From Beroe forskalii (taxonomy: Eukaryota > Ctenophora > Nuda > Beroida > Beroidae): a DNA stretch of 64,000 nt. The stretch covers positions 822,193-886,192 of the forward strand of contig WFMF01000030.1 in NCBI GenBank assembly GCA_011033025.1. The letters run 5' to 3'. How positions within the stretch are numbered: the first letter of the stretch is position 1; every line of letters begins with the position of its first letter. Position numbers and translations under genes: made by a program. The notes under the pieces are model-generated. The model had not been told where the DNA came from, did no database searches, and saw only the letters and a program-made list of their open reading frames with translations. Below are positions 1 to 64,000 of this stretch, piece by piece.

Positions 1-580
1 CTCATGCGTCATAACTTCACTCACTTTTTCTGCCACCAGTACTTCGAACATAACTATCCCTGTCACCAGTGCATCAGACCTGACTATTTGTGACACCAGA
101 GTTCATCGGACCTGACAATCCCAGAGACCAGAAAGCCGTTGATCCGGCCTGATGTCCTCTGCCACCAATAATTCAGAACTTGACTCAATATTTCTGACAC
201 CAGTTCATGTAAACCCCTGTCACCAGACAGCAGTACATCAGACCTGACTATTTGTTCATCTAACCTGGCTAGACCAGACACCATAACAATGTACCGGGGG
301 TTCCCTGACACCAGTGCAGCGAATACGAATTGACTGCAGTACCTATATCAGTGGATTTCACCTGACCTTCTCTGACACCAATACAACGGACCATGGCTCA
401 CTATATCTCTGACATTGAGTTCATCGAACTTAAACATCTTTTCAGACGCCAGTTCATCAGACCTGGCTATTTCTTACGCAATTAAATCAGATCTGACTAT
501 TTCTAGAGCCATTACTTCAGATCTGACTATCTCTGAATCCAGTACATCAGACCTGACTTTTGTTGACACCAGTGCATTGA
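1..580. repeat. degenerate minisatellite, ~30-bp unit
   Basis: Phrases such as GACACCAGT and CATCAGACCTGACTAT recur every few tens of bases with substitutions and small indels from the first base to about 580. Open frames here are by-products of the repeat and resemble no protein. The array may continue upstream of the window. Confidence 0.75.
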
Positions 581-779
581 ACCCCTGCAAATTGATACCT
601 GAGGCACGTGAGCAAGGAAGTGAAAGCATGAATGCAAACATTTCATCCCTTTTTGGAGCGGAACAAAATGGGAAGTTGGCCTTGCCATGAACCAGACACC
701 TTCTCGATAAGACCGAAGGCTATTGCACACGATGTGTGATGCAGGACTGTGAGTCTGAATCAATATATCACTGTACTCA

Positions 780-950
780 TATGTGGACGTCCACAAATGT
801 GGACACTAAGTGTCCCCATGTGTGGACGTCCACATACGTGGACACTCATTGTCAACATACGGGGACGTCCACATACGTGGACAGTCAGTGTCCACGTATG
901 TGGACGTCCACATTTGTGGACACACTATGACCACGTTTGTGGACATCAAT
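780..950. repeat. tandem array of the palindrome GTGGACGTCCAC
   Basis: About four units of roughly 40 bp, each containing the self-complementary core GTGGACGTCCAC or a one-base variant, alternate with the motif ACGTGGACACTCA. Every unit can form a hairpin and the whole array reads similarly on both strands, which explains the overlapping open frames in both directions. Confidence 0.8.
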
Positions 951-1844
951 ATTATATTGGATGTCAATCCGAATAAATCAATGCCATTACAATATAATTG
1001 GTGTTTCAAAGTTATTCACTCTATTGACAAATATACCATGGTGTTTTTGGGCATATAAAGGGTAAATTTCTCGAGTTTTATGTAACAGAACATTCCTAGT
1101 TGCTAGCTTCAGAGTTATGCAAAAATCAATTGTGGCTTTGAAATGCAAGATTAACACGTGTTTTGAATCGTAGTAAATTATGACAAAGTTGAAAAAAGTT
1201 CGAACTATCCCTCTCAAAAATATTCAAACATTCAATTCCGCGTAAATTATCGGAAATAAATGAATAAGAAGGTTGGTAGAAACTTAGAAAAGAAGAAACT
1301 GCAATGAAAAACGTAACTTCTATAACACACAATCACGGTCTAGATAGCAGAGCAAACGCAGGACGTACAGAAATAAATTGCCTATTCGAGAACTGAAAAA
1401 CTCGAGACTTTATAAAACCTCTTATCTTTTCTTATCTAACGTGATACTTACTCTGAAATCTCAAAACATAAGAACTTATTTTTAATTACCCTGAGCACAG
1501 CACTTGCCCATTCAGAGCGTGCAATTTATTTCATTTATTGTTATCTCAGTAAATTGGAAGGTCGTGATCTTGGGGTTCCTTTGAGTTAGTGGTCACGTCC
1601 GCGTCTGTAGGTGAAGTGCCAATATCATGTTTGAAAAGATGAATTAATGAATTTCCTTGGAGATAAAATGTGCAATGCGGTTTAAGAAATGCCAGGCTCC
1701 TTCCGAGCTGTTGACTGACCAGTAACAACGCAAAGACCGAGTCATGTGATTTGATGCGGCTCATTTCATTGGTTATCAGGTTATCAGACTTACGATAATT
1801 AAGGTGCCCGTCTAGTAACTGGAATTCAGCCGTTGATACTAAAA

Positions 1845-2300
1845 GCAGGAACCACCCGAATCCATCCCGACCCACCGGATTTAGCCTCGCGGCCACCCGA
1901 ATACACCAAATCCACCTGAAACCACCTGAACTCCTCTGAAACCACCAGAACCCACCCGAAACTTCCAAAAACTCAAACTTTGGGTGGGTTCGCATGGTTC
2001 TGCTTGTTTCGGGTGGGTTCAGGTGGTTTCGAGTGGTTTCACTCGAACCTGCCAGAACCATTATGAACCCATCTGTGCTCGTTTCGGGTTGGGTTCGGGT
2101 GAGTTCGGGCAATTTTCATACTTTGATGAAAAAAGCAAAGTTTCAGGTGGGTTCGGGTTGGTTTCGGGTGGGTCTAGGTGGGTTCAGATCGGTTTGGATG
2201 GTTTCAGGTGGATTTGGTGGTTTTGGGTTGGTTCAAGTGGTTTCGGGTGGTTTCAAAGCTAAATCAGGTGGGTTTGTGATGGGTTTGGTGGATTCGGGAA
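1845..2300. repeat. inverted GGTGGGTTCGGG simple repeat
   Basis: From 1845 to about 1975 the plus strand reads as ACCACCCGAA-type units. From about 1981 to 2300 it reads as the complement, GGTGGGTTCGGG/GGTGGTTTC. The two halves could fold on each other as a large imperfect hairpin. The matching stretch in copy B lies near 33970-34350. No gene is seen. Confidence 0.75.
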
Positions 2301-3082
2301 GATCCTGCTTGTAAGCGTTTAGTATCGACGGAATTACACGTTATCTAGTTTAGCATTCCTCTACTATAATTCTCATAGGTGGGTTCATGTATTGAATCGT
2401 GTTATTAAACGCCAGCTAGCAGGCGTGTAGACTGTTATGGGTCCTGTATAAAAAACAACACTTGTTTGGACTCAAGTCGTTCTTTTTATTGATCTTGAAT
2501 GATCTGTTGAACTGTATGGAACTTGGTAATGGGTTACGATGATTGCAGCAACAATTTAGGGATTGGACACTTTGGACACTATCCTTTTATCACAAAATAT
2601 CAACATATCAGTACTGTAAAGCTGACTGACTGTCTTTTAACAAGATGCGAGATAAGCTAAGAATCTGGCGTCCTGTAAGCGCTCAGAAAGTAATCTCAGG
2701 GTGACAACAATTAAGAATCATTCTGAAATTTTGAGCTGCGAGGCGCCACATACGATCACGGATACTGTTAAATCAGTACCTATCTCGCACATAAAAAGAG
2801 CCGTTATGTGGCTATTTTCGAAGGCGTTCTCTGAACTCACGACATGTACGATCTCGAAACCGGGGTGCGAGGAAGCGATTGAATAATAGGCAATCACATT
2901 CATGATTTTATGCTTTATGTCACATGCTAACGCGTGCAATAGCGTGTGCTTAGAATAGTAGATTGACCAGCGCTTTGTTTGCCAAAGAACAACGGCTTGT
3001 AAAGTAGGTAATACCTTGTCGTTCCATGAAACCGTAGAAATTCGTGTGTTATTAACTTATTAACTTATTAACGTTTTTTCAG

Positions 3083-3170
3083 GTGGTGTAGCAAGATTAC
3101 GCCAAAGGGCCCTATTGAAGTTAGGGGGCAGTATCTTGTGGAGATAACAGATGCAACTTACATGGCAAAG
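3083..3170 (+). pseudogene. UBE2O: orphan duplicate of UBE2O exon 13
   Basis: These 88 bases are identical to the UBE2O exon at 34635-34722. The TTTTTTCAG acceptor and GTATGG donor are also kept. The encoded peptide starts WCSKITPKGP and ends DATYMAK. None of the exons that should flank it are present: downstream is a 12-bp minisatellite and upstream is simple repeat. It is therefore a stray exon carried by the segmental duplication, not part of a second intact gene in this window. Confidence 0.9.
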
Positions 3171-3339
3171 GTATGGATTCTCAAGTAGTCACTTAGTAAT
3201 AAACTTATCGTTTATAAGGTAGTTCCTCTCTTGAAACAATAAGTAAAGTGCACTATTCATATGTTAGTAAGGTGGTCAGTGGTCACTCCTTACTTTTCAA
3301 GACTTTAAGATACCTGACAGGATTTGTTGCAGTATTTTC

Positions 3340-3610
3340 TGCAGGATAAAAGTTTGAGGATTAGAGATTTAGAATTACAGAATTTGCTACAGGATTGTCT
3401 ACAGGATTTGCTACAGGAATTACTACAGTATTTGCTATAGAAATTACTACAGGATTTGCAACAGGATTTGCTACAGGAATTACTTCAGGAATTACTACAG
3501 GATTTGCTGCAGGTCGCAGGATTGTCTACCGGATGGTCTACAGGAATAACTACAGGATTTGTCACTGGAATAACTTCAGGATTTGCTACAGGAATTACCA
3601 CAGCATTGAT
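3340..3610. repeat. 12-bp minisatellite (AGGATTTGCTAC-type)
   Basis: AGGATTTGCTAC, AGGAATTACTAC and related dodecamers run in tandem for about 250 bp. A small trace of the same motif occurs at 34855-34885 beside UBE2O exon 14, so the array appears to have expanded from sequence inside the segmental duplication. Confidence 0.85.
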
Positions 3611-3689
3611 AGCAGCCAGAATGTAAGGAATTTGTGACATTGGCTTATTTATACATCATTTTTTCAAAAAGGTTATAATGCCAATCTTT

Positions 3690-4860
3690 TCACATAAAAA
3701 GTTAGTTTGGACATCTGTGGTGACCAAAAAAACTTTTTTGAACATGATATTACCTTATTTGTGGCAACTGTGAGGTTAAATATGAGGCTGATTTGAGCAA
3801 AAAATGCCTTATTTCACAGCTTTTGGCCATTTAATGCATCAAAGGAGTGTTTTAGTCCTCCAAAAGTATTTTTTTCTTGATGTGGAGGTCAAAATCCACC
3901 TTTAAGGTCAAAATTTAGGAATTTGTGACCTTGCGTTGTCGATTTGAGGCTAACACAAAATCCAATTTTTTGATAAAAACATGGGAAGGAAGACACTTAT
4001 CCTCACCTGAGATCTGCCAACAAATCCTAATGAGTAAAATTTTGATTTTAGGTGATCTTAGACAGTTTCAGCTTCATTTTGGTAACAAGAATATGTCTTT
4101 ACTTGCTTTTGTTGCTGTTTTGAGGCTAAATTTTGTCACGACATCTCAAAAACCTGGATTTTACCGTTTTTAGCCACTTCAAACATCAAAGAAGTGTTTG
4201 AGTCCTCCCAAAGTTATCAGTCTCAATCAAAAGGTCAAAATATACTTCCTTGGTCAAATTTGGGAGTTTTTGACCTTGCGTTGTCCATTGAGGCTAAAAA
4301 ATGGCCTGAATTTTTTTGATAAAATCCACGGGAGGAAGTCACTTAACCTCTCCTGAGAGCCACCAATCCATCCCATTGTGAAAATTTGGGTTTGAGGTGA
4401 TTCTAGACAGTTTCAGCTTCATTTTGCCATCAAGAATCTGTTTTCATTGGCTTTTGTTGCTGTCTTGAGGCTAAAACTGTGTCGCGACATCTGAAAACCT
4501 GGATTTTACAGTTTTTAGCCATTTTAACCTCATGGAGGTGCTTCAGTCCTCTTAAAGAAATGTAATCTTAATCAAGAGGTCAGAATATACTTCCTTGGTT
4601 CAAATTTGGGAGTTTTTGACCTTGGCGTTGTTCATTTGAGGCAAAAACAAGGCCAAAATTTTAAGATGAAATTCCCGGAGGACATCGCTTAACCTCACCT
4701 GAGAGCCACAAATTCATCCCATTGTGCAAAATTTTGGTTTGAGGTGATCCTTGACAGTTTCAGCTTCATCTTGGTAACAAAAATATGTTTTCATTGGCTT
4801 CTGTTGTGTTCTTGAGGCTAAATTTGTGTCGCGACATCCGAAAACCCGGTTTTCAGAAAA
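3690..4860. repeat. tandem satellite, three-plus units of ~341 bp
   Basis: Landmarks such as TTTAGCCATTT...AAGAAGTGTTTGAGTCCTCC recur at about 3827, 4168 and 4511, a period of roughly 341-343 bp. GGTGATTCTAGACAGTTTCAGC and TTGACCTTGCGTTG recur in step. Units are diverged from each other. No coding potential is seen. Confidence 0.85.
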
Positions 4861-5650
4861 TGGGCCTAAGATTAACCCCTGAGGGACAACATAAAGAGGT
4901 AGGACCAGTTTAATGCCACCAACTTGTAGCCACCATGGGTCTTAGTCTTAGTAAAACGGCCAAGGTCGGTTTAAGCCTCCTATTGTGATTCCTGAGGGCG
5001 CCTCCCCGGACATTGACTGTCATGAATCATGATCCCTTAGGTGAGTGGCGGCCTCTTCTCTCTGCAGACTAATGTTACCGTTTACCAACATAGCGTAATT
5101 TACTGCGATGTTGAGTTGTGAGTGGTGCTGACGTGGGATCAGTTATTGAGTAGTAAATTGTGCTTTCTTTGGCAAGAACGGTTAATGTCATGGTGGCAGA
5201 ACTCTGAAAGTTACCATTCCCATGATGGGTTTTTGCTCAAAGGAGTTGGCTTAAATACCTAAATAGAAAACTTTAAATTCCCAAATGTGACTGACAGGAT
5301 CATGCGAGATTTCGCGCGGTGAGCGAGACCGCTTAAATGCTTCTGCAAGATTTGATTATTTTACCGCTAACGTAATCATGTCATAAAATTCCCATGATTG
5401 AGACGCCGTTATTTCGCCGAACTACTTTGGCTTCTTGTCATTAGCTCCTGGTTATATACCTTGACCCCTGAAACGAAATGCTTTCAAATGAAAATCTCTC
5501 AATTTATTCCCTAACTCGATTGGAAATTTACCAGGATGTTTAAAGAGCATATTTACTGCCGCATGAACGCCACTTGGTTTATTTAGAATTATGGGTAATT
5601 ATATATCTGAAACTTAATTAGCAGAAACTTTAAAGATCTTATTAACTATC
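4860..5650. other. no gene recognised
   Basis: Unique-looking AT-rich sequence with no convincing open frame, RNA gene or repeat that I can see. Confidence 0.4.
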
Positions 5651-5654
5651 GGTG

Positions 5655-5885
5655 TTCAAATTATGATCCCAAATTCCCAGGCTGGTATCCCAGTGTAAAG
5701 AACAGAAGACTCTGACACAGTGGTCGACCGGGGGCAGGATCTCAGCCGGGGCCGGGGCCGGGGCCGGGGATGGAGATTCAGGCCGGGGCCGGGGCCGGGG
5801 AAGACTTCTGAAATTTCTACCGGGGCCGGGGCCGGGGAACTGTAAATTCGGCTGGGGCCGGGGCGAGGCCGGGGATTTATGACCA
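5655..5885. repeat. GGGGCC hexanucleotide arrays plus one 50-bp unit
   Basis: One unit of the CCAGGCTGGTATCCCAGTGT repeat (5677-5712) is followed by runs of GGCCGGGGCCGGGGCC between about 5742 and 5880. The same two sequence types are next to each other again at 8725-9170. The G-rich strand has clear G-quadruplex potential. Confidence 0.85.
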
Positions 5886-5959
5886 AAGTTATGTAAAGAA
5901 AATTGGGGCTTCAGATAGAAGTGGAATCATAAATATGCACATGAAAAACTGATTTAAAA

Positions 5960-6600
5960 AATCACTGAAATTCAATGATATTATGTAGGGGTCTGAGGCG
6001 GCAGTCTCTACTCCCAAGATGCCATGAGGCCTGAGCAAAAAGAATTATCGTTTTTCGAGTTGAAATACTAAAGAGGCCGCCTCTTCAGTATTTCAACTCG
6101 AGATTTTTCGTATTTTTCAATGAATCTGGCCATAGCTTAATCAAGAACTGTCCCTTGAACTAATTAATTAAATGGTGTATGGGGTCTGTGGGGCAGCAGC
6201 CCCCAGAAGCCAGGAAGACCTAAGGAAAAATAACAACCCCCTTTTAGTATAATCAAATCAATTTCTCGTATTTTTAAACAAATCTGGTCAAGAAAGTCGA
6301 AGACAGTCATTGAAATTCAATGATATACAAAGGTCTAGGGGCAGCAGCCCCCAGAATGCAGAAGAACTCAGAAAACGTAATAATCGCATTTTTGGTATTT
6401 TTAATTTCACATATTTTACAAAGAATCTGATCGTTCAAGGAAAATCAAGAGCGACACTGAAATTCAATGATAAGATCATAGGGGTCTGGGGTGACAGCCC
6501 CCAGAAGCCCGACAACCTTGAGCGCATAAGTATCCAAATCGCCTTTTATATTTCAACTCGATTCTCGTATTTTTCAAAATAAAATCGGCCAAAGCAAAAT
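5960..6600. repeat. dispersed-tandem ~150-bp repeat with GGCAGCAGCCCCCAG core
   Basis: The series AATTCAATGATAT...GGGGTCTG...CAGCCCCCAGAA...GCC appears at about 5970, 6175, 6315 and 6468, and once more at 6943 inside the fold-back element below. The core GGGGCAGCAGCCCCC is itself a small hairpin. The family is unknown to me. No protein evidence. Confidence 0.7.
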
Positions 6601-6604
6601 AAAG

Positions 6605-8115
6605 ACTTACGACATTCAACTTTTCAATAGGCCGTTCAAGACGCATACTTACCTACATTTTAATACTTGAAATTGTGGGGAAAATTAAACTCAGCTGATT
6701 TTGGTATCTATCGACTTCTAAAATCCACCCCAGACCCGCATCTATCATCGAATTTAACTTTGTGCTTCCTTTGCATCAACGAGACAGTAAACACGTTTAA
6801 AATGAATAAAAATACTGTTTTAAAAGGCAAAATACTATTTTAAATACTATTGAATACATTGAGGCATCTATTTTATCAGCATCATTAAACTAAACATTTG
6901 GTTTTCTGGAGGTTGTCGCCAACAGGGTACTTGAAACTGATATTCAATGATATGCAGGGTCTGGGCCGGAAGGCCCAAAAGCCAGATAACTCGTTCAGAT
7001 AGGAATATAGGTATAGGTCGGTCCTGAAGAAAGATCAAGAATGGAACCTTAATAATGTTTCAAGTACCCTGTTGGCGACAACCTCCAGAAACCAAATGTT
7101 TAGTTTAATGATGCTGATAAAATAGATACCTCAATACTCAATAGTATTTAAAATAGTATTTTGCCTTTTTAAAAACAGTATTTTTATGTACTTTAGAAGC
7201 GTAAGACGAACACGCAGACATTATAAAGCCCTGCGCGAGCAGGGCTTTATAATATTTAAATGTCGACAGCGAAGCTGGAGACGTTTAAATGATTTAGAGT
7301 GCGAGGCGAAGCGAAGCTGAGCCGAGTGCTCTAAATCACATTTCTGCGGTGAGTCTGAGCTTCTAAAGTACTATAGTAGTCGAACGGTGTACACATGACA
7401 CACCCTGTACACAACAAGCACACATTACCTTATATGGTAATGCTTGTTTACACATAACTAAAAAGCGCATAACTCAGCCGTTTTTTGAGCAATTTTGATC
7501 AAATTTTCAGGATATTACGGGCAAGATATGATCAATATAATCCTGACATATAGCTAACATTTTTGACCTTCAGAAATTGAGATATGACAAATAAACCGTG
7601 GTTTTGTTTTAAAGTTACCGCTTAACGACTGGCTTTTCGGTCATAACTCCGCTTCTGGAGCTCAAAAATGAATCTAAACTTCACTGAGATGTTGCTTTTA
7701 TCTAGCTCTAAATATCCTGAAAGTTTCATCAAGTTTGCTCAAAAAACCTCGGAGATATGCACATTTTTGTAACGCAAAAGCAAAGGTCGCATAGATTTAC
7801 ATTATAATGTTGTGTCATAACAGACACATGATATAAAACGCGCGGGAAACACGACTCTACACATATAGTACTACCTTTTAAATCGATCAAAACTTGTCGT
7901 GAGACTACTATATTCATTTTAAACGTGTTTACTGTCTCGTTGATGCAAAGGAAGCACAAAAGTTAAATTCGATGATAGATGCGGGTCTGGGGTGGATTTT
8001 AGAAGTCGATAGATACCAAAATCAGCTGAGTTTAATTTTCCCTTCAATTTCAAGTATTAAAATGTAGGTAAGTATGCGTCTTGAACGGCCTATTGAAAAG
8101 TTGAATGTCGTAAGT
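6605..8115. mobile_element. fold-back DNA element with ~330-bp inverted ends, interrupted by a later insertion
   Basis: The left arm 6605-6937 is an inverted copy of two right-hand blocks, 7056-7191 and 7912-8115. Outer ends read ACTTACGACATTCAAC on the left and its complement on the right. The right arm is split by about 720 bp (7192-7911) that the left arm lacks, so that piece was inserted after the arms formed. The central 6938-7055 holds a copy of the ~150-bp repeat. No transposase frame is seen, so it is non-autonomous. Confidence 0.8.
7190..7371. mobile_element. small inverted-repeat element inside the larger fold-back element
   Basis: It is bounded by TACTTTAGAAGC and its complement GCTTCTAAAGTA. 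The interior contains AAAGCCCTGC/GCAGGGCTTT and further short GC-rich hairpins. It occupies the left part of the insertion that splits the right arm of the 6605-8115 element, so it is a nested insertion. It has no open frame. Confidence 0.65.
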
Positions 8116-8724
8116 ATTAGAAATATCATTTGATAGAAAAATATAGGTATATTGTTAACGAAATTCGCAAATTTTCATCTAAAAAAGCAAATATTAAAGG
8201 GATGGTATAGTTTTGGGCGCAAAAATAGATTTTGTTTATTTTAGCCTGAATGTTACCGAAATATCATATAAACAAGTATGTGATGTGTTTCATTCCACGA
8301 TATGCGCCCTGTGACCACTAATTAATAGATTTGTAACGGAAAATTTATCATACATTATACATAACCGCAAGCCGAGAAGGCATAGGCTCCACCTTTCAAT
8401 ATACCTAAGGTGATATCGCGCTCATTAATTGCATCATTGTGGCGGAACCACAAATGTGTATGCAACAAAATGATATTTGGCATGTCCATAATTGATTGGA
8501 GAACCATAATCCTTACATAATTTTTGTCAAAAACATTAAGTTTCACATGATAACCTCAAAGCATCCATGTGCCTTTTCGGAGCAAATATTACAGCCTTAA
8601 TTGAGTTATTCCAGGGCGTGTTTGTACAAACAAACGTGTAGAACCTTATTAGAGGTCATGAAGTAGCTATTTTTACCGGAATAAGATAAAATTAGAAATT
8701 TGCATCTGAAAACTTTACCATCCT
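8116..8724. other. no gene recognised
   Basis: AT-rich sequence. I see no convincing gene or repeat. Confidence 0.35.
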
Positions 8725-9175
8725 TTAAATCCCCGGCCAATTCCCCGGTAAAATCACGATTTTAGGCCGGGGCCGGGGTTTAAAAATTCGGCCGGGGCCG
8801 GGACTGGCCGGGGCCCCGGTCTCTTCCTCAATTTTGGCCGGGGCCGGGAAGAGCCGGGGGCAGCGATTATGGCCGGGGCCGGGACCGGGGCCGGGGCCCC
8901 GGTCGACCCCTGCTCTGACACCAAATACCCAGGCTGGTATCCCAGTGTAAGGAACAGAAGACTCTGATCTCAAATTCCCAGGCTGGTATCCGAGTGTAAA
9001 GAACAGGAGACTCTGACATCAAATTCCCAGGCTGGTATCCTAGTGTAAAGAACAGAAGACTCTGACACCAAATGCCCAGGGTGGTATCCCAGTGTAAAGA
9101 ACAGAAAACTCTGACACCAAATTCCCAGGCTGGTATCCCAGTGCAAGGAACAGAAGACTCTGATCTCTCTGACAT
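8725..9175. repeat. GGGGCC array followed by five tandem ~50-bp units
   Basis: GGCCGGGGCC blocks run from about 8765 to 8905. They are followed by repeated units containing CCAGGCTGGTATCCCAGTGT and ACAGAAGACTCTGA at roughly 50-bp spacing to about 9165. There are no unique spacers, so this is not a CRISPR-like array. The frames across it are repeat artefacts. Confidence 0.85.
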
Positions 9176-11062
9176 CAGCGCTAGGTGCCCTCCATCTCCA
9201 TCCCTCGCCACTCAGGGTTGACCAAGCTCTCAGCACCCTCTTTGGGACTTCCAAACGGAACCTTCTAGAACTTAACTTTGCTGTCGGTGAGCATTCACTC
9301 AAAGCAATGAGCACGTGATCTCATCTTCATGCGACCATATTGCTTTGTTCTAAATAGTTCGATGTTTGTTCCAAATAGTTCGATTAACCTGCAGGCTGCA
9401 GTTAATGTTGGCAGTTTCAGACTTGATTTTACTTCCTGTACAATTCTTAGGATAAAAAAACCATCTCCAGGCAAGACACTGGCAGTGCTATCCTCGGGTC
9501 CTGGGTCCCAGCCTACAATTCCAGACATGTTGGTTAACTTGGTGCAGACTACCTCCACCCACGAGAATACCTTCACTCAGTGAGTCATTTATTTTTTTTC
9601 TTCGGAGCAGCAAACCAATCCCGTAACATGTCTTATCTTAAAATTGGCACTCTCAATATAGAAGAAAAACGACCCCCTTTGTTGGGATTTTGCCAAAAAT
9701 GACAGCTTAGCTAAAAGTGTGTGTCTCGTATTCAAGTTATGCGTACTTATATTAAGGGCAAATTGGTTTCTGATAGAGGAGAACGCCAGCTACCAGTAGG
9801 TTTTTAACCCATGTTTTTCCTAGGCGAAGTTATTACTTCGTCTGAGGCTATAATTACGGCGCGCGCGCGAGGGTCTTGTTTAATAAATTCACAAGAAGGC
9901 CTCTGTTTCCTGCGACATAAACGGTCCTTCATATCTGAAAATGGATGGAGTGTGAATTAAATTATTATCTAGGTTTGAGGGTTGAATCTGATTGCATATA
10001 CTTTGGTATAATAGCCGTCTAAGCCAAGAGGCAGATTTAGGTCATGAAATTAATATTTACAGATTATGATATCTCTAATATAATTTCGCAACCTCTGTTG
10101 TTTGTGCGTAACGGCGGAAACATCTTCGGAACGCGCGCGCATTACGATTTGTGCGGGTAACCATGGTGACACGTGCACGGAGAATTGCGCGCGCGCTCAT
10201 TTCTATTAATGGTGTTTTGATTACGTTGCGATTGGCGATCTCTAATATAACTTTTGAACGGATCGGGGGTTTTTGGTGCGGTAAGAAGTATTTGGTGAAT
10301 TTGAAATTTGCGAACGAGGTGCTGCGTAGCAGCGCCGAGTGAGCTGTGTATTTGCGGGCCCAACGGGCCTGCTAGTCTTATATATAATTTCGTAAGAGCA
10401 CGTGAATTATGTCTGTCTGTGCGGGCGCACATTTTAAATTTGAGCTTGCCAAGTAAATATCAAGAGAAACGAATGCAAAGATGCGCATAATGGTACCGTT
10501 GCTATGGAAACCGATTTTTCGCACGTGCAGATTATGATCAGTTCTATGCGAGTGCTTTCTATTACGCTACGAAGGTTTAATGCTGTGCTGTAGTTTTTGA
10601 AAATTTTTGACGTTTCCTTAACTTTAAATTCCTTAACTTTAAGTAACTGCAATTGTGAAATTAACCGTTAAGGTTACAAGGTGTGCACAATTCAATCGAG
10701 TCGAATGTAGGTGTAGCAGATTTCGAAGACAGTTCCTGGCCTGTGAACAAAACAAAATTATCCAATGTCAGTGTCAGTAGGAGAATCAGTTGTCAGAATT
10801 AACATCATCTTGCAATCAAAATGGAACGTTGGAACAAAACTCACATGGTTTAGCACGTCTAAGACTAACCGACGAATTCGATCTATTTTCACTCTGCTCC
10901 TTCATAAAGTTTTTTTGAATATTTGATTTTTGAACATATCTTTTGGTGCGGTAAAAAGTATCCAATCAATTTGAATGGCAGTGTTCAAAACTTGCGAACG
11001 AGGTGCTGCGTAGCAGCGCCGAGTGAGCTGTGTGTATGCAGGCCCAGCGGGCCTGCTAGTTT
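9176..11062. other. non-coding region with a repeated ~70-bp GC-rich tail
   Basis: No protein family is recognised. Two copies of a segment containing GCGAACGAGGTGCTGCGTAG and ending GGGCCTGCTAGT lie at about 10310-10375 and 10990-11062. Similarity extends upstream over TTTTGGTGCGGTAA-AAGTAT. They look like two insertions of one short repeat family. The second ends about 30 bp from the stop of the kinase gene. Confidence 0.55.
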
Positions 11063-11091
11063 ACAATAAAATCCGATCAACACCAAATATA

Positions 11092-11946
11092 CTATTTCAA
11101 GAAGAAAGCCATGTTTGATAGCCAGGGGTGTTTGTTGAGCTGATCCACTGTGGCTCGGCTGGCTGGATCTGGGTGCATGGAGGACTGCAGGAAGTGCAGG
11201 CATTCTGGTGTCAAGGGGCAGTTGGGAGGGAGAGAGAGGGTGTAGCTGAGGATGGCATCTTCGTTAGGGAAGGCAAGTCTGCAGAAGAGGATGAAGTAGG
11301 TTGTAGCTCCCAGAGACCAGGATGTCAGGGGTTCTGCTTTGTACCTCCCAGTAACCAGCACCTCAGGAGGGGCGTAGAGTCGTGTACCAGAGAAGTTGGT
11401 GTAGGTGTTAGGGTGGATCCAGCCTGCAGCTCCAAAGTCTATCAGCTTGCAGGTCTTAGTCCTGACATCCACCAGCACGTTCTCTGGCTTGATGTCTCTG
11501 TGTACTATCCTAGCGTCGTAGTGCAGATACCACACAGCCTCCACTACCTGCTGCATTATAACCCTCGCCTCCGCCTCACACACCCCTCCCAGGTAGGCTG
11601 TGTAGTTGAAGAGATCCACTGTGTCTGCAGGCTTCTCCATCACCACCACGGAATGTTGCTGGTAGATGAAGTAGTCCAGCAGTTTGATGATGTTGGGGTG
11701 GTCGCAGCAAGCCAGGGTCTTCACTTCCATCGGGACATGCTCCACGTCAGACTTACTCCACTCCTCCACTTGAGCGTTGTTCACCATCTTAGCTGCGAAC
11801 TTGGCTCCGGACTTCTTCTCCAGGCAAGTGTAGACAGCTCCGAATCCTCCCTCTCCGATGCGTTCCACCAGGGCGTATCTGTCTTCAAACTGCTGGGGGT
11901 CTTCTGTGGTTTTCCTGGACTTGGTGGCTCTGCATGCGTTACCCAT
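11092..11946 (-). CDS. PIM-like serine/threonine kinase, single exon
   Basis: A 284-residue protein occupied almost entirely by a kinase domain. Visible motifs in order are the glycine loop GEGGFGAVY (residues ~32-40), the ATP-binding lysine in FAAKM, the catalytic loop HRDIKPEN, the metal-binding DFG in LIDFGAAGW, the TNFSGTRLYAPPE activation segment and the C-lobe end HPWL. The activation segment and the METL/EKPADTVDLF hinge resemble the PIM family. The start MGNACRATK has a glycine at position 2, which fits N-myristoylation, so membrane anchoring is a reasonable inference; classic PIM kinases lack this. The gene has no introns. The start is the only upstream methionine before stops. Confidence 0.85.
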   Translation of the reverse strand: MGNACRATKSRKTTEDPQQFEDRYALVERIGEGGFGAVYTCLEKKSGAKFAAKMVNNAQVEEWSKSDVEHVPMEVKTLACCDHPNIIKLLDYFIYQQHSVVVMEKPADTVDLFNYTAYLGGVCEAEARVIMQQVVEAVWYLHYDARIVHRDIKPENVLVDVRTKTCKLIDFGAAGWIHPNTYTNFSGTRLYAPPEVLVTGRYKAEPLTSWSLGATTYFILFCRLAFPNEDAILSYTLSLPPNCPLTPECLHFLQSSMHPDPASRATVDQLNKHPWLSNMAFFLK

Positions 11947-13086
11947 CGTGGTTGTAGAACGGTTGTTGATTGAATCAATGAGTTGATGATGTAAAGAGAA
12001 GTTGATGTTTGATACGGATTATTCCCTTACTTTATAGTATCAGAACCGCACATCTCGTTACAGCGTCACAGTGAAACGTCACTGTACTCTTGTAAGGGAT
12101 ACGGGAGCTAGGGTAGTATTAGTAAGGGTTACGGTGAAACTAGCATTGAATCCTTGACACCACTAGCACCATGAGAAAACGTAACGGCAAATACAAGGCA
12201 GAGCCTCTGTAGACTGTGTATTCGTAACGCTTGACACCAATTACCGCTACGCTAACACACGATACCTGCACTGCACTGACTAAGCACGCTAATAGCAAGA
12301 CTGTTCTTCGTGTTATTTTATTTATGAAGTTATGAGTGTACATTTTCAGGTTTGTTCACAGTGAATGATTTTGGTGTGAGATTGAGCTTTGCGTTTTGAC
12401 TCTGTGCGTGTGTTTAATTCCTGTTTAATACAGGATTATGACTCTCATGTCTTTCTCGAAAGTTTGCATGCCATAAGGATAACTTGCTATTTCAAATCAA
12501 AAGCTTAAAAAGAATATTAGGGTACCCAGATGTCGTATATGATAATAAAAAAAACTGGATTTAAAAAAGGCGTGGCCCTCCTTACTTTTCCCTTCAAGGA
12601 ATCATCTGAACTCTTTTTGGAATTCATCATGGGACCCATTAAAACATAATTCAACAATAAAACCTTTGTAAATAATATTTTGAACAAATGTTTTCATTTT
12701 TCCTCTCATAGCGTACTACACATCTTTAAGCTCAATACACGGGTAGAATTTAGTTGTTATTATCTTCAATTGTTCACGTTGCAAAGTGGGTGTTACCCCC
12801 TAGGTCAACCTCATATAACTCAGCTGAACAATTGCATAATGCGAGCATAAAGTGGTCGATACCGCTCAACATTTTCAAACATTTTCAAAGTACTGTGTTG
12901 TATTATGCATTTTTTGCATCGGTTTTTATATGTTTATATTGTTTATATTGTAGTTGTACATTAGAGCAATGTGTCCCTTATTTTGGAATTTTGATTTGTT
13001 CCCCAAGAGCAGATTTATTCCATTCCTCCCATTACTCCATTTTAGCACTTCTAACAGTTCATACCATTTTTGGAAACGAAGCTACT
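11947..13086. other. intergenic, likely shared upstream region of two divergent genes
   Basis: About 1.1 kb separates the kinase start (minus) from the most likely transporter start (plus). I see no gene. A weak open frame continues upstream of the transporter methionine (from 12754), but it is AT-rich and unlike the family N-terminus. No promoter motif can be assigned with confidence. Confidence 0.4.
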
Positions 13087-14361
13087 ATGTGTGAAGAGAC
13101 CCAGTCCACAACTACGAAACTCCTACCAAAACCACCTCCAGCATGGACCAAACAGGACTACCTGCTAACTGCTCTGGCAGTTCTGATCAAGATTGGAGAT
13201 GGTGTAGAGCTTTACCTTCCTGGAGTCATCACTCAGAAAGCATCTTGTGAACTCGAAGTTACAAAAACTGAGGAAGGAATCCTCGCTGTGAGTCTGTACT
13301 TTTGTTGGAGTGCCAGTACTTTGGTATCCGTGCCCATTTCAACGAAATTCGGAGAAAGATTCACTCTCTTATTATCACTCTACTTATCGATGATGTTTGC
13401 TGTGATATGTGCTGTAGTGCCTAACTACTACACTCTCCTCCTCTCAAGAGCTCTGATCGGTGTTTGTGGAGGCCTCAACTGTTCGGCAACTGTAACTTAT
13501 CTGGCAAACCATATCGCATCAAAGGAAATACTGGAAACTGCAGCGTTCCTCAGCTCAGGAATAGGGATGACCATCGGAAGCACCTGGGTTTATGTGATGG
13601 GATGGTTATTTCTCGACATGATTGGCTGGAGAAGCTTCGTGCTGCTCACCTCAATCCCCTTCTTCATTCCCCCCGTACTGATCATCCATTTCTGTGTTGT
13701 GAGCAGTGATCAAGAGATTGTAAAACGTGCACCAGAAACAAGACGTGTTGGAAATGGTGAACCCCATTCAAGGCCGCAGACAGTGCCTAACTTTGCAGCA
13801 AGAGTCCTCAGGTCAAGTGTCTTCGCAGCCTCAAATCTGTTCATTGGTTATGGAAGCATTATTTTTGTTCCATGGCTGATGAGAATCGGTACTGATAATG
13901 GAAAGACAGATTGTGAACATACGGTTCAAGGCGAACAATTCCTCGTCTTAACAGCTGCAACGGGGATTACAAATATTGTGGGAAGATTATTCGGGTATTT
14001 CCTCTGGAAAAGGGTCAGGTTTCTGATACTGCAACCAACGCTAACGTCCATCATGATCTTTTCTTATGGTTTCATTCTGTCAGAACCAGGCTTGACATGT
14101 TCGGTCGTCATGCTGGGTCTGGCAAAGATGTGCTACTCCATCCAAAGCATAGAGATCTCCATGCTCTACACTGACTACGAGTACTTTGGCATGTCTACGA
14201 TGCGGCTGGGGACCAGTATCTCCATAGCGGCTGCAGCAGCGGGCTCAGCAGCAGGTACCTCAGTAGCTGCTTTCCTGGATACCCACACTGCTTTGATAGC
14301 ATACTGCGTAGTGGCTTGTATTGAACTCATCAACATCTGCTTTATGAAAGAGAGATTCTAG
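13087..14361 (+). CDS. major facilitator superfamily transporter, single exon
   Basis: The protein is about 424 residues from MCEETQSTTTK, with a short hydrophilic N-terminus followed by many hydrophobic helices, consistent with 11-12 membrane spans. The order GDGVELYLPG, then a degenerate loop-2/3 motif (TKFGERFT), then LLLSRALIGVCGG resembles the SV2/SVOP-SLC22 branch. The substrate cannot be told. A longer frame from 12754 exists, but its extra 111 residues look non-coding, so the internal methionine at 13087 is preferred. It lies just upstream of ECPAS and could lie in an ECPAS intron if N-terminal ECPAS exons are further left. Confidence 0.8.
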   Translation: MCEETQSTTTKLLPKPPPAWTKQDYLLTALAVLIKIGDGVELYLPGVITQKASCELEVTKTEEGILAVSLYFCWSASTLVSVPISTKFGERFTLLLSLYLSMMFAVICAVVPNYYTLLLSRALIGVCGGLNCSATVTYLANHIASKEILETAAFLSSGIGMTIGSTWVYVMGWLFLDMIGWRSFVLLTSIPFFIPPVLIIHFCVVSSDQEIVKRAPETRRVGNGEPHSRPQTVPNFAARVLRSSVFAASNLFIGYGSIIFVPWLMRIGTDNGKTDCEHTVQGEQFLVLTAATGITNIVGRLFGYFLWKRVRFLILQPTLTSIMIFSYGFILSEPGLTCSVVMLGLAKMCYSIQSIEISMLYTDYEYFGMSTMRLGTSISIAAAAAGSAAGTSVAAFLDTHTALIAYCVVACIELINICFMKERF

Positions 14362-15126
14362 AAGTAGGTAGTAGGTACTGGCACGATGATAATGGGATTT
14401 GATCAGGAATATGTCCTGACTTCGTTAAATCAGCTTTAAAACCAGAACGCCCATACTTTATGGCATTTAAAAGCCGAGGACCGCAGGTCCAAGGCTTTCA
14501 AATGTCATTTATTCACGAACGTAAGACGTAAGTGAGTGCATTAATCATGGATTAACATACTAGCCGTGGCCGTCCAAGTATGCTATTTCATACCATTATG
14601 AAATTTAGATTTTGAAGATTATAAAAATTCACTGGAGGTGCGTAGGTTTCACGTGTGATCATCAGTTCATGAACGCCGCGGCGAATGTTTCGAGGGTTCG
14701 TTGTAATTTGAGATTTCGCGCGAAACTTATACTTTATTTTAAGTAAGCCGATTTGTAAGGAAGTTGTTTTTTCAACTCATCTAACCTCATTTCATTATTT
14801 TATTTCTAAAACTTTATTATTATTTTGTTTCTAAAAAGTTCAAAGTAATTTTATGGAATTGATGAAACACTACATGGAGTAAATAAAACGCTAGCTAATG
14901 CTTTTGGATCCTAATGATTTCAATGATCTGATTAGTGACGAATCATAAAATTTTCAACAAGTATCCAAGAAGCCCGACTATAGAAGCATAGAGTATAAGC
15001 TTTTATTTAGATTGCTCCATGTCCAATATCAACGATGCCCGGCAATTTTTACCCTGGAGATTATTTTCGAAATGCATCACTACCGCGTGTTATAACTTGG
15101 CACAATATTACCCCTCCTCTTCTCAG
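14362..15126. other. no gene recognised
   Basis: AT-rich spacer between the transporter stop and the first ECPAS exon I can place. A short segment around 14470-14540 (CGAACGTAAGACG) loosely resembles the small insert at 7190. I could not find ECPAS N-terminal exons here. Confidence 0.4.
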
Positions 15127-18100
15127 GGACATTCTTCAGAAGGTTGTGAGGGAGTATGTACTGGGAGAAGTGAGGGACATGGAGCTACAAGCCGCTAGTG
15201 TCTGGATTCTCTCTCTCCTCAAATACTCTACTGGTAGGGTTCATTGCGAGGAAAATACATAAATTACATAGATATTTCAAAAACATTCCTGCTCAATTGC
15301 GGGTTTCTCTGTCTTGTTACATTCCGATTTCCATGGGAAGTGAATGTTTAAGTCCATGATGTCAGATCTTAATCTCCCATTTCGGCAGAAACATTGCTGA
15401 ACCAAACTTACAAACCTATCCGCTTCCCCGTACATCTGAAACTTGAAATTGAGCTGATAATCTGTCGACAAATCATTGGTATTTCCAAAATTTAGTACGT
15501 TACGTGGGGAACTGTTAGCATTCCACGATTGATGAGAAATTCTTCGATCATATTATAATCTCCCATCTCAAATGACACACCCTTCCTCAGACCTTGAGAA
15601 GATCAGTGCGTACAAAGCAGATATCCAGCACGCCCTGTCCGTGTTGCTGTCCAACAAAGATTCCCTCACACAGGTGAGGGATTTAAATACTGCCAAAGTC
15701 CAAACGACAGCCCTTGGTCTTTGAAATCTAATTCATTCTGTCATTGTAAGTTACAATGACAGAATGCATTAGATTTCAAAGAATTCTTTCCAATTTCATA
15801 TTTTTACCAGCCCTGTGACAGGACTAAGACAGGTTTGCCACATTTTATAACTAACGTTGCGTTAGGTTGTGGACACGTTTCGACAAGTTTGAGACAGGTG
15901 ACCGACATTTTGCAACCAAAATCGTCTCTATATCTAAATCCGTTTAAAAGTTATTGCACTTTGAAGTTGCAAGCTTTCAAGTGATCCCTAAGGCAGTATT
16001 GAAATATTATGGATGTGGTACTAGGCAGAGCTTTTGTGATAATAAATGAGCCTAGCATATTCTGTGACATTTCTTTTGATCTCCTATTTGATCTCCTATA
16101 TTAATCTCTGATAACACTTTGATCTATTCCATTTAAATTTTTGTATGATTTGTTACATTGTAACAAATCATACAAAAATTTAAATGGAATAGATCAAAGT
16201 GTTATCAGAGATTAATATAGGAGATCAAATAGGAGATCAAAAGAAATGTCACAGAATATGCTAGGCTCATTTATTATCACAAAAGCTCTGCCTAGTACCA
16301 CATCCATAATATTTCAATACTGCCTTAGGGATCACTTGAAAGCTTGCAACTTCAAAGTGCAATAACTTTTAAACGGATTTAGATATAGAGACGATTTTGG
16401 TTGCAAAATGTCGGTCACCTGTCTCAAACTTGTCGAAACGTGTCCACAACCTAACGCAACGTTAGTTATAAAATGTGGCAAACCTGTCTTAGTCCTGTCA
16501 CAGGGCTGGTAAAAATATGAAATTGGAAAGAATTCTTCAAAATCTTTTGAAAACCCGTCTGTGAATTGTCAAAAGACTTGTAACTTGTTCAGAGCCTGTC
16601 ATCAAAGGTGGACGAAGTACTGCATGTCAGGAGGCTTTTGCGCATTATTTCATGTCATTATTGATGCTTCAATTATCAGGAAATAGCGAGTGAGGCGCTG
16701 TCCCTGCTGTACTCCACGGTGGATAACTCCACCAAGTCCCACCTGGTGGAGATGCTACGCTCCACCCTCCTCAACGAGACCGTGCAGCACAAACACGTTG
16801 CCATGGACACCAAGATATTCTCCCCGGAGGACCTGGGCAAGTTGCCAAGTTCGATGGGCGGGGGTAACCTAACCACGTACAAGGAGTTGTGTTCCATTGC
16901 AAGCGACATGAACCAGCCAGAGATGATATACCAGGTGGGTGCAGGAAGGGTCAGAGATATACCAGATGGGTGCAGGAAGGGTCAGGGATTAGTTCTAGAG
17001 ATCATCATACTCCAGTAGCATGTATTTGATTTAGTGTAGTATTCTATAGACCCCGAACCATGACCTGATAGACGTACATACCTTTGGTGGGTGTAACTGT
17101 AACCAGAGCCCCTTCCAACCTTTATTCTAACCTTTCTTCTAACCTTAATTCTAACTTTCCTCTCCCACAGGACCCCTTCTAACCTTATTTTAACCTCTAT
17201 TCTAACCTTTATTCTACCCTTCCTCCCCGCAGTTCATGCACCTGTCCAACAACAGCAGTCTCTGGACAGACAGACTGGGGGCAGCTTTCGGAGTAGGGCA
17301 TCTGGTTAAAAGTGCTGGCAAGGAACTGGAACCGCACCTCAGCACCATCATCCCAAGGATATACAGGTTATCATAGTAACCCACTAAACGCCGCGCACGA
17401 GAAATAGGTGGTTCAACGTCACCAACTCACTACATCATGGTATGATAATGACGTCATCCTACCCGTCTACTCCTCGTGCGCGGGGTGTAATAGTGGGAAC
17501 CTGTCTTAGGGATGGGTGCCTCTTCACTGCTCTTTGAAATGAAGAATCTTTCTTGATCTATATTGACCATTTTAGCAAATTTGTCAAACGAACTGACTAT
17601 CAAGTAGCACACATTGATGCTTTCTATTGGCATCCATGACTCTGTAAATCACACTTGGCTACCAACTCCAGGTACCAGTTTGACCCGAATGTCAAAGTGC
17701 AGCAGTCGATGAGCAACATCTGGAGCATCATCGTCCCTAAACCCAAGGAAACTGTCGACAAGTACCTTGCTGAGATAGTGTCTGATCTGAAGGACAATAT
17801 CCTTCATAAACTGTGGCGGACTCGCGAGTCCTGCTCCAACGCACTTGGTTAGTGTGTGAAGTGGTTGTGTTTTCAGTAAATCTTCCCAGCCTTCCCTATT
17901 CATAAATCATACTAGTGGAGCTGAGAGGATTTAAATTTAAAAGTATCCGACATTTTTGTGAAACAACTTCTTGAATAATTCATGAAGTTGTTACACAAAA
18001 ATAATTTTTAGCACTAAGCTCCACACAGAACTTCCTATCGCCAGGCGATGTGGTGAGGACTCGTTCCTACAACGACCTCGTGCTGGAGGAACTGCCTCGT

Positions 18101-21100
18101 TTCTGGGAGCTCGTACTCAAGCTGATGGATGACATCAAGGAGAGCGTGAGACAAAGCGCTGCTAAAACGGCGGGTGATAATAGACCTCTTCATGTTCACT
18201 GAGTCAATTGGTTATCGTTATCAGCAGGATTTAGAGTTATCCAAATGTACAATGTTATGCAGATACACATGATGTACAATGTTTCTGAAAAACACCACTG
18301 TTCTGCTATCCTTGGTAAAATCCGTATAGACGAAGGGGACTTATTGCATTGAAAGGGATTCTCTAACAAGAAATGAGCTGCTGCCTTTTTATGATATTGC
18401 CTATAATAAATCTCCACTGAACCGCTCATTCTCCCCTCAGAAGTTCTGAGTAAGACGAGTGTGTCGGTGTGTAAAGTGGAGGACGGTGCGCGCGGCGCAC
18501 GTGCCATATCCACCATCCTACCCGTGTTGCTAGACACTGGCATCACTTCACGGGTAGTGGAGGTGCAGACCGTTGCCATAGTAACCGTCATGAAGATCAG
18601 TGATAACGCTGGACCTCTCCTGGCACCCCATGTCGATGTCATTGTACCGGCCTTCATCACGGCTTCAGCGAATATTGAGCCTAAGGCACTCGGACATATC
18701 ACTACCATGGTTAGTGCCACAGAGTTTTCTAACGGTAGGTAATCGCACTATATAGAGACACTGCACCATATAGAGACACCATTTCTCTGTGCGCCTTCAC
18801 TATATAGTGGTTTTTGGAAAAGACTAAATCATCTATTTCCTTCAAAAAAAAGTCTCCTTCAAATTTACTTACAGCAACCTTCTCTGACAGGTGTCAGGTA
18901 GCACGGAAGACAAGGATAAGATGGAGCAGGCCCGGGCCCACCTGGCCATCACTTCCCCCTAGTTCCTGTGATAGAGAAGTGTATCCGGGGCTCGGAGCTG
19001 GGCCAGATGGAGAGCCTGGTCCCGAGACTTGCCTCCCTGGCCAAGACTTCAGTAGGGCTGACTCCCAGGTCACACTGCTTCACACTGTCTCACTGCTTGC
19101 TGTGTACAAGCAACAGGTAACCTGGATTTCTTGACAGGGGACAGACAGCAACATACCATTACCCTGCTGACTCCAATTCCATATAACAGAGATTGTAAGG
19201 ACGGTGCTTGCGAAAAAATGGGAAATATTCTGGTTTTTGAATACAGTTCAATAATTATAACCATTAACCATTGGTCCGTGAAAAAACGCGTAACCAGGGT
19301 GACCCATATCAATTGACTCATTAGTCACCCTATACAATCTCTGAACCTGAGTATTCCTGACCTCGTCCCATTAATCAGGACCTGCAGCCGTGGGTTGGCA
19401 AGTTGATGGGAGCAGTGTTTGGGGTTCTGACTGACAGGAGTCTCGCAGTCAGGGAGAAGTGTGGAGCCACTGTAGCCATTCTGTTCAGGTAGGAGAGAAA
19501 ATGGAATGACCATTGACCAGCCGCCTAAACAGCAGATAAAACTCCTGATTCACCGTGTTAAAATCAAATTTTCCCACGCAAACTCTATCCTCCAGATTAC
19601 ATCCAGATCATACTCACATCTAACGCAGAATCACCCATAGAAATCAACTCGTCGCCCCCTCTTCAGGTACGCTAAACCTTCGACAGTTGACAATGTGATG
19701 GAGCGTCTCAGAGTGTGGTACCTTGAGAAGGAGGAGGATATCCGACTCCTGGTATCTCAGATATTCTACAAACTCTCAAATACTGCTCCGGATATCTTGC
19801 GGGGTGTCCACTCTGCAGCAGTCCCTCTTACCTTATACGGTAATTTGACTTATACGGTAATTCACCTTATACGGTAATTTGACTTATATGGTAATTCACC
19901 TTATGCGGTAATTCTACTTACCCAATATCAATATACGAGAACGATGTGTTTTCATTATTTGCATGGATTTGATTTATCCCCCCCTCCCCTAATCTACGTC
20001 CCACAGGGCGGCACTGCGAACAGGAGGCTGAACGGGAGGAGTGGGAGAAGGTGTGGCTGGAGCTGGGAGTCAGTGACCAGTCTGTCACTCTCACCTACAT
20101 CTCCGAGATATCAGACTTGTGCTCCTCCACCCTCCAATCCACCTCCTGGAGCAATAGGATTCAGGTAACTTGGTCCTGACATTCTGGAAATATTACAGCG
20201 TTAATTAAACGCCTTATCATTTTGTTAAACACTGCTTTTCTTGGATGTTATTGAGAATAACCAATTCAACAAGATTTCACCGATCATTGTAAACTAACCC
20301 TCTCACTGACATACTCGCAGGCTGCCAAGACATTGATGACAGTTGCCAAGTACCTGAACACCACCTACCCTCCCGCCCACTTCTCTGCCAACGTAACCTC
20401 CCTCCTCCAAGTTACTGCCGGCAGGACATTCCCCGGCAAGTCAGCTCTCCTCTCAGCCCTCTCTAAAACCCTGACCGCCACCAAGTCCCTCCAAGGAGTG
20501 GAGGAGGGGGAGGTGCTGGAGGTCTTCTTCAGGGAGGCAGGGAAGAAAGACGAGGTGTATGTGAGTGAAGTGATCCGGTCCTTGGGGGATCTCTTCCTGG
20601 GGTTGGAACTGAGCGATTGTTGGGAGAGGGTGTGGGGGCTTTGTCTAACGTTTCTAACGCCTCCACCGCAAGAAAAGGAGGAGGGGGAGGAGGAGGAATC
20701 GAAGGAGAAGAAGAAGAAAGTTGAGACATTCTCCATCGATAGACCGGTCCAGGAGTCCGCGATTCTTCTTCTTGGAGTTGCATGGCGGTCCTGCCGGAAC
20801 AAACCTGATAAGATATTGGAAGTATCCGAGTTCCTGTCGGGCATCATGAGACTTTGTAGCTGGAACCTGCAGCTGGTGGTGCTGTGTGCCATGCAACGTG
20901 TCCTCGAGTTCACACCCTCACCCACTTCTCAGACTGATATCTCCACCGAAACCAGGACTCAAGTCTACGAGAGCACCATTCCGAGCGTTCTGAGGTGTGT
21001 GGACGATACGAAACACGCTGGCGTCAGGGGACTTGCTCTGCAGATTGTGTCAGATGTGATTCTGAAGTCTGTGGAATTTAAATTGGTTTTAAGTAGGGAT

Positions 21101-21211
21101 ACCTTTGATATGATATTAACTCACGTCCGGGATCAAATTAGTAATGAAAATAATCAGAACCTTAAAAGCAGAGGCATAGAGATTGTCACTGTAGTCGAAA
21201 AAGCTTTGTGA
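15127..21211 (+). CDS. ECPAS: ECM29/ECPAS proteasome adaptor and scaffold, C-terminal half
   Basis: ECM29 is a HEAT-repeat protein that binds the 26S proteasome and tethers or remodels it. Twelve exons were placed by homology and splice phase: 15127-15233, 15591-15673, 16680-16934, 17233-17366, 17672-17847, 18045-18173, 18441-18734, 18898-19116, 19379-19488, 19667-19839, 20007-20164 and 20321-21211 (stop). Diagnostic stretches are LQAASVWILSLLKYS, TYKELCSIASDMNQPEMIY, RYQFDPNVKVQQSMSNIW, LMDDIKESVR, WYLEKEE and LLQVTAGRTFPGK. Exon 8 needs two single-base additions, in the C-run at 18954-18960 and near 19058-19068, to keep the homologous frame. With both, the twelve exons total one completing base plus 910 codons including the stop, in agreement with all phases. 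Only about 909 residues of a family near 1,850 are found, so the N-terminal half is upstream, missing or lost. Confidence 0.92.
15719..15781. repeat. 31-bp-arm hairpin in ECPAS intron 2
   Basis: CTTTGAAATCTAAT...GTCATTGTAA is followed after one base by its complement, with one mismatch near the middle of the arm. Its right end abuts the start of the much larger palindrome at 15779. Confidence 0.85.
15779..16537. repeat. 759-bp perfect palindrome in ECPAS intron 2
   Basis: The arms 15779-16157 and 16159-16537 are reverse complements of each other with a single central base at 16158 (TGTTACA-T-TGTAACA). By eye I find no mismatch along 379 bp. The outer ends read AAGAATTCTTTCC and its complement. 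Such a spacerless inverted duplication is either very recent or an artefact of library preparation or assembly. The flanking introns and exons are in order on both sides. Confidence 0.9.
16926..16987. repeat. 31-bp tandem duplication across the ECPAS exon 3 donor
   Basis: The unit ATATACCAG/GTGGGTGCAG, including the last exon bases and the 5' splice site at 16934/16935, is repeated 31 bp downstream with GT changed to AT at the junction (ATATACCAGATGGG). The second copy therefore lost the donor dinucleotide. Confidence 0.85.
19832..19916. repeat. five 17-bp units across the ECPAS exon 10 donor
   Basis: CTTATACGGTAATTTGA-type units start at 19832, 19849, 19866, 19883 and 19900. The first unit contains the exon 10 end and donor (TACG/GTAATT at 19839/19840). 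The others contain the same CGGTAAT or TGGTAAT, so the exon is followed by four further donor look-alikes. Confidence 0.88.
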
Positions 21212-21697
21212 TTATCTAATGCATCTTAATTTGAACTGAATTTGACTCTTTCGAGTAGTTATTTCCAAATTTTTATTTGCCGTGGGATATTTTCTAAAGT
21301 ACACGGCGGAAGAAAATACACTTGATTGAAAATTCGTGTATTTTAAACATCTCTAAATTAAAACTAAAAGAATTGATCATCCAGAGCGCCTTGGAATGGT
21401 CCAAAAATGTCATCAGATTATATTTTGGGCCGTCCTGACACCTGATCCTCAGCGGGTCTGGATAATCAAGTCGTTTTGTTTTTGCGAATGCGATAGAACT
21501 TTAAAAAGCACGCAAGTTTTCATTCAAGTGCATTTGCCACCGAGTACTGAGCTTAGTTTAAATTGTATTGTCGTGTCGTAGTATTAATATTAATGCCATA
21601 GCAGATCTATTTATAGCAGTTATGTTATTTTTATTTGCTTAAGCTTTGTCATTTTTAAATCTAAGAGTTATTTATAATAATCCTTAATAATTGGTAT
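21212..21697. other. ECPAS 3' flank, no gene
   Basis: AT-rich sequence after the ECPAS stop, presumably 3' UTR and spacer. No other gene recognised. Confidence 0.4.
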
Positions 21698-21967
21698 GTC
21701 TCCCATATAAACGGCTCTGAGTGACGTCACAGATCTAAACGTCAATTTTTCTGTATCCTAAACCTATCCATGTATCCATAGCCCTAACCAGAACCCTAAC
21801 CTTAATCCTAACCCTAACCCTAACAAATCCTGACCCTAATCCTGACCCTAATCCTGACCCTAACCCTAGTCCTTAAGTTAAAGCGCTAGGTGCGCTTAAT
21901 TATATTTTTCTGAGTGACGTCATTGTCATAGATAATGAACTTGAAGGCTCCCGTTTATATGGGAGAC
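21698..21967. mobile_element. short inverted-repeat element carrying CCCTAA-type repeats
   Basis: The ends GTCTCCCATATAAACGG and CCGTTTATATGGGAGAC are exact complements about 270 bp apart. TGAGTGACGTCA follows inside both ends. The centre (about 21780-21872) is a degenerate run of CCCTAA/TCCTAACCC/CCTGACCCTAA units, similar to the metazoan telomere repeat. There is no open frame, so this is a non-autonomous, MITE-like unit. Confidence 0.8.
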
Positions 21968-22054
21968 TCACCTAATAATTTAATAGATACAACTTTCGAA
22001 AATTTCTGTTTGATTTGTCAGTCGGCTTTTTTCGATCTTTTGTTCCGATGCCCG

Positions 22055-22365
22055 CATCGGTGTGCATACGCGCGTTCGTTCCTAAGCCCCGCACAAATAA
22101 CAAAGGTGTGTGCACGCGCCGCGCGCTTCCTACGGGGGAGCGCGCCGGGCCGCGCAACGCAAACAAGGGTATATGTGTTTAGTGGTATGGGAAATGAAGC
22201 ATCAAGGTTTCTCAAACATCTGGCCAGTTTTTGCTAAACACGTATATCTATAATATCCCTGTCTGCGTTGCGCGGCGCGCTTCCCCAGAACAGGGCGGGG
22301 TTGTGTCCGACGTCCGTAGGGAAGCGCCGCGCACGTACACACACCTATGGGGGCTTATAAGGAAG
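22055..22365. repeat. GC-rich inverted repeat of the GCGCGGCGCGC family
   Basis: The segment GCACGCGCCGCGCGCTTCC...CAACGCAAAC is followed by an inverted relative GTTGCGCGGCGCGCTTCC...GGAAGCGCCGCGCACGTACACACACC. Close relatives occur at 55298-55350 and 58093-58190. Together they define a short dispersed repeat found next to the reverse-transcriptase remnants. Confidence 0.7.
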
Positions 22366-22855
22366 GTTTGACCTCTTAAAGACTTGTGTTATTTCAATAT
22401 TTCACTGTAAGGTTTAGGAGGTAAACCTCTAGCATCAATACTACAGTAATGAAATCACTTGACCTCAACCACATAGCAAAAGCAGAATAATAGAATATTA
22501 AATGAAAATATTAAATGAAAAATATTAAATGAAAACTTGGTTTTGGAAGAACTGCCTGAGATCCCTATATAAGTATATATGTTTTAGTTACTTATTGTCT
22601 GATAGAGGTAAACCCATTGGAAAAACATCAGAAAAACATCAGAAATGATCTAAATCTTATGCCTATAAAAACTGATTACCAATTGATTGGGGACGATTGC
22701 CCTTGTTAAAGTCCCTTTCCTCCATTTCTCCCTTTCTCAATTTAACCCAATAATCCTACTCAACCTTCCAATTCATTCTCTACAAGTACCAAATATCACA
22801 TATCAACAGCCTTGATACTTTCGAAATTTGTTGTTGAGATATCTTATGTGTTTTT
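22178..22855 (+). mobile_element. 3' fragment of the reverse-transcriptase element
   Basis: FSGMGNEASRFLKHLA (near 22178-22230) matches the C-terminal frame of the element at 58442-60020. From about 22610 the non-coding tail also matches (GAAAAACATCAGAAATG..., AAAACTGATTACCAATTGATTGGGG..., TTTGTTGTTGAGATA). The GC-rich repeat interrupts the two matches. The fragment has no complete frame. Confidence 0.7.
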
Positions 22856-23156
22856 TTTATTATCATTGTTTACTTATCAATTATTTATGTTTGGATGTTT
22901 GCATCATACATATTGACATGGACATATTGTTTATTACATGGGCATATTGTTTTATTTTGTGATATTTATTAGAAGTGTATCTCTTTCTTGAATCATATGT
23001 TAGGAAATGTTAGGAAGTTTTTGCTATATTTTGTGGACACATTTCCAAGTAAAGCAAAGGATCTTTTTTGTGATATTAATGCTGTAAACTATGTATATAA
23101 AAATCACAAAACGTTCCCAAAATTCTATCCTTATGCTTCAAAATTCCCTCTAGTCA

Positions 23157-26100
23157 TGGCAGAAAGAGAACTTGACAAATGCCCAATCTTCTACCCAAGT
23201 GATGTGGTATCCTCAAAGAGCAACAACCTAGGTTAGTTCCTTGATCAAGCTGAAGTAGGAAGATAGTTCTGAAAGATGGAAAAGCACTTAAAATGAGTGG
23301 TGTCTGGGGTGGGTGGAGGGGTTATGTCAAGTAAGTGGCAGCTGTTGATGAGAAAAATACAATATTGACAAAATAATAACAAAAGGCGATAATTGGTGTC
23401 AGTTGTTTGAGAAGACAATTTCAGCATCTGTAGGTGGATAACAGCTTATGGAGAATGGGATTCCAGAGGGAACTATACTTGGGAGTGCTGTCTGTTATGT
23501 TTATGGAGTGTTTCATGGTTGAGATTGCAGTGTGTTGAGTCAGGCCCAGGTGGGATCTAGTGGGGAGGGCTTTGAGAATGTGGATTTAGTTCCAGGCAAT
23601 GTTATGTCCAGTTAGTGGTGATGGAGTGAAGAGCAGGAGTAGATTTAACTTGTCTGTAGTGCCAACGTCTGTTTTCCTAATATTGTGACTGGAGTTGGAC
23701 ACCTCCAACTGAACTAAATCCTGGGAAATGAACTGCATCCTGGGAAATGAAATTGTCTAATGGGTTTAAATTTATAATAGCTAAGTTTGAAGTATATGTG
23801 ATGTCTATGTGATGAGGCTAGATAGTGTAGGCTTTGGTTAATACTATTCTCAGACTTGATGAATAAATAAGTGTGTAGCATCTCTTGTGTTACTTCATTT
23901 TGTCCATATAAGAGGTAATATAGACCTTCCTGCAAATTATATCCTACAATATTTTGAATTGCTAACACTAGAATTGCTCATTTCATTTTGTATTCAGGTG
24001 TCATCATTGAGATGCCTGACTCAGATTCTGATGATGGAAGTGATGACGAAGGTATCCCAAAAGATGCTGCCATGGTGTCTTGGTATCCTAGTGGTATGTT
24101 ATTATTTATATCTATATACATGTAATGGAACATGCTATATTTCGAAGCTAAGAAATACTGTTTAGAATCATGCTTAATTAATAATAATTCGGTCTGAGAT
24201 TTGTCCCCAACATTGGGCATAATGTAGCATATAGTCTTAATAAATAACTTAATTGAATTAAAAAGTTGTCGATATTCTAAATCATCTGCTGGACAATTTT
24301 GACAATCACTGAAAAAGAGTATTTTTAGTGACATCATCCTCTCTGATGATGTTAAATGTGCATTTGTACCACTGAAAAAGTTACTTTTTGCAAAATTTTG
24401 GTCAACCTTTCAAATTTGAATCATCCTCATCCTACTTAGGTGAGGAAGAGATACTACTTCAGAAGGAGCTATCTCTGAAGAGTCGAGTTCTTGAACCAGG
24501 GATGGGTGTGGAGCGTCAGGGAGACTACAGATCTGGTGTTCTATTGGATATCAGTGCTAACTGCTCTGTGAAGTTAGTGGGCACTAACTCCCACTTGTCT
24601 AATGTACCTGGCGCCTTCCTCACTCCATGGAATGTAAGTTGTAATGTCAGTGGGACTTGAACCATGCATTAATAAGCAACAGATAACAGTTTTTTGTGAT
24701 AGATAAAAACCAATTATTGTTACTTCACAGATTTCTCTCATCCCAGTTGCACTACCACGAACCTAACGTTGTGTATGGATCCTGGCTTGGGTACATCTTG
24801 GAACTTCAGCAGACACTGATAGTGGGGTTGAAGAATGGTGCCCGAGTTCTGATGAAGTTTGACACAGCCCGGCACATGGAAGACAGCAAGTTCAGTGAGA
24901 TCAGTCCATACTACAGTGGGACATGGTATGTTGGACAAAGGCTGGAGGGCAAAGCTATGTGGTTCAAGCGAGCTACTGTGCTGTCTGGGCCCATGCCCGT
25001 GTTTAAAACTACAAAGCAAAAAGTGAAAGGTGTCGTGCTTGAGGTATGTAGAGACTAGTGGTAATGGGAAGAAATAGTGCTTTAACAAGTACAGATAAAT
25101 TGTATGCCAGATTTTCCTTTTCTTTAGAGAACTCTCTTTATATTGTCAATTTTGATGGTTAGCAAACTTATTTTGTTGCTTCTGAATAGTCTGCAACAAT
25201 CATTGATATTCGAGTTTCAACTCACTTTTATTCACAATCAGGCTATTTTAACGGGAATGGAAGTGGAATGGATTATGCACGATTTCATGGCATCCAACAA
25301 ATCTTCTGAGCCACCTCCAACACTCATAACTGGAGAGGAAATGCTATCAAAGTAACCAAATATCTACCTATAGAAGTATAGAGTTTTATTACCTCATCTT
25401 CTAATTGCTTACGTTATACTCTTCAACATATTATTTCAATGAATAATCGCTCAAGAATTTTCAGCCAAAAAATCACTTGAATAAGCTATTAATAAGTAAC
25501 TACTAAAACTTTCTATAGAATACGGGTGTTTGAAAGATATCAGCAAAGGTTACTGACAATTGGGCTCCCAGCATTATTCAGACTTCCTTCCAGCTTTGAC
25601 GTTGAGGTTAGGCTTTCTGTTTCATAGACACCATATGATCTGATGAGTTTAGAAACTGAAGACGGCAGGACCATCGGATCTTGGATCGTAGTTTGTTTAA
25701 AAGCTATTCAGAACTCCCCCAAATCAGGGATTATATTCTTTAAGAAAATGAATCTTTTCAGGAGGTAACCACGAGCGAGTGGAACTGGTCGAAGAAGATT
25801 GCCTGAAGAAGTCTTGTGACAAGTCAGAGTTGTTGCACCAATGGTACTTGGACAAAAATGTTCAGAACAGTGAGTCCTACCACGAAAGCTGCTGAAAAGC
25901 AATAAGATATCACAGATTTTAACAATGTGGGAGAATTTCAAAGTTTGAGAAAAGGTATTTGAAATTTTTGAATTGTTTAGAAACTGAAGACGGTGAAAAA
26001 TGTCTCAACCCCTAGAGGATTTCAGAATTTCAACATCTCATTCAGAAAGAAAACTGAAACCAATGAGCGAGTGGAACTGGTTGAGAAGTTGAAGAAGTCT

Positions 26101-27699
26101 ATTACCTAATGACACTATTTTAAAAACCAATGTTCAGACCAATGTTACTGCCAAACTGAGGTTGCGACCGAACACCTATTCTAACTAACGAAATTTGAGA
26201 AGTTAAATTCTAATGCTATGTAGAAAATACTACTTGACAGTCAATCCCATGCAGAAAAACCGTCTGAAACCAATACTGTTTTTTCATGCGTCCAATGAGT
26301 GTGATTTTAAACAAGCAATAATTTGATACCGCCACTGAGGTTCAGCAGGAATTGCTAACGAAATACAGATTCTCACACCATCCTACTATCAGACACCAGT
26401 CCCCATGCGTAAACCGTCCAGCTGTCCAACGAGTGTGATCAAGTGGACAATAATTTGAGCGGTTCAGCGGAGCTACGGGCAAGGAGGATTGGGGAGATTA
26501 CGAGGAGGACGAGAGTCCAAACTCCTTCGATCAACTGGCAATCGGTACGATATATCAGCTACTGTAGCCTTGCTAAAGTTCATCGTGTTTTACTGTTTGC
26601 GAAATTTAAATCTGGATTCGTTACAGAAATATAATTCGTTTTATCTTTAGAAAAGTTGAAGAGTTTTAAATGAAGAGTTGAAGAGTTTTAAATTTGAAAT
26701 AGTAAAATTATGTCTCACTTAGGTGATACTGACTCTGAAGATGAGGAAACTGATAATGATGAAGAGAACCAGTCAGAATCATGTAAGTAAGCCGAATTTA
26801 AGTTAGAGGGGCTCAAAACAGCTCTGGAATTTCAATCGACATCTTATTTCATGTTTTTGTGAAAGCCGTGACCTACGTTTGAACAAAGCTATTTTCCAGC
26901 GAGTGATCACGAGTCTGACAGTGGGCTGGATGACAGCAGCATAGAGACCAACAAGGGCACCACAGTGGAGCGATCCACTTCACCCACTACACCCCCAGCT
27001 GAGAATGTTCCAGATGTGGGGGCAGACACTGATCAGGTACAGAACTTACAGGTATCAGGTACAGATCATATTCAGGTACAACTTTCATAAATGTGTTTTA
27101 ACATGTGTTTTTGTGTGGACAGCTGGAGTAACCTGGCGTTCAAGTGGGCGGACACAAAACTTAATTGCTTTTCCAATCATTTCAACCCTTCCTGGTGTTT
27201 TATAAGCAGCGCCTCCACACCTGTTATGAGACTCCTTGATTTTTTTGGGTCGATTTTTATTGATTATTTACTGTATTTTATTTTTGTTTAGAAGCCCTCT
27301 GCGGTACCCTTCATGGGTTTTCAATCATCAAAGGTAAATTTCATATTCAGGTACAGTTCATATTTAGGTATCTTAGTGAAATACCCTATCAGCTAATTCA
27401 AAGAAAAATCTATTAATACACGACTTTGAATTCATTGAATTCTATGAATAATCATTAATCAATTAATACAAACTGCTTTGAATTCTTCTTTACTGTTTAT
27501 TCTGCTCCTTAAAATGTCTTTTTTAGTTTTAGATTGGATGCTCTTTGAAAAGTTGAAACTTTTCAGTTAGGTAAACTGTTGAAAACTTAAAAAGCAAATA
27601 GTAAAATTCTTAGATTGAAGCACTATGTAATCTTCAGCATATCGAGAAAACGGGGAGCAAAAGATGGAGTAAACGTGTCAAAACTACCAAAAATCCTGG
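23157..27699 (+). CDS. UBE2O: UBE2O exons 1-12: N-terminal conserved region and acidic/basic linker
   Basis: Exons 1-6 encode the first conserved region, from FYPSDVV through VSWYPSG, GTNSHL, SWLGYILELQ and PPPTLITGEEMLSK to RYQQRLLTIGLPALF. Exon 7 (~25762-25869) opens in phase as EVTTSEWNWSKK, then hits TGA at 25804. The +1 frame DCLKKSCDKSELLHQWYL runs on to a good GTGAGT donor, so one base appears lost or gained. Around 26040-26110 a degraded echo of this exon (GCGAGTGGAACTGGTTGAGAAG) is present. Exons 8-10 are strongly acidic (DTDSEDEETDNDEE, SSSDHESDSGLDD). The 42-base exon 27292-27333 and exon 12 (GSKRWSKRVKTTKNPG) are short and basic, as in the family linker before the second conserved region. 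Confidence 0.85.
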
Positions 27700-30600
27700 G
27701 TGAGTACTGAGTCCCAAGTTTATTTGCGCAATTTCAATAAATCTTTCCACTTAATAAGTAAAAAAATCAAAATTGAAATTAAATAAATTTCGTCAAATCA
27801 TTAAATTTCTATCCGAAAAACGAATAAATCAATTCTATCATCACCCTAACAGATGAAAACAGTTAATAGTTTCTTAGCCATGCTGGTCTTAATCGTGCAT
27901 TTCTAAAAAACTGATATTTAAACGATCCAACTCCAAGCCTCATCAACGTCCTCAACCCCCATTTACTCATTTACGCTGTCTCTTCCTCTCCTCCATCCTT
28001 CCCTCCAATATCCATGGGTGTCTGAGGCATGGTTTTGCCGGTGGGATCATCAGTTAGCATCACTGTAACGATGCAGAGCAAAGCCAATCCTACGAATATC
28101 CCAAAGGGTATACGTCTGTCGGGGAGGTTGAACAGGAGCTGAAGGTAAGGCCCCAGGAAGCTACCTATCCTGCCGAAACTACCACAGATACACGTTACCA
28201 TGCCTCTGTGAGAGGTGGGCGTGATGTCGTTGGTGTAGATGTAGGTCATGGTGTTGGCGCTGATGGTACAGAGGAAGCCCAGCAGACTTGCAATGAACTC
28301 CACGCTCCACAACTCAGAGATCTGGTAGTCGACCATTGCCAGGCAGAAGAACACCACACATCCGCTCAGCAGACCCACCAGGCCCTTCTTCTTACCCGCC
28401 AGTTTGTTGGCTGGGATCATCAAGTTAAACGCAACTGTGGATGAGCACGCAGCCAACACGTAGCTTATGTAAAGGTTACTGCTGAGTTTACCCCAACCAA
28501 ACTGGAATGTGTAGCCAAGTGAGCAGGTCAGTAACCAAAGTGGTGCCAGGAGCGCTGATTGCCTTCCAAACTTGGGGTACTTTTTGAAATCTCCTATCTG
28601 TCCGAGAATGCTCTGTTTGTGGACTTTGTAACTCAGTTCAATATCACGGAGTGTTTCCCTCTTTCCAACGGCCCTCGATGCCTTCTCCAAAACAGCCTTA
28701 GCCTGGGCTGCTCGACCTCGAGTTATGAGGAAACGAGGAGATTCAGGCAGGAACAGCAGAGGAAGGAGTGAGACGAAGGTCACCACGCTAATGATGTGGA
28801 AGATGTGTCTCCAGTCGTAGACCAGGTAGGCTACCAGGTCCAGCAGGAGGAGGCCCAGACTGTGGGAGCAGTACCCTAGAGCCGACACTGGGATGGTAAG
28901 GGAGGCGGGGAGGAACTCTAGCAGCCAGCAGAGGAGTCCAGCCCAGCACACGTTCTTACCCAGACCCATGAGGAAACGCAGGCCCAGCATGGTGAGGTAG
29001 TTGGGGCTGAAACCACTCGCCAGCACAGCCAGGAAGCTAATGAAGCCGGAGGAGATGGTGACGGTCTTCCTGCCATACTTGTCGAACAGCACCGAGGCGA
29101 TGAGGAACCCAGCGTACGCACCTGGAGTGGAAAGCAACTATTTTGTAATTGTATTTCTAAACTATATTGTGGTACATAACTGAAACTGCGCAGAATGTTT
29201 TCTTACTTTCCCTCTTATAATTATTAATGAAGCTTGAGAAAACAAAGTAAATATAATTCTCGGGATAGGTGTTGCTTTTCTGAGCTGTAACCTGCGAAGA
29301 TAATAGACGAAAGAGAAGCCATTTTCAGCTCATCCTCACAGAAAAGGCCCCACTCTATGGCCAAGGAAGTGCGGCCACCGGTCTCGAAAATGAAGTCATC
29401 CCCCATCTTCATATTTGATTCACAAAGGACCTTCTTACTGTAGAAATTCTCCTGAATGGTGTATTGTGACGCTTAACTTCTTTTTAATTTACATCACTCA
29501 TCTTGGTAAGGATGTGAAAAGAATGTAAAATACTTACAGAATATGTATCATAAGTATAAAATAATTGTAATATGATCTTTGTACTGAGTTCACGGTTAGT
29601 TCATTTGAAAAGAAAGCCTAGATTTGAAAGCATGAAAATTGATAGACACTAACGATTCTTAATAGATAAGACAGAGCTATAAAAGTAACATTGATTTAGA
29701 GAGCTGCGAGAAGAAAAAAGGGGGGAAGTTTCCTAAATAAAGTGTGCCAGTGTGTTGAAATTCAATTTCACAAAGTGCTCTAGCATAAGCGAGCGACTTA
29801 CAACAAATTAAAACACAAGGTTAATCGTCTTTACTTTAAGTTTCATGGGTAAATTCATACCCAATCGTCAGAAGACAAGTTACATGCTACATGTTACTTG
29901 TCTTCTGACGATTGGGTATGAATTTACCCATGAAACTTAAAGTAAAGACGATTAAACTTGTGTTTTAATTTGTTGTAAATAAAGCGTGAAAATCTTGATC
30001 CGTTATACCTTATCAGTGAAGTTTTGATACAACTCCTGGCAGTAATTGGATTTGCAAATCCAGCTGTCATATGGCAACAATCCTGAAAAGTTCAAGTTGT
30101 CATAAAATCATGAACTCTTTGCTTCTTTGGCACTGCACTGTCTGAATTACACAATAAAATTGCAAACCGATTTCTATTGGCACTCCAAGAATCTGAGACG
30201 CTTCATAATGCTCGAAATCATTTTGTTAAAGATCTAAAGATCCAAGACATTCAAAGTGAACTAAATGCTTCCAAGTTCTCAAATATTTATAAATTATTTG
30301 TAAAGTTGTAACTATATTGTGTTATACGAAAGGACCCAATTTGGTCATTTTGAAGCGTAAATCAAATTGAATTCATTTAAGTACCAAAAGTAACATGTTC
30401 CGAACCGGTCCGAACCAAGACCATGTTTAAATACCTATTTAAGTATTCATGTTAAATCGTTATTGAATTATTAGTTTCTTGGAACTGGTCATTGAGCTTC
30501 AGTCGAGTTTACGTAATGAAAATCAAATCCCCTTCCAATTTTTTCGATAATCCCATGATTTTCGAAAGCTTTCCGGCAATTGAGATACTTCTCGTATCAG

Positions 30601-33600
30601 TAATTATGAAACTTCTACCTATGAAGCTTTGATGAAAAGCTTCAAAATGTTTATTGTTTGTATTCAAAATAAATATCCATTTACCTGCAAATACTGTGAG
30701 GTAGGTCTGAGAGTCCACGCAGAGTCCGTAGGATAGGAACAGGACGATGATGAGAACGTGGTACACTCCAATCCTCTCCCCCATCAACTCACACACCCCT
30801 TCATCAAATGTCATCTTCCTCATATTGTCTGCTGGTCTTGGGAGTGGGATAGGATTCCGTTCTGGATCTTCTGACATCGGAGACTTTGCCTCCGGGCCCT
30901 CCTCGATTGTCACGTCATCACGAGTTGCTGTTTCTGAACCTACCTTTTCCGTAGTGCTGTGGCCACCATCCGATACATCTGTACCAGCAGTGGGCTTGAC
31001 AGTGATAAGGTTCGAGCCTCCCGGGACCCCTGCTTTAGGGAGTGATTCCATCTGCAGAGATTCACATAATTTCTCCTCCTCTCTCGCTGCTGGGTTAGCA
31101 AATACCTCTCCTCCATCAGTCGACCTTGCCTCGTTAGGGTTTAGAGTTTCCATTGTTCAGAAAGTAAGAAACGAGACGAATCTAGGGAGAAAAATTGGTA
31201 TGTGATAAAATTGAGTCTGATATTTTATTCTTATCAAAATATCAAGGTAAGTGAAGATAAGGAATCTAGTACGTGGTTGGTTATGAGTCAGTACTTCCTC
31301 TGTAGAGGGGGTGCCGACTCATCACTTTACCACCAACTCCCGCACCCTATCGGTTGGCAGGGGTTTTGGTCAGGCGTTCCGAACGTTGGACCACTGCTGG
31401 GGTCGTTTCGTGGGGAACTAGTTGGTGACCGAGCATTTTGCCAAACATTATATTATGATCTTATTGCATATTCAAGCTTCAAGTTTATCAAATAAAGAGA
31501 AGAAAAACTAGGAGTCGGGAGGTTCATTCCAACTTTGGTGAGTCTCAACAGACTTTGGTGAATTGGAATCTCCTCGTCGGTTGTTCCTGGGGAAGAGTGA
31601 TATATTTATATTTTTATACTTAAATTGAGATAAAGACAAAGTGTCAATATTTACTATAAGTAGCATGATTATCTATGTTTATGAAATTATAAAGTTATGA
31701 TAGTAATTACGAAATTTTCCTTTGGCTATCAAAGTAATATTAATTATAAAGGAAAGAGGCACTTCTACGTTTGTTCTTGAATAACTGATCAGCAGAAGAG
31801 AAGCTATTGTAATAGTGTGATGGAGTAAAATGAGAAGTCAATGTCTAACAGCGGGATGATCACTGATCAGTCCCTTTAATGATTCATGATTTTACTAATT
31901 TGAATGCAAAGTGAAGAACTTTAATAGGGTTTAGTTTGATTAGGGTTTTATGTCGATCTGAGTTGACTAGTTGTCAAAATTCATTATTATTATTATTACA
32001 AAAGGAGCTAAAAAGCCGCGATTTTTTGGAAGGCGGTAGAAAATGGCTAAACTTAAAAGATAGCATGGCCAAAAATAGGATTGAGGCTTTAGATTTTTCG
32101 TAAGTAACGTCGAAAGTCCAAAAAATCCACCCTAAAAAGAAGATCGCGTTCTAGGTTAAATTCACCAGTTGCGCGCGTTGCTATGGTTATTGGTGATTGC
32201 GCGCGCTAAACTGCACGTGCATTTTAACGAAGCATCTGCCATTTCGTTATCGTGTCATTTGGAAACGTTTCAACTGTTTTAATTCATAATTTACGTTCTC
32301 AATGAAATTTTCGAGTTCGGTAAAAAGTTTTCGACAGAAACCTATCAACTCTAATCACTATTGTAGGAGAAAAGGTAAGAGTTGAACAATTTGTTCCATT
32401 GAGAAAATCAGCGATAATTGTTTCGTATGAAGATATTTGTAGTTTCGATGGTTGGCTGTGAGGATTCGACAGAAGGAGGAATTTATAATTACTCAAGTTA
32501 GAAGTGGGTTCTAAACAGATGAAAATGCGGACAATTTTGATTTCAATGAGCTTGGATTCAAATTTGATACCCATCTTTTCTCCGAATCTGAACTTTGGAT
32601 TAGAAAACGGTCATTATTCTTGAGTTCTTCTTATTTAATGTTGTGTCCTCGACATTAATTTACAATCGCAAAATATGCAACATTTTTATTTATATTCAAA
32701 TCCTATGTAAATATTTCGTAATTTCGTTACGTTGCACCCCTACCCCCAGCAACAAAAAATTGCATCAATGACTTCGTTCAATTTATTGTACGTACAACTG
32801 ACTATACGTCCAATTCAAGTTAGGAGTGGGTTAAAAACAGATGAAAATGCGTACAATTTTGATTTCAATGAGATTGGATTCAAAATTGTTGCCCATCTTT
32901 TCTCCGAATCAGAACTTTGGATTATAAAACCATTGTTCTTTCAGAGTTCTTCTTATTTACTGTTATGTGTCCTTGACAATTGACATTAAATCGCAAAATC
33001 TGCAATATATTTTGATTCATATTCAAATCCTATGTTAATATTTCGTAATTTCGTTACGCTGCACCCCTACCCCCAGTAACAAAAAATTGCATTAATGACT
33101 TCGTTCAATGTATTGTACGTCCAACTGAATATATACGTCCAATTAAAGAGAAAACCCAACGGATTTTCTCGTATTAATTATAAAGGGTAAATTTCTCGAG
33201 TTTTATGTAACAGAACATTCCTAGTTGCTAGCTTCAGAGTTATGCAAAAATAGTTTGGGGCTTTGAAATGCAAAATTTACACGTGTTTTAAATCGTAGTA
33301 AATTATGACAAAGTTGAAAGAACTATTTCTCTCAAAAATATTCAATTCCGCGTTAATTATCGGAAATAAATGAATAAGAAGGTTGGTAGAAACTTAGAAA
33401 AGAAGAAACTGCAATGAAAAACGTAACTTCTATAACACACAATCACGGTCTAGATAGCAGAGCAAACGCAGGACGTACAGAAATAAATTGCCTATTCGAG
33501 AACTGAAAAACTCGAGACTTTATAAAACCTCTTATCTTTTCTTATCTAACGTGATACTTACTCTGAAATCTCAAAACATAAGAACTTATTTTTAATTACC

Positions 33601-36600
33601 CTGAGCACAGCACTTGCCCATTCAGAGCGTGCAATTTATTTCATTTATTGTTATCTCAGTAAATTGGAAGGTCGTGATCTTGGGGTTCCTTTGAGTTTAG
33701 TGGTCACGTCCGCGTCTGTAGGTAAAGTGCCAATATCATGTTTAAAAAGATGAATTAATGAATTTCCTTGGAGATAAAATGTGCAATGCGGCTTAAGAAA
33801 TGCCAGGCTCCTTCCGAGCTGTTGACTGACCAGTAACAACGCAAAGACCGAGTCATGTGATTTGCTTAGCATTGATGCGGTCCATTTCATTGGTTATCAT
33901 GTTATCTTAGACTTACGATAATTAAGGTGCCCGTCTAGTAACTGGAATTCAGCCGTTGATACTAAAAGCAGGAACCACCCGAAACCACCCGAATCCGGAT
34001 TTAGCCTCGCAGCCACCCGAATACATCAAATCCACCTGAAACCACCTGAACTCCTCTGAAACCACCGGAACCCACCCGAAATTAAACCTCCAAAAACTCA
34101 CACTTTGAGTGGGTTCGCATGGTTCTGCTTGTTTTGGGTGGGTTCAGGTGGTTCCATGTGGTTCCACCCGAACCTTCCAGTACCATTATGAACCCATCTG
34201 TGCTCTTTTCGGGTTGGGTTCGGGCAATTTTCATACTTTGATGAAAAAAACAATGTTTCAGGTGGGTTCGGGTTGGTTTCGGGTGGGTCTAGGTGGGTTC
34301 AGATCGGTTTGAATGGTTTCAGGTGGTTTTGGTGGTTTTGGTTGGTTTTGGGTGGTTATGTGTCTATTTTCGAAGGCGTTCTCTGAACTCACGACATGTA
34401 CGGTCTCGAAACCAGGGTGCGAGGAAGCGATTGAATAATAGGCAATCATATTCAAGATTTTATGCTTCATGTCACATGCTAACACGTGCAAAAGCGTGTG
34501 CCTAGAATAGTAGATTGACCAGCGCTATGTTTGCCAAAGAACAAAGGCTTGTAAAGTAGGTAATACCTTGTTATTCCATGAAACCGTAGAAATTCGTGTG
34601 TTATTAACTTATTAACTTATTAACGTTTTTTCAGGTGGTGTAGCAAGATTACGCCAAAGGGCCCTATTGAAGTTAGGGGGCAGTATCTTGTGGAGATAAC
34701 AGATGCAACTTACATGGCAAAGGTATGGATTCTCAAGTTGTCACTTAGTCAGTAATTAACTTACCTATCTTTTTTAAGGTAGTTCCTCTTTTGTTATAGT
34801 TATTTTGGCGCACTATTCATCAGTAGGTCGCTTCTTCCTTATTAAGGTACCTGACAGGATTGTCCACAGGATTTGCTAAAGCATTTGCTACTTTCCTCAG
34901 GTCCTGTGGGAGGACGGGTCCAAGGAGGACGTACCGTGTACGGAACTTAACCAGATAGACCACCTTGACGACCACGCTCACATGCCAGGCTACTTCGTTA
35001 ACAAGGTACTGGTTGAATAAACACCTTCGTTAACAAGGTACTGGTTCAATAAACACCTTCGTTAACAAGGTACTGGGTGAATAAACACTTTGAGGGAAAG
35101 TTTTTGAAATTTAAGATAATACTGAGATGTTGTATCATACTTGAACATGCACCTATGCACTATTTTTGTGCACTACTTTTGAACTTATGTAGATTTTCAA
35201 TACTTCAATGGACTGCCTGATCCACATTCCACTATTGTAAATTTATAGCATTGCAAAATCCACTGCTGTACTGTATCACATCATTGTAAAATCCTCTCAA
35301 ACGCCACAAACGTTCCAGATTGGCCACGTGGACGAGTTTGCTGTAGTTTCAAGTTATAACTCGAAAGACAGGACCTGTACTGTGCATTGGCTGGAGGCTG
35401 ATCAGGTATATCGCTGTAATCTAGATTATAATAACTGCACGATAGTATGAGAACATTTGGTCGTATGGCAGCTCCATCTCCTTCACTTCAAAACACTTGA
35501 TATGAATAATACTTACTACCAGGGCTGCACTTTACTTGGTACAGGGATGTGACAAATGGATATGATGAGGGGCTAAAACTCTTTTTGATATTTTTCGGTT
35601 GAACAGAATCTATGAATGATAACTGAAAAGGTAGCTGAATATTCCCTGTGATAAGGAGATCCCTAATTTAAAAACTGGGGAAAAATAACAAATGGAGAAG
35701 CCAAAACAATATTTTACAATTACGGTTGGCCGTGCGCGCGACGTCAAAACCAAATTCAACAGAAAATACTTTCCATTTCATTTTTCACTCATAAAACAAC
35801 CAAGTCTATAAAATTTGTGATCATTATTTTCTCCGCGCGGGCTTTACCATACGACCATAGTTCCTAAAATAAATATGTTTGATTACGTAATTGAACGGTT
35901 GTTCCGAGTGACAGAACCTTAGTGAGCGAGAGAATTTCACTTGAAGACCTGACGCCACGTTTTTGGACCATGACTATGTCGCACAGCACACTCGGCCTAT
36001 GAAACCCCCCTCCCCGGAATTTTACTTATATGGCGCCCCAGCGTCTAGTCCATTAACTCATGCTGTAAGCATTTCATTCGAATTTAAATATAATTAAGTA
36101 ATTATTGGATGAGGATATCAAACAAAAGGACCTTTGAACCGAATGCGATTGTGTGATTTCAGTTGTTTTGTAGTTCGAAATAAGATGCAGTTTTCTGATA
36201 TTTGCTTATGGAGCCCAATCTCGTATAGTAGTTTGCTCAAAAACGTAATAAATACGTAAAATGAGACGAATGATGATTTCTTCCCACAGATCCATTGAAT
36301 CTGTAAGTTTTTAAGAAGTATGACAACAGCTCTGACTGAAGGAAATCCACTTGATATCTTTGTACGGAAAGTAGCTCGGTCAATTGAAATTGATTCGGGG
36401 GATTGCTCTGAAGGCCATGACATTGCTACGGGATCACTAGTAGCGATACAGATATGGTGCACAGTATCATTTGTTCTTGGAGTGTCTGGTAATTGTTTCC
36501 TTTTACAAGCTATAATTCGTCATCAAGCCTTGAAAATGGACAAAATGTCTGTTTGGATCATAGAAAACTTGGCTGTATACGACATTCTCAACTGCATCTT

Positions 36601-39600
36601 CGTGATCCTACCAACAACCATTGTTTACTACAACTACCCGTCCTGGCTGCTGGGGGTGGAATTCTGTATCGGCCAAGCAATATTTCTGTATGTTTTTATG
36701 GCTGGAAACATCATGCTAATTGTGTTGCTGTCCCTCAATAAGATGTATCGGTGTCTGTACCCCCTTCGCACCCTGTCTCCCTCCCTAAAACAGAAGATGA
36801 TTGTTTGTCTCGGAGCGGTGGGTTGGAGTCTCCTGACGGCAGTGTGGGAGGGCTTCATGTTCCTCATGGAGGGGCGTGTGGAGTATAACCCGGCTTTGGC
36901 GGCCTGTGAGGTTGCTTCTCCAGCCGGGGACATTTCCATCGGAGAACTTGCAGTAACTATCGCTGCGAATGTTATATTTGCTGGGTTGCCAACCATCATA
37001 CTGATTGTCAGTAACGTTGTTTTGATTGGAATAGCTGTCAAGAAATCCAACAGTGGTGTCAAGAAGAAGAACATCGTGATTGTGGTCCTCGTGACAGGAT
37101 TCTTCATGTTGTCAGTCCTACCGCTCTTCGTGGAACAGTGCTATATGATGGGCAGGAGCGTGCGATTTGAGGCGGGTGCTTGGTGTGTGGGATTTTTAAT
37201 GAACTGGATCAACCCAATCATATATCTGGCAACTAACAAAATGTACCGTAACCATGCTACACAATGGATAGGTGAAAGACGCAAAGGAGGGAGGAACCAA
37301 CTGTCCAAGGCTCGGAGTGGTTTGGGTGCAGGACAGAGGGTAAATAGCCTGGAAAGATCTGAAAGGAGCGTACCATAATAGGTGTCACTGGCAAATGAAC
37401 ATGGAGAACGATTTGAATATGATTCGGAAGTTTGCTACCGTTAGTGGTTACAGACTATAATCGACATCCAGCAAACACAAATGGTCGAGTGTTCGCCAAA
37501 GTTTAGCTTTGAATAAGGGAACTACGGTGTGACTGTGAAAGCGTGTAAAACGAGACGAAAACTGTAAAATTGTGTTGTTTTAACTCTTCCCAGAATTTTT
37601 TGATAAGCGCCACCTTCAAGTAAATGAGTAAATGACTATTTCAGGCTACTCACTCTTGCACTTTAATACAGTTATCTTCGACTGACTGTGAGATAAAACC
37701 AGACTTGATGATTTCTGGCGCCCTAGGCTCGCTTGTTCAAATATCACGTTTTCAATAGCTTATTGAGTCACTTCTTTTGTGTAAAACGAGGCGTTGAAGA
37801 CCAAAATGGCAAGTAAAATTATGCGCTCGACGAGCTGCAAGAGCCAATCTATCACTGAGCGATTGTTTCATGAAGTTTTTTTCTGTATTTTAATATTCCC
37901 CATATTAAAAAGTTAAAATGAAAGTATCTTGTCGAACTCCCCAAAAACTACCCGCCAAAACTCCCCAACATAATCATGATATTGTACCTCTTTATAATCA
38001 ATACTGCGACCGCTTCTCCATCCGTCTTGTGACGTTTCAATGTTACGTGGCAACGTCACCCATAAGGATCCCTCACATAATATTACGTAATCACCTAGGG
38101 GAAGGGAGGGGGGTTCCCAATGATTATGTTACATGTTGTTGAAACAAATACAACTATAAAAACGATTACGCGAGGTAGGGGGTTAAAATCGGCCAAAAAT
38201 TGGTTTATCTCCTGTTTCTACACTGTTGTCCACAGGAGGAGGAAGACGTGAGCGTCTACTCGCTCGAGTACAACTGAATGTCACGTGATAACACGTGATG
38301 TCACGTGACATCACGTGATGTCTCAATGTCACGTGATGTCACAATGTCACGTGATGTAACAATGTCACGTGATCTCACAATGTCACGAGACATCACAATG
38401 TCACGTGATGTCTCACACTGTCACGTGACGTCACAATGGCACCTGATCTCACAATGTCACGTGACGTCACAATGTCACGTGATGTCTCACACTGTCACGT
38501 GATAGGACTCTCACTTGTTTTTACACCACAGGAGGAGGAAGACGTGAGTGTCTACTCGCTCGAGTACAACAGGAAGTTCGACTTCAACCCCATGGACATC
38601 ATCGTGTGCTCCGTTTCGTGTTCCCACAGCTCCATCGGCCAGATCATATTCGTCACGGAAACCGGCAAGGTAATTTAGGGAGCAAGTTAAAATGATAAGA
38701 TAAGGTTTAAAATCAGAATCTTTCGAAAATCATGTGAATATGCAAGGTAATGCCGCGATCAGGTTTTCAATCCTTCAATCATGTTCTGGCGTTCTGTAAT
38801 TACAATATGTAATATGCATAAAATGCATATGATCACATTCTTTATTGACGTATCAACTTACCAATGTGTGAGCAATCAACAACTCTTGTCAATTTTCATT
38901 TTCTAACTTTTGCAATTGTGCCGCTTTAAAATCAGGATCGGTATAGGCATAGTACTCTTGAGTTTGCTGGTACCACGTACACTATGTACACTGACTTGTA
39001 TATCGTGATACTGTGCGCCAGCGTATTCTGAGAACTGAGAACAAGTTACCTCAACGATTGAGGATGACGTCACAATTCAGGTCATCAGATTCCCTGCTTT
39101 TTCCGTGAATTGGAAAGTAGAGTTTATCGAATTACCACTTGATATTCCGTAATTCCGTATTGTCCTTCTTTTATATAATAACCTAGACATCAGTGAAAGG
39201 CGGAATACAAAACGTAGGGGAACGATGGGGCAAATGGGACCCTAAAATTCTAAAGTCTGTAGAGCTTTCATTTTAGCCGATTTCCATGAAATTTTTTGCA
39301 TAGATACTCGCTTAAGCATGTAGATTGGTGTACTAACACCAAATTTCACCATTCTCCGCCCATTTTGTGGGTGTGGCCTCATCCCGTTTGGCCAACCCCC
39401 ATTTGATTTTTCTGTGAAAGTATGTCAAATGGGACCCACATAAATTGCCCAAATGGGATATCCCATTTCACCAACTTCCAGTATCCCATTTAACATCTTG
39501 TATTTAAACCAAATTTTTTTGGATGCATGGAAGGTGCAAATGAAATCAGAATACATTTTTATGGTAAAATGATGAAGTTCAAACCATATCCCAATTGAAT

Positions 39601-42600
39601 AAAAAACATAGTTGGTCAAATGGGATATGGTAAAATGGCCAAATGGGATATCCCATATTGCAAATTCATGAGTATCCCATTTTACAAATTATATGGCAAT
39701 TCAATTTATGGCTAATTAACATATTGGACCATCATTAATCAACCGAAAACACATCAATCGCTGGAGAATACATGATGACGAACTAAATTCAATCAAATAT
39801 AAAGGGAATGTTCCAATACAAATCATGTCATGATAGGAGTAAAACAAGCAACATCGTAACCCATTATCTGGTGTAAGGAAGTACGTGTGTGAAGAAGAGC
39901 CTGATTGAATTACCGAAATGACTTCATGGTTTAATTGAACAATCTCGTTGACCCATTCAGCAGCAACAAAAATTGTAATCCCAACCCATGTAAATTCCCA
40001 GAAATGGCAAGGGTCCCATTTGGTATACTATCCCATTTGCCCCATCGCTCCCCTATCTTATAATCTGTGTACCTACACATTACATCACTCTCTTTGCATA
40101 CACAATCTGTGTACACAGTTCAGGGTAATGGGTAGCCGTAACTATAGTCGGAGACTTTTACTGCTACCTCTCGTTTATATATTGTTCCCTCTAGACATGT
40201 AGCATGTTCCTACTCCGTACAAGTATAATGGGCAATTTCGTAGGTGTCCTAACACCAATGGTCCGCATGTGTGTTTCAATACTGAACCGTATGTAATCTA
40301 CATGAGTACACTGTGTATTGGATATTGCTGTGAGAGTCAACAAATACACGGTCTGTATTGTGCTATTGAGCTGGTAAGTACCTGACATGGAAAATATCAT
40401 CGCCTCACAGCCAAGCAATTGGTAAATTGTTCTGAATAGTACGTTGGTTTGCCATCCGCATTATTTAATATTTTGTGAAAGATCCACTTACTGAAAGGTC
40501 CAATAATAGAATAGGAATCAGGATAGTAGGACTAGGCACTCAACTCCTGCTTGGTACGCGTTTCATTGCTGTGGAAGAAGTTTAGAATATGTCTCCTCAC
40601 ATGTTGGCGTGTTGCCAAAGAACAGAATTCCAAAGGAAAAGTTTATTTTGTTAAGTGCCGATTTTTCTTGTGAATGGTATCGCATGTCAGAATCGAATTG
40701 ATTTTGTCTCGATTTCCCCTGATGAATCGACCGAATGTCCTATCTTTTCTTCCCGTTGCATGGATTTGAGGAAAAATACTTGCGTTTTTCACGGTAAATT
40801 GTCCTTGGACAATCAGATTTAAGGAATTAACTTTTCAATATAGATGATGTAATTGATCATTTAGTTCGATGAGACATCCCTGAAGACTTCAATGAAATTT
40901 CACTGAAGCGACATCGTAGGTCTGTTCACTGTTGCCAAGTGCCAATCAAGCACAAAATCATTGATTACAAATTGGATTAGGTCGTGTTATTATCATTGTA
41001 CAATGGCGAAGCTTTGGCGCACGCGCGAACTCCTAACGCAAAACTTGTTTACACGCACGTACGCACAGTACCAATTAAGTGTAGATTTTAGCTGCTGGAT
41101 CGGAAATATTTTATTTTGCATGCTAGCTCGGCGCGTATCTCTAGATGTTATCAGTGATTTTGAAAATTGATAATCATATGAGACGAGCCCATTAAAAAAA
41201 AGACACATCGATCAGTGTCCAAAGTTAGCTACCATGCTTTTCCCTTCAAAGCGGTGGCCAGTGTGAGATTAATGATTTTAACCATGAGAAAGGAGTTTGA
41301 AAACTTGTCTAAGTTCCTCGTAATACTGGCTGATGGGAGAAGGAACCTTTTGGATAAGAACAGGCTTTTCTTATCAAACACGCACCCTGCCTCCTTCTTT
41401 TGAAGTAATGCCTAGACACTGACGTACTCGTGCCTTTCATCAAGGGCTATCCAAAACGGACAGCCCTTAATGAATTATGAAAGGCAAAATTGCAGCCATT
41501 TAAGACCCCTCGCTGCACCTTGTCCCCAAGCACCCACAACCCGAAATACCCCACCTGATATCCCTTGTACGTCTGCATTATTCTTGAAAATTATTTAGGA
41601 CATTGTGTCAACTATTTCGTGCCCGTTCAGTAATCATCTCGAGGGAAGTCGATTTCTTAATAATGGTAAAATATGCCCCGTCAAATCTGCCAAAATTTTC
41701 ATAAATTGCTGATTTTCATATTTGACAAAACACCCCCTCCCCCTTTGTGCGCCAACGTACGCATTGGCCAGACTCCCTCCTCCCCCCTCATTGCGGAGAC
41801 CGAACGTCTTTTATGGACGGCCCCTTATAAAAGCTGCTTTTAAGGCACCACCGACGATTTTGGCAAAGTGGAGTACTCAGGAGTTCACAAAACAAAACTT
41901 AAATAAGTAACAAACAATGATGGCAGATAGATTGAAAACAAATTATCAGCTGACAAACCAAACCAAAAAAACAACCCTTAAACTCGCATTTACATATCTG
42001 TGATAATTTTGCGCATTTTTTGATTTTTTTCTGCTTACAGTTTTTTCTAGCAACGTTTGCTCTAGTTTTAAACATCTCGCCTATATTGACATTCTTCTCA
42101 TTTCTAAACTAGAACCTAGTCGTAGCAACCCCACCCTTTTCTTCTACACGCTTGGTCGCTTGAACCCGTTCCTGTTTCCTCCTCTTTTTGTCGCAACTTT
42201 CTGAAAAAGTAATAGATTTTCAATTGATGCCTTTAGTCATCTCCGAAAACTCGTGTATTACACAATTACATATTATATTGTTACAGATTATTATCCCAAA
42301 ATGGACCCTCTAGGCGTGTGTCAATGTATTTTGTTACCAGGTTTGATATAGTTACTTACCCTCCCATTTGCCCGAAATCTGCAAGGCAGACTCTGGGTTG
42401 CCTTGCTCTTGTTTATTCCACCGACAGACTCCGTGATGGCTGTTCCTCCGATCCCATCTTCAAAAATATCTCCTCCGTGGGTGGCCGTTGTTATGTTGGA
42501 GTGTACAGTGGACTCAACCTGATTTTCAAGATTTCTTCCCTGCGAGATCTTGGATCGGTTAGTCAGGACTCCGCCTACATTGCTCCGGTGATTTATAATC

Positions 42601-45600
42601 TTAGGTGGCTTAGATACATTGACCTTTATTCCATCATTAATCTTGACCTTTCGAGGCCCCTCCTCTTCGTTTTCTTCAGGTGATAACTCAGTCGGAGGCC
42701 GCCGCAGTTCCATCTTTGATAGTATTATATTGTATGTTTTACCACACAAACTCTTGACATAAGCTGCTAGATTTGAATAAATTTGATCATAGAATATTGG
42801 GTTGAGGACAGAGTTGATAGGCAGGAAAACAACTGAAAAGAATGAGTACCAATCAGTTGCATCGAGCACCTCAAAGGAATGCAAGAAACAGATCGTGATG
42901 AATGGAAACCAACAAAGGAAATCTGTAACAATCATTATTTGTATCTTTCTTTGCGTTTTTCGGTTTCTGCCGGCAAACCTGTTTCCAACACCTGCAGAAA
43001 TTTTCTTTGAAATTGCTGCGATGGAGATGTAGCATACAGCGATGATCACCAAACAAAAAAGGTAAATTCCTTGGACACACCAGACGAAGTATCTTTGAGG
43101 ATCTTTCGATGTCACAAAAAACTTGAAAAAACAAACCTTGTTGCCATAAAATTCGACAGTTTTGACCTGGCTTGAAATTCCTCCGTAATCTCTAGAGAAC
43201 ATTTCCTGCATCAAATTCTTTATCAGATCCCAACTCATAGGACGTGCTTTCATACGACCATTGTAAGCATTGATTATTGAAAGATGCTTGGCTTTACCTG
43301 GGAAACCCAGAAAAAGTTTCAGCCTTGGATCATAACTCAACCCATTGGTGAAGAAATCTTCAAAATAACTAACAATTGGTATTATCGAAAGGGCGACAGA
43401 TATACCTACAACCCCCAAGCTGAAAACAATGATTTTAACTGCATGGGATCTAGTTACAGGTGGCGAGGAAAGAAGAAGGGAACCTTTTATTACAAAAAAC
43501 CTCAAGAGACTCAAAGAAGTCATTGAGAACATTGATATGAAAGATCCCGATATGCTTATGACCCCCAAGAAGGAACAAAATGATCCTGTTCTCCAGCTTG
43601 CTTGCAGATTACAAAACTTGTCTCCGTAATGGAAATCGTTGGCAGATACGATCAATAGATACAGCCCGACCATGAAGTCTCCTAGGCTTATGAGTAAAAC
43701 CAATGCCTTGTTGTTCAAGGTTCGGATGTTCTTGCATTTTGGTATCTTTTTGATGCCTCTCCAGATGTTAGTGACATTGAATATCACGGCTAAAATGCCA
43801 AAAATCCAAGACACTATCTTCAGAAAGGCACCCTGTAACATTTGTTTTGAGCATTGCTCATTGCACTCATCGGAGAGGTCCAGACAGTGAAAAGTCCCGT
43901 CGCATTTTTGAGGCTTCGGTATGAGTTGCATCTCATCTGCGCACTGAAAGTGATTGGTACACTGGGCTTCGTCTTCGAAATTGTCGCAATCATCAACAAG
44001 ATCACAAACCTTGGAATAAGGGATGCATTTCTTGGATTTCTCACAAACAAAGAAATCACTGTGGTATGTGTTGCGCTCTCTGACAACAAAGGCTAGGTAT
44101 GGATCTCCGTCCGTGTCGCGGGCAAAGGTCCCTGCAAAGGATTGAGGAAATTGGTCCTTGCATACACTTACCTTTGGGTACTCCGTAAGTGGACACTTGG
44201 AATTTGTACAAGAGTCAGTGCAGCTCATGAAAACGTATGTTTCCCCGTACATGTTATCACAGTCCTGCTTATACAGAGGTTTTTGGAGCTTTGGTCGTTG
44301 TGCATCATTAATCCCAAATGTTTTGTGCATTGGAAACCGAAAAGGAGACTGCTGGCACAAATCCTTCTTGAGAAAGTCCAGACTTTTCATTCCTGGAAGG
44401 CAATGAAGTAAGTTTTTAGTTGTTGTGTGCCCAGTTTTGTACCTGTGAACGGAGGTGAATATCTCTGGGAAACCTCGGGACACCTTGCAGATTTTGTTTT
44501 CAGATCCACAACTCTCGACCCCGTCGCACAAACTCTCGTAATCCACGAAGTTAACACTTCCCGTTCTACACAGAAACACGTCCTTACACTTCGTGTTATC
44601 ATCGTTCACGAAACGTTTTGTGATACCTTCACCACAAGAAGGCCACACGGATCCGTCTTCATCCTTCCCATCCAGGCAGTCCTCCACCTCATCCCCGATC
44701 CAAGGCAGTGCCAGGGGGCGCATCCCCGGGTGCCCCTTCCTAAAGCAGCGAGTTGTGGTTAGGTGGAGGCACATGGGGTCTACCTCATCACTCCCATCGG
44801 GACAGTCATTGAATCCATCGCAAAACCTGTGCTTGTGAATGAAGCACCCTCCTGAAGTCATGAAGCACAGGTTTTCTATGCCATCATCACATAGCTCTGT
44901 CTTACCCCTGCAAACCATAATCTTAGATACTGTCGAAGTGTAATTATTGATCTTGCACATTACTCCGACCCTTGATACGTCAGTACAGTTGGTCTGGTCC
45001 ATGTAATCTGTACAGGGTACGGAACTTTCGTCATCATCAGGATAGGCGTCGGTCCAACATCTGGTATGATTGAAAAGCATGATCCTCTGGCCACCAATCA
45101 AGCGGCCATTAACATGACGGTTTCCAACGCAAGTGTTGTGTATGTTGGTTGCATTCACTTCACAGTTCTCCTCATCTCTTCCATCCCGACACATGGCCAT
45201 ACCATCACAGACCTCGGTTGGGGGGAGATACCACCCCTCCTCTTTCTGCTTATGGTCGCAGTACAGTCCGTACTGGTAACCGTTGCATAGTCCCTCGTCC
45301 TCACAGTTCATAAGCTTACCTGCGCACACCCCGTCACACAGCTCAGCTTGCTCAACGGACCTGTTGGTCCTCATATAAAATCGGGGGCTGGAACTTGCGT
45401 GCGCCTCACACTCAACCTCATCTGCATCTGTGTTATCGCATTGAGATTTTCCATCGCAAAGGTAGCTGGTCTAGTGTGCTACCTCTCATTTTGTAGAAAG
45501 TGTCCATGGCGCAAATAAAATCACCGCATAGGAGGGAATCCCTGTGCAGTAATTCATAGTGTGGAGACTTGGTTGGGTCAACGCCGCAGACTTGGTAAAA

Positions 45601-48600
45601 TTTAACGTCTTCGGTGCAGATGTTGCTGAAGTATTGGTCGTAGAATATGTTCGAGTTGAAGCACTTGAAGAAGGTTTTAGAGTTTCCTCTATCAGAACAA
45701 ACGTATTTCAGAAATCCGTTCCATTCCCTGAGCTTGCATTCGAATTTATCTTTTGCTGAAAAGGCTCGACTGTTAAATTGTTATGAATGGTAACTTTTCA
45801 CGTTTCAATTAGCTTATTAAACGGGTGGTAACGAAAAAAATCAGGCCCAAAATCAATCGCCTAAAAAGAGGTGAAAATTAGGCTGGTTTAAATCAAGATT
45901 CCTCTTCGTTATAACAAAGAAGAATCTTGATTTAAACCCGCCTAATTTGCCTCTTTTTGAGCAAATGATTTTGGGCCTATAAAACGGTTTTAGGAATACA
46001 ACAAAAATCATCATTTCGTGGTGAGATGATAGAAAATTCTTTGCAATTTGGTGACTCGGGATGCCATGTTTATATGGTGGAGCAAAAGGATAGTTGAGTA
46101 TACACTTGGTAAGCCAGAAATTGTCTCAACATAGGATTCCGTGATTTTGAAAATAGATTTTAGAAGCAGTGTATAATTATAAAATCGCATGATTGGCTAC
46201 CAAAGTATGACAGCTGTTTTGAAATTATAGAATTGCGCCGATTTTGAAGTAGGCAATGAATTTAAAATTGCGCCTTGTGGATTTTCTAGTCCCTGTTATG
46301 ACTGCACATAATATTGACATACCTGGACTGTGTCTAGTAGGGGTCGTCAAGGCGTACCAGCAGCGTGATGAGATGATGATCAGCTGCACGATCCTACAGA
46401 GGGAAGCCATGCCGTTATCACTCCTGTAAAACTCTGATTTTCTTAGAGTTGAGCTGGTTTTTATACCTTGTGTCGTGACATACAAAGAATCACGACTCTT
46501 CGTCACAGATGATTTGTAATGTTCAAAAAACACAAAAACAAAGGCACCTCCTTAATGCGTTAATTGTTTCTATTATCGATGGCCTCACGGCACAAAGAAA
46601 CAATTTATAAATCAATTTATAAGCGATTAATAAATGGTCCCCAATCGCGTTTTTATTTTTATTTTTCAAAGCGTAGGAGAGTGTTGCGTTGGTGAACAAT
46701 GAAATGGTCACGGACAAAATGTGCATGTAGAAAATATGTGCATAAACTCATAATTTTTCATTCTCTTTCATTAGCTCAGCGAATGAAACGAATGAAATTC
46801 AATTAATTTTTTCGAAACTTTAACGTCATCGAAAATGTGACAATGATAAGTCGATTAGTATGTTAGGCTGTATAATAATATAAACATAAATAAATGTATT
46901 TTGTATTATGTATTTTACGATTAGTTTCTGAGATTTTCACATTAATTTATATAATTTATTTATTTATTTAATTTTTGATTCTTGACTTTAGAATTTTAGA
47001 ATTTTTAATTTTCATGATTTTTCGTATTCATTTAATAAAGTTAATTCTATATCATTGTCAGATTTCCTGATAACGTTGAAGTTTCGACGAAATTGATTAA
47101 ATTTCAGAAAAACTTCGTTTCACATCGCTGAGCTCCCCTCTACTCCCCACTCCCTCTCCACTCCCTCTCTACTCCCCACTCCCTCCCTACTCCCTCTCAA
47201 CTCCCCGACTCCCTCCCTACTCATTTCTTCCTCACTAGTCCCTACTCCCCACTCCCTCTCTATTCCCCACTTCCTCCCCACTCCCTCTCTACTCCCTTCT
47301 CCCTCTTTATTCCATTTTACAAAACCCTCTGGCCTCGCTACCTCTTGCTCCCATCCTACTCCCTCTCTACTCTCTACTCCCCCACTCCCTCTCTATTCCC
47401 TATTTCCGAACCCTCTCTACTCCTGCTCACATCCTACTCCCTCTCTACTCCCCGACTCCCTCTCTTCTCACCCACTCTCTCTCTGTTCCCTATTCCCGAA
47501 CCCTTTCTACTCCTGCTCCCTCCCCACTCCCCCTCCCCTCCCCCAGTTGTTAGTGCAGTGGACTGACGGCGTGATCACCACCATCACCCCTGACAAGTGT
47601 GTGCACCTCACCTCCTCCGACACGGACTACGAGGACATTTCCGAGGACGACTACGCCGAGGCGGACGACGACACCAGCAGCTGGATGACGGCCGGAGAGC
47701 GACTGGGTGACGACCGACGACAGTGAGGACGAGTAAGTTTGTTTGTGTCGAATGTCTGTTTGATTTTTTTTGTGCGATGTTTGTATTTTTCAAGTGGTCT
47801 GTGCGAATACGGAACTTTATTTTTTATTTAAAATCACAAATAGTATACACAACAAATTATACATTGTCACTTGCCCTACATAAAATCATTCATGAACCAT
47901 GAGGATGCCCCAACCAAAAGATTTGAATAATCATCGTTGAATATAAAAAAAACATAGTAGAGCCTAACTTGTTGCATATGCTATGGGTGGGCACGTACAG
48001 AGACTTCTCTATGCTGCACAATTACGCCCTGAAAATCTTAAATCACACAATTGGTTGATTACATTGTAGGTAAATTTGCAATATTTATTAAGTAATAAAT
48101 AATGCATGTGTGACCAAATTAAGGTTTATCTGGTCGTAAATTATGCGTCTGGCACCACTGAACCAATGATATTTGCCAGTTTTCGGTGGGTTTCATGTAA
48201 AATTTTAAAAAATAATTTAAAAAGCACCCTTTTTATTACCTCTCAAGCTCTCAAACAGTGATCTGTGTACAACTTCATTTCTCAGGCATCCAGATTCCTG
48301 AAAATTCAAAATTTGACCGATTAAGCTGAAACTTTGCACGCAATTCATTTAAGACCTAAAAAGTTGAAAGTGAAACAATGTGGATGAACGAACATGAACA
48401 TAATATCATAATAATACATTAAAGAAAAAAAAGTGGTGGTCGGTGGGCTGCCACTGTGACGCAATCGTGCGATAACATAAAAGCATAAAGGTGCGATATC
48501 TTACGATTGGAGGCGCTTAGAAACATAGGGATTTCACACATTTTGATTTCACAGTATTTATAGGTAAATTAAATAATAAAATAAGGTACGTTTTCTGTAG

Positions 48601-51600
48601 TTGCCAACCCCTTTAAACAACGAATGTAGCAAAAGGAATTTGGAATGAGAACCAAATAAAATAAAACTGTTCCACTTCTACTTGCACCTTGTAAAACGTT
48701 ATCATATCCTGTTTTTTGTATTCAGCATTTCATGTCCAAAAGTTAAAACATAACTGAATTTACGAACATTTTACGTCAAGATTATTCCCTTCACTTAGTC
48801 ACTTGCTACTGCTTTACACTCTGTCCATCATGTCCCCGATATTCTGCTTCTCTCACGTACCATCTGCTGCATTGTCAACCGGAATCATGTCAACCACACC
48901 CGGAACCATGTCAACCACACCCGGAACCATGTCAACCACACCCGGTACCATGTCAACCACACCCGGTACCATGTCAACCACACCCGGTACCATGTCAACC
49001 ACACCCGGAACCATGTCAACCATTGGTATCTCATTCTGGTCAGTAGCTCCAGCTGACCTCCTGAACTTCGTGTTTCTCATTCGCTTGATTTGCGCTGCAA
49101 TCCACTCCGAGTTGAATACAGGGTTGAGCAGGCTGTTGGCGGGTAGGATGATAACAGCTGTCACCTCAAACCATCCATCAGGCACGTACTTACGAGTATA
49201 GTTGTAGTAGGTCACTGCTCCGATGATGGTGAGCCATGAAACAGCTTGGTGCCAAGGATCAGCGCTACTTTTATCTTCAGATCATCCTCCGTGTTGCCTC
49301 CAGGCGCGTTCACTGCTCGCTGTCCCTGTATAAATACTTTAACGATGATAAGGTAGCAAAGGGAAATGCATATTACAACTGCTGCAACCGCTACTATATA
49401 GAACATCTTGTAGATTTCCAGGGGTTCCCGATACCCGAACAGATCCTGTACGCACACAGGCGACCAGCTGTAAAAGGATAGCTCTTCATGATCGAAATAT
49501 TCGGGCCGATTTGTGACAGACTTCAGGGCATCCAGTTTTTCATAAATCCCCAAATTCGAATTATTTTCATGGAAATATTGTTGAAAGAGCCTATCTACAT
49601 GGGATACGTTATTGAAATCCCAGATTATGAAGGGGTTTCCCCGTGGCAGAGTGAACTTAACTCTGAAAATATCCTGTATGGTCTCCAAAGGTACGACAGG
49701 AAGGATAGCATGTGTCAAGTTGAGAAGGAACATTACCCCAGAGAGACCTACGACCACCCTGACAGACATTCCCCGGGAGTAGGTGAACACCAGCTTGTAA
49801 GCCCGGGTCAAACTCATCAGCAGGACTGTTAGCAGGGAGCCGTGGGTGGAAAAGTTAAACGTTATTCCTAAGACCTTGCAAACCCATCCGGACCTCCAGT
49901 GGTGATCATGAATGCAATAACTTCCATAGTACCGCAAATTGGCCACAATCAAGGAGAAAAGATAAATTCCTAGCAGTGTATCGTAAAAACAAGTTTGAAA
50001 CTTAAGAATCCTGTCAACTTTAGCATGGCTTTGCTGTGTTGACCAGGATGGTTTCATCAGTTCTCTGAGAACAGAGAAGTTCATGACCAGGTTCCCAAAG
50101 CACGAGAGTACGAGGAAAACGAAGATTCCATGATTTCTGACAATGAACTCGTCCGAGGACAACGGACCTCTCGAACAGTTCGAACATTCGTCTAGGCCAT
50201 TTTCGCAATCCTTGTAGCTGTCACAGATTGAACTTGGTGAAACCCAAGATACGTCATAGTGCTGTCCCTCGCCCATGTTCACCAACCTTGCTTCCGAACA
50301 GTAGAACCTTTCTAAGCAACCTACTTCGTCCGATCTGTCATGGCAATCAAATCTTCCGTCACATACTTGCCATGTGCTCACCGCGTCCATGCTGATAGGA
50401 CAATAATAATCCAAACTTTCCGACCAACCACCTTTCAAATTATTGCAAAATTGTTCTGTTGCAAAGCCCTTGCATTCCCATGCACATATTTGTGATACCC
50501 TAGACAATACCTTCGCAGAAGAACCGAATCTGTCAAGAAAATCGTATATCACAGACATGCACTTGCTGATATAATCATGCCCTGGTAGTTTCTGGGGGTT
50601 TGGGAATGGTAAATTTTCACAGGCAGATCTGTCACAATTGCTCAAGTATTTCCCAAGATTGAGGTCCGCGTGACAGAGAAGGTACGAGGAAAAAACTAGT
50701 TTAACCTGTCTTTGATGTGAAAACGAGGGGTAATAATGAGTCGTTATGTTGCAGGAGAACTCTACGAGGTCATCGCACATCAGCTCATCAGACCTATCGA
50801 GACAATCATAGATGCCATCACACACCATGTTAAGGGTGATGCAGCCTTTTCCATCACTGCAGTAGAACACTTCTATGTCATCAGGACAGTCACATTCATC
50901 TACAAGACAGTCAGTTCTGCCGTTACAGACATCACTCGGCCTTATCATGCAGAACCAATCATCAGCCAAACACGCATCCGAAACAATCTTCTTCCCTCTC
51001 ACTTGGCACGTTGATAGACTCACTGGGAAAGGACACTCGATTTTTCCTGGAACATCGACTAGAACGTCCAGATGCTGGGTTTCGTGTACGGTGAGTTCGG
51101 TACACCTTTCGTTCGAAATAGAGTCTGAAAACACATTATTGAGGTGGAGCAATCTTTTAGAGGACATACCCCCTGATAGAAGCAGCAGAATAGTGATGAG
51201 GAAGGTTTCAGACATGTTTTCCATCACAGGGGTGGGTGTCTGAAAAATGTAGGATTTACTTATCTAGTATGTCGAATTTGCGATTAAGAGAATGTAAAAT
51301 CTGGGATTTATATCAAACTTGTGAGCTTCTAAAATGGCCTATGCAGGTACCGTTGAAAAGCAAATCACGTGAGTTCGGTAAAATGATCTAGGTCAAAAGT
51401 CACCTACTGCTCCCTTTCGGCAACTAGCGATCCCCTAATTTGAATTTTAGTGTGATACCATCTGCAAACTCCAGATCCAAGACGAAGAGCCACAACTAAC
51501 ACGATACATTTTTTCACCACAGTAAAAACCAAGATGAAAATATTATCCGATGCGTCAGCACTAAGGCGTTCACGTGACATATATCTTACGAAATTTAAAT

Positions 51601-54600
51601 ATCATGGGGTGCTTCCCTTTGGAATGGAAATTATTGTCCTTTTATCTAAATCAATTCAAGCTTTTTTGAATGCATCATCCAATGATGATAAATGATTGAG
51701 TGAGAAGGAGTTAAAGCAATTTCTCTCGAAAACGAAGATATAGGTTGGTAAAACAATCGAAATAATTTAGCAATTTCCCACTGATAACGAAAATATAGGT
51801 TGACCGTTATGAAACAGATTATTCTTGGTTATTTATCATGTTACTAGCAATGGCCCACTGACCTTCGACTGCAAAATATAATTCTCGCTGGAGCGAACAA
51901 CTGACCGATTATGAAACAGATTATTCTTGGTCATTTATCATGTTACTAGCAAGCCCGTTGGACCTACTGTGCGTGCAATCAACCAATTAAAACACTGAAT
52001 CTCTTGAAAACTTGAAATGCTTGTTCTGCCAATTGTGTTACCAGTTACTTTTATTACTTTTGATCTTAGACTCACATGCAATAACCCAGACTCATCTTTA
52101 TTGACATATAAGACACGGTGCTCTCTGAGTATATTGAAGTGTACCCCTCGACTTCGTCTTGGGATTACAGTCAATGTGTATTTCCGCAGGGAATCTAAGT
52201 GTCCTGAGACAGTAGCCGAAGCTGTGGGAATGTTCGAAGCCAAGTTAGCAAACAGCTCGACGGCTGAAGCCGAGGGGGCAGATCCCGAGGACAATGAGGA
52301 CGGAGAATTCCAAGAGGCCCCAACTGAACCTCTGGAAGATGGTGTGGAGGATGGGAATGAGGGAGGAGGGGGAGGGATGGCAGATAGTGTGGCGAACACC
52401 AGCTCCAACTCCGCTTCTGAGTCCCATGGGGAGTTGTACGAGGATTTACTGAGCAGGGCTCTGGCACAGGTTAGAAATGAGGCTTTTTTAAAATGTTTAC
52501 TTTTAGATTGTACAATAATTTACGATTGAATCATGAGTGTCATATTTTGTGTTTGTAAAAAGGTAAAACAAAGTGATCATTTAACTTAACTTTGAAATTA
52601 AATACTTACTAAGTATCCACTTACTCCACCGTAGAAGTCAGCAGACGAGGAAAGGAAGAAAGCCCTGGAAACGTTAGAGGAAGGAGAAGATATCATGATT
52701 AACAGGGACCAGGCCAGATGGGGTTAGTAACTTATTATCTAGTCTGAAAGTGTTGTATGTGATGAAATTTGGATCTGTTTTGAATACATAGCTAATAAAT
52801 GTCGTTTTTATTAATTAATTTTTATGCAATAAATTAAATTAAAATACTGAGCAATGTGAGGAACCTAAGATTTTATCTCTTTGCAGCTGCCTCAGACGCT
52901 GAACCAGGTCAGGAAGCGGTTCCGGAACAGCAGGAACACCCACTCAGACAGCGAGACCACCGAACTCTGCGGAATGGTGGAGGTCTACGCTGCCATGGAG
53001 GAACACGCTGCCATTATCAGTTAAACGAACACGCCGCCATATCAAGTGGATATTACGACAGTTCATCTCAGGACACTTCAGATCTCCTTTAACCCAGACC
53101 CCAACCTTTGCTCGGAATTGAAATATTACGATGAAGTGGTCGTGAAATGAAATATCGTTAAGATGAGATGTCAGTTACTTGCATCAGGTACAGTGCTCGA
53201 ACTTACACACCAGTCACCACCATTACCAGATATACAGATACAGTGCGCACGCCGCTAGTATCAAGTACAGTGTGCGAACTCATCATAATATGGTTCTTGA
53301 TAGTCAGTTTATTGCTAGATGATAATCCTCATTCACACAGAACTTTACCCTATTCAGTGAAAGTTTCAAGATGATCTCCGTGTGTCCGGCCACCCACCAC
53401 TTCTACTCGCATTCCTCTCCCGGCGCCTTCCACAGAGAGTTCCTCAGTGCGGTTAGGAAGGATATCAAACTCATCAGTAGCAACCTCCCAGCTGGGATAT
53501 GGGTCAGAGCCTACGAGGACAGGATTGTGAGTGTGCAGCGAAGTGCAAACCATTCTTTTCCTAGCTGTTCCATTTCTAGTGCTCCTGGCTACAATGACAT
53601 TTCACACAACCAATCATTCGATGGTTCCAGTAACATTCACTTACCCCTCTTCCAGGATCTGTTGAGTTGTTTGATTGAAGGTCCGGCAGATACGCCCTAC
53701 GAAGGCTCCCTGTTTGTGTTCGACATCCAGCTGCCTACCAGTTACAGCACCTCACCCCCTCTCATACACTACGTCAGCTATTCAGACACCAAGCTTAACC
53801 CCAATCTCTACCCCGAGGGAAAGGTTAGTAGTCAGCTACTCCACACCAAGCTCAACCCTTGGGAAGGATCCCAAAACGGACACAATAGGCGCATATCTAT
53901 GTTTTTTGGCATGAGTGTGTTGATGTTCAAGATATTTCCAATCGTAGCGTTTGTCAGGTCTGGCAAAATGCTAAAAAGGTGGGTTGTCTGGGTGTATTAA
54001 CATTCACAACGTGGTGCGAAGGTCCAGTCTGTTGGTTATGATAATATTATGCAATATATCAATCTCAGGTGTGTTTGAGTTTATTAGGGACGTGGATGGG
54101 ACGGGGCACCGAACAGTGGACCAAGACCTCCAATCTGCTGCAGCTATTTGTCTCGGTACAGAGTCTTGTGCTGAACGCGACACCGTACTACAACGAGGTG
54201 AGGAGGTTGTTTTAAGAATTATCTGATGAATCAAGTGGTTAGTTGGTTTAGGAATTATCTGATGAATCAAAAGATACCGGGTGTATTGGTATCTCGTTCC
54301 CTCCGGCACGGGTCGAAACGTACTATAACGAAGTGAGGATCCGGAGCTTGTTTTAAGAGTCTCTTTGGTTACTGTACTTTACAAATATCTGGTGAAACGA
54401 AACTATAACGGTGATTCACGGAGTGTTGTTTTAGAGTCTCTTTGGTTACGTATAACCATCACTGATGAATCTGAAACTTTAATATAGCTCCAGTATCATG
54501 ATATCACACAGATAAATAATATTCTTAAAACTAGGCAGGTTTCGAAAGTCCACGACCAAGAGAGAGATCATCTTCATATAGCACTCACTGGCGTTCGTAC

Positions 54601-55754
54601 TATATGTTTTGTTTTCCACTGCTTCGGCTTTCAAAATGCTTGGCCACGCTGGGACTTAAAGTAATAATTTTTTATCTTTTACAGGCGGGTTTCAACAAAT
54701 ACCGTGAAACACAGAGTGGAGAAACAAACGCCAAGCTCTACAATGAGAATCATCCGTTTTTATGGAGTCTATAGTTTGTTTTCTTTAAACTTTTCAAAAT
54801 GTTTGGCCACTGGACCATTTTTTTTAAGGAAGTATTCTACATGGACCTACTGAGTATGATTTGATAAAACCTTTTGTTGTTTATAGCAGCGGCTGCGTTA
54901 GCCGTAAACACCCGTTTTTATGGGTCTTGAGGATTGCTCTTTATGATTCACTTTAGGTGACCATTATTTCTAAGGAAATTCACAGAATACGCTATGCTAT
55001 AAAACCTTTTGTTTCGTTTGAGCACGTTGTTTCGATGTACAACAACGCCCACCAGTCCTTCGAACAAGAGATCAAATCCTACTATACCGTGAACATCCCT
55101 AAAACTATTGACCGATACAACAGATTCATCCAGTGTGAGTTTTGCTATTTACCAGCTACAAGTAAATAATACCATTTCCTTGGCACAGTCTTCAGTCAGA
55201 CATGCGCTACTCCTAGGTGCATAATGGGCCGTAATGGTTGCCAATTTCTAAACCCCAACTAATAGAGAGTTCAATTTCTATGCCAACAAATAATTTCCTA
55301 GGTGCGTGTACGCGCCGCGCGAGCCAAACAGGGATATACGCAAACAAATAATGTGAAATGATATGAATCTTTTACTTGATTCTGCAGCCATGATTAATGA
55401 ATCTCATGTCCAGGTTCGCAAGAGAACGCCCCACTGGAGGGAACACCCCAGCCCACCTTTCCCCAACCAACCTTCCCCCTGCTCCCCTTATCGCGAGGGG
55501 TTATTCCCTGCATCCAGCGTGCCCTCAACCCCCTCCACATCATCACTGCTGCGGAGCGCATCTACGGGGCGGAGCCCCCTTCTCAAGTTGCGGATTCTAG
55601 AGAAGTGGAAACCTCCTCTAACGAAGAGAAAACACCCTCCAACGAAGAGAAAACACCCTCAAACGAAGTGGGAACCTCCTCTACCATGAAGGAATTCCCT
55701 CATTCGTCAGGGATTGCTGAAGAAAGGTTCATAGCTGCTACATCCGGCGATTGA
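23157..55754 (+). CDS. UBE2O: UBE2O, (E3-independent) E2 ubiquitin-conjugating enzyme, whole gene
   Basis: UBE2O is a large hybrid E2/E3 that ubiquitinates orphaned and basic substrates. The order of motifs follows the family: N-terminal SH3-like conserved region (VKLVGTNSHL, VVYGSWLGYILELQ, GLKNGAR), acidic linker, second conserved region (WCSKITPKGP, EEEDVSVYSLEYN, VQWTDGVITTITPDKC), acidic region, UBC domain, and a C-terminal FPLLPLSRGVI motif. Exons I can place: 23157-23231, 23998-24093, 24440-24633, 24747-25043, 25242-25351, 25519-25606, ~25762-25869, ~26473-26544, 26723-26782, 26900-27036, 27292-27333, 27638-27699, 34635-34722, 34901-35005, 35319-35405, 38532-38669, 47547-47732, 52190-52469, 52635-52722, one uncertain near 52888-53090, 53358-53526, 53656-53823, 54069-54197, 54685-54747, 54957-55134 and 55414-55754. 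Phases match at nearly all junctions. Four other genes lie in its introns. The start could also be the upstream methionine at 22988. Confidence 0.92.
27971..31153 (-). CDS. SLC22-like organic ion transporter, three exons, nested in a UBE2O intron
   Basis: Exons on the minus strand: 31153-30685 (start METLNPNEARST, a hydrophilic ~130-residue N-terminus, then the first membrane helix VLIIVLFLSYGLC), about 29437-29292 (SLAIEWGLFCED, the conserved region of the extracellular loop) and 29121-27971. The last exon has DKYGRKTV (MFS motif A), LPESPRFLI (SLC22 motif), and the remaining helices, ending in a charged tail. The exon 2-3 junction is phase-consistent (GCA-G/GT). The exon 1-2 junction is not, so either the exon 2 acceptor differs or a small exon is missing. 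The gene lies wholly inside UBE2O intron 12. Substrate unknown. The first exon is unusually long for this family. Confidence 0.82.
29798..29978. repeat. 181-bp hairpin in the transporter intron
   Basis: TTACAACAAATTAAAACACAA at the left is matched by its complement at 29958-29978, and the arms pair for about 80 bp with two or three mismatches around an ACATGCTACATGT loop. It is a fold-back element without coding capacity. Confidence 0.85.
31200..32480. other. no gene recognised (UBE2O intron 12)
   Basis: AT-rich intronic sequence upstream of the transporter start. A GC patch at 32168-32225 (GCGCGC repeats) resembles that at 10190. No open frame of interest. Confidence 0.4.
32482..33148. repeat. 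tandem duplication of a ~330-bp unit
   Basis: TCAAGTTAGAAGTGGGTT...GATGAAAATGCG is repeated from about 32814. Both units contain GTTACGTTGCACCCCTACC or its variant and end near GTACGTACAAC/GTACGTCCAAC. Units are about 90% alike by eye and non-coding. Confidence 0.85.
33178..34860. repeat. segmental duplication, copy B (contains UBE2O exon 13)
   Basis: Same sequence as 1055-3330 with the ~500-bp gap described there. Here it lies in its functional setting, running from UBE2O intron 12 through exon 13 into intron 13. Confidence 0.9.
34635..35405 (+). CDS. UBE2O: UBE2O exons 13-15: second conserved region
   Basis: Exon 13 (34635-34722) completes the glycine codon split by the exon 12 donor and reads WCSKITPKGPIEVRGQYLVE. 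Exon 14 (34901-35005) reads VLWEDGSKEDVPCTELN and ends HMPGYFVNK. Exon 15 (35319-35405) reads IGHVDEFAVVSS and ends VHWLEADQ. All junctions are phase-consistent. The exon 12-13 intron is almost 7 kb and contains the SLC22-like gene on the other strand plus segmental duplication copy B. Confidence 0.92.
34994..35089. repeat. three 32-bp units across the UBE2O exon 14 donor
   Basis: TTCGTTAACAAGGTACTGG starts at 34994, 35026 and 35058. The first unit contains the end of exon 14 and its donor AAG/GTACTGG (35005/35006). The other two carry the same potential donor intact. Later units use the same frame of reading for only a few codons before a TAA. Confidence 0.9.
36320..37378 (+). CDS. class A (rhodopsin-type) GPCR, single exon, nested in UBE2O intron 15
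   Basis: 352 residues with seven hydrophobic helices. It has GNCFLLQAI in TM1, IENLAVYDILN in TM2, a cysteine before TM3 (VEFCIGQ), and NWINPIIYLATN in TM7, which is the NPxxY motif. The E/DRY position is LNKMYRCLYPL, so the usual acidic-Arg pair is replaced. The tail is basic (GERRKGGRNQ). The gene has the same strand as UBE2O but lies entirely within its intron. The ligand cannot be inferred. Confidence 0.87.
   Translation: MTTALTEGNPLDIFVRKVARSIEIDSGDCSEGHDIATGSLVAIQIWCTVSFVLGVSGNCFLLQAIIRHQALKMDKMSVWIIENLAVYDILNCIFVILPTTIVYYNYPSWLLGVEFCIGQAIFLYVFMAGNIMLIVLLSLNKMYRCLYPLRTLSPSLKQKMIVCLGAVGWSLLTAVWEGFMFLMEGRVEYNPALAACEVASPAGDISIGELAVTIAANVIFAGLPTIILIVSNVVLIGIAVKKSNSGVKKKNIVIVVLVTGFFMLSVLPLFVEQCYMMGRSVRFEAGAWCVGFLMNWINPIIYLATNKMYRNHATQWIGERRKGGRNQLSKARSGLGAGQRVNSLERSERSVP
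37380..38235. other. no gene recognised (UBE2O intron 15)
   Basis: Unique AT-rich intronic sequence between the nested receptor and the duplicated exon start. I see nothing else in it. Confidence 0.4.
38236..38274 (+). pseudogene. UBE2O: truncated upstream copy of the UBE2O exon 16 start
   Basis: 39 bases differing from 38532-38570 at one position, preceded by a working-looking CCACAG acceptor. After SLEYN the copy runs straight into TGA. If spliced in, it would end the UBE2O frame at once. Confidence 0.88.
38276..38510. repeat. minisatellite of TCACGTGA (E-box) and TGACGTCA (CRE) motifs
   Basis: I count twelve CACGTG cores in about 230 bp, in units of roughly 20 bp such as AATGTCACGTGATGTCAC. 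At least two units read CACGTGACGTCAC, adding CRE palindromes. Several match the GTCACGTGAC form known as a TFEB/CLEAR-type site in vertebrates; whether it is bound here is inference. It lies between the two exon 16 starts. Confidence 0.88.
38532..38669 (+). CDS. UBE2O: UBE2O exon 16
   Basis: 46 codons beginning EEEDVSVYSLEYNRKFDF and ending IIFVTETGK, phase 0 on both sides. It matches the EEEDVSVY block of the family. Its first 39 bases are repeated about 296 bp upstream (38236-38274), separated by an E-box-rich minisatellite. Confidence 0.9.
39217..40053. mobile_element. 837-bp non-autonomous DNA transposon with TA target duplication
   Basis: The left end GGGGAACGATGGGGCAAATG and the right end are inverted repeats matching at 22 of 23 positions. 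TA flanks both sides (39215-39216 and 40054-40055), as in Tc1/mariner-type insertions. The inside has several AAATGGGATATCCCATTT-like palindromes. No transposase frame. It lies in UBE2O intron 16. Confidence 0.88.
40056..42320. other. no gene recognised (UBE2O intron 16)
   Basis: About 2.2 kb of intronic sequence with no supported gene. A C-rich stretch near 41730-41790 is simple sequence. Upstream open frames are short and unlike known proteins. Confidence 0.4.
42321..46410 (-). CDS. LDL-receptor class A repeat GPCR, two exons, nested in UBE2O intron 16
   Basis: Exon 1 (46410-46323) is a signal peptide, MASLCRIVQLIIISS, ending in phase 1. Exon 2 (45755-42321) follows in phase (AKDKFECKLREW). 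Its ectodomain holds several LDLa-like modules, such as YLCDGKSQCDNTDADEVEC, HRFCDGFNDCPDGSDE, SKVCDLVDDCDNFEDEAQC and QKCDGTFHCLDLSDEC. Seven helices begin near KIVSWIFGILAVIF, and TM7 has NSVLNPIFYDQI (NPxxY). The DRY site is SLSLLRFF. One extra base near 45465-45475 splits the first LDLa module from the signal-exon frame; from 45374 the frame is open for 1,017 residues. Ligand unknown; the closest known layout is the LDLa-containing relaxin-type and GRL101-like receptors, without leucine-rich repeats here. Confidence 0.87.
45843..45978. repeat. hairpin in the LDLa-GPCR intron
   Basis: AGGCCCAAAATCA at the left and TGATTTTGGGCCT at the right bound two arms of about 60 bp that pair with some mismatches around TCTTCGTTATAACAAAG. 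No coding capacity. Confidence 0.8.
46411..47120. other. upstream of the LDLa-GPCR; no gene
   Basis: AT-rich spacer, probably holding the promoter of the minus-strand receptor. No motif is assigned. Confidence 0.35.
47125..47546. repeat. pyrimidine minisatellite forming the acceptor tract of UBE2O exon 17
   Basis: CTCCCTCTCTACTCCCC-type units run without break for about 400 bp up to the CCCCCAG acceptor at 47546. It is almost pure pyrimidine on the plus strand, so the exon 17 polypyrimidine tract has become a long array. Confidence 0.88.
47547..47732 (+). CDS. UBE2O: UBE2O exon 17, with an apparent one-base frameshift
   Basis: It opens in phase 0 as LLVQWTDGVITTITPDKC and continues through SSDTDYEDISEDD to SSWMTAG. 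In that frame a TGA follows at 47724-47726. In the +1 frame the end reads ESDWVTTDDSEDE, and its donor GA/GTAAGT at 47732 fits exactly the two-base phase needed by the next exon (52190). The +1 frame is closed upstream by TGA at 47686-47688, so the slip must lie between 47689 and 47724, most likely one extra base in GGCCGGAGAG. Confidence 0.88.
47733..48852. other. no gene recognised (UBE2O intron 17)
   Basis: AT-rich intron sequence. No supported feature. Confidence 0.4.
48853..51227 (-). CDS. second LDLa-repeat GPCR, single exon, nested in UBE2O intron 17
   Basis: Start MMENMSETFLITILLLLSGG is a signal peptide. LDLa-like modules include VCNGRTDCLVDECDC, MVCDGIYDCLDRSDELMC and WQVCDGRFDCHDRSDEVGC. 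Seven helices begin near NHGIFVFLVLSCFGN. The DRY site is SLTRAYKL. The 51227 frame stops at 49212 in TM6, but another frame continues with AVSWLTIIGAVTYYNY, then TM7 with NSLLNPVFNSEW (degenerate NPxxY), so one base is missing near 49240-49250. The cytoplasmic tail contains about six VDMVPGV heptads from a 21-bp minisatellite and ends VDNAADGT. A paralogue of the receptor at 42321-46410, same strand and layout. Confidence 0.87.
48883..49022. repeat. 21-bp coding minisatellite in the receptor tail
   Basis: CCATGTCAACCACACCCGG-type units repeat about seven times with almost no change except GGAACC/GGTACC. They encode the MVPGVVD heptad on the minus strand. Confidence 0.92.
51228..52189. other. 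UBE2O intron 17 remainder, with a ~45-bp direct repeat
   Basis: TTATGAAACAGATTATTCTT and the following TTTATCATGTTACTAGCAA occur at about 51808 and again at about 51910. No gene recognised. Confidence 0.55.
52190..52722 (+). CDS. UBE2O: UBE2O exons 18-19: acidic region and coiled coil
   Basis: Exon 18 (52190-52469) reads ESKCPETVAEAVGMFEAKLA, then an acidic, glycine-rich stretch, and ends YEDLLSRALAQ. Exon 19 (52635-52722) reads KSADEERKKALETLEEGEDI, likely helical, ending in phase 1. The exon after it (near 52888) is uncertain: the phase-matched frame (ASDAEPGQEAVPEQQ) runs to a stop at 53092, while a neighbouring frame (QTLNQVRKRFRNSRN) looks more like the family coiled coil. Confidence 0.8.
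53358..55754 (+). CDS. UBE2O: UBE2O exons 21-26: UBC (E2) domain and C-terminus
   Basis: The exons 53358-53526 (FLSAVRKDIKLISSNLPAGI), 53656-53823 (IEGPADTPYEGSLFVFDIQL), 54069-54197 (VCLSLLGTWMGRGTEQWTK), 54685-54747 (AGFNKYRETQSGETN), 54957-55134 and 55414-55754 form the E2 fold. The active-site cysteine is the C of VCLSLLG, immediately after the splice junction, and is intact. Exon 24 ends LYNE at 54747, but the next bases are AATCAT, not GT, so its 5' splice site is missing. The final exon keeps the family motif FPLLPLSRGVI and ends with a glutamate-rich tail containing two EEKTPSN repeats. Confidence 0.9.
55298..55350. repeat. GCGCCGCGCG-type dispersed repeat
   Basis: GTGCGTGTACGCGCCGCGCG followed by AGGGATATACGCAAAC resembles the arms at 22060-22175 and 58093-58190, in the last UBE2O intron. 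Confidence 0.55.
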
Positions 55755-56690
55755 ATCTGATCAATGGAAACTTAATACTATATTGGCCCTTATTTGACCG
55801 GCAAAATGGCTTTCAAATTGTTGATCAAAAGGCCGCTTATTCTTAAGAAGGTTAGGGGGGTTAAATTTGGGCCAATTGAATTTAAGGCCCATTAATTTGG
55901 GTCAAGTGAAATTTTTACTACTTTGCCTTCAAGTTCACAGCATCTAATTACGTTGAATGTTAGATTGGATCGTAGGATCTGTACTGTGTCTTTGATAATT
56001 GATCCAATTCATTGAGTATAAATGGGTTTTGATGGTTATTTGACAATATTTCAGAGTGCAAAATTCTCGATAATATTGGTAATGATAATGGTCCAAATAT
56101 AATCTGGTTTTTGTCCACTGGGCCGGTTCAAAAAGGTCGGTTGAATAAAGGCCAATAGCTATAAGGTAATTAACATAGTTGCCCCTGCAGAATCCAGTGT
56201 GAAAATGACTTAAAAAGTGTTTTTTAATTTCAATTAGTATTGGGAGTAGTAGTTTATCTGGAGATCTATATGCGGCCACAATTTCACTAATTTTGGTTGA
56301 TTGAGATTGAAAGTGACAGTTCAAAGTTTGCGACATAATACGTTTTTCCATATTTATGGCGGGAAATTGAGAATTCAGGATAGTTTCGAAAATCATTTTA
56401 TCATAGTAGTTTGTGAAGAAGTTTCACCGCTATTAAGAAAAGAATCAAGTGAATAATGATAGTTGCAATTTTAGAAATGGCAGGAGCTTTCCTCACTTTA
56501 TCTTTTTAGTGTATTTCGCTTATATTTCTCGTCTGCAATGTCCCCTGCATGTTACGAGGACCGAAGTTTTAAATTTCAATGACTGATGGGTTGTATATAT
56601 TTGTTTTGCTTTTGTACAAATTGAACTGATTTACAATTTATGTTTTATCATTAATTGCAATTTTCCATTTAATTGTTTGTTCGGCTGGTG
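55755..56690. other. 3' flank of UBE2O, no gene
   Basis: AT-rich non-coding sequence. Nothing further seen. Confidence 0.4.
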
Positions 56691-56691
56691 C

Positions 56692-56926
56692 GCGGACAAA
56701 GCACCAACCGGACAAAACACCACCTTAGAAATAGAAATAGACTTAGAGGTAGAGGACAAATTGAGCGAAAGGGTCGCTCGACGCTCGTGCGACTGCGTAA
56801 TCCTGTGACACAATTTTACGGTTAGGGCGCATGGTTGGGGTCCGCAGTCCGCACGAGCGTTCCCAACGCGCAATTTCCGCTCTAACTTCTAAGGTGGTGG
56901 GTGTTATGTCCGAGTGGTGTCATGTC
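56692..56926. mobile_element. MITE-like element with ~24-bp inverted ends
   Basis: GGACAAAACACCACCTTAGA on the left faces TCTAAGGTGGTGGGTGTTATGTCC-like sequence on the right, with a few mismatches. The interior is GC-rich with GCTCGTGCGACTGCG and CGCAGTCCGCACGAGC as an internal inverted pair. No open frame. Confidence 0.65.
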
Positions 56927-58090
56927 CTACCATCGTTCGACTCTTAGTGTTAACAATATCATTCTTTAATTGTAGCTTATTAAAATTATGGCAATTTATA
57001 GTTAATTAAATATGGGATCGTTCACAAGTTTTACTTTTACAATTACATTTTAATTCAATTTTTGTCCAATTTTAAATATCATTACCAGCCCTTCCGTAAT
57101 CATAATCAAGTTTCCACTTACAGTAATTGCATTTGCATTGCTTACGAATACGATTATTTAAAATTCAAAATGTGACGTAATAATTTGAAAATTCCCCCAC
57201 GCTGATTCAATATATGATTCCGATTGTCAACGATCTCTATTAGATGAACTGATTTAATATGATGAAATTGATGTTGATGGCTTGAGTTCAGAGTTGAGAA
57301 TGAGAATGAGAGTGATTTTTGCTTCGTGGTTATTTGAGTTTTACTTTGAGTGAACAGTGACCACCGAACGGGGTCACATGCGCATTTTTTATTTGGAATT
57401 GGAAGTTTGGAATTGTCGAACTCTTAGAGTAAGTCTAAGGTCATTGAGTGAAATGTGAAACGCGTCGTGTGTATAATTAAATATTGAAGTAATAATTGAA
57501 TTTAAATTCAAAATAGAGTTGACTATGTTTAATAGAATTAAACGGTAATTTTATTTTGATAATTATAATATTGAATTTGAAAAATCAATTTTGCCCGATT
57601 TTGTAATTATCCCGCACTTATAAATATAATCGGGCACACTTGCACTGCATGACTGATGACAGCCAGGACCCTGGTTACGCGCACGGAGTCACGGAGTGCG
57701 GCCAGCGGCGAGTGCGCGACCCACCTGGTTAGGGGAACAATAGTATTAGTCAATAACATGATCATACGCGACGACAAACCATGCCAACAGGGCACGGCGC
57801 GCGCGCGTAAAACTAGGGATATGGTTAGAGCAAGCCATTCAGTCAATAAATAAACGAGCAACGTCCGTCAAAAGCTGCTCCGACTGAATTGCCCTAAACC
57901 CGGGCCCTGGTTTCGCGCACAAAACAGAACCTTCGATCTCGATCCTCAAACCTCATCGGCTCATCCTCCCTTGATGGATTTCTCCCATCCCTGCGCGCAA
58001 CACTCGGAGGTTTGGAGGGTCGTGTCGCGGAAAACCTTGCGTGCGCGGCGGAGGGTAGGGTATCATCCTACAAATCCTCCCCTAACAGTA
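56927..58090. other. no gene recognised; GC-rich patch 57640-57810
   Basis: AT-rich, then a GC-rich patch with CGCGCGCGTAAAAC. No protein similarity seen on either strand. Confidence 0.4.
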
Positions 58091-58092
58091 AC

Positions 58093-58190
58093 CAGGGGTT
58101 GCTAAACACGTATATCCCTGTTTGCGTTGCGCGGCGCGCTTCTCGTAGGGAAGCGCGGCGCGCGCGTACACACACCTATGCGGGCTTAGG
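58093..58190. repeat. GC-rich inverted repeat upstream of the RT element
   Basis: GTTGCGCGGCGCGCTTC and GAAGCGCGGCGCGCGCGTAC form a hairpin. It is close to 22255-22355. It seems to accompany the reverse-transcriptase family. Confidence 0.65.
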
Positions 58191-58441
58191 AACCTTATGT
58201 TTGACATAAGATGCTACCAATAATAGCTTAGTAACACAGTGCTATTATCTTCGATCTTGATATTAGGGAAAAGAAATTTTAAAGAAAAGAAATTTATTTT
58301 TGATCATCAATTTGAAATATATTTGAATTAAAAAGAAAACTTTCTTCAAGACATCAATCTGAAAGACTTTTCTCCAACTCCGTACTTGAACTCCAACATG
58401 ATCCCTTTAGGTAATGCAATGTAGAGAGCAGCAGGATCTAA

Positions 58442-60020
58442 ATGAGTCACACCATTTATGCTGATGATGCAGCCTCAGCTGGGAAACTAGAAAACATCAA
58501 GAAATGGTGGTCTAGCCTCCAAAATGATGGCCCTATATATGGCTATCATCCAAAACCCAGTAAAACTTGGTTAATTGTAAAACCAGAGTTTCATGATGCA
58601 GCCTCAAAACTGTTTCCTGACATAAATGTTACTGCAGAAGGACATAGGTACTTAGGCTCATACATTGGCTCTGAAGAAGGGAAAGCTAACTTTGTCAATA
58701 AGGAGGTTGATGAATGGATCAAAGACATTACTGGGCTAGCAGAAATAGCATCATCAGAGCCACAGCTTGCATATGCTGGATTTGTGTATGGTGCTTCAAA
58801 AAGGTGGAATTTTCTAGCAAGAACTACACCAGGAGTGTCAGAACTGTTGAGTAGGCTAGAATACCACATTAAAGATGTATTCATTCCAGTAATCCTCGGA
58901 AAACTGCATGTCTCTGAGCAGTTAAGAAAGATATTTGCTTTACCTGCTAGAATGGGTGGTCTCAGCATTGCAAACATTTGTCAAACAGCAGAGTTGGAAT
59001 ATGGAAATTCTACACTAGCAATGGAAGATCTGACAAATGCCATATATAACCAAGACAGCTCATTCAAATTTGATGAATCCAACCAAAATAAAGTCATCAC
59101 ACAAGTCAAGAAGAATAGACAAACCTTCTACGATCAATATAAGAATGATTTGGAGAAAGAGATCAGTCCTCTTGTACAGCGACAACTAGAACTACTCTCA
59201 GAGAAAGGGGCCTCATCTTGGCTTACATCACTACCCTTGAAAGAATATGGTTTTCTATTGAATAAACAAGAGTTCCAAGATGCCATCAGCTTGAGGTATA
59301 ACTTGACTTTAAGCTCATTGAACAGGCCACGTTTATGTGTGTGTGGTGAACCTAGCACAATAAACCACTGTCTAACCTGCAAGCTTGGTGGCTATGTTTC
59401 CCTGAGACATGACTCACTGAAAGGTACCATTGCAAAATTACTAGAACAGGTATGCAAGGACACAGTTGTTGAACCAAGCCTGATACCTATAACCACTGAA
59501 CAGCTACAAAGGGGTACTGATGTGAGCGATGGGGCTCGACTTGATGTATGCACAAGAGGTTTCTGGACGCCTTTGGACAGAGCATTTACTGATATAAGGG
59601 TATTGCACCCACAAGCTCAATCCAATGCAAACACTAGCCTCTTTCAGATGTACAGGAGACACGAGAATGAGAAGAAAAGCAAATACAATGACAGGGTACT
59701 GCAGGTTGAAAAGGCCACTTTACACCTTTAGTTTTCAGCACAACTGGAGGCATGGGCAACGAAGCAGCTAGGTTCCTAAAGCACTTGGCTGTGAAATTGA
59801 GCAATAAGAGTGGGCAATCCTACAGTGACACTGTTGCCTTCGTGAGGAGACGCATAAGATTCGACCTTCTCAAGACATGTGTCATTTCACTCCGGGGCTA
59901 TAGAGGCAAACCCAAGGGAAAAACATCAGAAATGGACACACTTGATCTGAATCTCATACCAAAAACTGATTACTAATTGATTGGGGGACATTTACTCCCA
60001 TATCTTGTTGTTGAGATAAA
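58442..60020 (+). mobile_element. 5'-truncated, frameshifted retroelement with reverse-transcriptase C-terminal part
   Basis: The first frame (58442-59731) begins at the reverse-transcriptase catalytic box IYADDAA, immediately after an in-frame TAA, so the upstream fingers region is missing. It continues with the family stretch KPSKTWLIVKPE and LPARMGGLSIANICQ, then a Cys-His cluster (CVCGEPSTINHCLTC) and DGARLDVCTRGFW...LDRAFTDIRV, which looks like a PD-(D/E)xK-type endonuclease core. A one-base shift near 59720-59750 moves the C-terminus to a second frame (59752-59976: GGMGNEAARFLKHL to KTDY). The element is a dead copy; the clade is not certain but looks non-LTR-like. A 3' fragment lies at 22178-22855. 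Confidence 0.8.
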
Positions 60021-61229
60021 AATGAAATTTGAAATTTGATTTTTACCCATAAGGCCAGTTCTTATATTCTAACTTTGCTTTCACCCTTTAGTTTCAGAAG
60101 TTTCGATAATTTTTTTATTCATCAGTAATTTATCAAATTTGTTTTACACTCAGTTTATTCTATAATCAGATTTGTAATCATGTTTCTCGGTGCTCTGGGA
60201 TTCCCCAACATCAAATTACATTATATGACATTCATATACGTTGCTTTTATATATTGATATTCGTCAGACTGTTGAAAATATTTTGATTTATTGTTATTTA
60301 TTGTTATTGCGATACACCATTCATTATGAATGTCTGGTGCTTACTCGAGCTATATAATATTTTACTCTCTTCGGAGATTTTTTACATTTGAAATATATTC
60401 CAAATAATCCAAGGTCTTATCTATAAAGGTGTATTAATTACAACCATATTTAAGTACTGCAAACGGATTTTATACATAAAATAAAAATTCCTCGCCTTGA
60501 CCCTTCATATAAGCTATATGTTACAGGAGCCTTATACCGCAGTAGTTATCACAAGTAAAGAAAAATAAGCAACACCTCTCCCTATCTATGGTGAACACAC
60601 AGAGAAAAGTGTTTAAAACTTGCTTAATCTTGTGTAAGGGAGATTTAGTGATATTTTGGATAATATGTTATTTCAAGTGGTATGTGTATGCTCATGGGTC
60701 AAATGCTATGTATAAAATAGTAGGTGATAAGGACTGTTGAAAAGGGTCGGGAAAAGATTATCCATGGCTCCTTGATTGCATCACATAGTGTTCAATCTTC
60801 AAAAATATGCTCAACTGAGAAACAGTTCCAAAAAGTAAAAACTTCTGATCAGGGGCTATGGGGCAAAACATGGTCCTTTTTTTGACCTACCCTTTGAAAT
60901 GTTGCTTTTGACTAATGAGCACACCTACATCTTAAGATTATTTCGAATTCAATTGACTTCATTGCAAAATGATGGCTTAACCCTATCATCATATAGATCA
61001 AGTGGATAAGGCATGCAGTTCCTATTGACCTGTCTCCTTATTGGATTTTCACAATTAAGTAGCATCTCAGCTTCCTGCTTCTGTAATGGACTTTGTCCTA
61101 ATTTGATACCTGGATGCAGATATGGAGAAGAGGTTTGACATGATTTGATTTTGTTTATCCACAATTATTGTAGTCAAAAATATAAAACATGTTTATTTGT
61201 TTTGTTATCTCCATTGTTCCTAGTTTAAT
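60021..61229. other. no gene recognised
   Basis: AT-rich sequence. Upstream exons of the TMEM59-like gene may lie here, but I cannot identify them. Confidence 0.4.
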
Positions 61230-61400
61230 GGTGGAGGGGGTTAGCTGCTGTATTGGCTTGTGATCAAAAGATCCTGGGTTTAATTCCATGCCATTGTCAC
61301 TGTGCTTAGTGTGAGAGATTTTTCTCAAGCCTGTAATCAGCCAAACAGTTCACTCAGCCAAGTGACCTAGCATACAGGAAAAATGGGTGGGCCTACATTT
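61230..61400 (+). repeat. possible tRNA-derived SINE
   Basis: GGTTAGCTGCTGTATTGG resembles a polymerase III A box, and GGGTTTAATTCC about 35 bp downstream resembles a B box. The sequence in between could form tRNA-like arms, but anticodon and acceptor stems do not close well, so it is not called a tRNA gene. Confidence 0.4.
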
Positions 61401-61492
61401 ATAAGCCATTTCTTTTGGCAGATCAAATGATTAAATGGGTGTCATTTAGCACATTAAATTCACTTTGATTTGGGCCACATGTAGGTTTCCAG

Positions 61493-62361
61493 ATTATTTA
61501 TGAACTGAATTCACTCATGAAGCAGGCACAACAAGCTTTCCAAATGAATATCCAAGTGAAATATTTTGACAACCTTTTAAAGCCAATCTTACACTATTAT
61601 CTAATGTGGCTACATTTTCCTCAGATCAGACAAAGAACTAGAGACAGAGGGGAATGCTATGAAAATTGTCAGTATACATTCTTGTTAGGAGTACAACAAG
61701 CTGCATGTTTGAAAGGTTGTCTCTCTGATGGATGCTCATTGTCAAAATTGCAGGTACAAGCTAATAATGGTTCCTTGGAACATTTTTGAGGTCTTGTCAG
61801 TCTTATCAAATTTTGTGTTTATTTGAATTTTGTCTTTACTTCTTGTTTGATGTTCATGCTTAAAGGTAAACTGTTGTTGATGTTTATAAAATATGTACAG
61901 CAAATGCAAGTTTGTTGCATTTATGTTATTTATTTGGAATACGGTCACCACCTGAATTTGATGATATGAATGCTCTTTTTCAGAAGTGGAGCAATACCAT
62001 TCAAGATTTTTTCAGCATCAAGAGCCAGAAATCTGAATCAGTGCTCATTGTTGATAGCACTAGAAACTCTTTGGTATACTCCCTTTATATCAATGGGGAA
62101 CCTGTCTATTCCCAGAACTTTGAAGCATCTGACAATGCTGTTGTTTCATATACATTCATGTCATGGACTATTTTCGAAAGCAAATCTGATTTGATTATGT
62201 CTGTCCTGGCTATCTTGTCTCTGTTCCTTGGCATTTTGCTTCTGATTACCCCATGTTTTGAAAATGATGATGATATCCAGGAAGAAAAAGAAATTGTGCA
62301 ACAGGATTTTTGTTATCTCTCAGACAATGATGATCTGAAAAAGAAACTTCTTGCTGATTAA
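61493..62361 (+). CDS. TMEM59-like single-pass membrane protein, C-terminal exons
   Basis: Three exons with matching phase 0 junctions: 61493-61555 (IIYELNSLMKQAQQ), 61625-61753 (GECYENCQYTFLLGVQQAAC, LKGCLSDGC) and 61984-62361 to the stop. The cysteine pattern CxxxC...AC-x-x-GC, then a W-rich segment (KWSNTIQDFF) and one membrane helix (LIMSVLAILSLFLGILLLI) with an acidic cytoplasmic tail resemble TMEM59, a Golgi/late-endosome protein linked to autophagy signalling in vertebrates. The N-terminal exons with the signal peptide are not found. An alternative is an unrelated cysteine-rich type I membrane protein. Confidence 0.55.
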
Positions 62362-62534
62362 CGAGTTTCTTAAAACAATTGAAGACTCATGAAGTCCAGT
62401 CAAACACTAGATTATCTAAAGCAGTGACTGCCATGGGATTTTTGTGGGAGTACTGAAAAGTGTTGCATGAAAGTCATGCTGATACTGGGGAATTGTTTGA
62501 TGCTGAGGACCTAAAACCTAGAAATCAGGCCCCT

Positions 62535-62585
62535 AGACAGAGGGGGGGGGGGCTAGGGGGGCTGCAGCCCCCTTCGGAAGAAAAG
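62535..62585. repeat. G-run and GGGGCTGCAGCCCC hairpin
   Basis: A ten-G run is followed by GGGGGGCTGCAGCCCCCTTC, which is self-complementary. It lies just after the TMEM59-like stop and resembles the 5960-6600 repeat core. Confidence 0.6.
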
Positions 62586-62814
62586 GTACCATTTCAAAGA
62601 ATAGTTAGAATAAAAGTTTTTTGACTGATAGTCATAATTATATACTTTGGCTTGGTTAAATAGTGGCAGTTTACTAGTTTAATCTTATTCTGACTGTTAT
62701 AGCTCGTTTATATTTGATTGTATACTTTTTCGATGCTCTAATTTTGACAAATATCGTCCTGTACATTTCCTGTACATTTCTTTCTTGTAAAATTCATCCT
62801 GCAGCACCCCAATT

Positions 62815-62965
62815 TCCCTAAAATTGTTCGGGGGCTCCGCCCCCTAACCCCCTGGCAGGGGCTCACCCCTGGACCCCGCTGGGGGCTGCGACCCAGACCC
62901 CTGCCGCAGCTTGCTTGATTTGCTCGCAGCGCAGGGGCCCCTCCCGGAAAAGAATCCTGGCTATG
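62815..62965. repeat. GC-rich dispersed repeat (GGGGGCTCCGCCCCC type)
   Basis: GGGGGCTCCGCCCCCTAACC, CCTGGCAGGGGCTCACCCC and GCTTGCTTGATTTGCTCGCAGC follow one another. Such GC-rich hairpin tails are common as ends of short interspersed elements in invertebrates (general knowledge). No open frame. Confidence 0.6.
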
Positions 62966-64000
62966 GGCCTGCTAGAAATTATGCTTACTGTGCCTCAAAT
63001 ATTCAATTTGAATATACATATACTGCTGAGTATAAGTAACCTTTAAAGTAGTGTTTCATTAAGTTCAACTATTAATGAAGTTTAGGCAATGAACAAGCTA
63101 ACATCGATCATCAAATACATTGTATGTGTATTTAATGTTTTACTTTTGAGCAAACATTATTACTAACTTATATTCATAATTATTATATCTATAATTATTA
63201 TCGTAGATGTATTTACCTGTATGCTTGTATGGGAAGGTCTGAAGGTAACTCAATTGTTGAGTGAGCTCAGTTTATTATGTTTGACATTTTAATATCCTTT
63301 TTCTCTTGATGGAAATCATTAAAGTTCTTCTCTGCAGGTTTCTGCTTTTGTTCTAATATTTTAGTGTTTTATTCATTGATAAGATATATTTCATATTTAT
63401 AAGACTATTTAAAACCCAACGGGGTGACTCTTATCATCAAATTAGCAATATAATGGGTTCAATGAATGTTCAAACTTCAAAATTATTGTTAAACAATATT
63501 TCATTTAAGCTGTAAAGGCATTGCAAATAATGAGAACTAAATTGAATTTACTGAAATAAAAACTTGTCAACTTGTCAGTTAGTGCTGCATGAATGATTAC
63601 TATGTAATAATACAAGTCAGATTATGTGATAAAATACAACTTATATGAAAAAAATAATGTTCTGATTTATCATCTCTATCATGCATAGTTCTGTTATTTA
63701 TTTTCATAGTTCTTTTATACATCTAAAATTATGTTTGATATTGATTAGAAAATAAAATATATATACCTGAAAGAGTCAAGACTTTTCAATCGTTTTGGAA
63801 ATTGAGCAAGAAATTTGAAGACTCGACTATTTATTTATTGATTCAACATAGTATTTTGATGTTTGATTTTATAATTGCTGTCGTTTGTTTAGCCTTTCCT
63901 CGATCGTGATTCTGCGAATTTAAATGTAACTCATCTACATTTATTATAATACAGGCGAAGGAAGTTTCAGAGCTGTGTATTTGGAGTCTTATTCAGTTAT
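62966..64000. other. no gene recognised
   Basis: Very AT-rich sequence to the end of the window. I see no supported gene or repeat. Confidence 0.4.

Follow-up and report, generated by a model that had tools for sequence, protein, structure and literature searches.

Four protein-coding genes that very probably lie nested, one per long intron, in a UBE2O gene of the ctenophore Beroe forskalii

The window analyzed here, which forms the 64-kb end of contig C359 (886,192 bases), very probably contains a single UBE2O gene that hosts four protein-coding genes, one per long intron, with the guests being inserted gene copies. On the plus strand, colinear UBE2O exons extend from 23156 to 54.7 kb or further, with all four guests between them: a SLC22-like transporter gene, a class A GPCR gene and two LDLa-GPCR genes, termed LDLa-GPCR1 and LDLa-GPCR2 (Table 1). 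In our 20-exon model, all of the introns (19/19) carry GT-AG signals. The host with four intronic guests thus agrees with the original prediction, and so do the strands, with the GPCR gene on the plus strand and the SLC22-like, LDLa-GPCR1 and LDLa-GPCR2 genes on the minus strand. The guests sit where they had been placed, but the intron numbers given for them (12, 15, 16, and 17) are each one lower in the 20-exon model (11, 14, 15, and 16). Additionally, three membrane receptors had been counted among the guests, whereas by family all four are multi-pass membrane proteins. The window has no N, and the genome searched comprises 216 Mb in 1134 contigs.

Table 1 Features of the UBE2O locus (window coordinates unless a contig is given)
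Feature	Position	Strand	Remarks
Upstream copy of UBE2O (second, partial)	C359:812393 to window 3260	+	Tail 1054-3260; exon 12 at 3083
UBE2O exon 1	23156-23231	+	Start codon; phase 1 at end; 76/76 bases identical in upstream copy
UBE2O exons 2-6	23998-24093, 24440-24633, 24747-25043, 25242-25351, 25519-25606	+	tSH3-B domain
Garbled stretch in place of UBE2O exons 7-8	25776-26600 (limits approximate)	+	
UBE2O exons 9, 10	26723-26782, 26900-27036	+	
UBE2O exon 11	27614-27699	+	Basic stretch; least certain among the exons used
UBE2O intron with SLC22-like gene	27700-34634	+	Guest on minus strand
SLC22-like main exon	27971-29137	-	MFS_1 (Pfam); PDB SLC22A1, E=1.1e-25
SLC22-like first exon (probable)	within 30509-31156	-	
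UBE2O exons 12, 13, 14	34635-34722, 34901-35005, 35319-35405	+	Most of SH3-B domain (PF23043)
32-bp minisatellite	34993-35088	+	3 copies; unit is exon 13 end plus splice donor
UBE2O intron with GPCR gene	35406-38531	+	Guest on plus strand
Class A GPCR, single exon	36320-37378	+	352 aa; 7tm_1
UBE2O exon 15	38532-38669	+	End of SH3-B match and first part of SH3-C match
UBE2O intron with LDLa-GPCR1 gene	38670-47546	+	Guest on minus strand
LDLa-GPCR1 open exon	42321-45470	-	1049 codons; LDLa and 7tm_1
UBE2O exon 16	47547-47732	+	Remaining SH3-C match; frame shift near exon end
UBE2O intron with LDLa-GPCR2 gene	47733-52189	+	Guest on minus strand
LDLa-GPCR2	about 48853-51263	-	Open to 49212 (683 codons), then other frame to ~48853
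UBE2O exons 17, 18	52190-52469, 52635-52722	+	From splice model; left out of domain search
UBE2O UBC-domain exons	53341-53526, 53656-53823, 54069-54197, 54685 to about 54753	+	PF00179

The host is recognized as UBE2O by its domains, which follow one another on the plus strand in the order tSH3-B (PF23046, exons 1–6), SH3-B (PF23043, exons 13–15), SH3-C (PF23044, exons 15 and 16), and UBC (PF00179, from 53341). Specifically, the exons between 23156 and 25606 give a 287-residue piece that matches the Pfam family tSH3-B_UBE2O (E=2.3e-21) and residues 121–355 of the PDB UBE2O chain 9mc4_B (E=2e-23). Exons 9–16 give a 280-residue middle piece, which matches SH3-B_UBE2O over residues 148–198 (E=1.3e-6) and SH3-C_UBE2O over residues 204–260 (E=1.1e-9); its identity is based on Pfam, since it had no match among PDB sequences at 0.001. 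The UBC part matches PDB UBE2O chains with a best E of 1.1e-53, and 9mc4_B, matched here at 926–1102, is therefore matched by both the N-terminal and the UBC parts. We infer that the SH3-type and UBC parts belong to one protein in this genome as well. The UBC exons appear as a single copy in the genome search, in which four of the ten matches are this gene and the other six stay at or below 39% identity. The domain and PDB searches covered exons 1–6, exons 9–16 up to the tail of exon 16, and the UBC exons to 54753, but not exons 7–8, exons 17 and 18, or a probable exon at ~52.9 kb. Spliced alignment at a low intron penalty over-split the weak regions, so conserved exons were retained and small spurious ones were discarded. 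A candidate exon at 32324-32458 was also rejected in favour of that at 34635-34722, which suits the phase and has an identical counterpart in the upstream copy described below.

The domain matches also bear on the unity of the host. From the exon lengths, residue 188 of the middle piece marks the end of exon 14 and residue 234 the end of exon 15. The SH3-B match therefore extends across the GPCR intron, as the SH3-C match does across the LDLa-GPCR1 intron, which argues that the host is one gene there; these two matches across guest introns are the best sequence evidence for a single host, and they make the case of two separate half-genes, against which the one-gene claim had been set, unlikely. 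No domain match crosses the SLC22 intron or the LDLa-GPCR2 intron, and the single-gene case across these two is based on exon order, splice signals, and the known UBE2O chain.

The four longest introns of the model measure 6935, 3126, 8877, and 4457 bases and hold one guest gene apiece, and the coding parts found of all four guests lie wholly between the flanking host exons. The remaining 15 introns range from 113 to 1116 bases. The 1116-base one is no true single intron, because the garbled exons 7–8 fall inside it, and neither is the 618-base one (52723-53340), because it probably hides the exon near 52.9 kb. The host is compact (~32 kb), its four longest introns are exactly the four with genes, and two of these cut through SH3-domain matches. 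About 2 kb separates the LDLa-GPCR1 open frame from the next host exon. In the stretches scanned, AATAAA or ATTAAA motifs follow three of the four guests, with none for LDLa-GPCR1, which is weak evidence that guests have their own transcripts.

The splice-phase chain claimed for the host exons breaks twice in the window, at exons 7–8 (about 25.78-26.6 kb) and at exon 16, and the open frame across the spliced exons is therefore not continuous. In the first region, the stretch aligns to the upstream copy only as mixed pieces with many gaps (64–70% identity in two longer alignments), whereas the flanking exons 5–6 and 9–10 are 93–100% alike to it. The upstream copy has both exons 7 and 8 with an open frame, near C359:816018-816129 and 816251-817024. 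This pattern suggests that the garbled stretch is a consensus error in the assembly. In exon 16, a stop is reached before the strong GTAAGT donor at 47733, which suits exon 17 but lies in another frame. The breaks probably reflect assembly error or a defective allele, and both seem likelier to us than a dead UBE2O, given that the UBC exons, of which the search gave a single copy, have an open frame.

Among the guests, the SLC22-like gene is assigned by its main exon, whose best PDB matches are SLC22A1, OCT1, and OCTN2; TIGR00898 scores 160.9 bits on it, below the curated cut-off of 550.75. The translation of 30509-31156 had no Pfam match, and the first exon is probably contained in this stretch, to judge from its position and from the N-termini of SLC22 proteins. 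The main exon recurs at C359:818714-819877 with 2 non-synonymous and 33 synonymous changes (dN/dS 0.02) and is under purifying selection. A short repeat inside the gene, at window positions ~29747-29978, matches dozens of contigs on both strands and resembles a palindromic mobile element.

The plus-strand GPCR is a class A receptor, scoring 58.7 bits with 7tm_1 (cut-off 30.5), and its best PDB sequence match is P2Y1. The class A model has at least 139 matches in the genome, which, like UBE2O and the intron-rich genes, fits an animal; a search for the GFP family gave no match, which is no sign of its absence. Relatives of this gene occur on many contigs at 67–96% DNA identity (21 matches, itself included). 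Compared with five open-frame copies, with the copy on contig C694 left out, its dN/dS is 0.28–0.35, and the gene is under purifying selection.

LDLa-GPCR1 likewise passes the class A cut-off (7tm_1, 53.5 bits against 30.5) and matches gonadotropin, thyrotropin, and relaxin receptors in the PDB. No convincing upstream start exon was found for this gene. The genome search gave at least 46 matches at ~44 places including itself, the others at 39–68% protein identity, and 42 of the 46 have no stop. The LDLa-GPCR family is large and dispersed over these ~44 places, its coding part being one long open exon of 768–1296 codons. LDLa-GPCR2 had been listed as a second minus-strand LDLa-GPCR gene, but its frame is lost in the sixth-transmembrane region, and it is not intact in this assembly. 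The open part to 49212 matches only Ldl_recept_a (E 0.001), and no 7tm_1 match places it in class A. A relative on contig C396 has a 750-codon open frame and 87–89% DNA likeness to it. Between the two, dN/dS is 0.25 over 643 codons, all upstream of the break, and this upstream part of LDLa-GPCR2 is under purifying selection. Within 30 kb around the C396 relative, no UBE2O exon match was present among those displayed (at least 150 bases; one shorter match is outside this set), nor was a UBC exon found on that contig. The dN/dS values of the GPCR (0.28–0.35) and LDLa-GPCR2 (0.25) indicate that these guests are functional now or were until recently.

The locus also occurs in further, partial copies. 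The upstream copy on C359 (Table 1) corresponds to window 22379-34820 in seven alignment blocks of 78–95% identity, and holds UBE2O exons 1–6 and 9–12 with SLC22 between exons 11 and 12. Over the 287 codons of exons 1–6, the two copies differ by nine synonymous and no non-synonymous changes. Exon 9 is 93.3% and exon 10 is 95.6% identical, and exon 12 is identical; exon 11 (94.3%) has two gaps and is out of frame. The dN/dS of 0.85 for exons 9–12 is inflated by these gaps and was excluded as evidence. The ends of the upstream copy fall within repeats or close to them, and it breaks off shortly before exon 13, beside a 12-bp repeat, about where another contig, C15 (17,341 bases), begins. C15 aligns in blocks to window 34854-42882 and repeats exon 13 (97.2%), exon 14 (96.6%), the GPCR (96.4%), exon 15 (98.6%), and the terminal 562 bases of the open LDLa-GPCR1 exon. 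On C15, ~6.5 kb of inserted DNA (C15:10550-17059) splits the LDLa-GPCR1 tail and includes a repeat that recurs at window 5709-8915.

Synonymous divergence from the window is 0.049 (exons 1–6) and 0.126 (SLC22 main exon) for the upstream copy and 0.081 (GPCR) for C15. Together, the upstream copy and C15 are either one second haplotype misjoined in C359 or a true partial duplication, and the similar order of these divergences leans to one haplotype. The minisatellite at the end of exon 13 recurs on C15 (L015 455-1452) with ~31 copies; as its unit carries the exon 13 splice donor, it would form a run of decoy donors. It is rather unlikely that the upstream copy is real and no misjoined haplotype, with the exon 13 end now a length-variable minisatellite whose decoy donors differ between copies. 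If the upstream copy were real, the gene would have two alternative UBE2O 5′ halves and one shared 3′ half, and the giant intron of the upstream start would further enclose genes for a kinase and an MFS protein as well as a large gene on the plus strand.

Other coding sequence was noted around the host. A plus-strand gene at about 15-21.2 kb of the window presumably resembles ECM29; it gave no Pfam family with four pieces and no PDB chain with one piece. A 429-codon open frame at 58442-59731 had no Pfam match at 0.01, and we take it to resemble retrotransposon coding sequence.

The upstream copy and C15 weigh against the reading that the nesting is an assembly artefact, in which receptors from elsewhere were joined into a UBE2O gene with truly short introns. 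C359 is not flawless, given the partial second host copy with ends in or near repeats and the ~0.8 kb garbled stretch. However, C15 has the GPCR and the LDLa-GPCR1 3′ end in the same introns, the upstream copy has SLC22 between the same exons, and no N interrupts the window. Three of the four placements (SLC22, GPCR, LDLa-GPCR1 3′ end) are hence seen in a second assembled copy, all contigs being from one assembly, and only LDLa-GPCR2 is placed by the window copy alone. We therefore consider such an artefact quite improbable.

The arrangement is best explained by gene copies, at least receptors from dispersed families, that landed in UBE2O introns through DNA duplication or retroposition. The guests would persist because splicing removes them and they have promoters of their own, the host introns would have been lengthened by these insertions and by transposons, and no regulatory link between host and guest would be required. 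Duplication into introns is, we infer, the likeliest origin of the guests. Relatives of the GPCR and LDLa-GPCR1 on many contigs point to gene spread rather than to functional pairing with UBE2O. For the LDLa-GPCR2/C396 pair, DNA duplication is favoured, because their match extends in patches into the non-coding flank at either end. The spread into introns is read from the UBE2O locus alone; at six further loci with relatives, taken with short flanks in addition to C15, nesting was not shown. The first 23 kb of the window contain three genes, and by rough estimate this local density would lead one to expect ~3 genes in the four long introns, which total 23.4 kb. The locus is a natural test case for whether the settling of dispersed receptor genes in introns is a matter of chance.

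It is conceivable that the arrangement is selected, with antisense guests tuning UBE2O or the receptors being co-regulated, which would be compatible with the spread of gene copies into introns. Three of the four guests are antisense, and one paper reports transcriptional interference by human nested genes and also cites work without expression correlation (PMC3192792). Yet an antisense orientation is in any case found in about two thirds of human nested genes (PMC4394429), and relatives of the GPCR and LDLa-GPCR1 are again found on many contigs; judged from sequence, we regard selection for the arrangement as very improbable. That an SH3-domain gene and a separate UBC gene lie here side by side is hardly credible: the frame break in exon 16, which directly precedes the LDLa-GPCR2 intron, and the lack of a domain match across that intron speak for it, but known UBE2O has both parts in one chain, and here both stand in UBE2O order on one strand.

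Our search of open-licence papers returned no report of genes nested in UBE2O, the search for nested intronic GPCR genes found none, and that for several nested genes in one host returned only unrelated papers. Nested genes as such are well documented: they make up ~10% of fly genes and ~1% of human genes, and two thirds lie on the strand opposite to their host (PMC4394429). In the glass sponge Aphrocallistes vastus, with a genome of ~80 Mb, 2432 nested genes account for 12.4% of all genes; the passages cited describe no UBE2O case (PMC10282587). Human MOB2, according to a figure legend, hosts 13 nested genes (PMC4394429) and so resembles UBE2O in having many guests in one host, but among its guests are DUSP8, genes for keratin-associated proteins, and non-coding genes, and the host spans ~295 kb as compared with ~32 kb here. 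Human NF1 is likewise one large host, with four intronic genes, OMG, EVI2A, EVI2B, and AK4P1 (PMC4394429, figure legend). In NF1, as far as that legend tells, all guests are on the opposite strand, three share an intron, and a different intron holds the fourth, a pseudogene, whereas in UBE2O each of the four introns has a single guest; three of these guests are antisense, the other is sense, and one of the four is frame-broken. In another ctenophore, Hormiphora californensis, 2357 nested genes are reported in 1654 hosts, and the Figure 4 legend describes four genes in one host, as in UBE2O (PMC8527503). Two of those four are doubly nested, and the Hormiphora nesting is supported by Iso-Seq, whereas the UBE2O case is known from genome sequence. 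With hosts of four (NF1 and the ctenophore gene) and 13 (MOB2) guests in the parts of these sources cited, calling four guests unusual was too strong; since hosts with four or more guests are already known, the UBE2O locus is a good but ordinary example.
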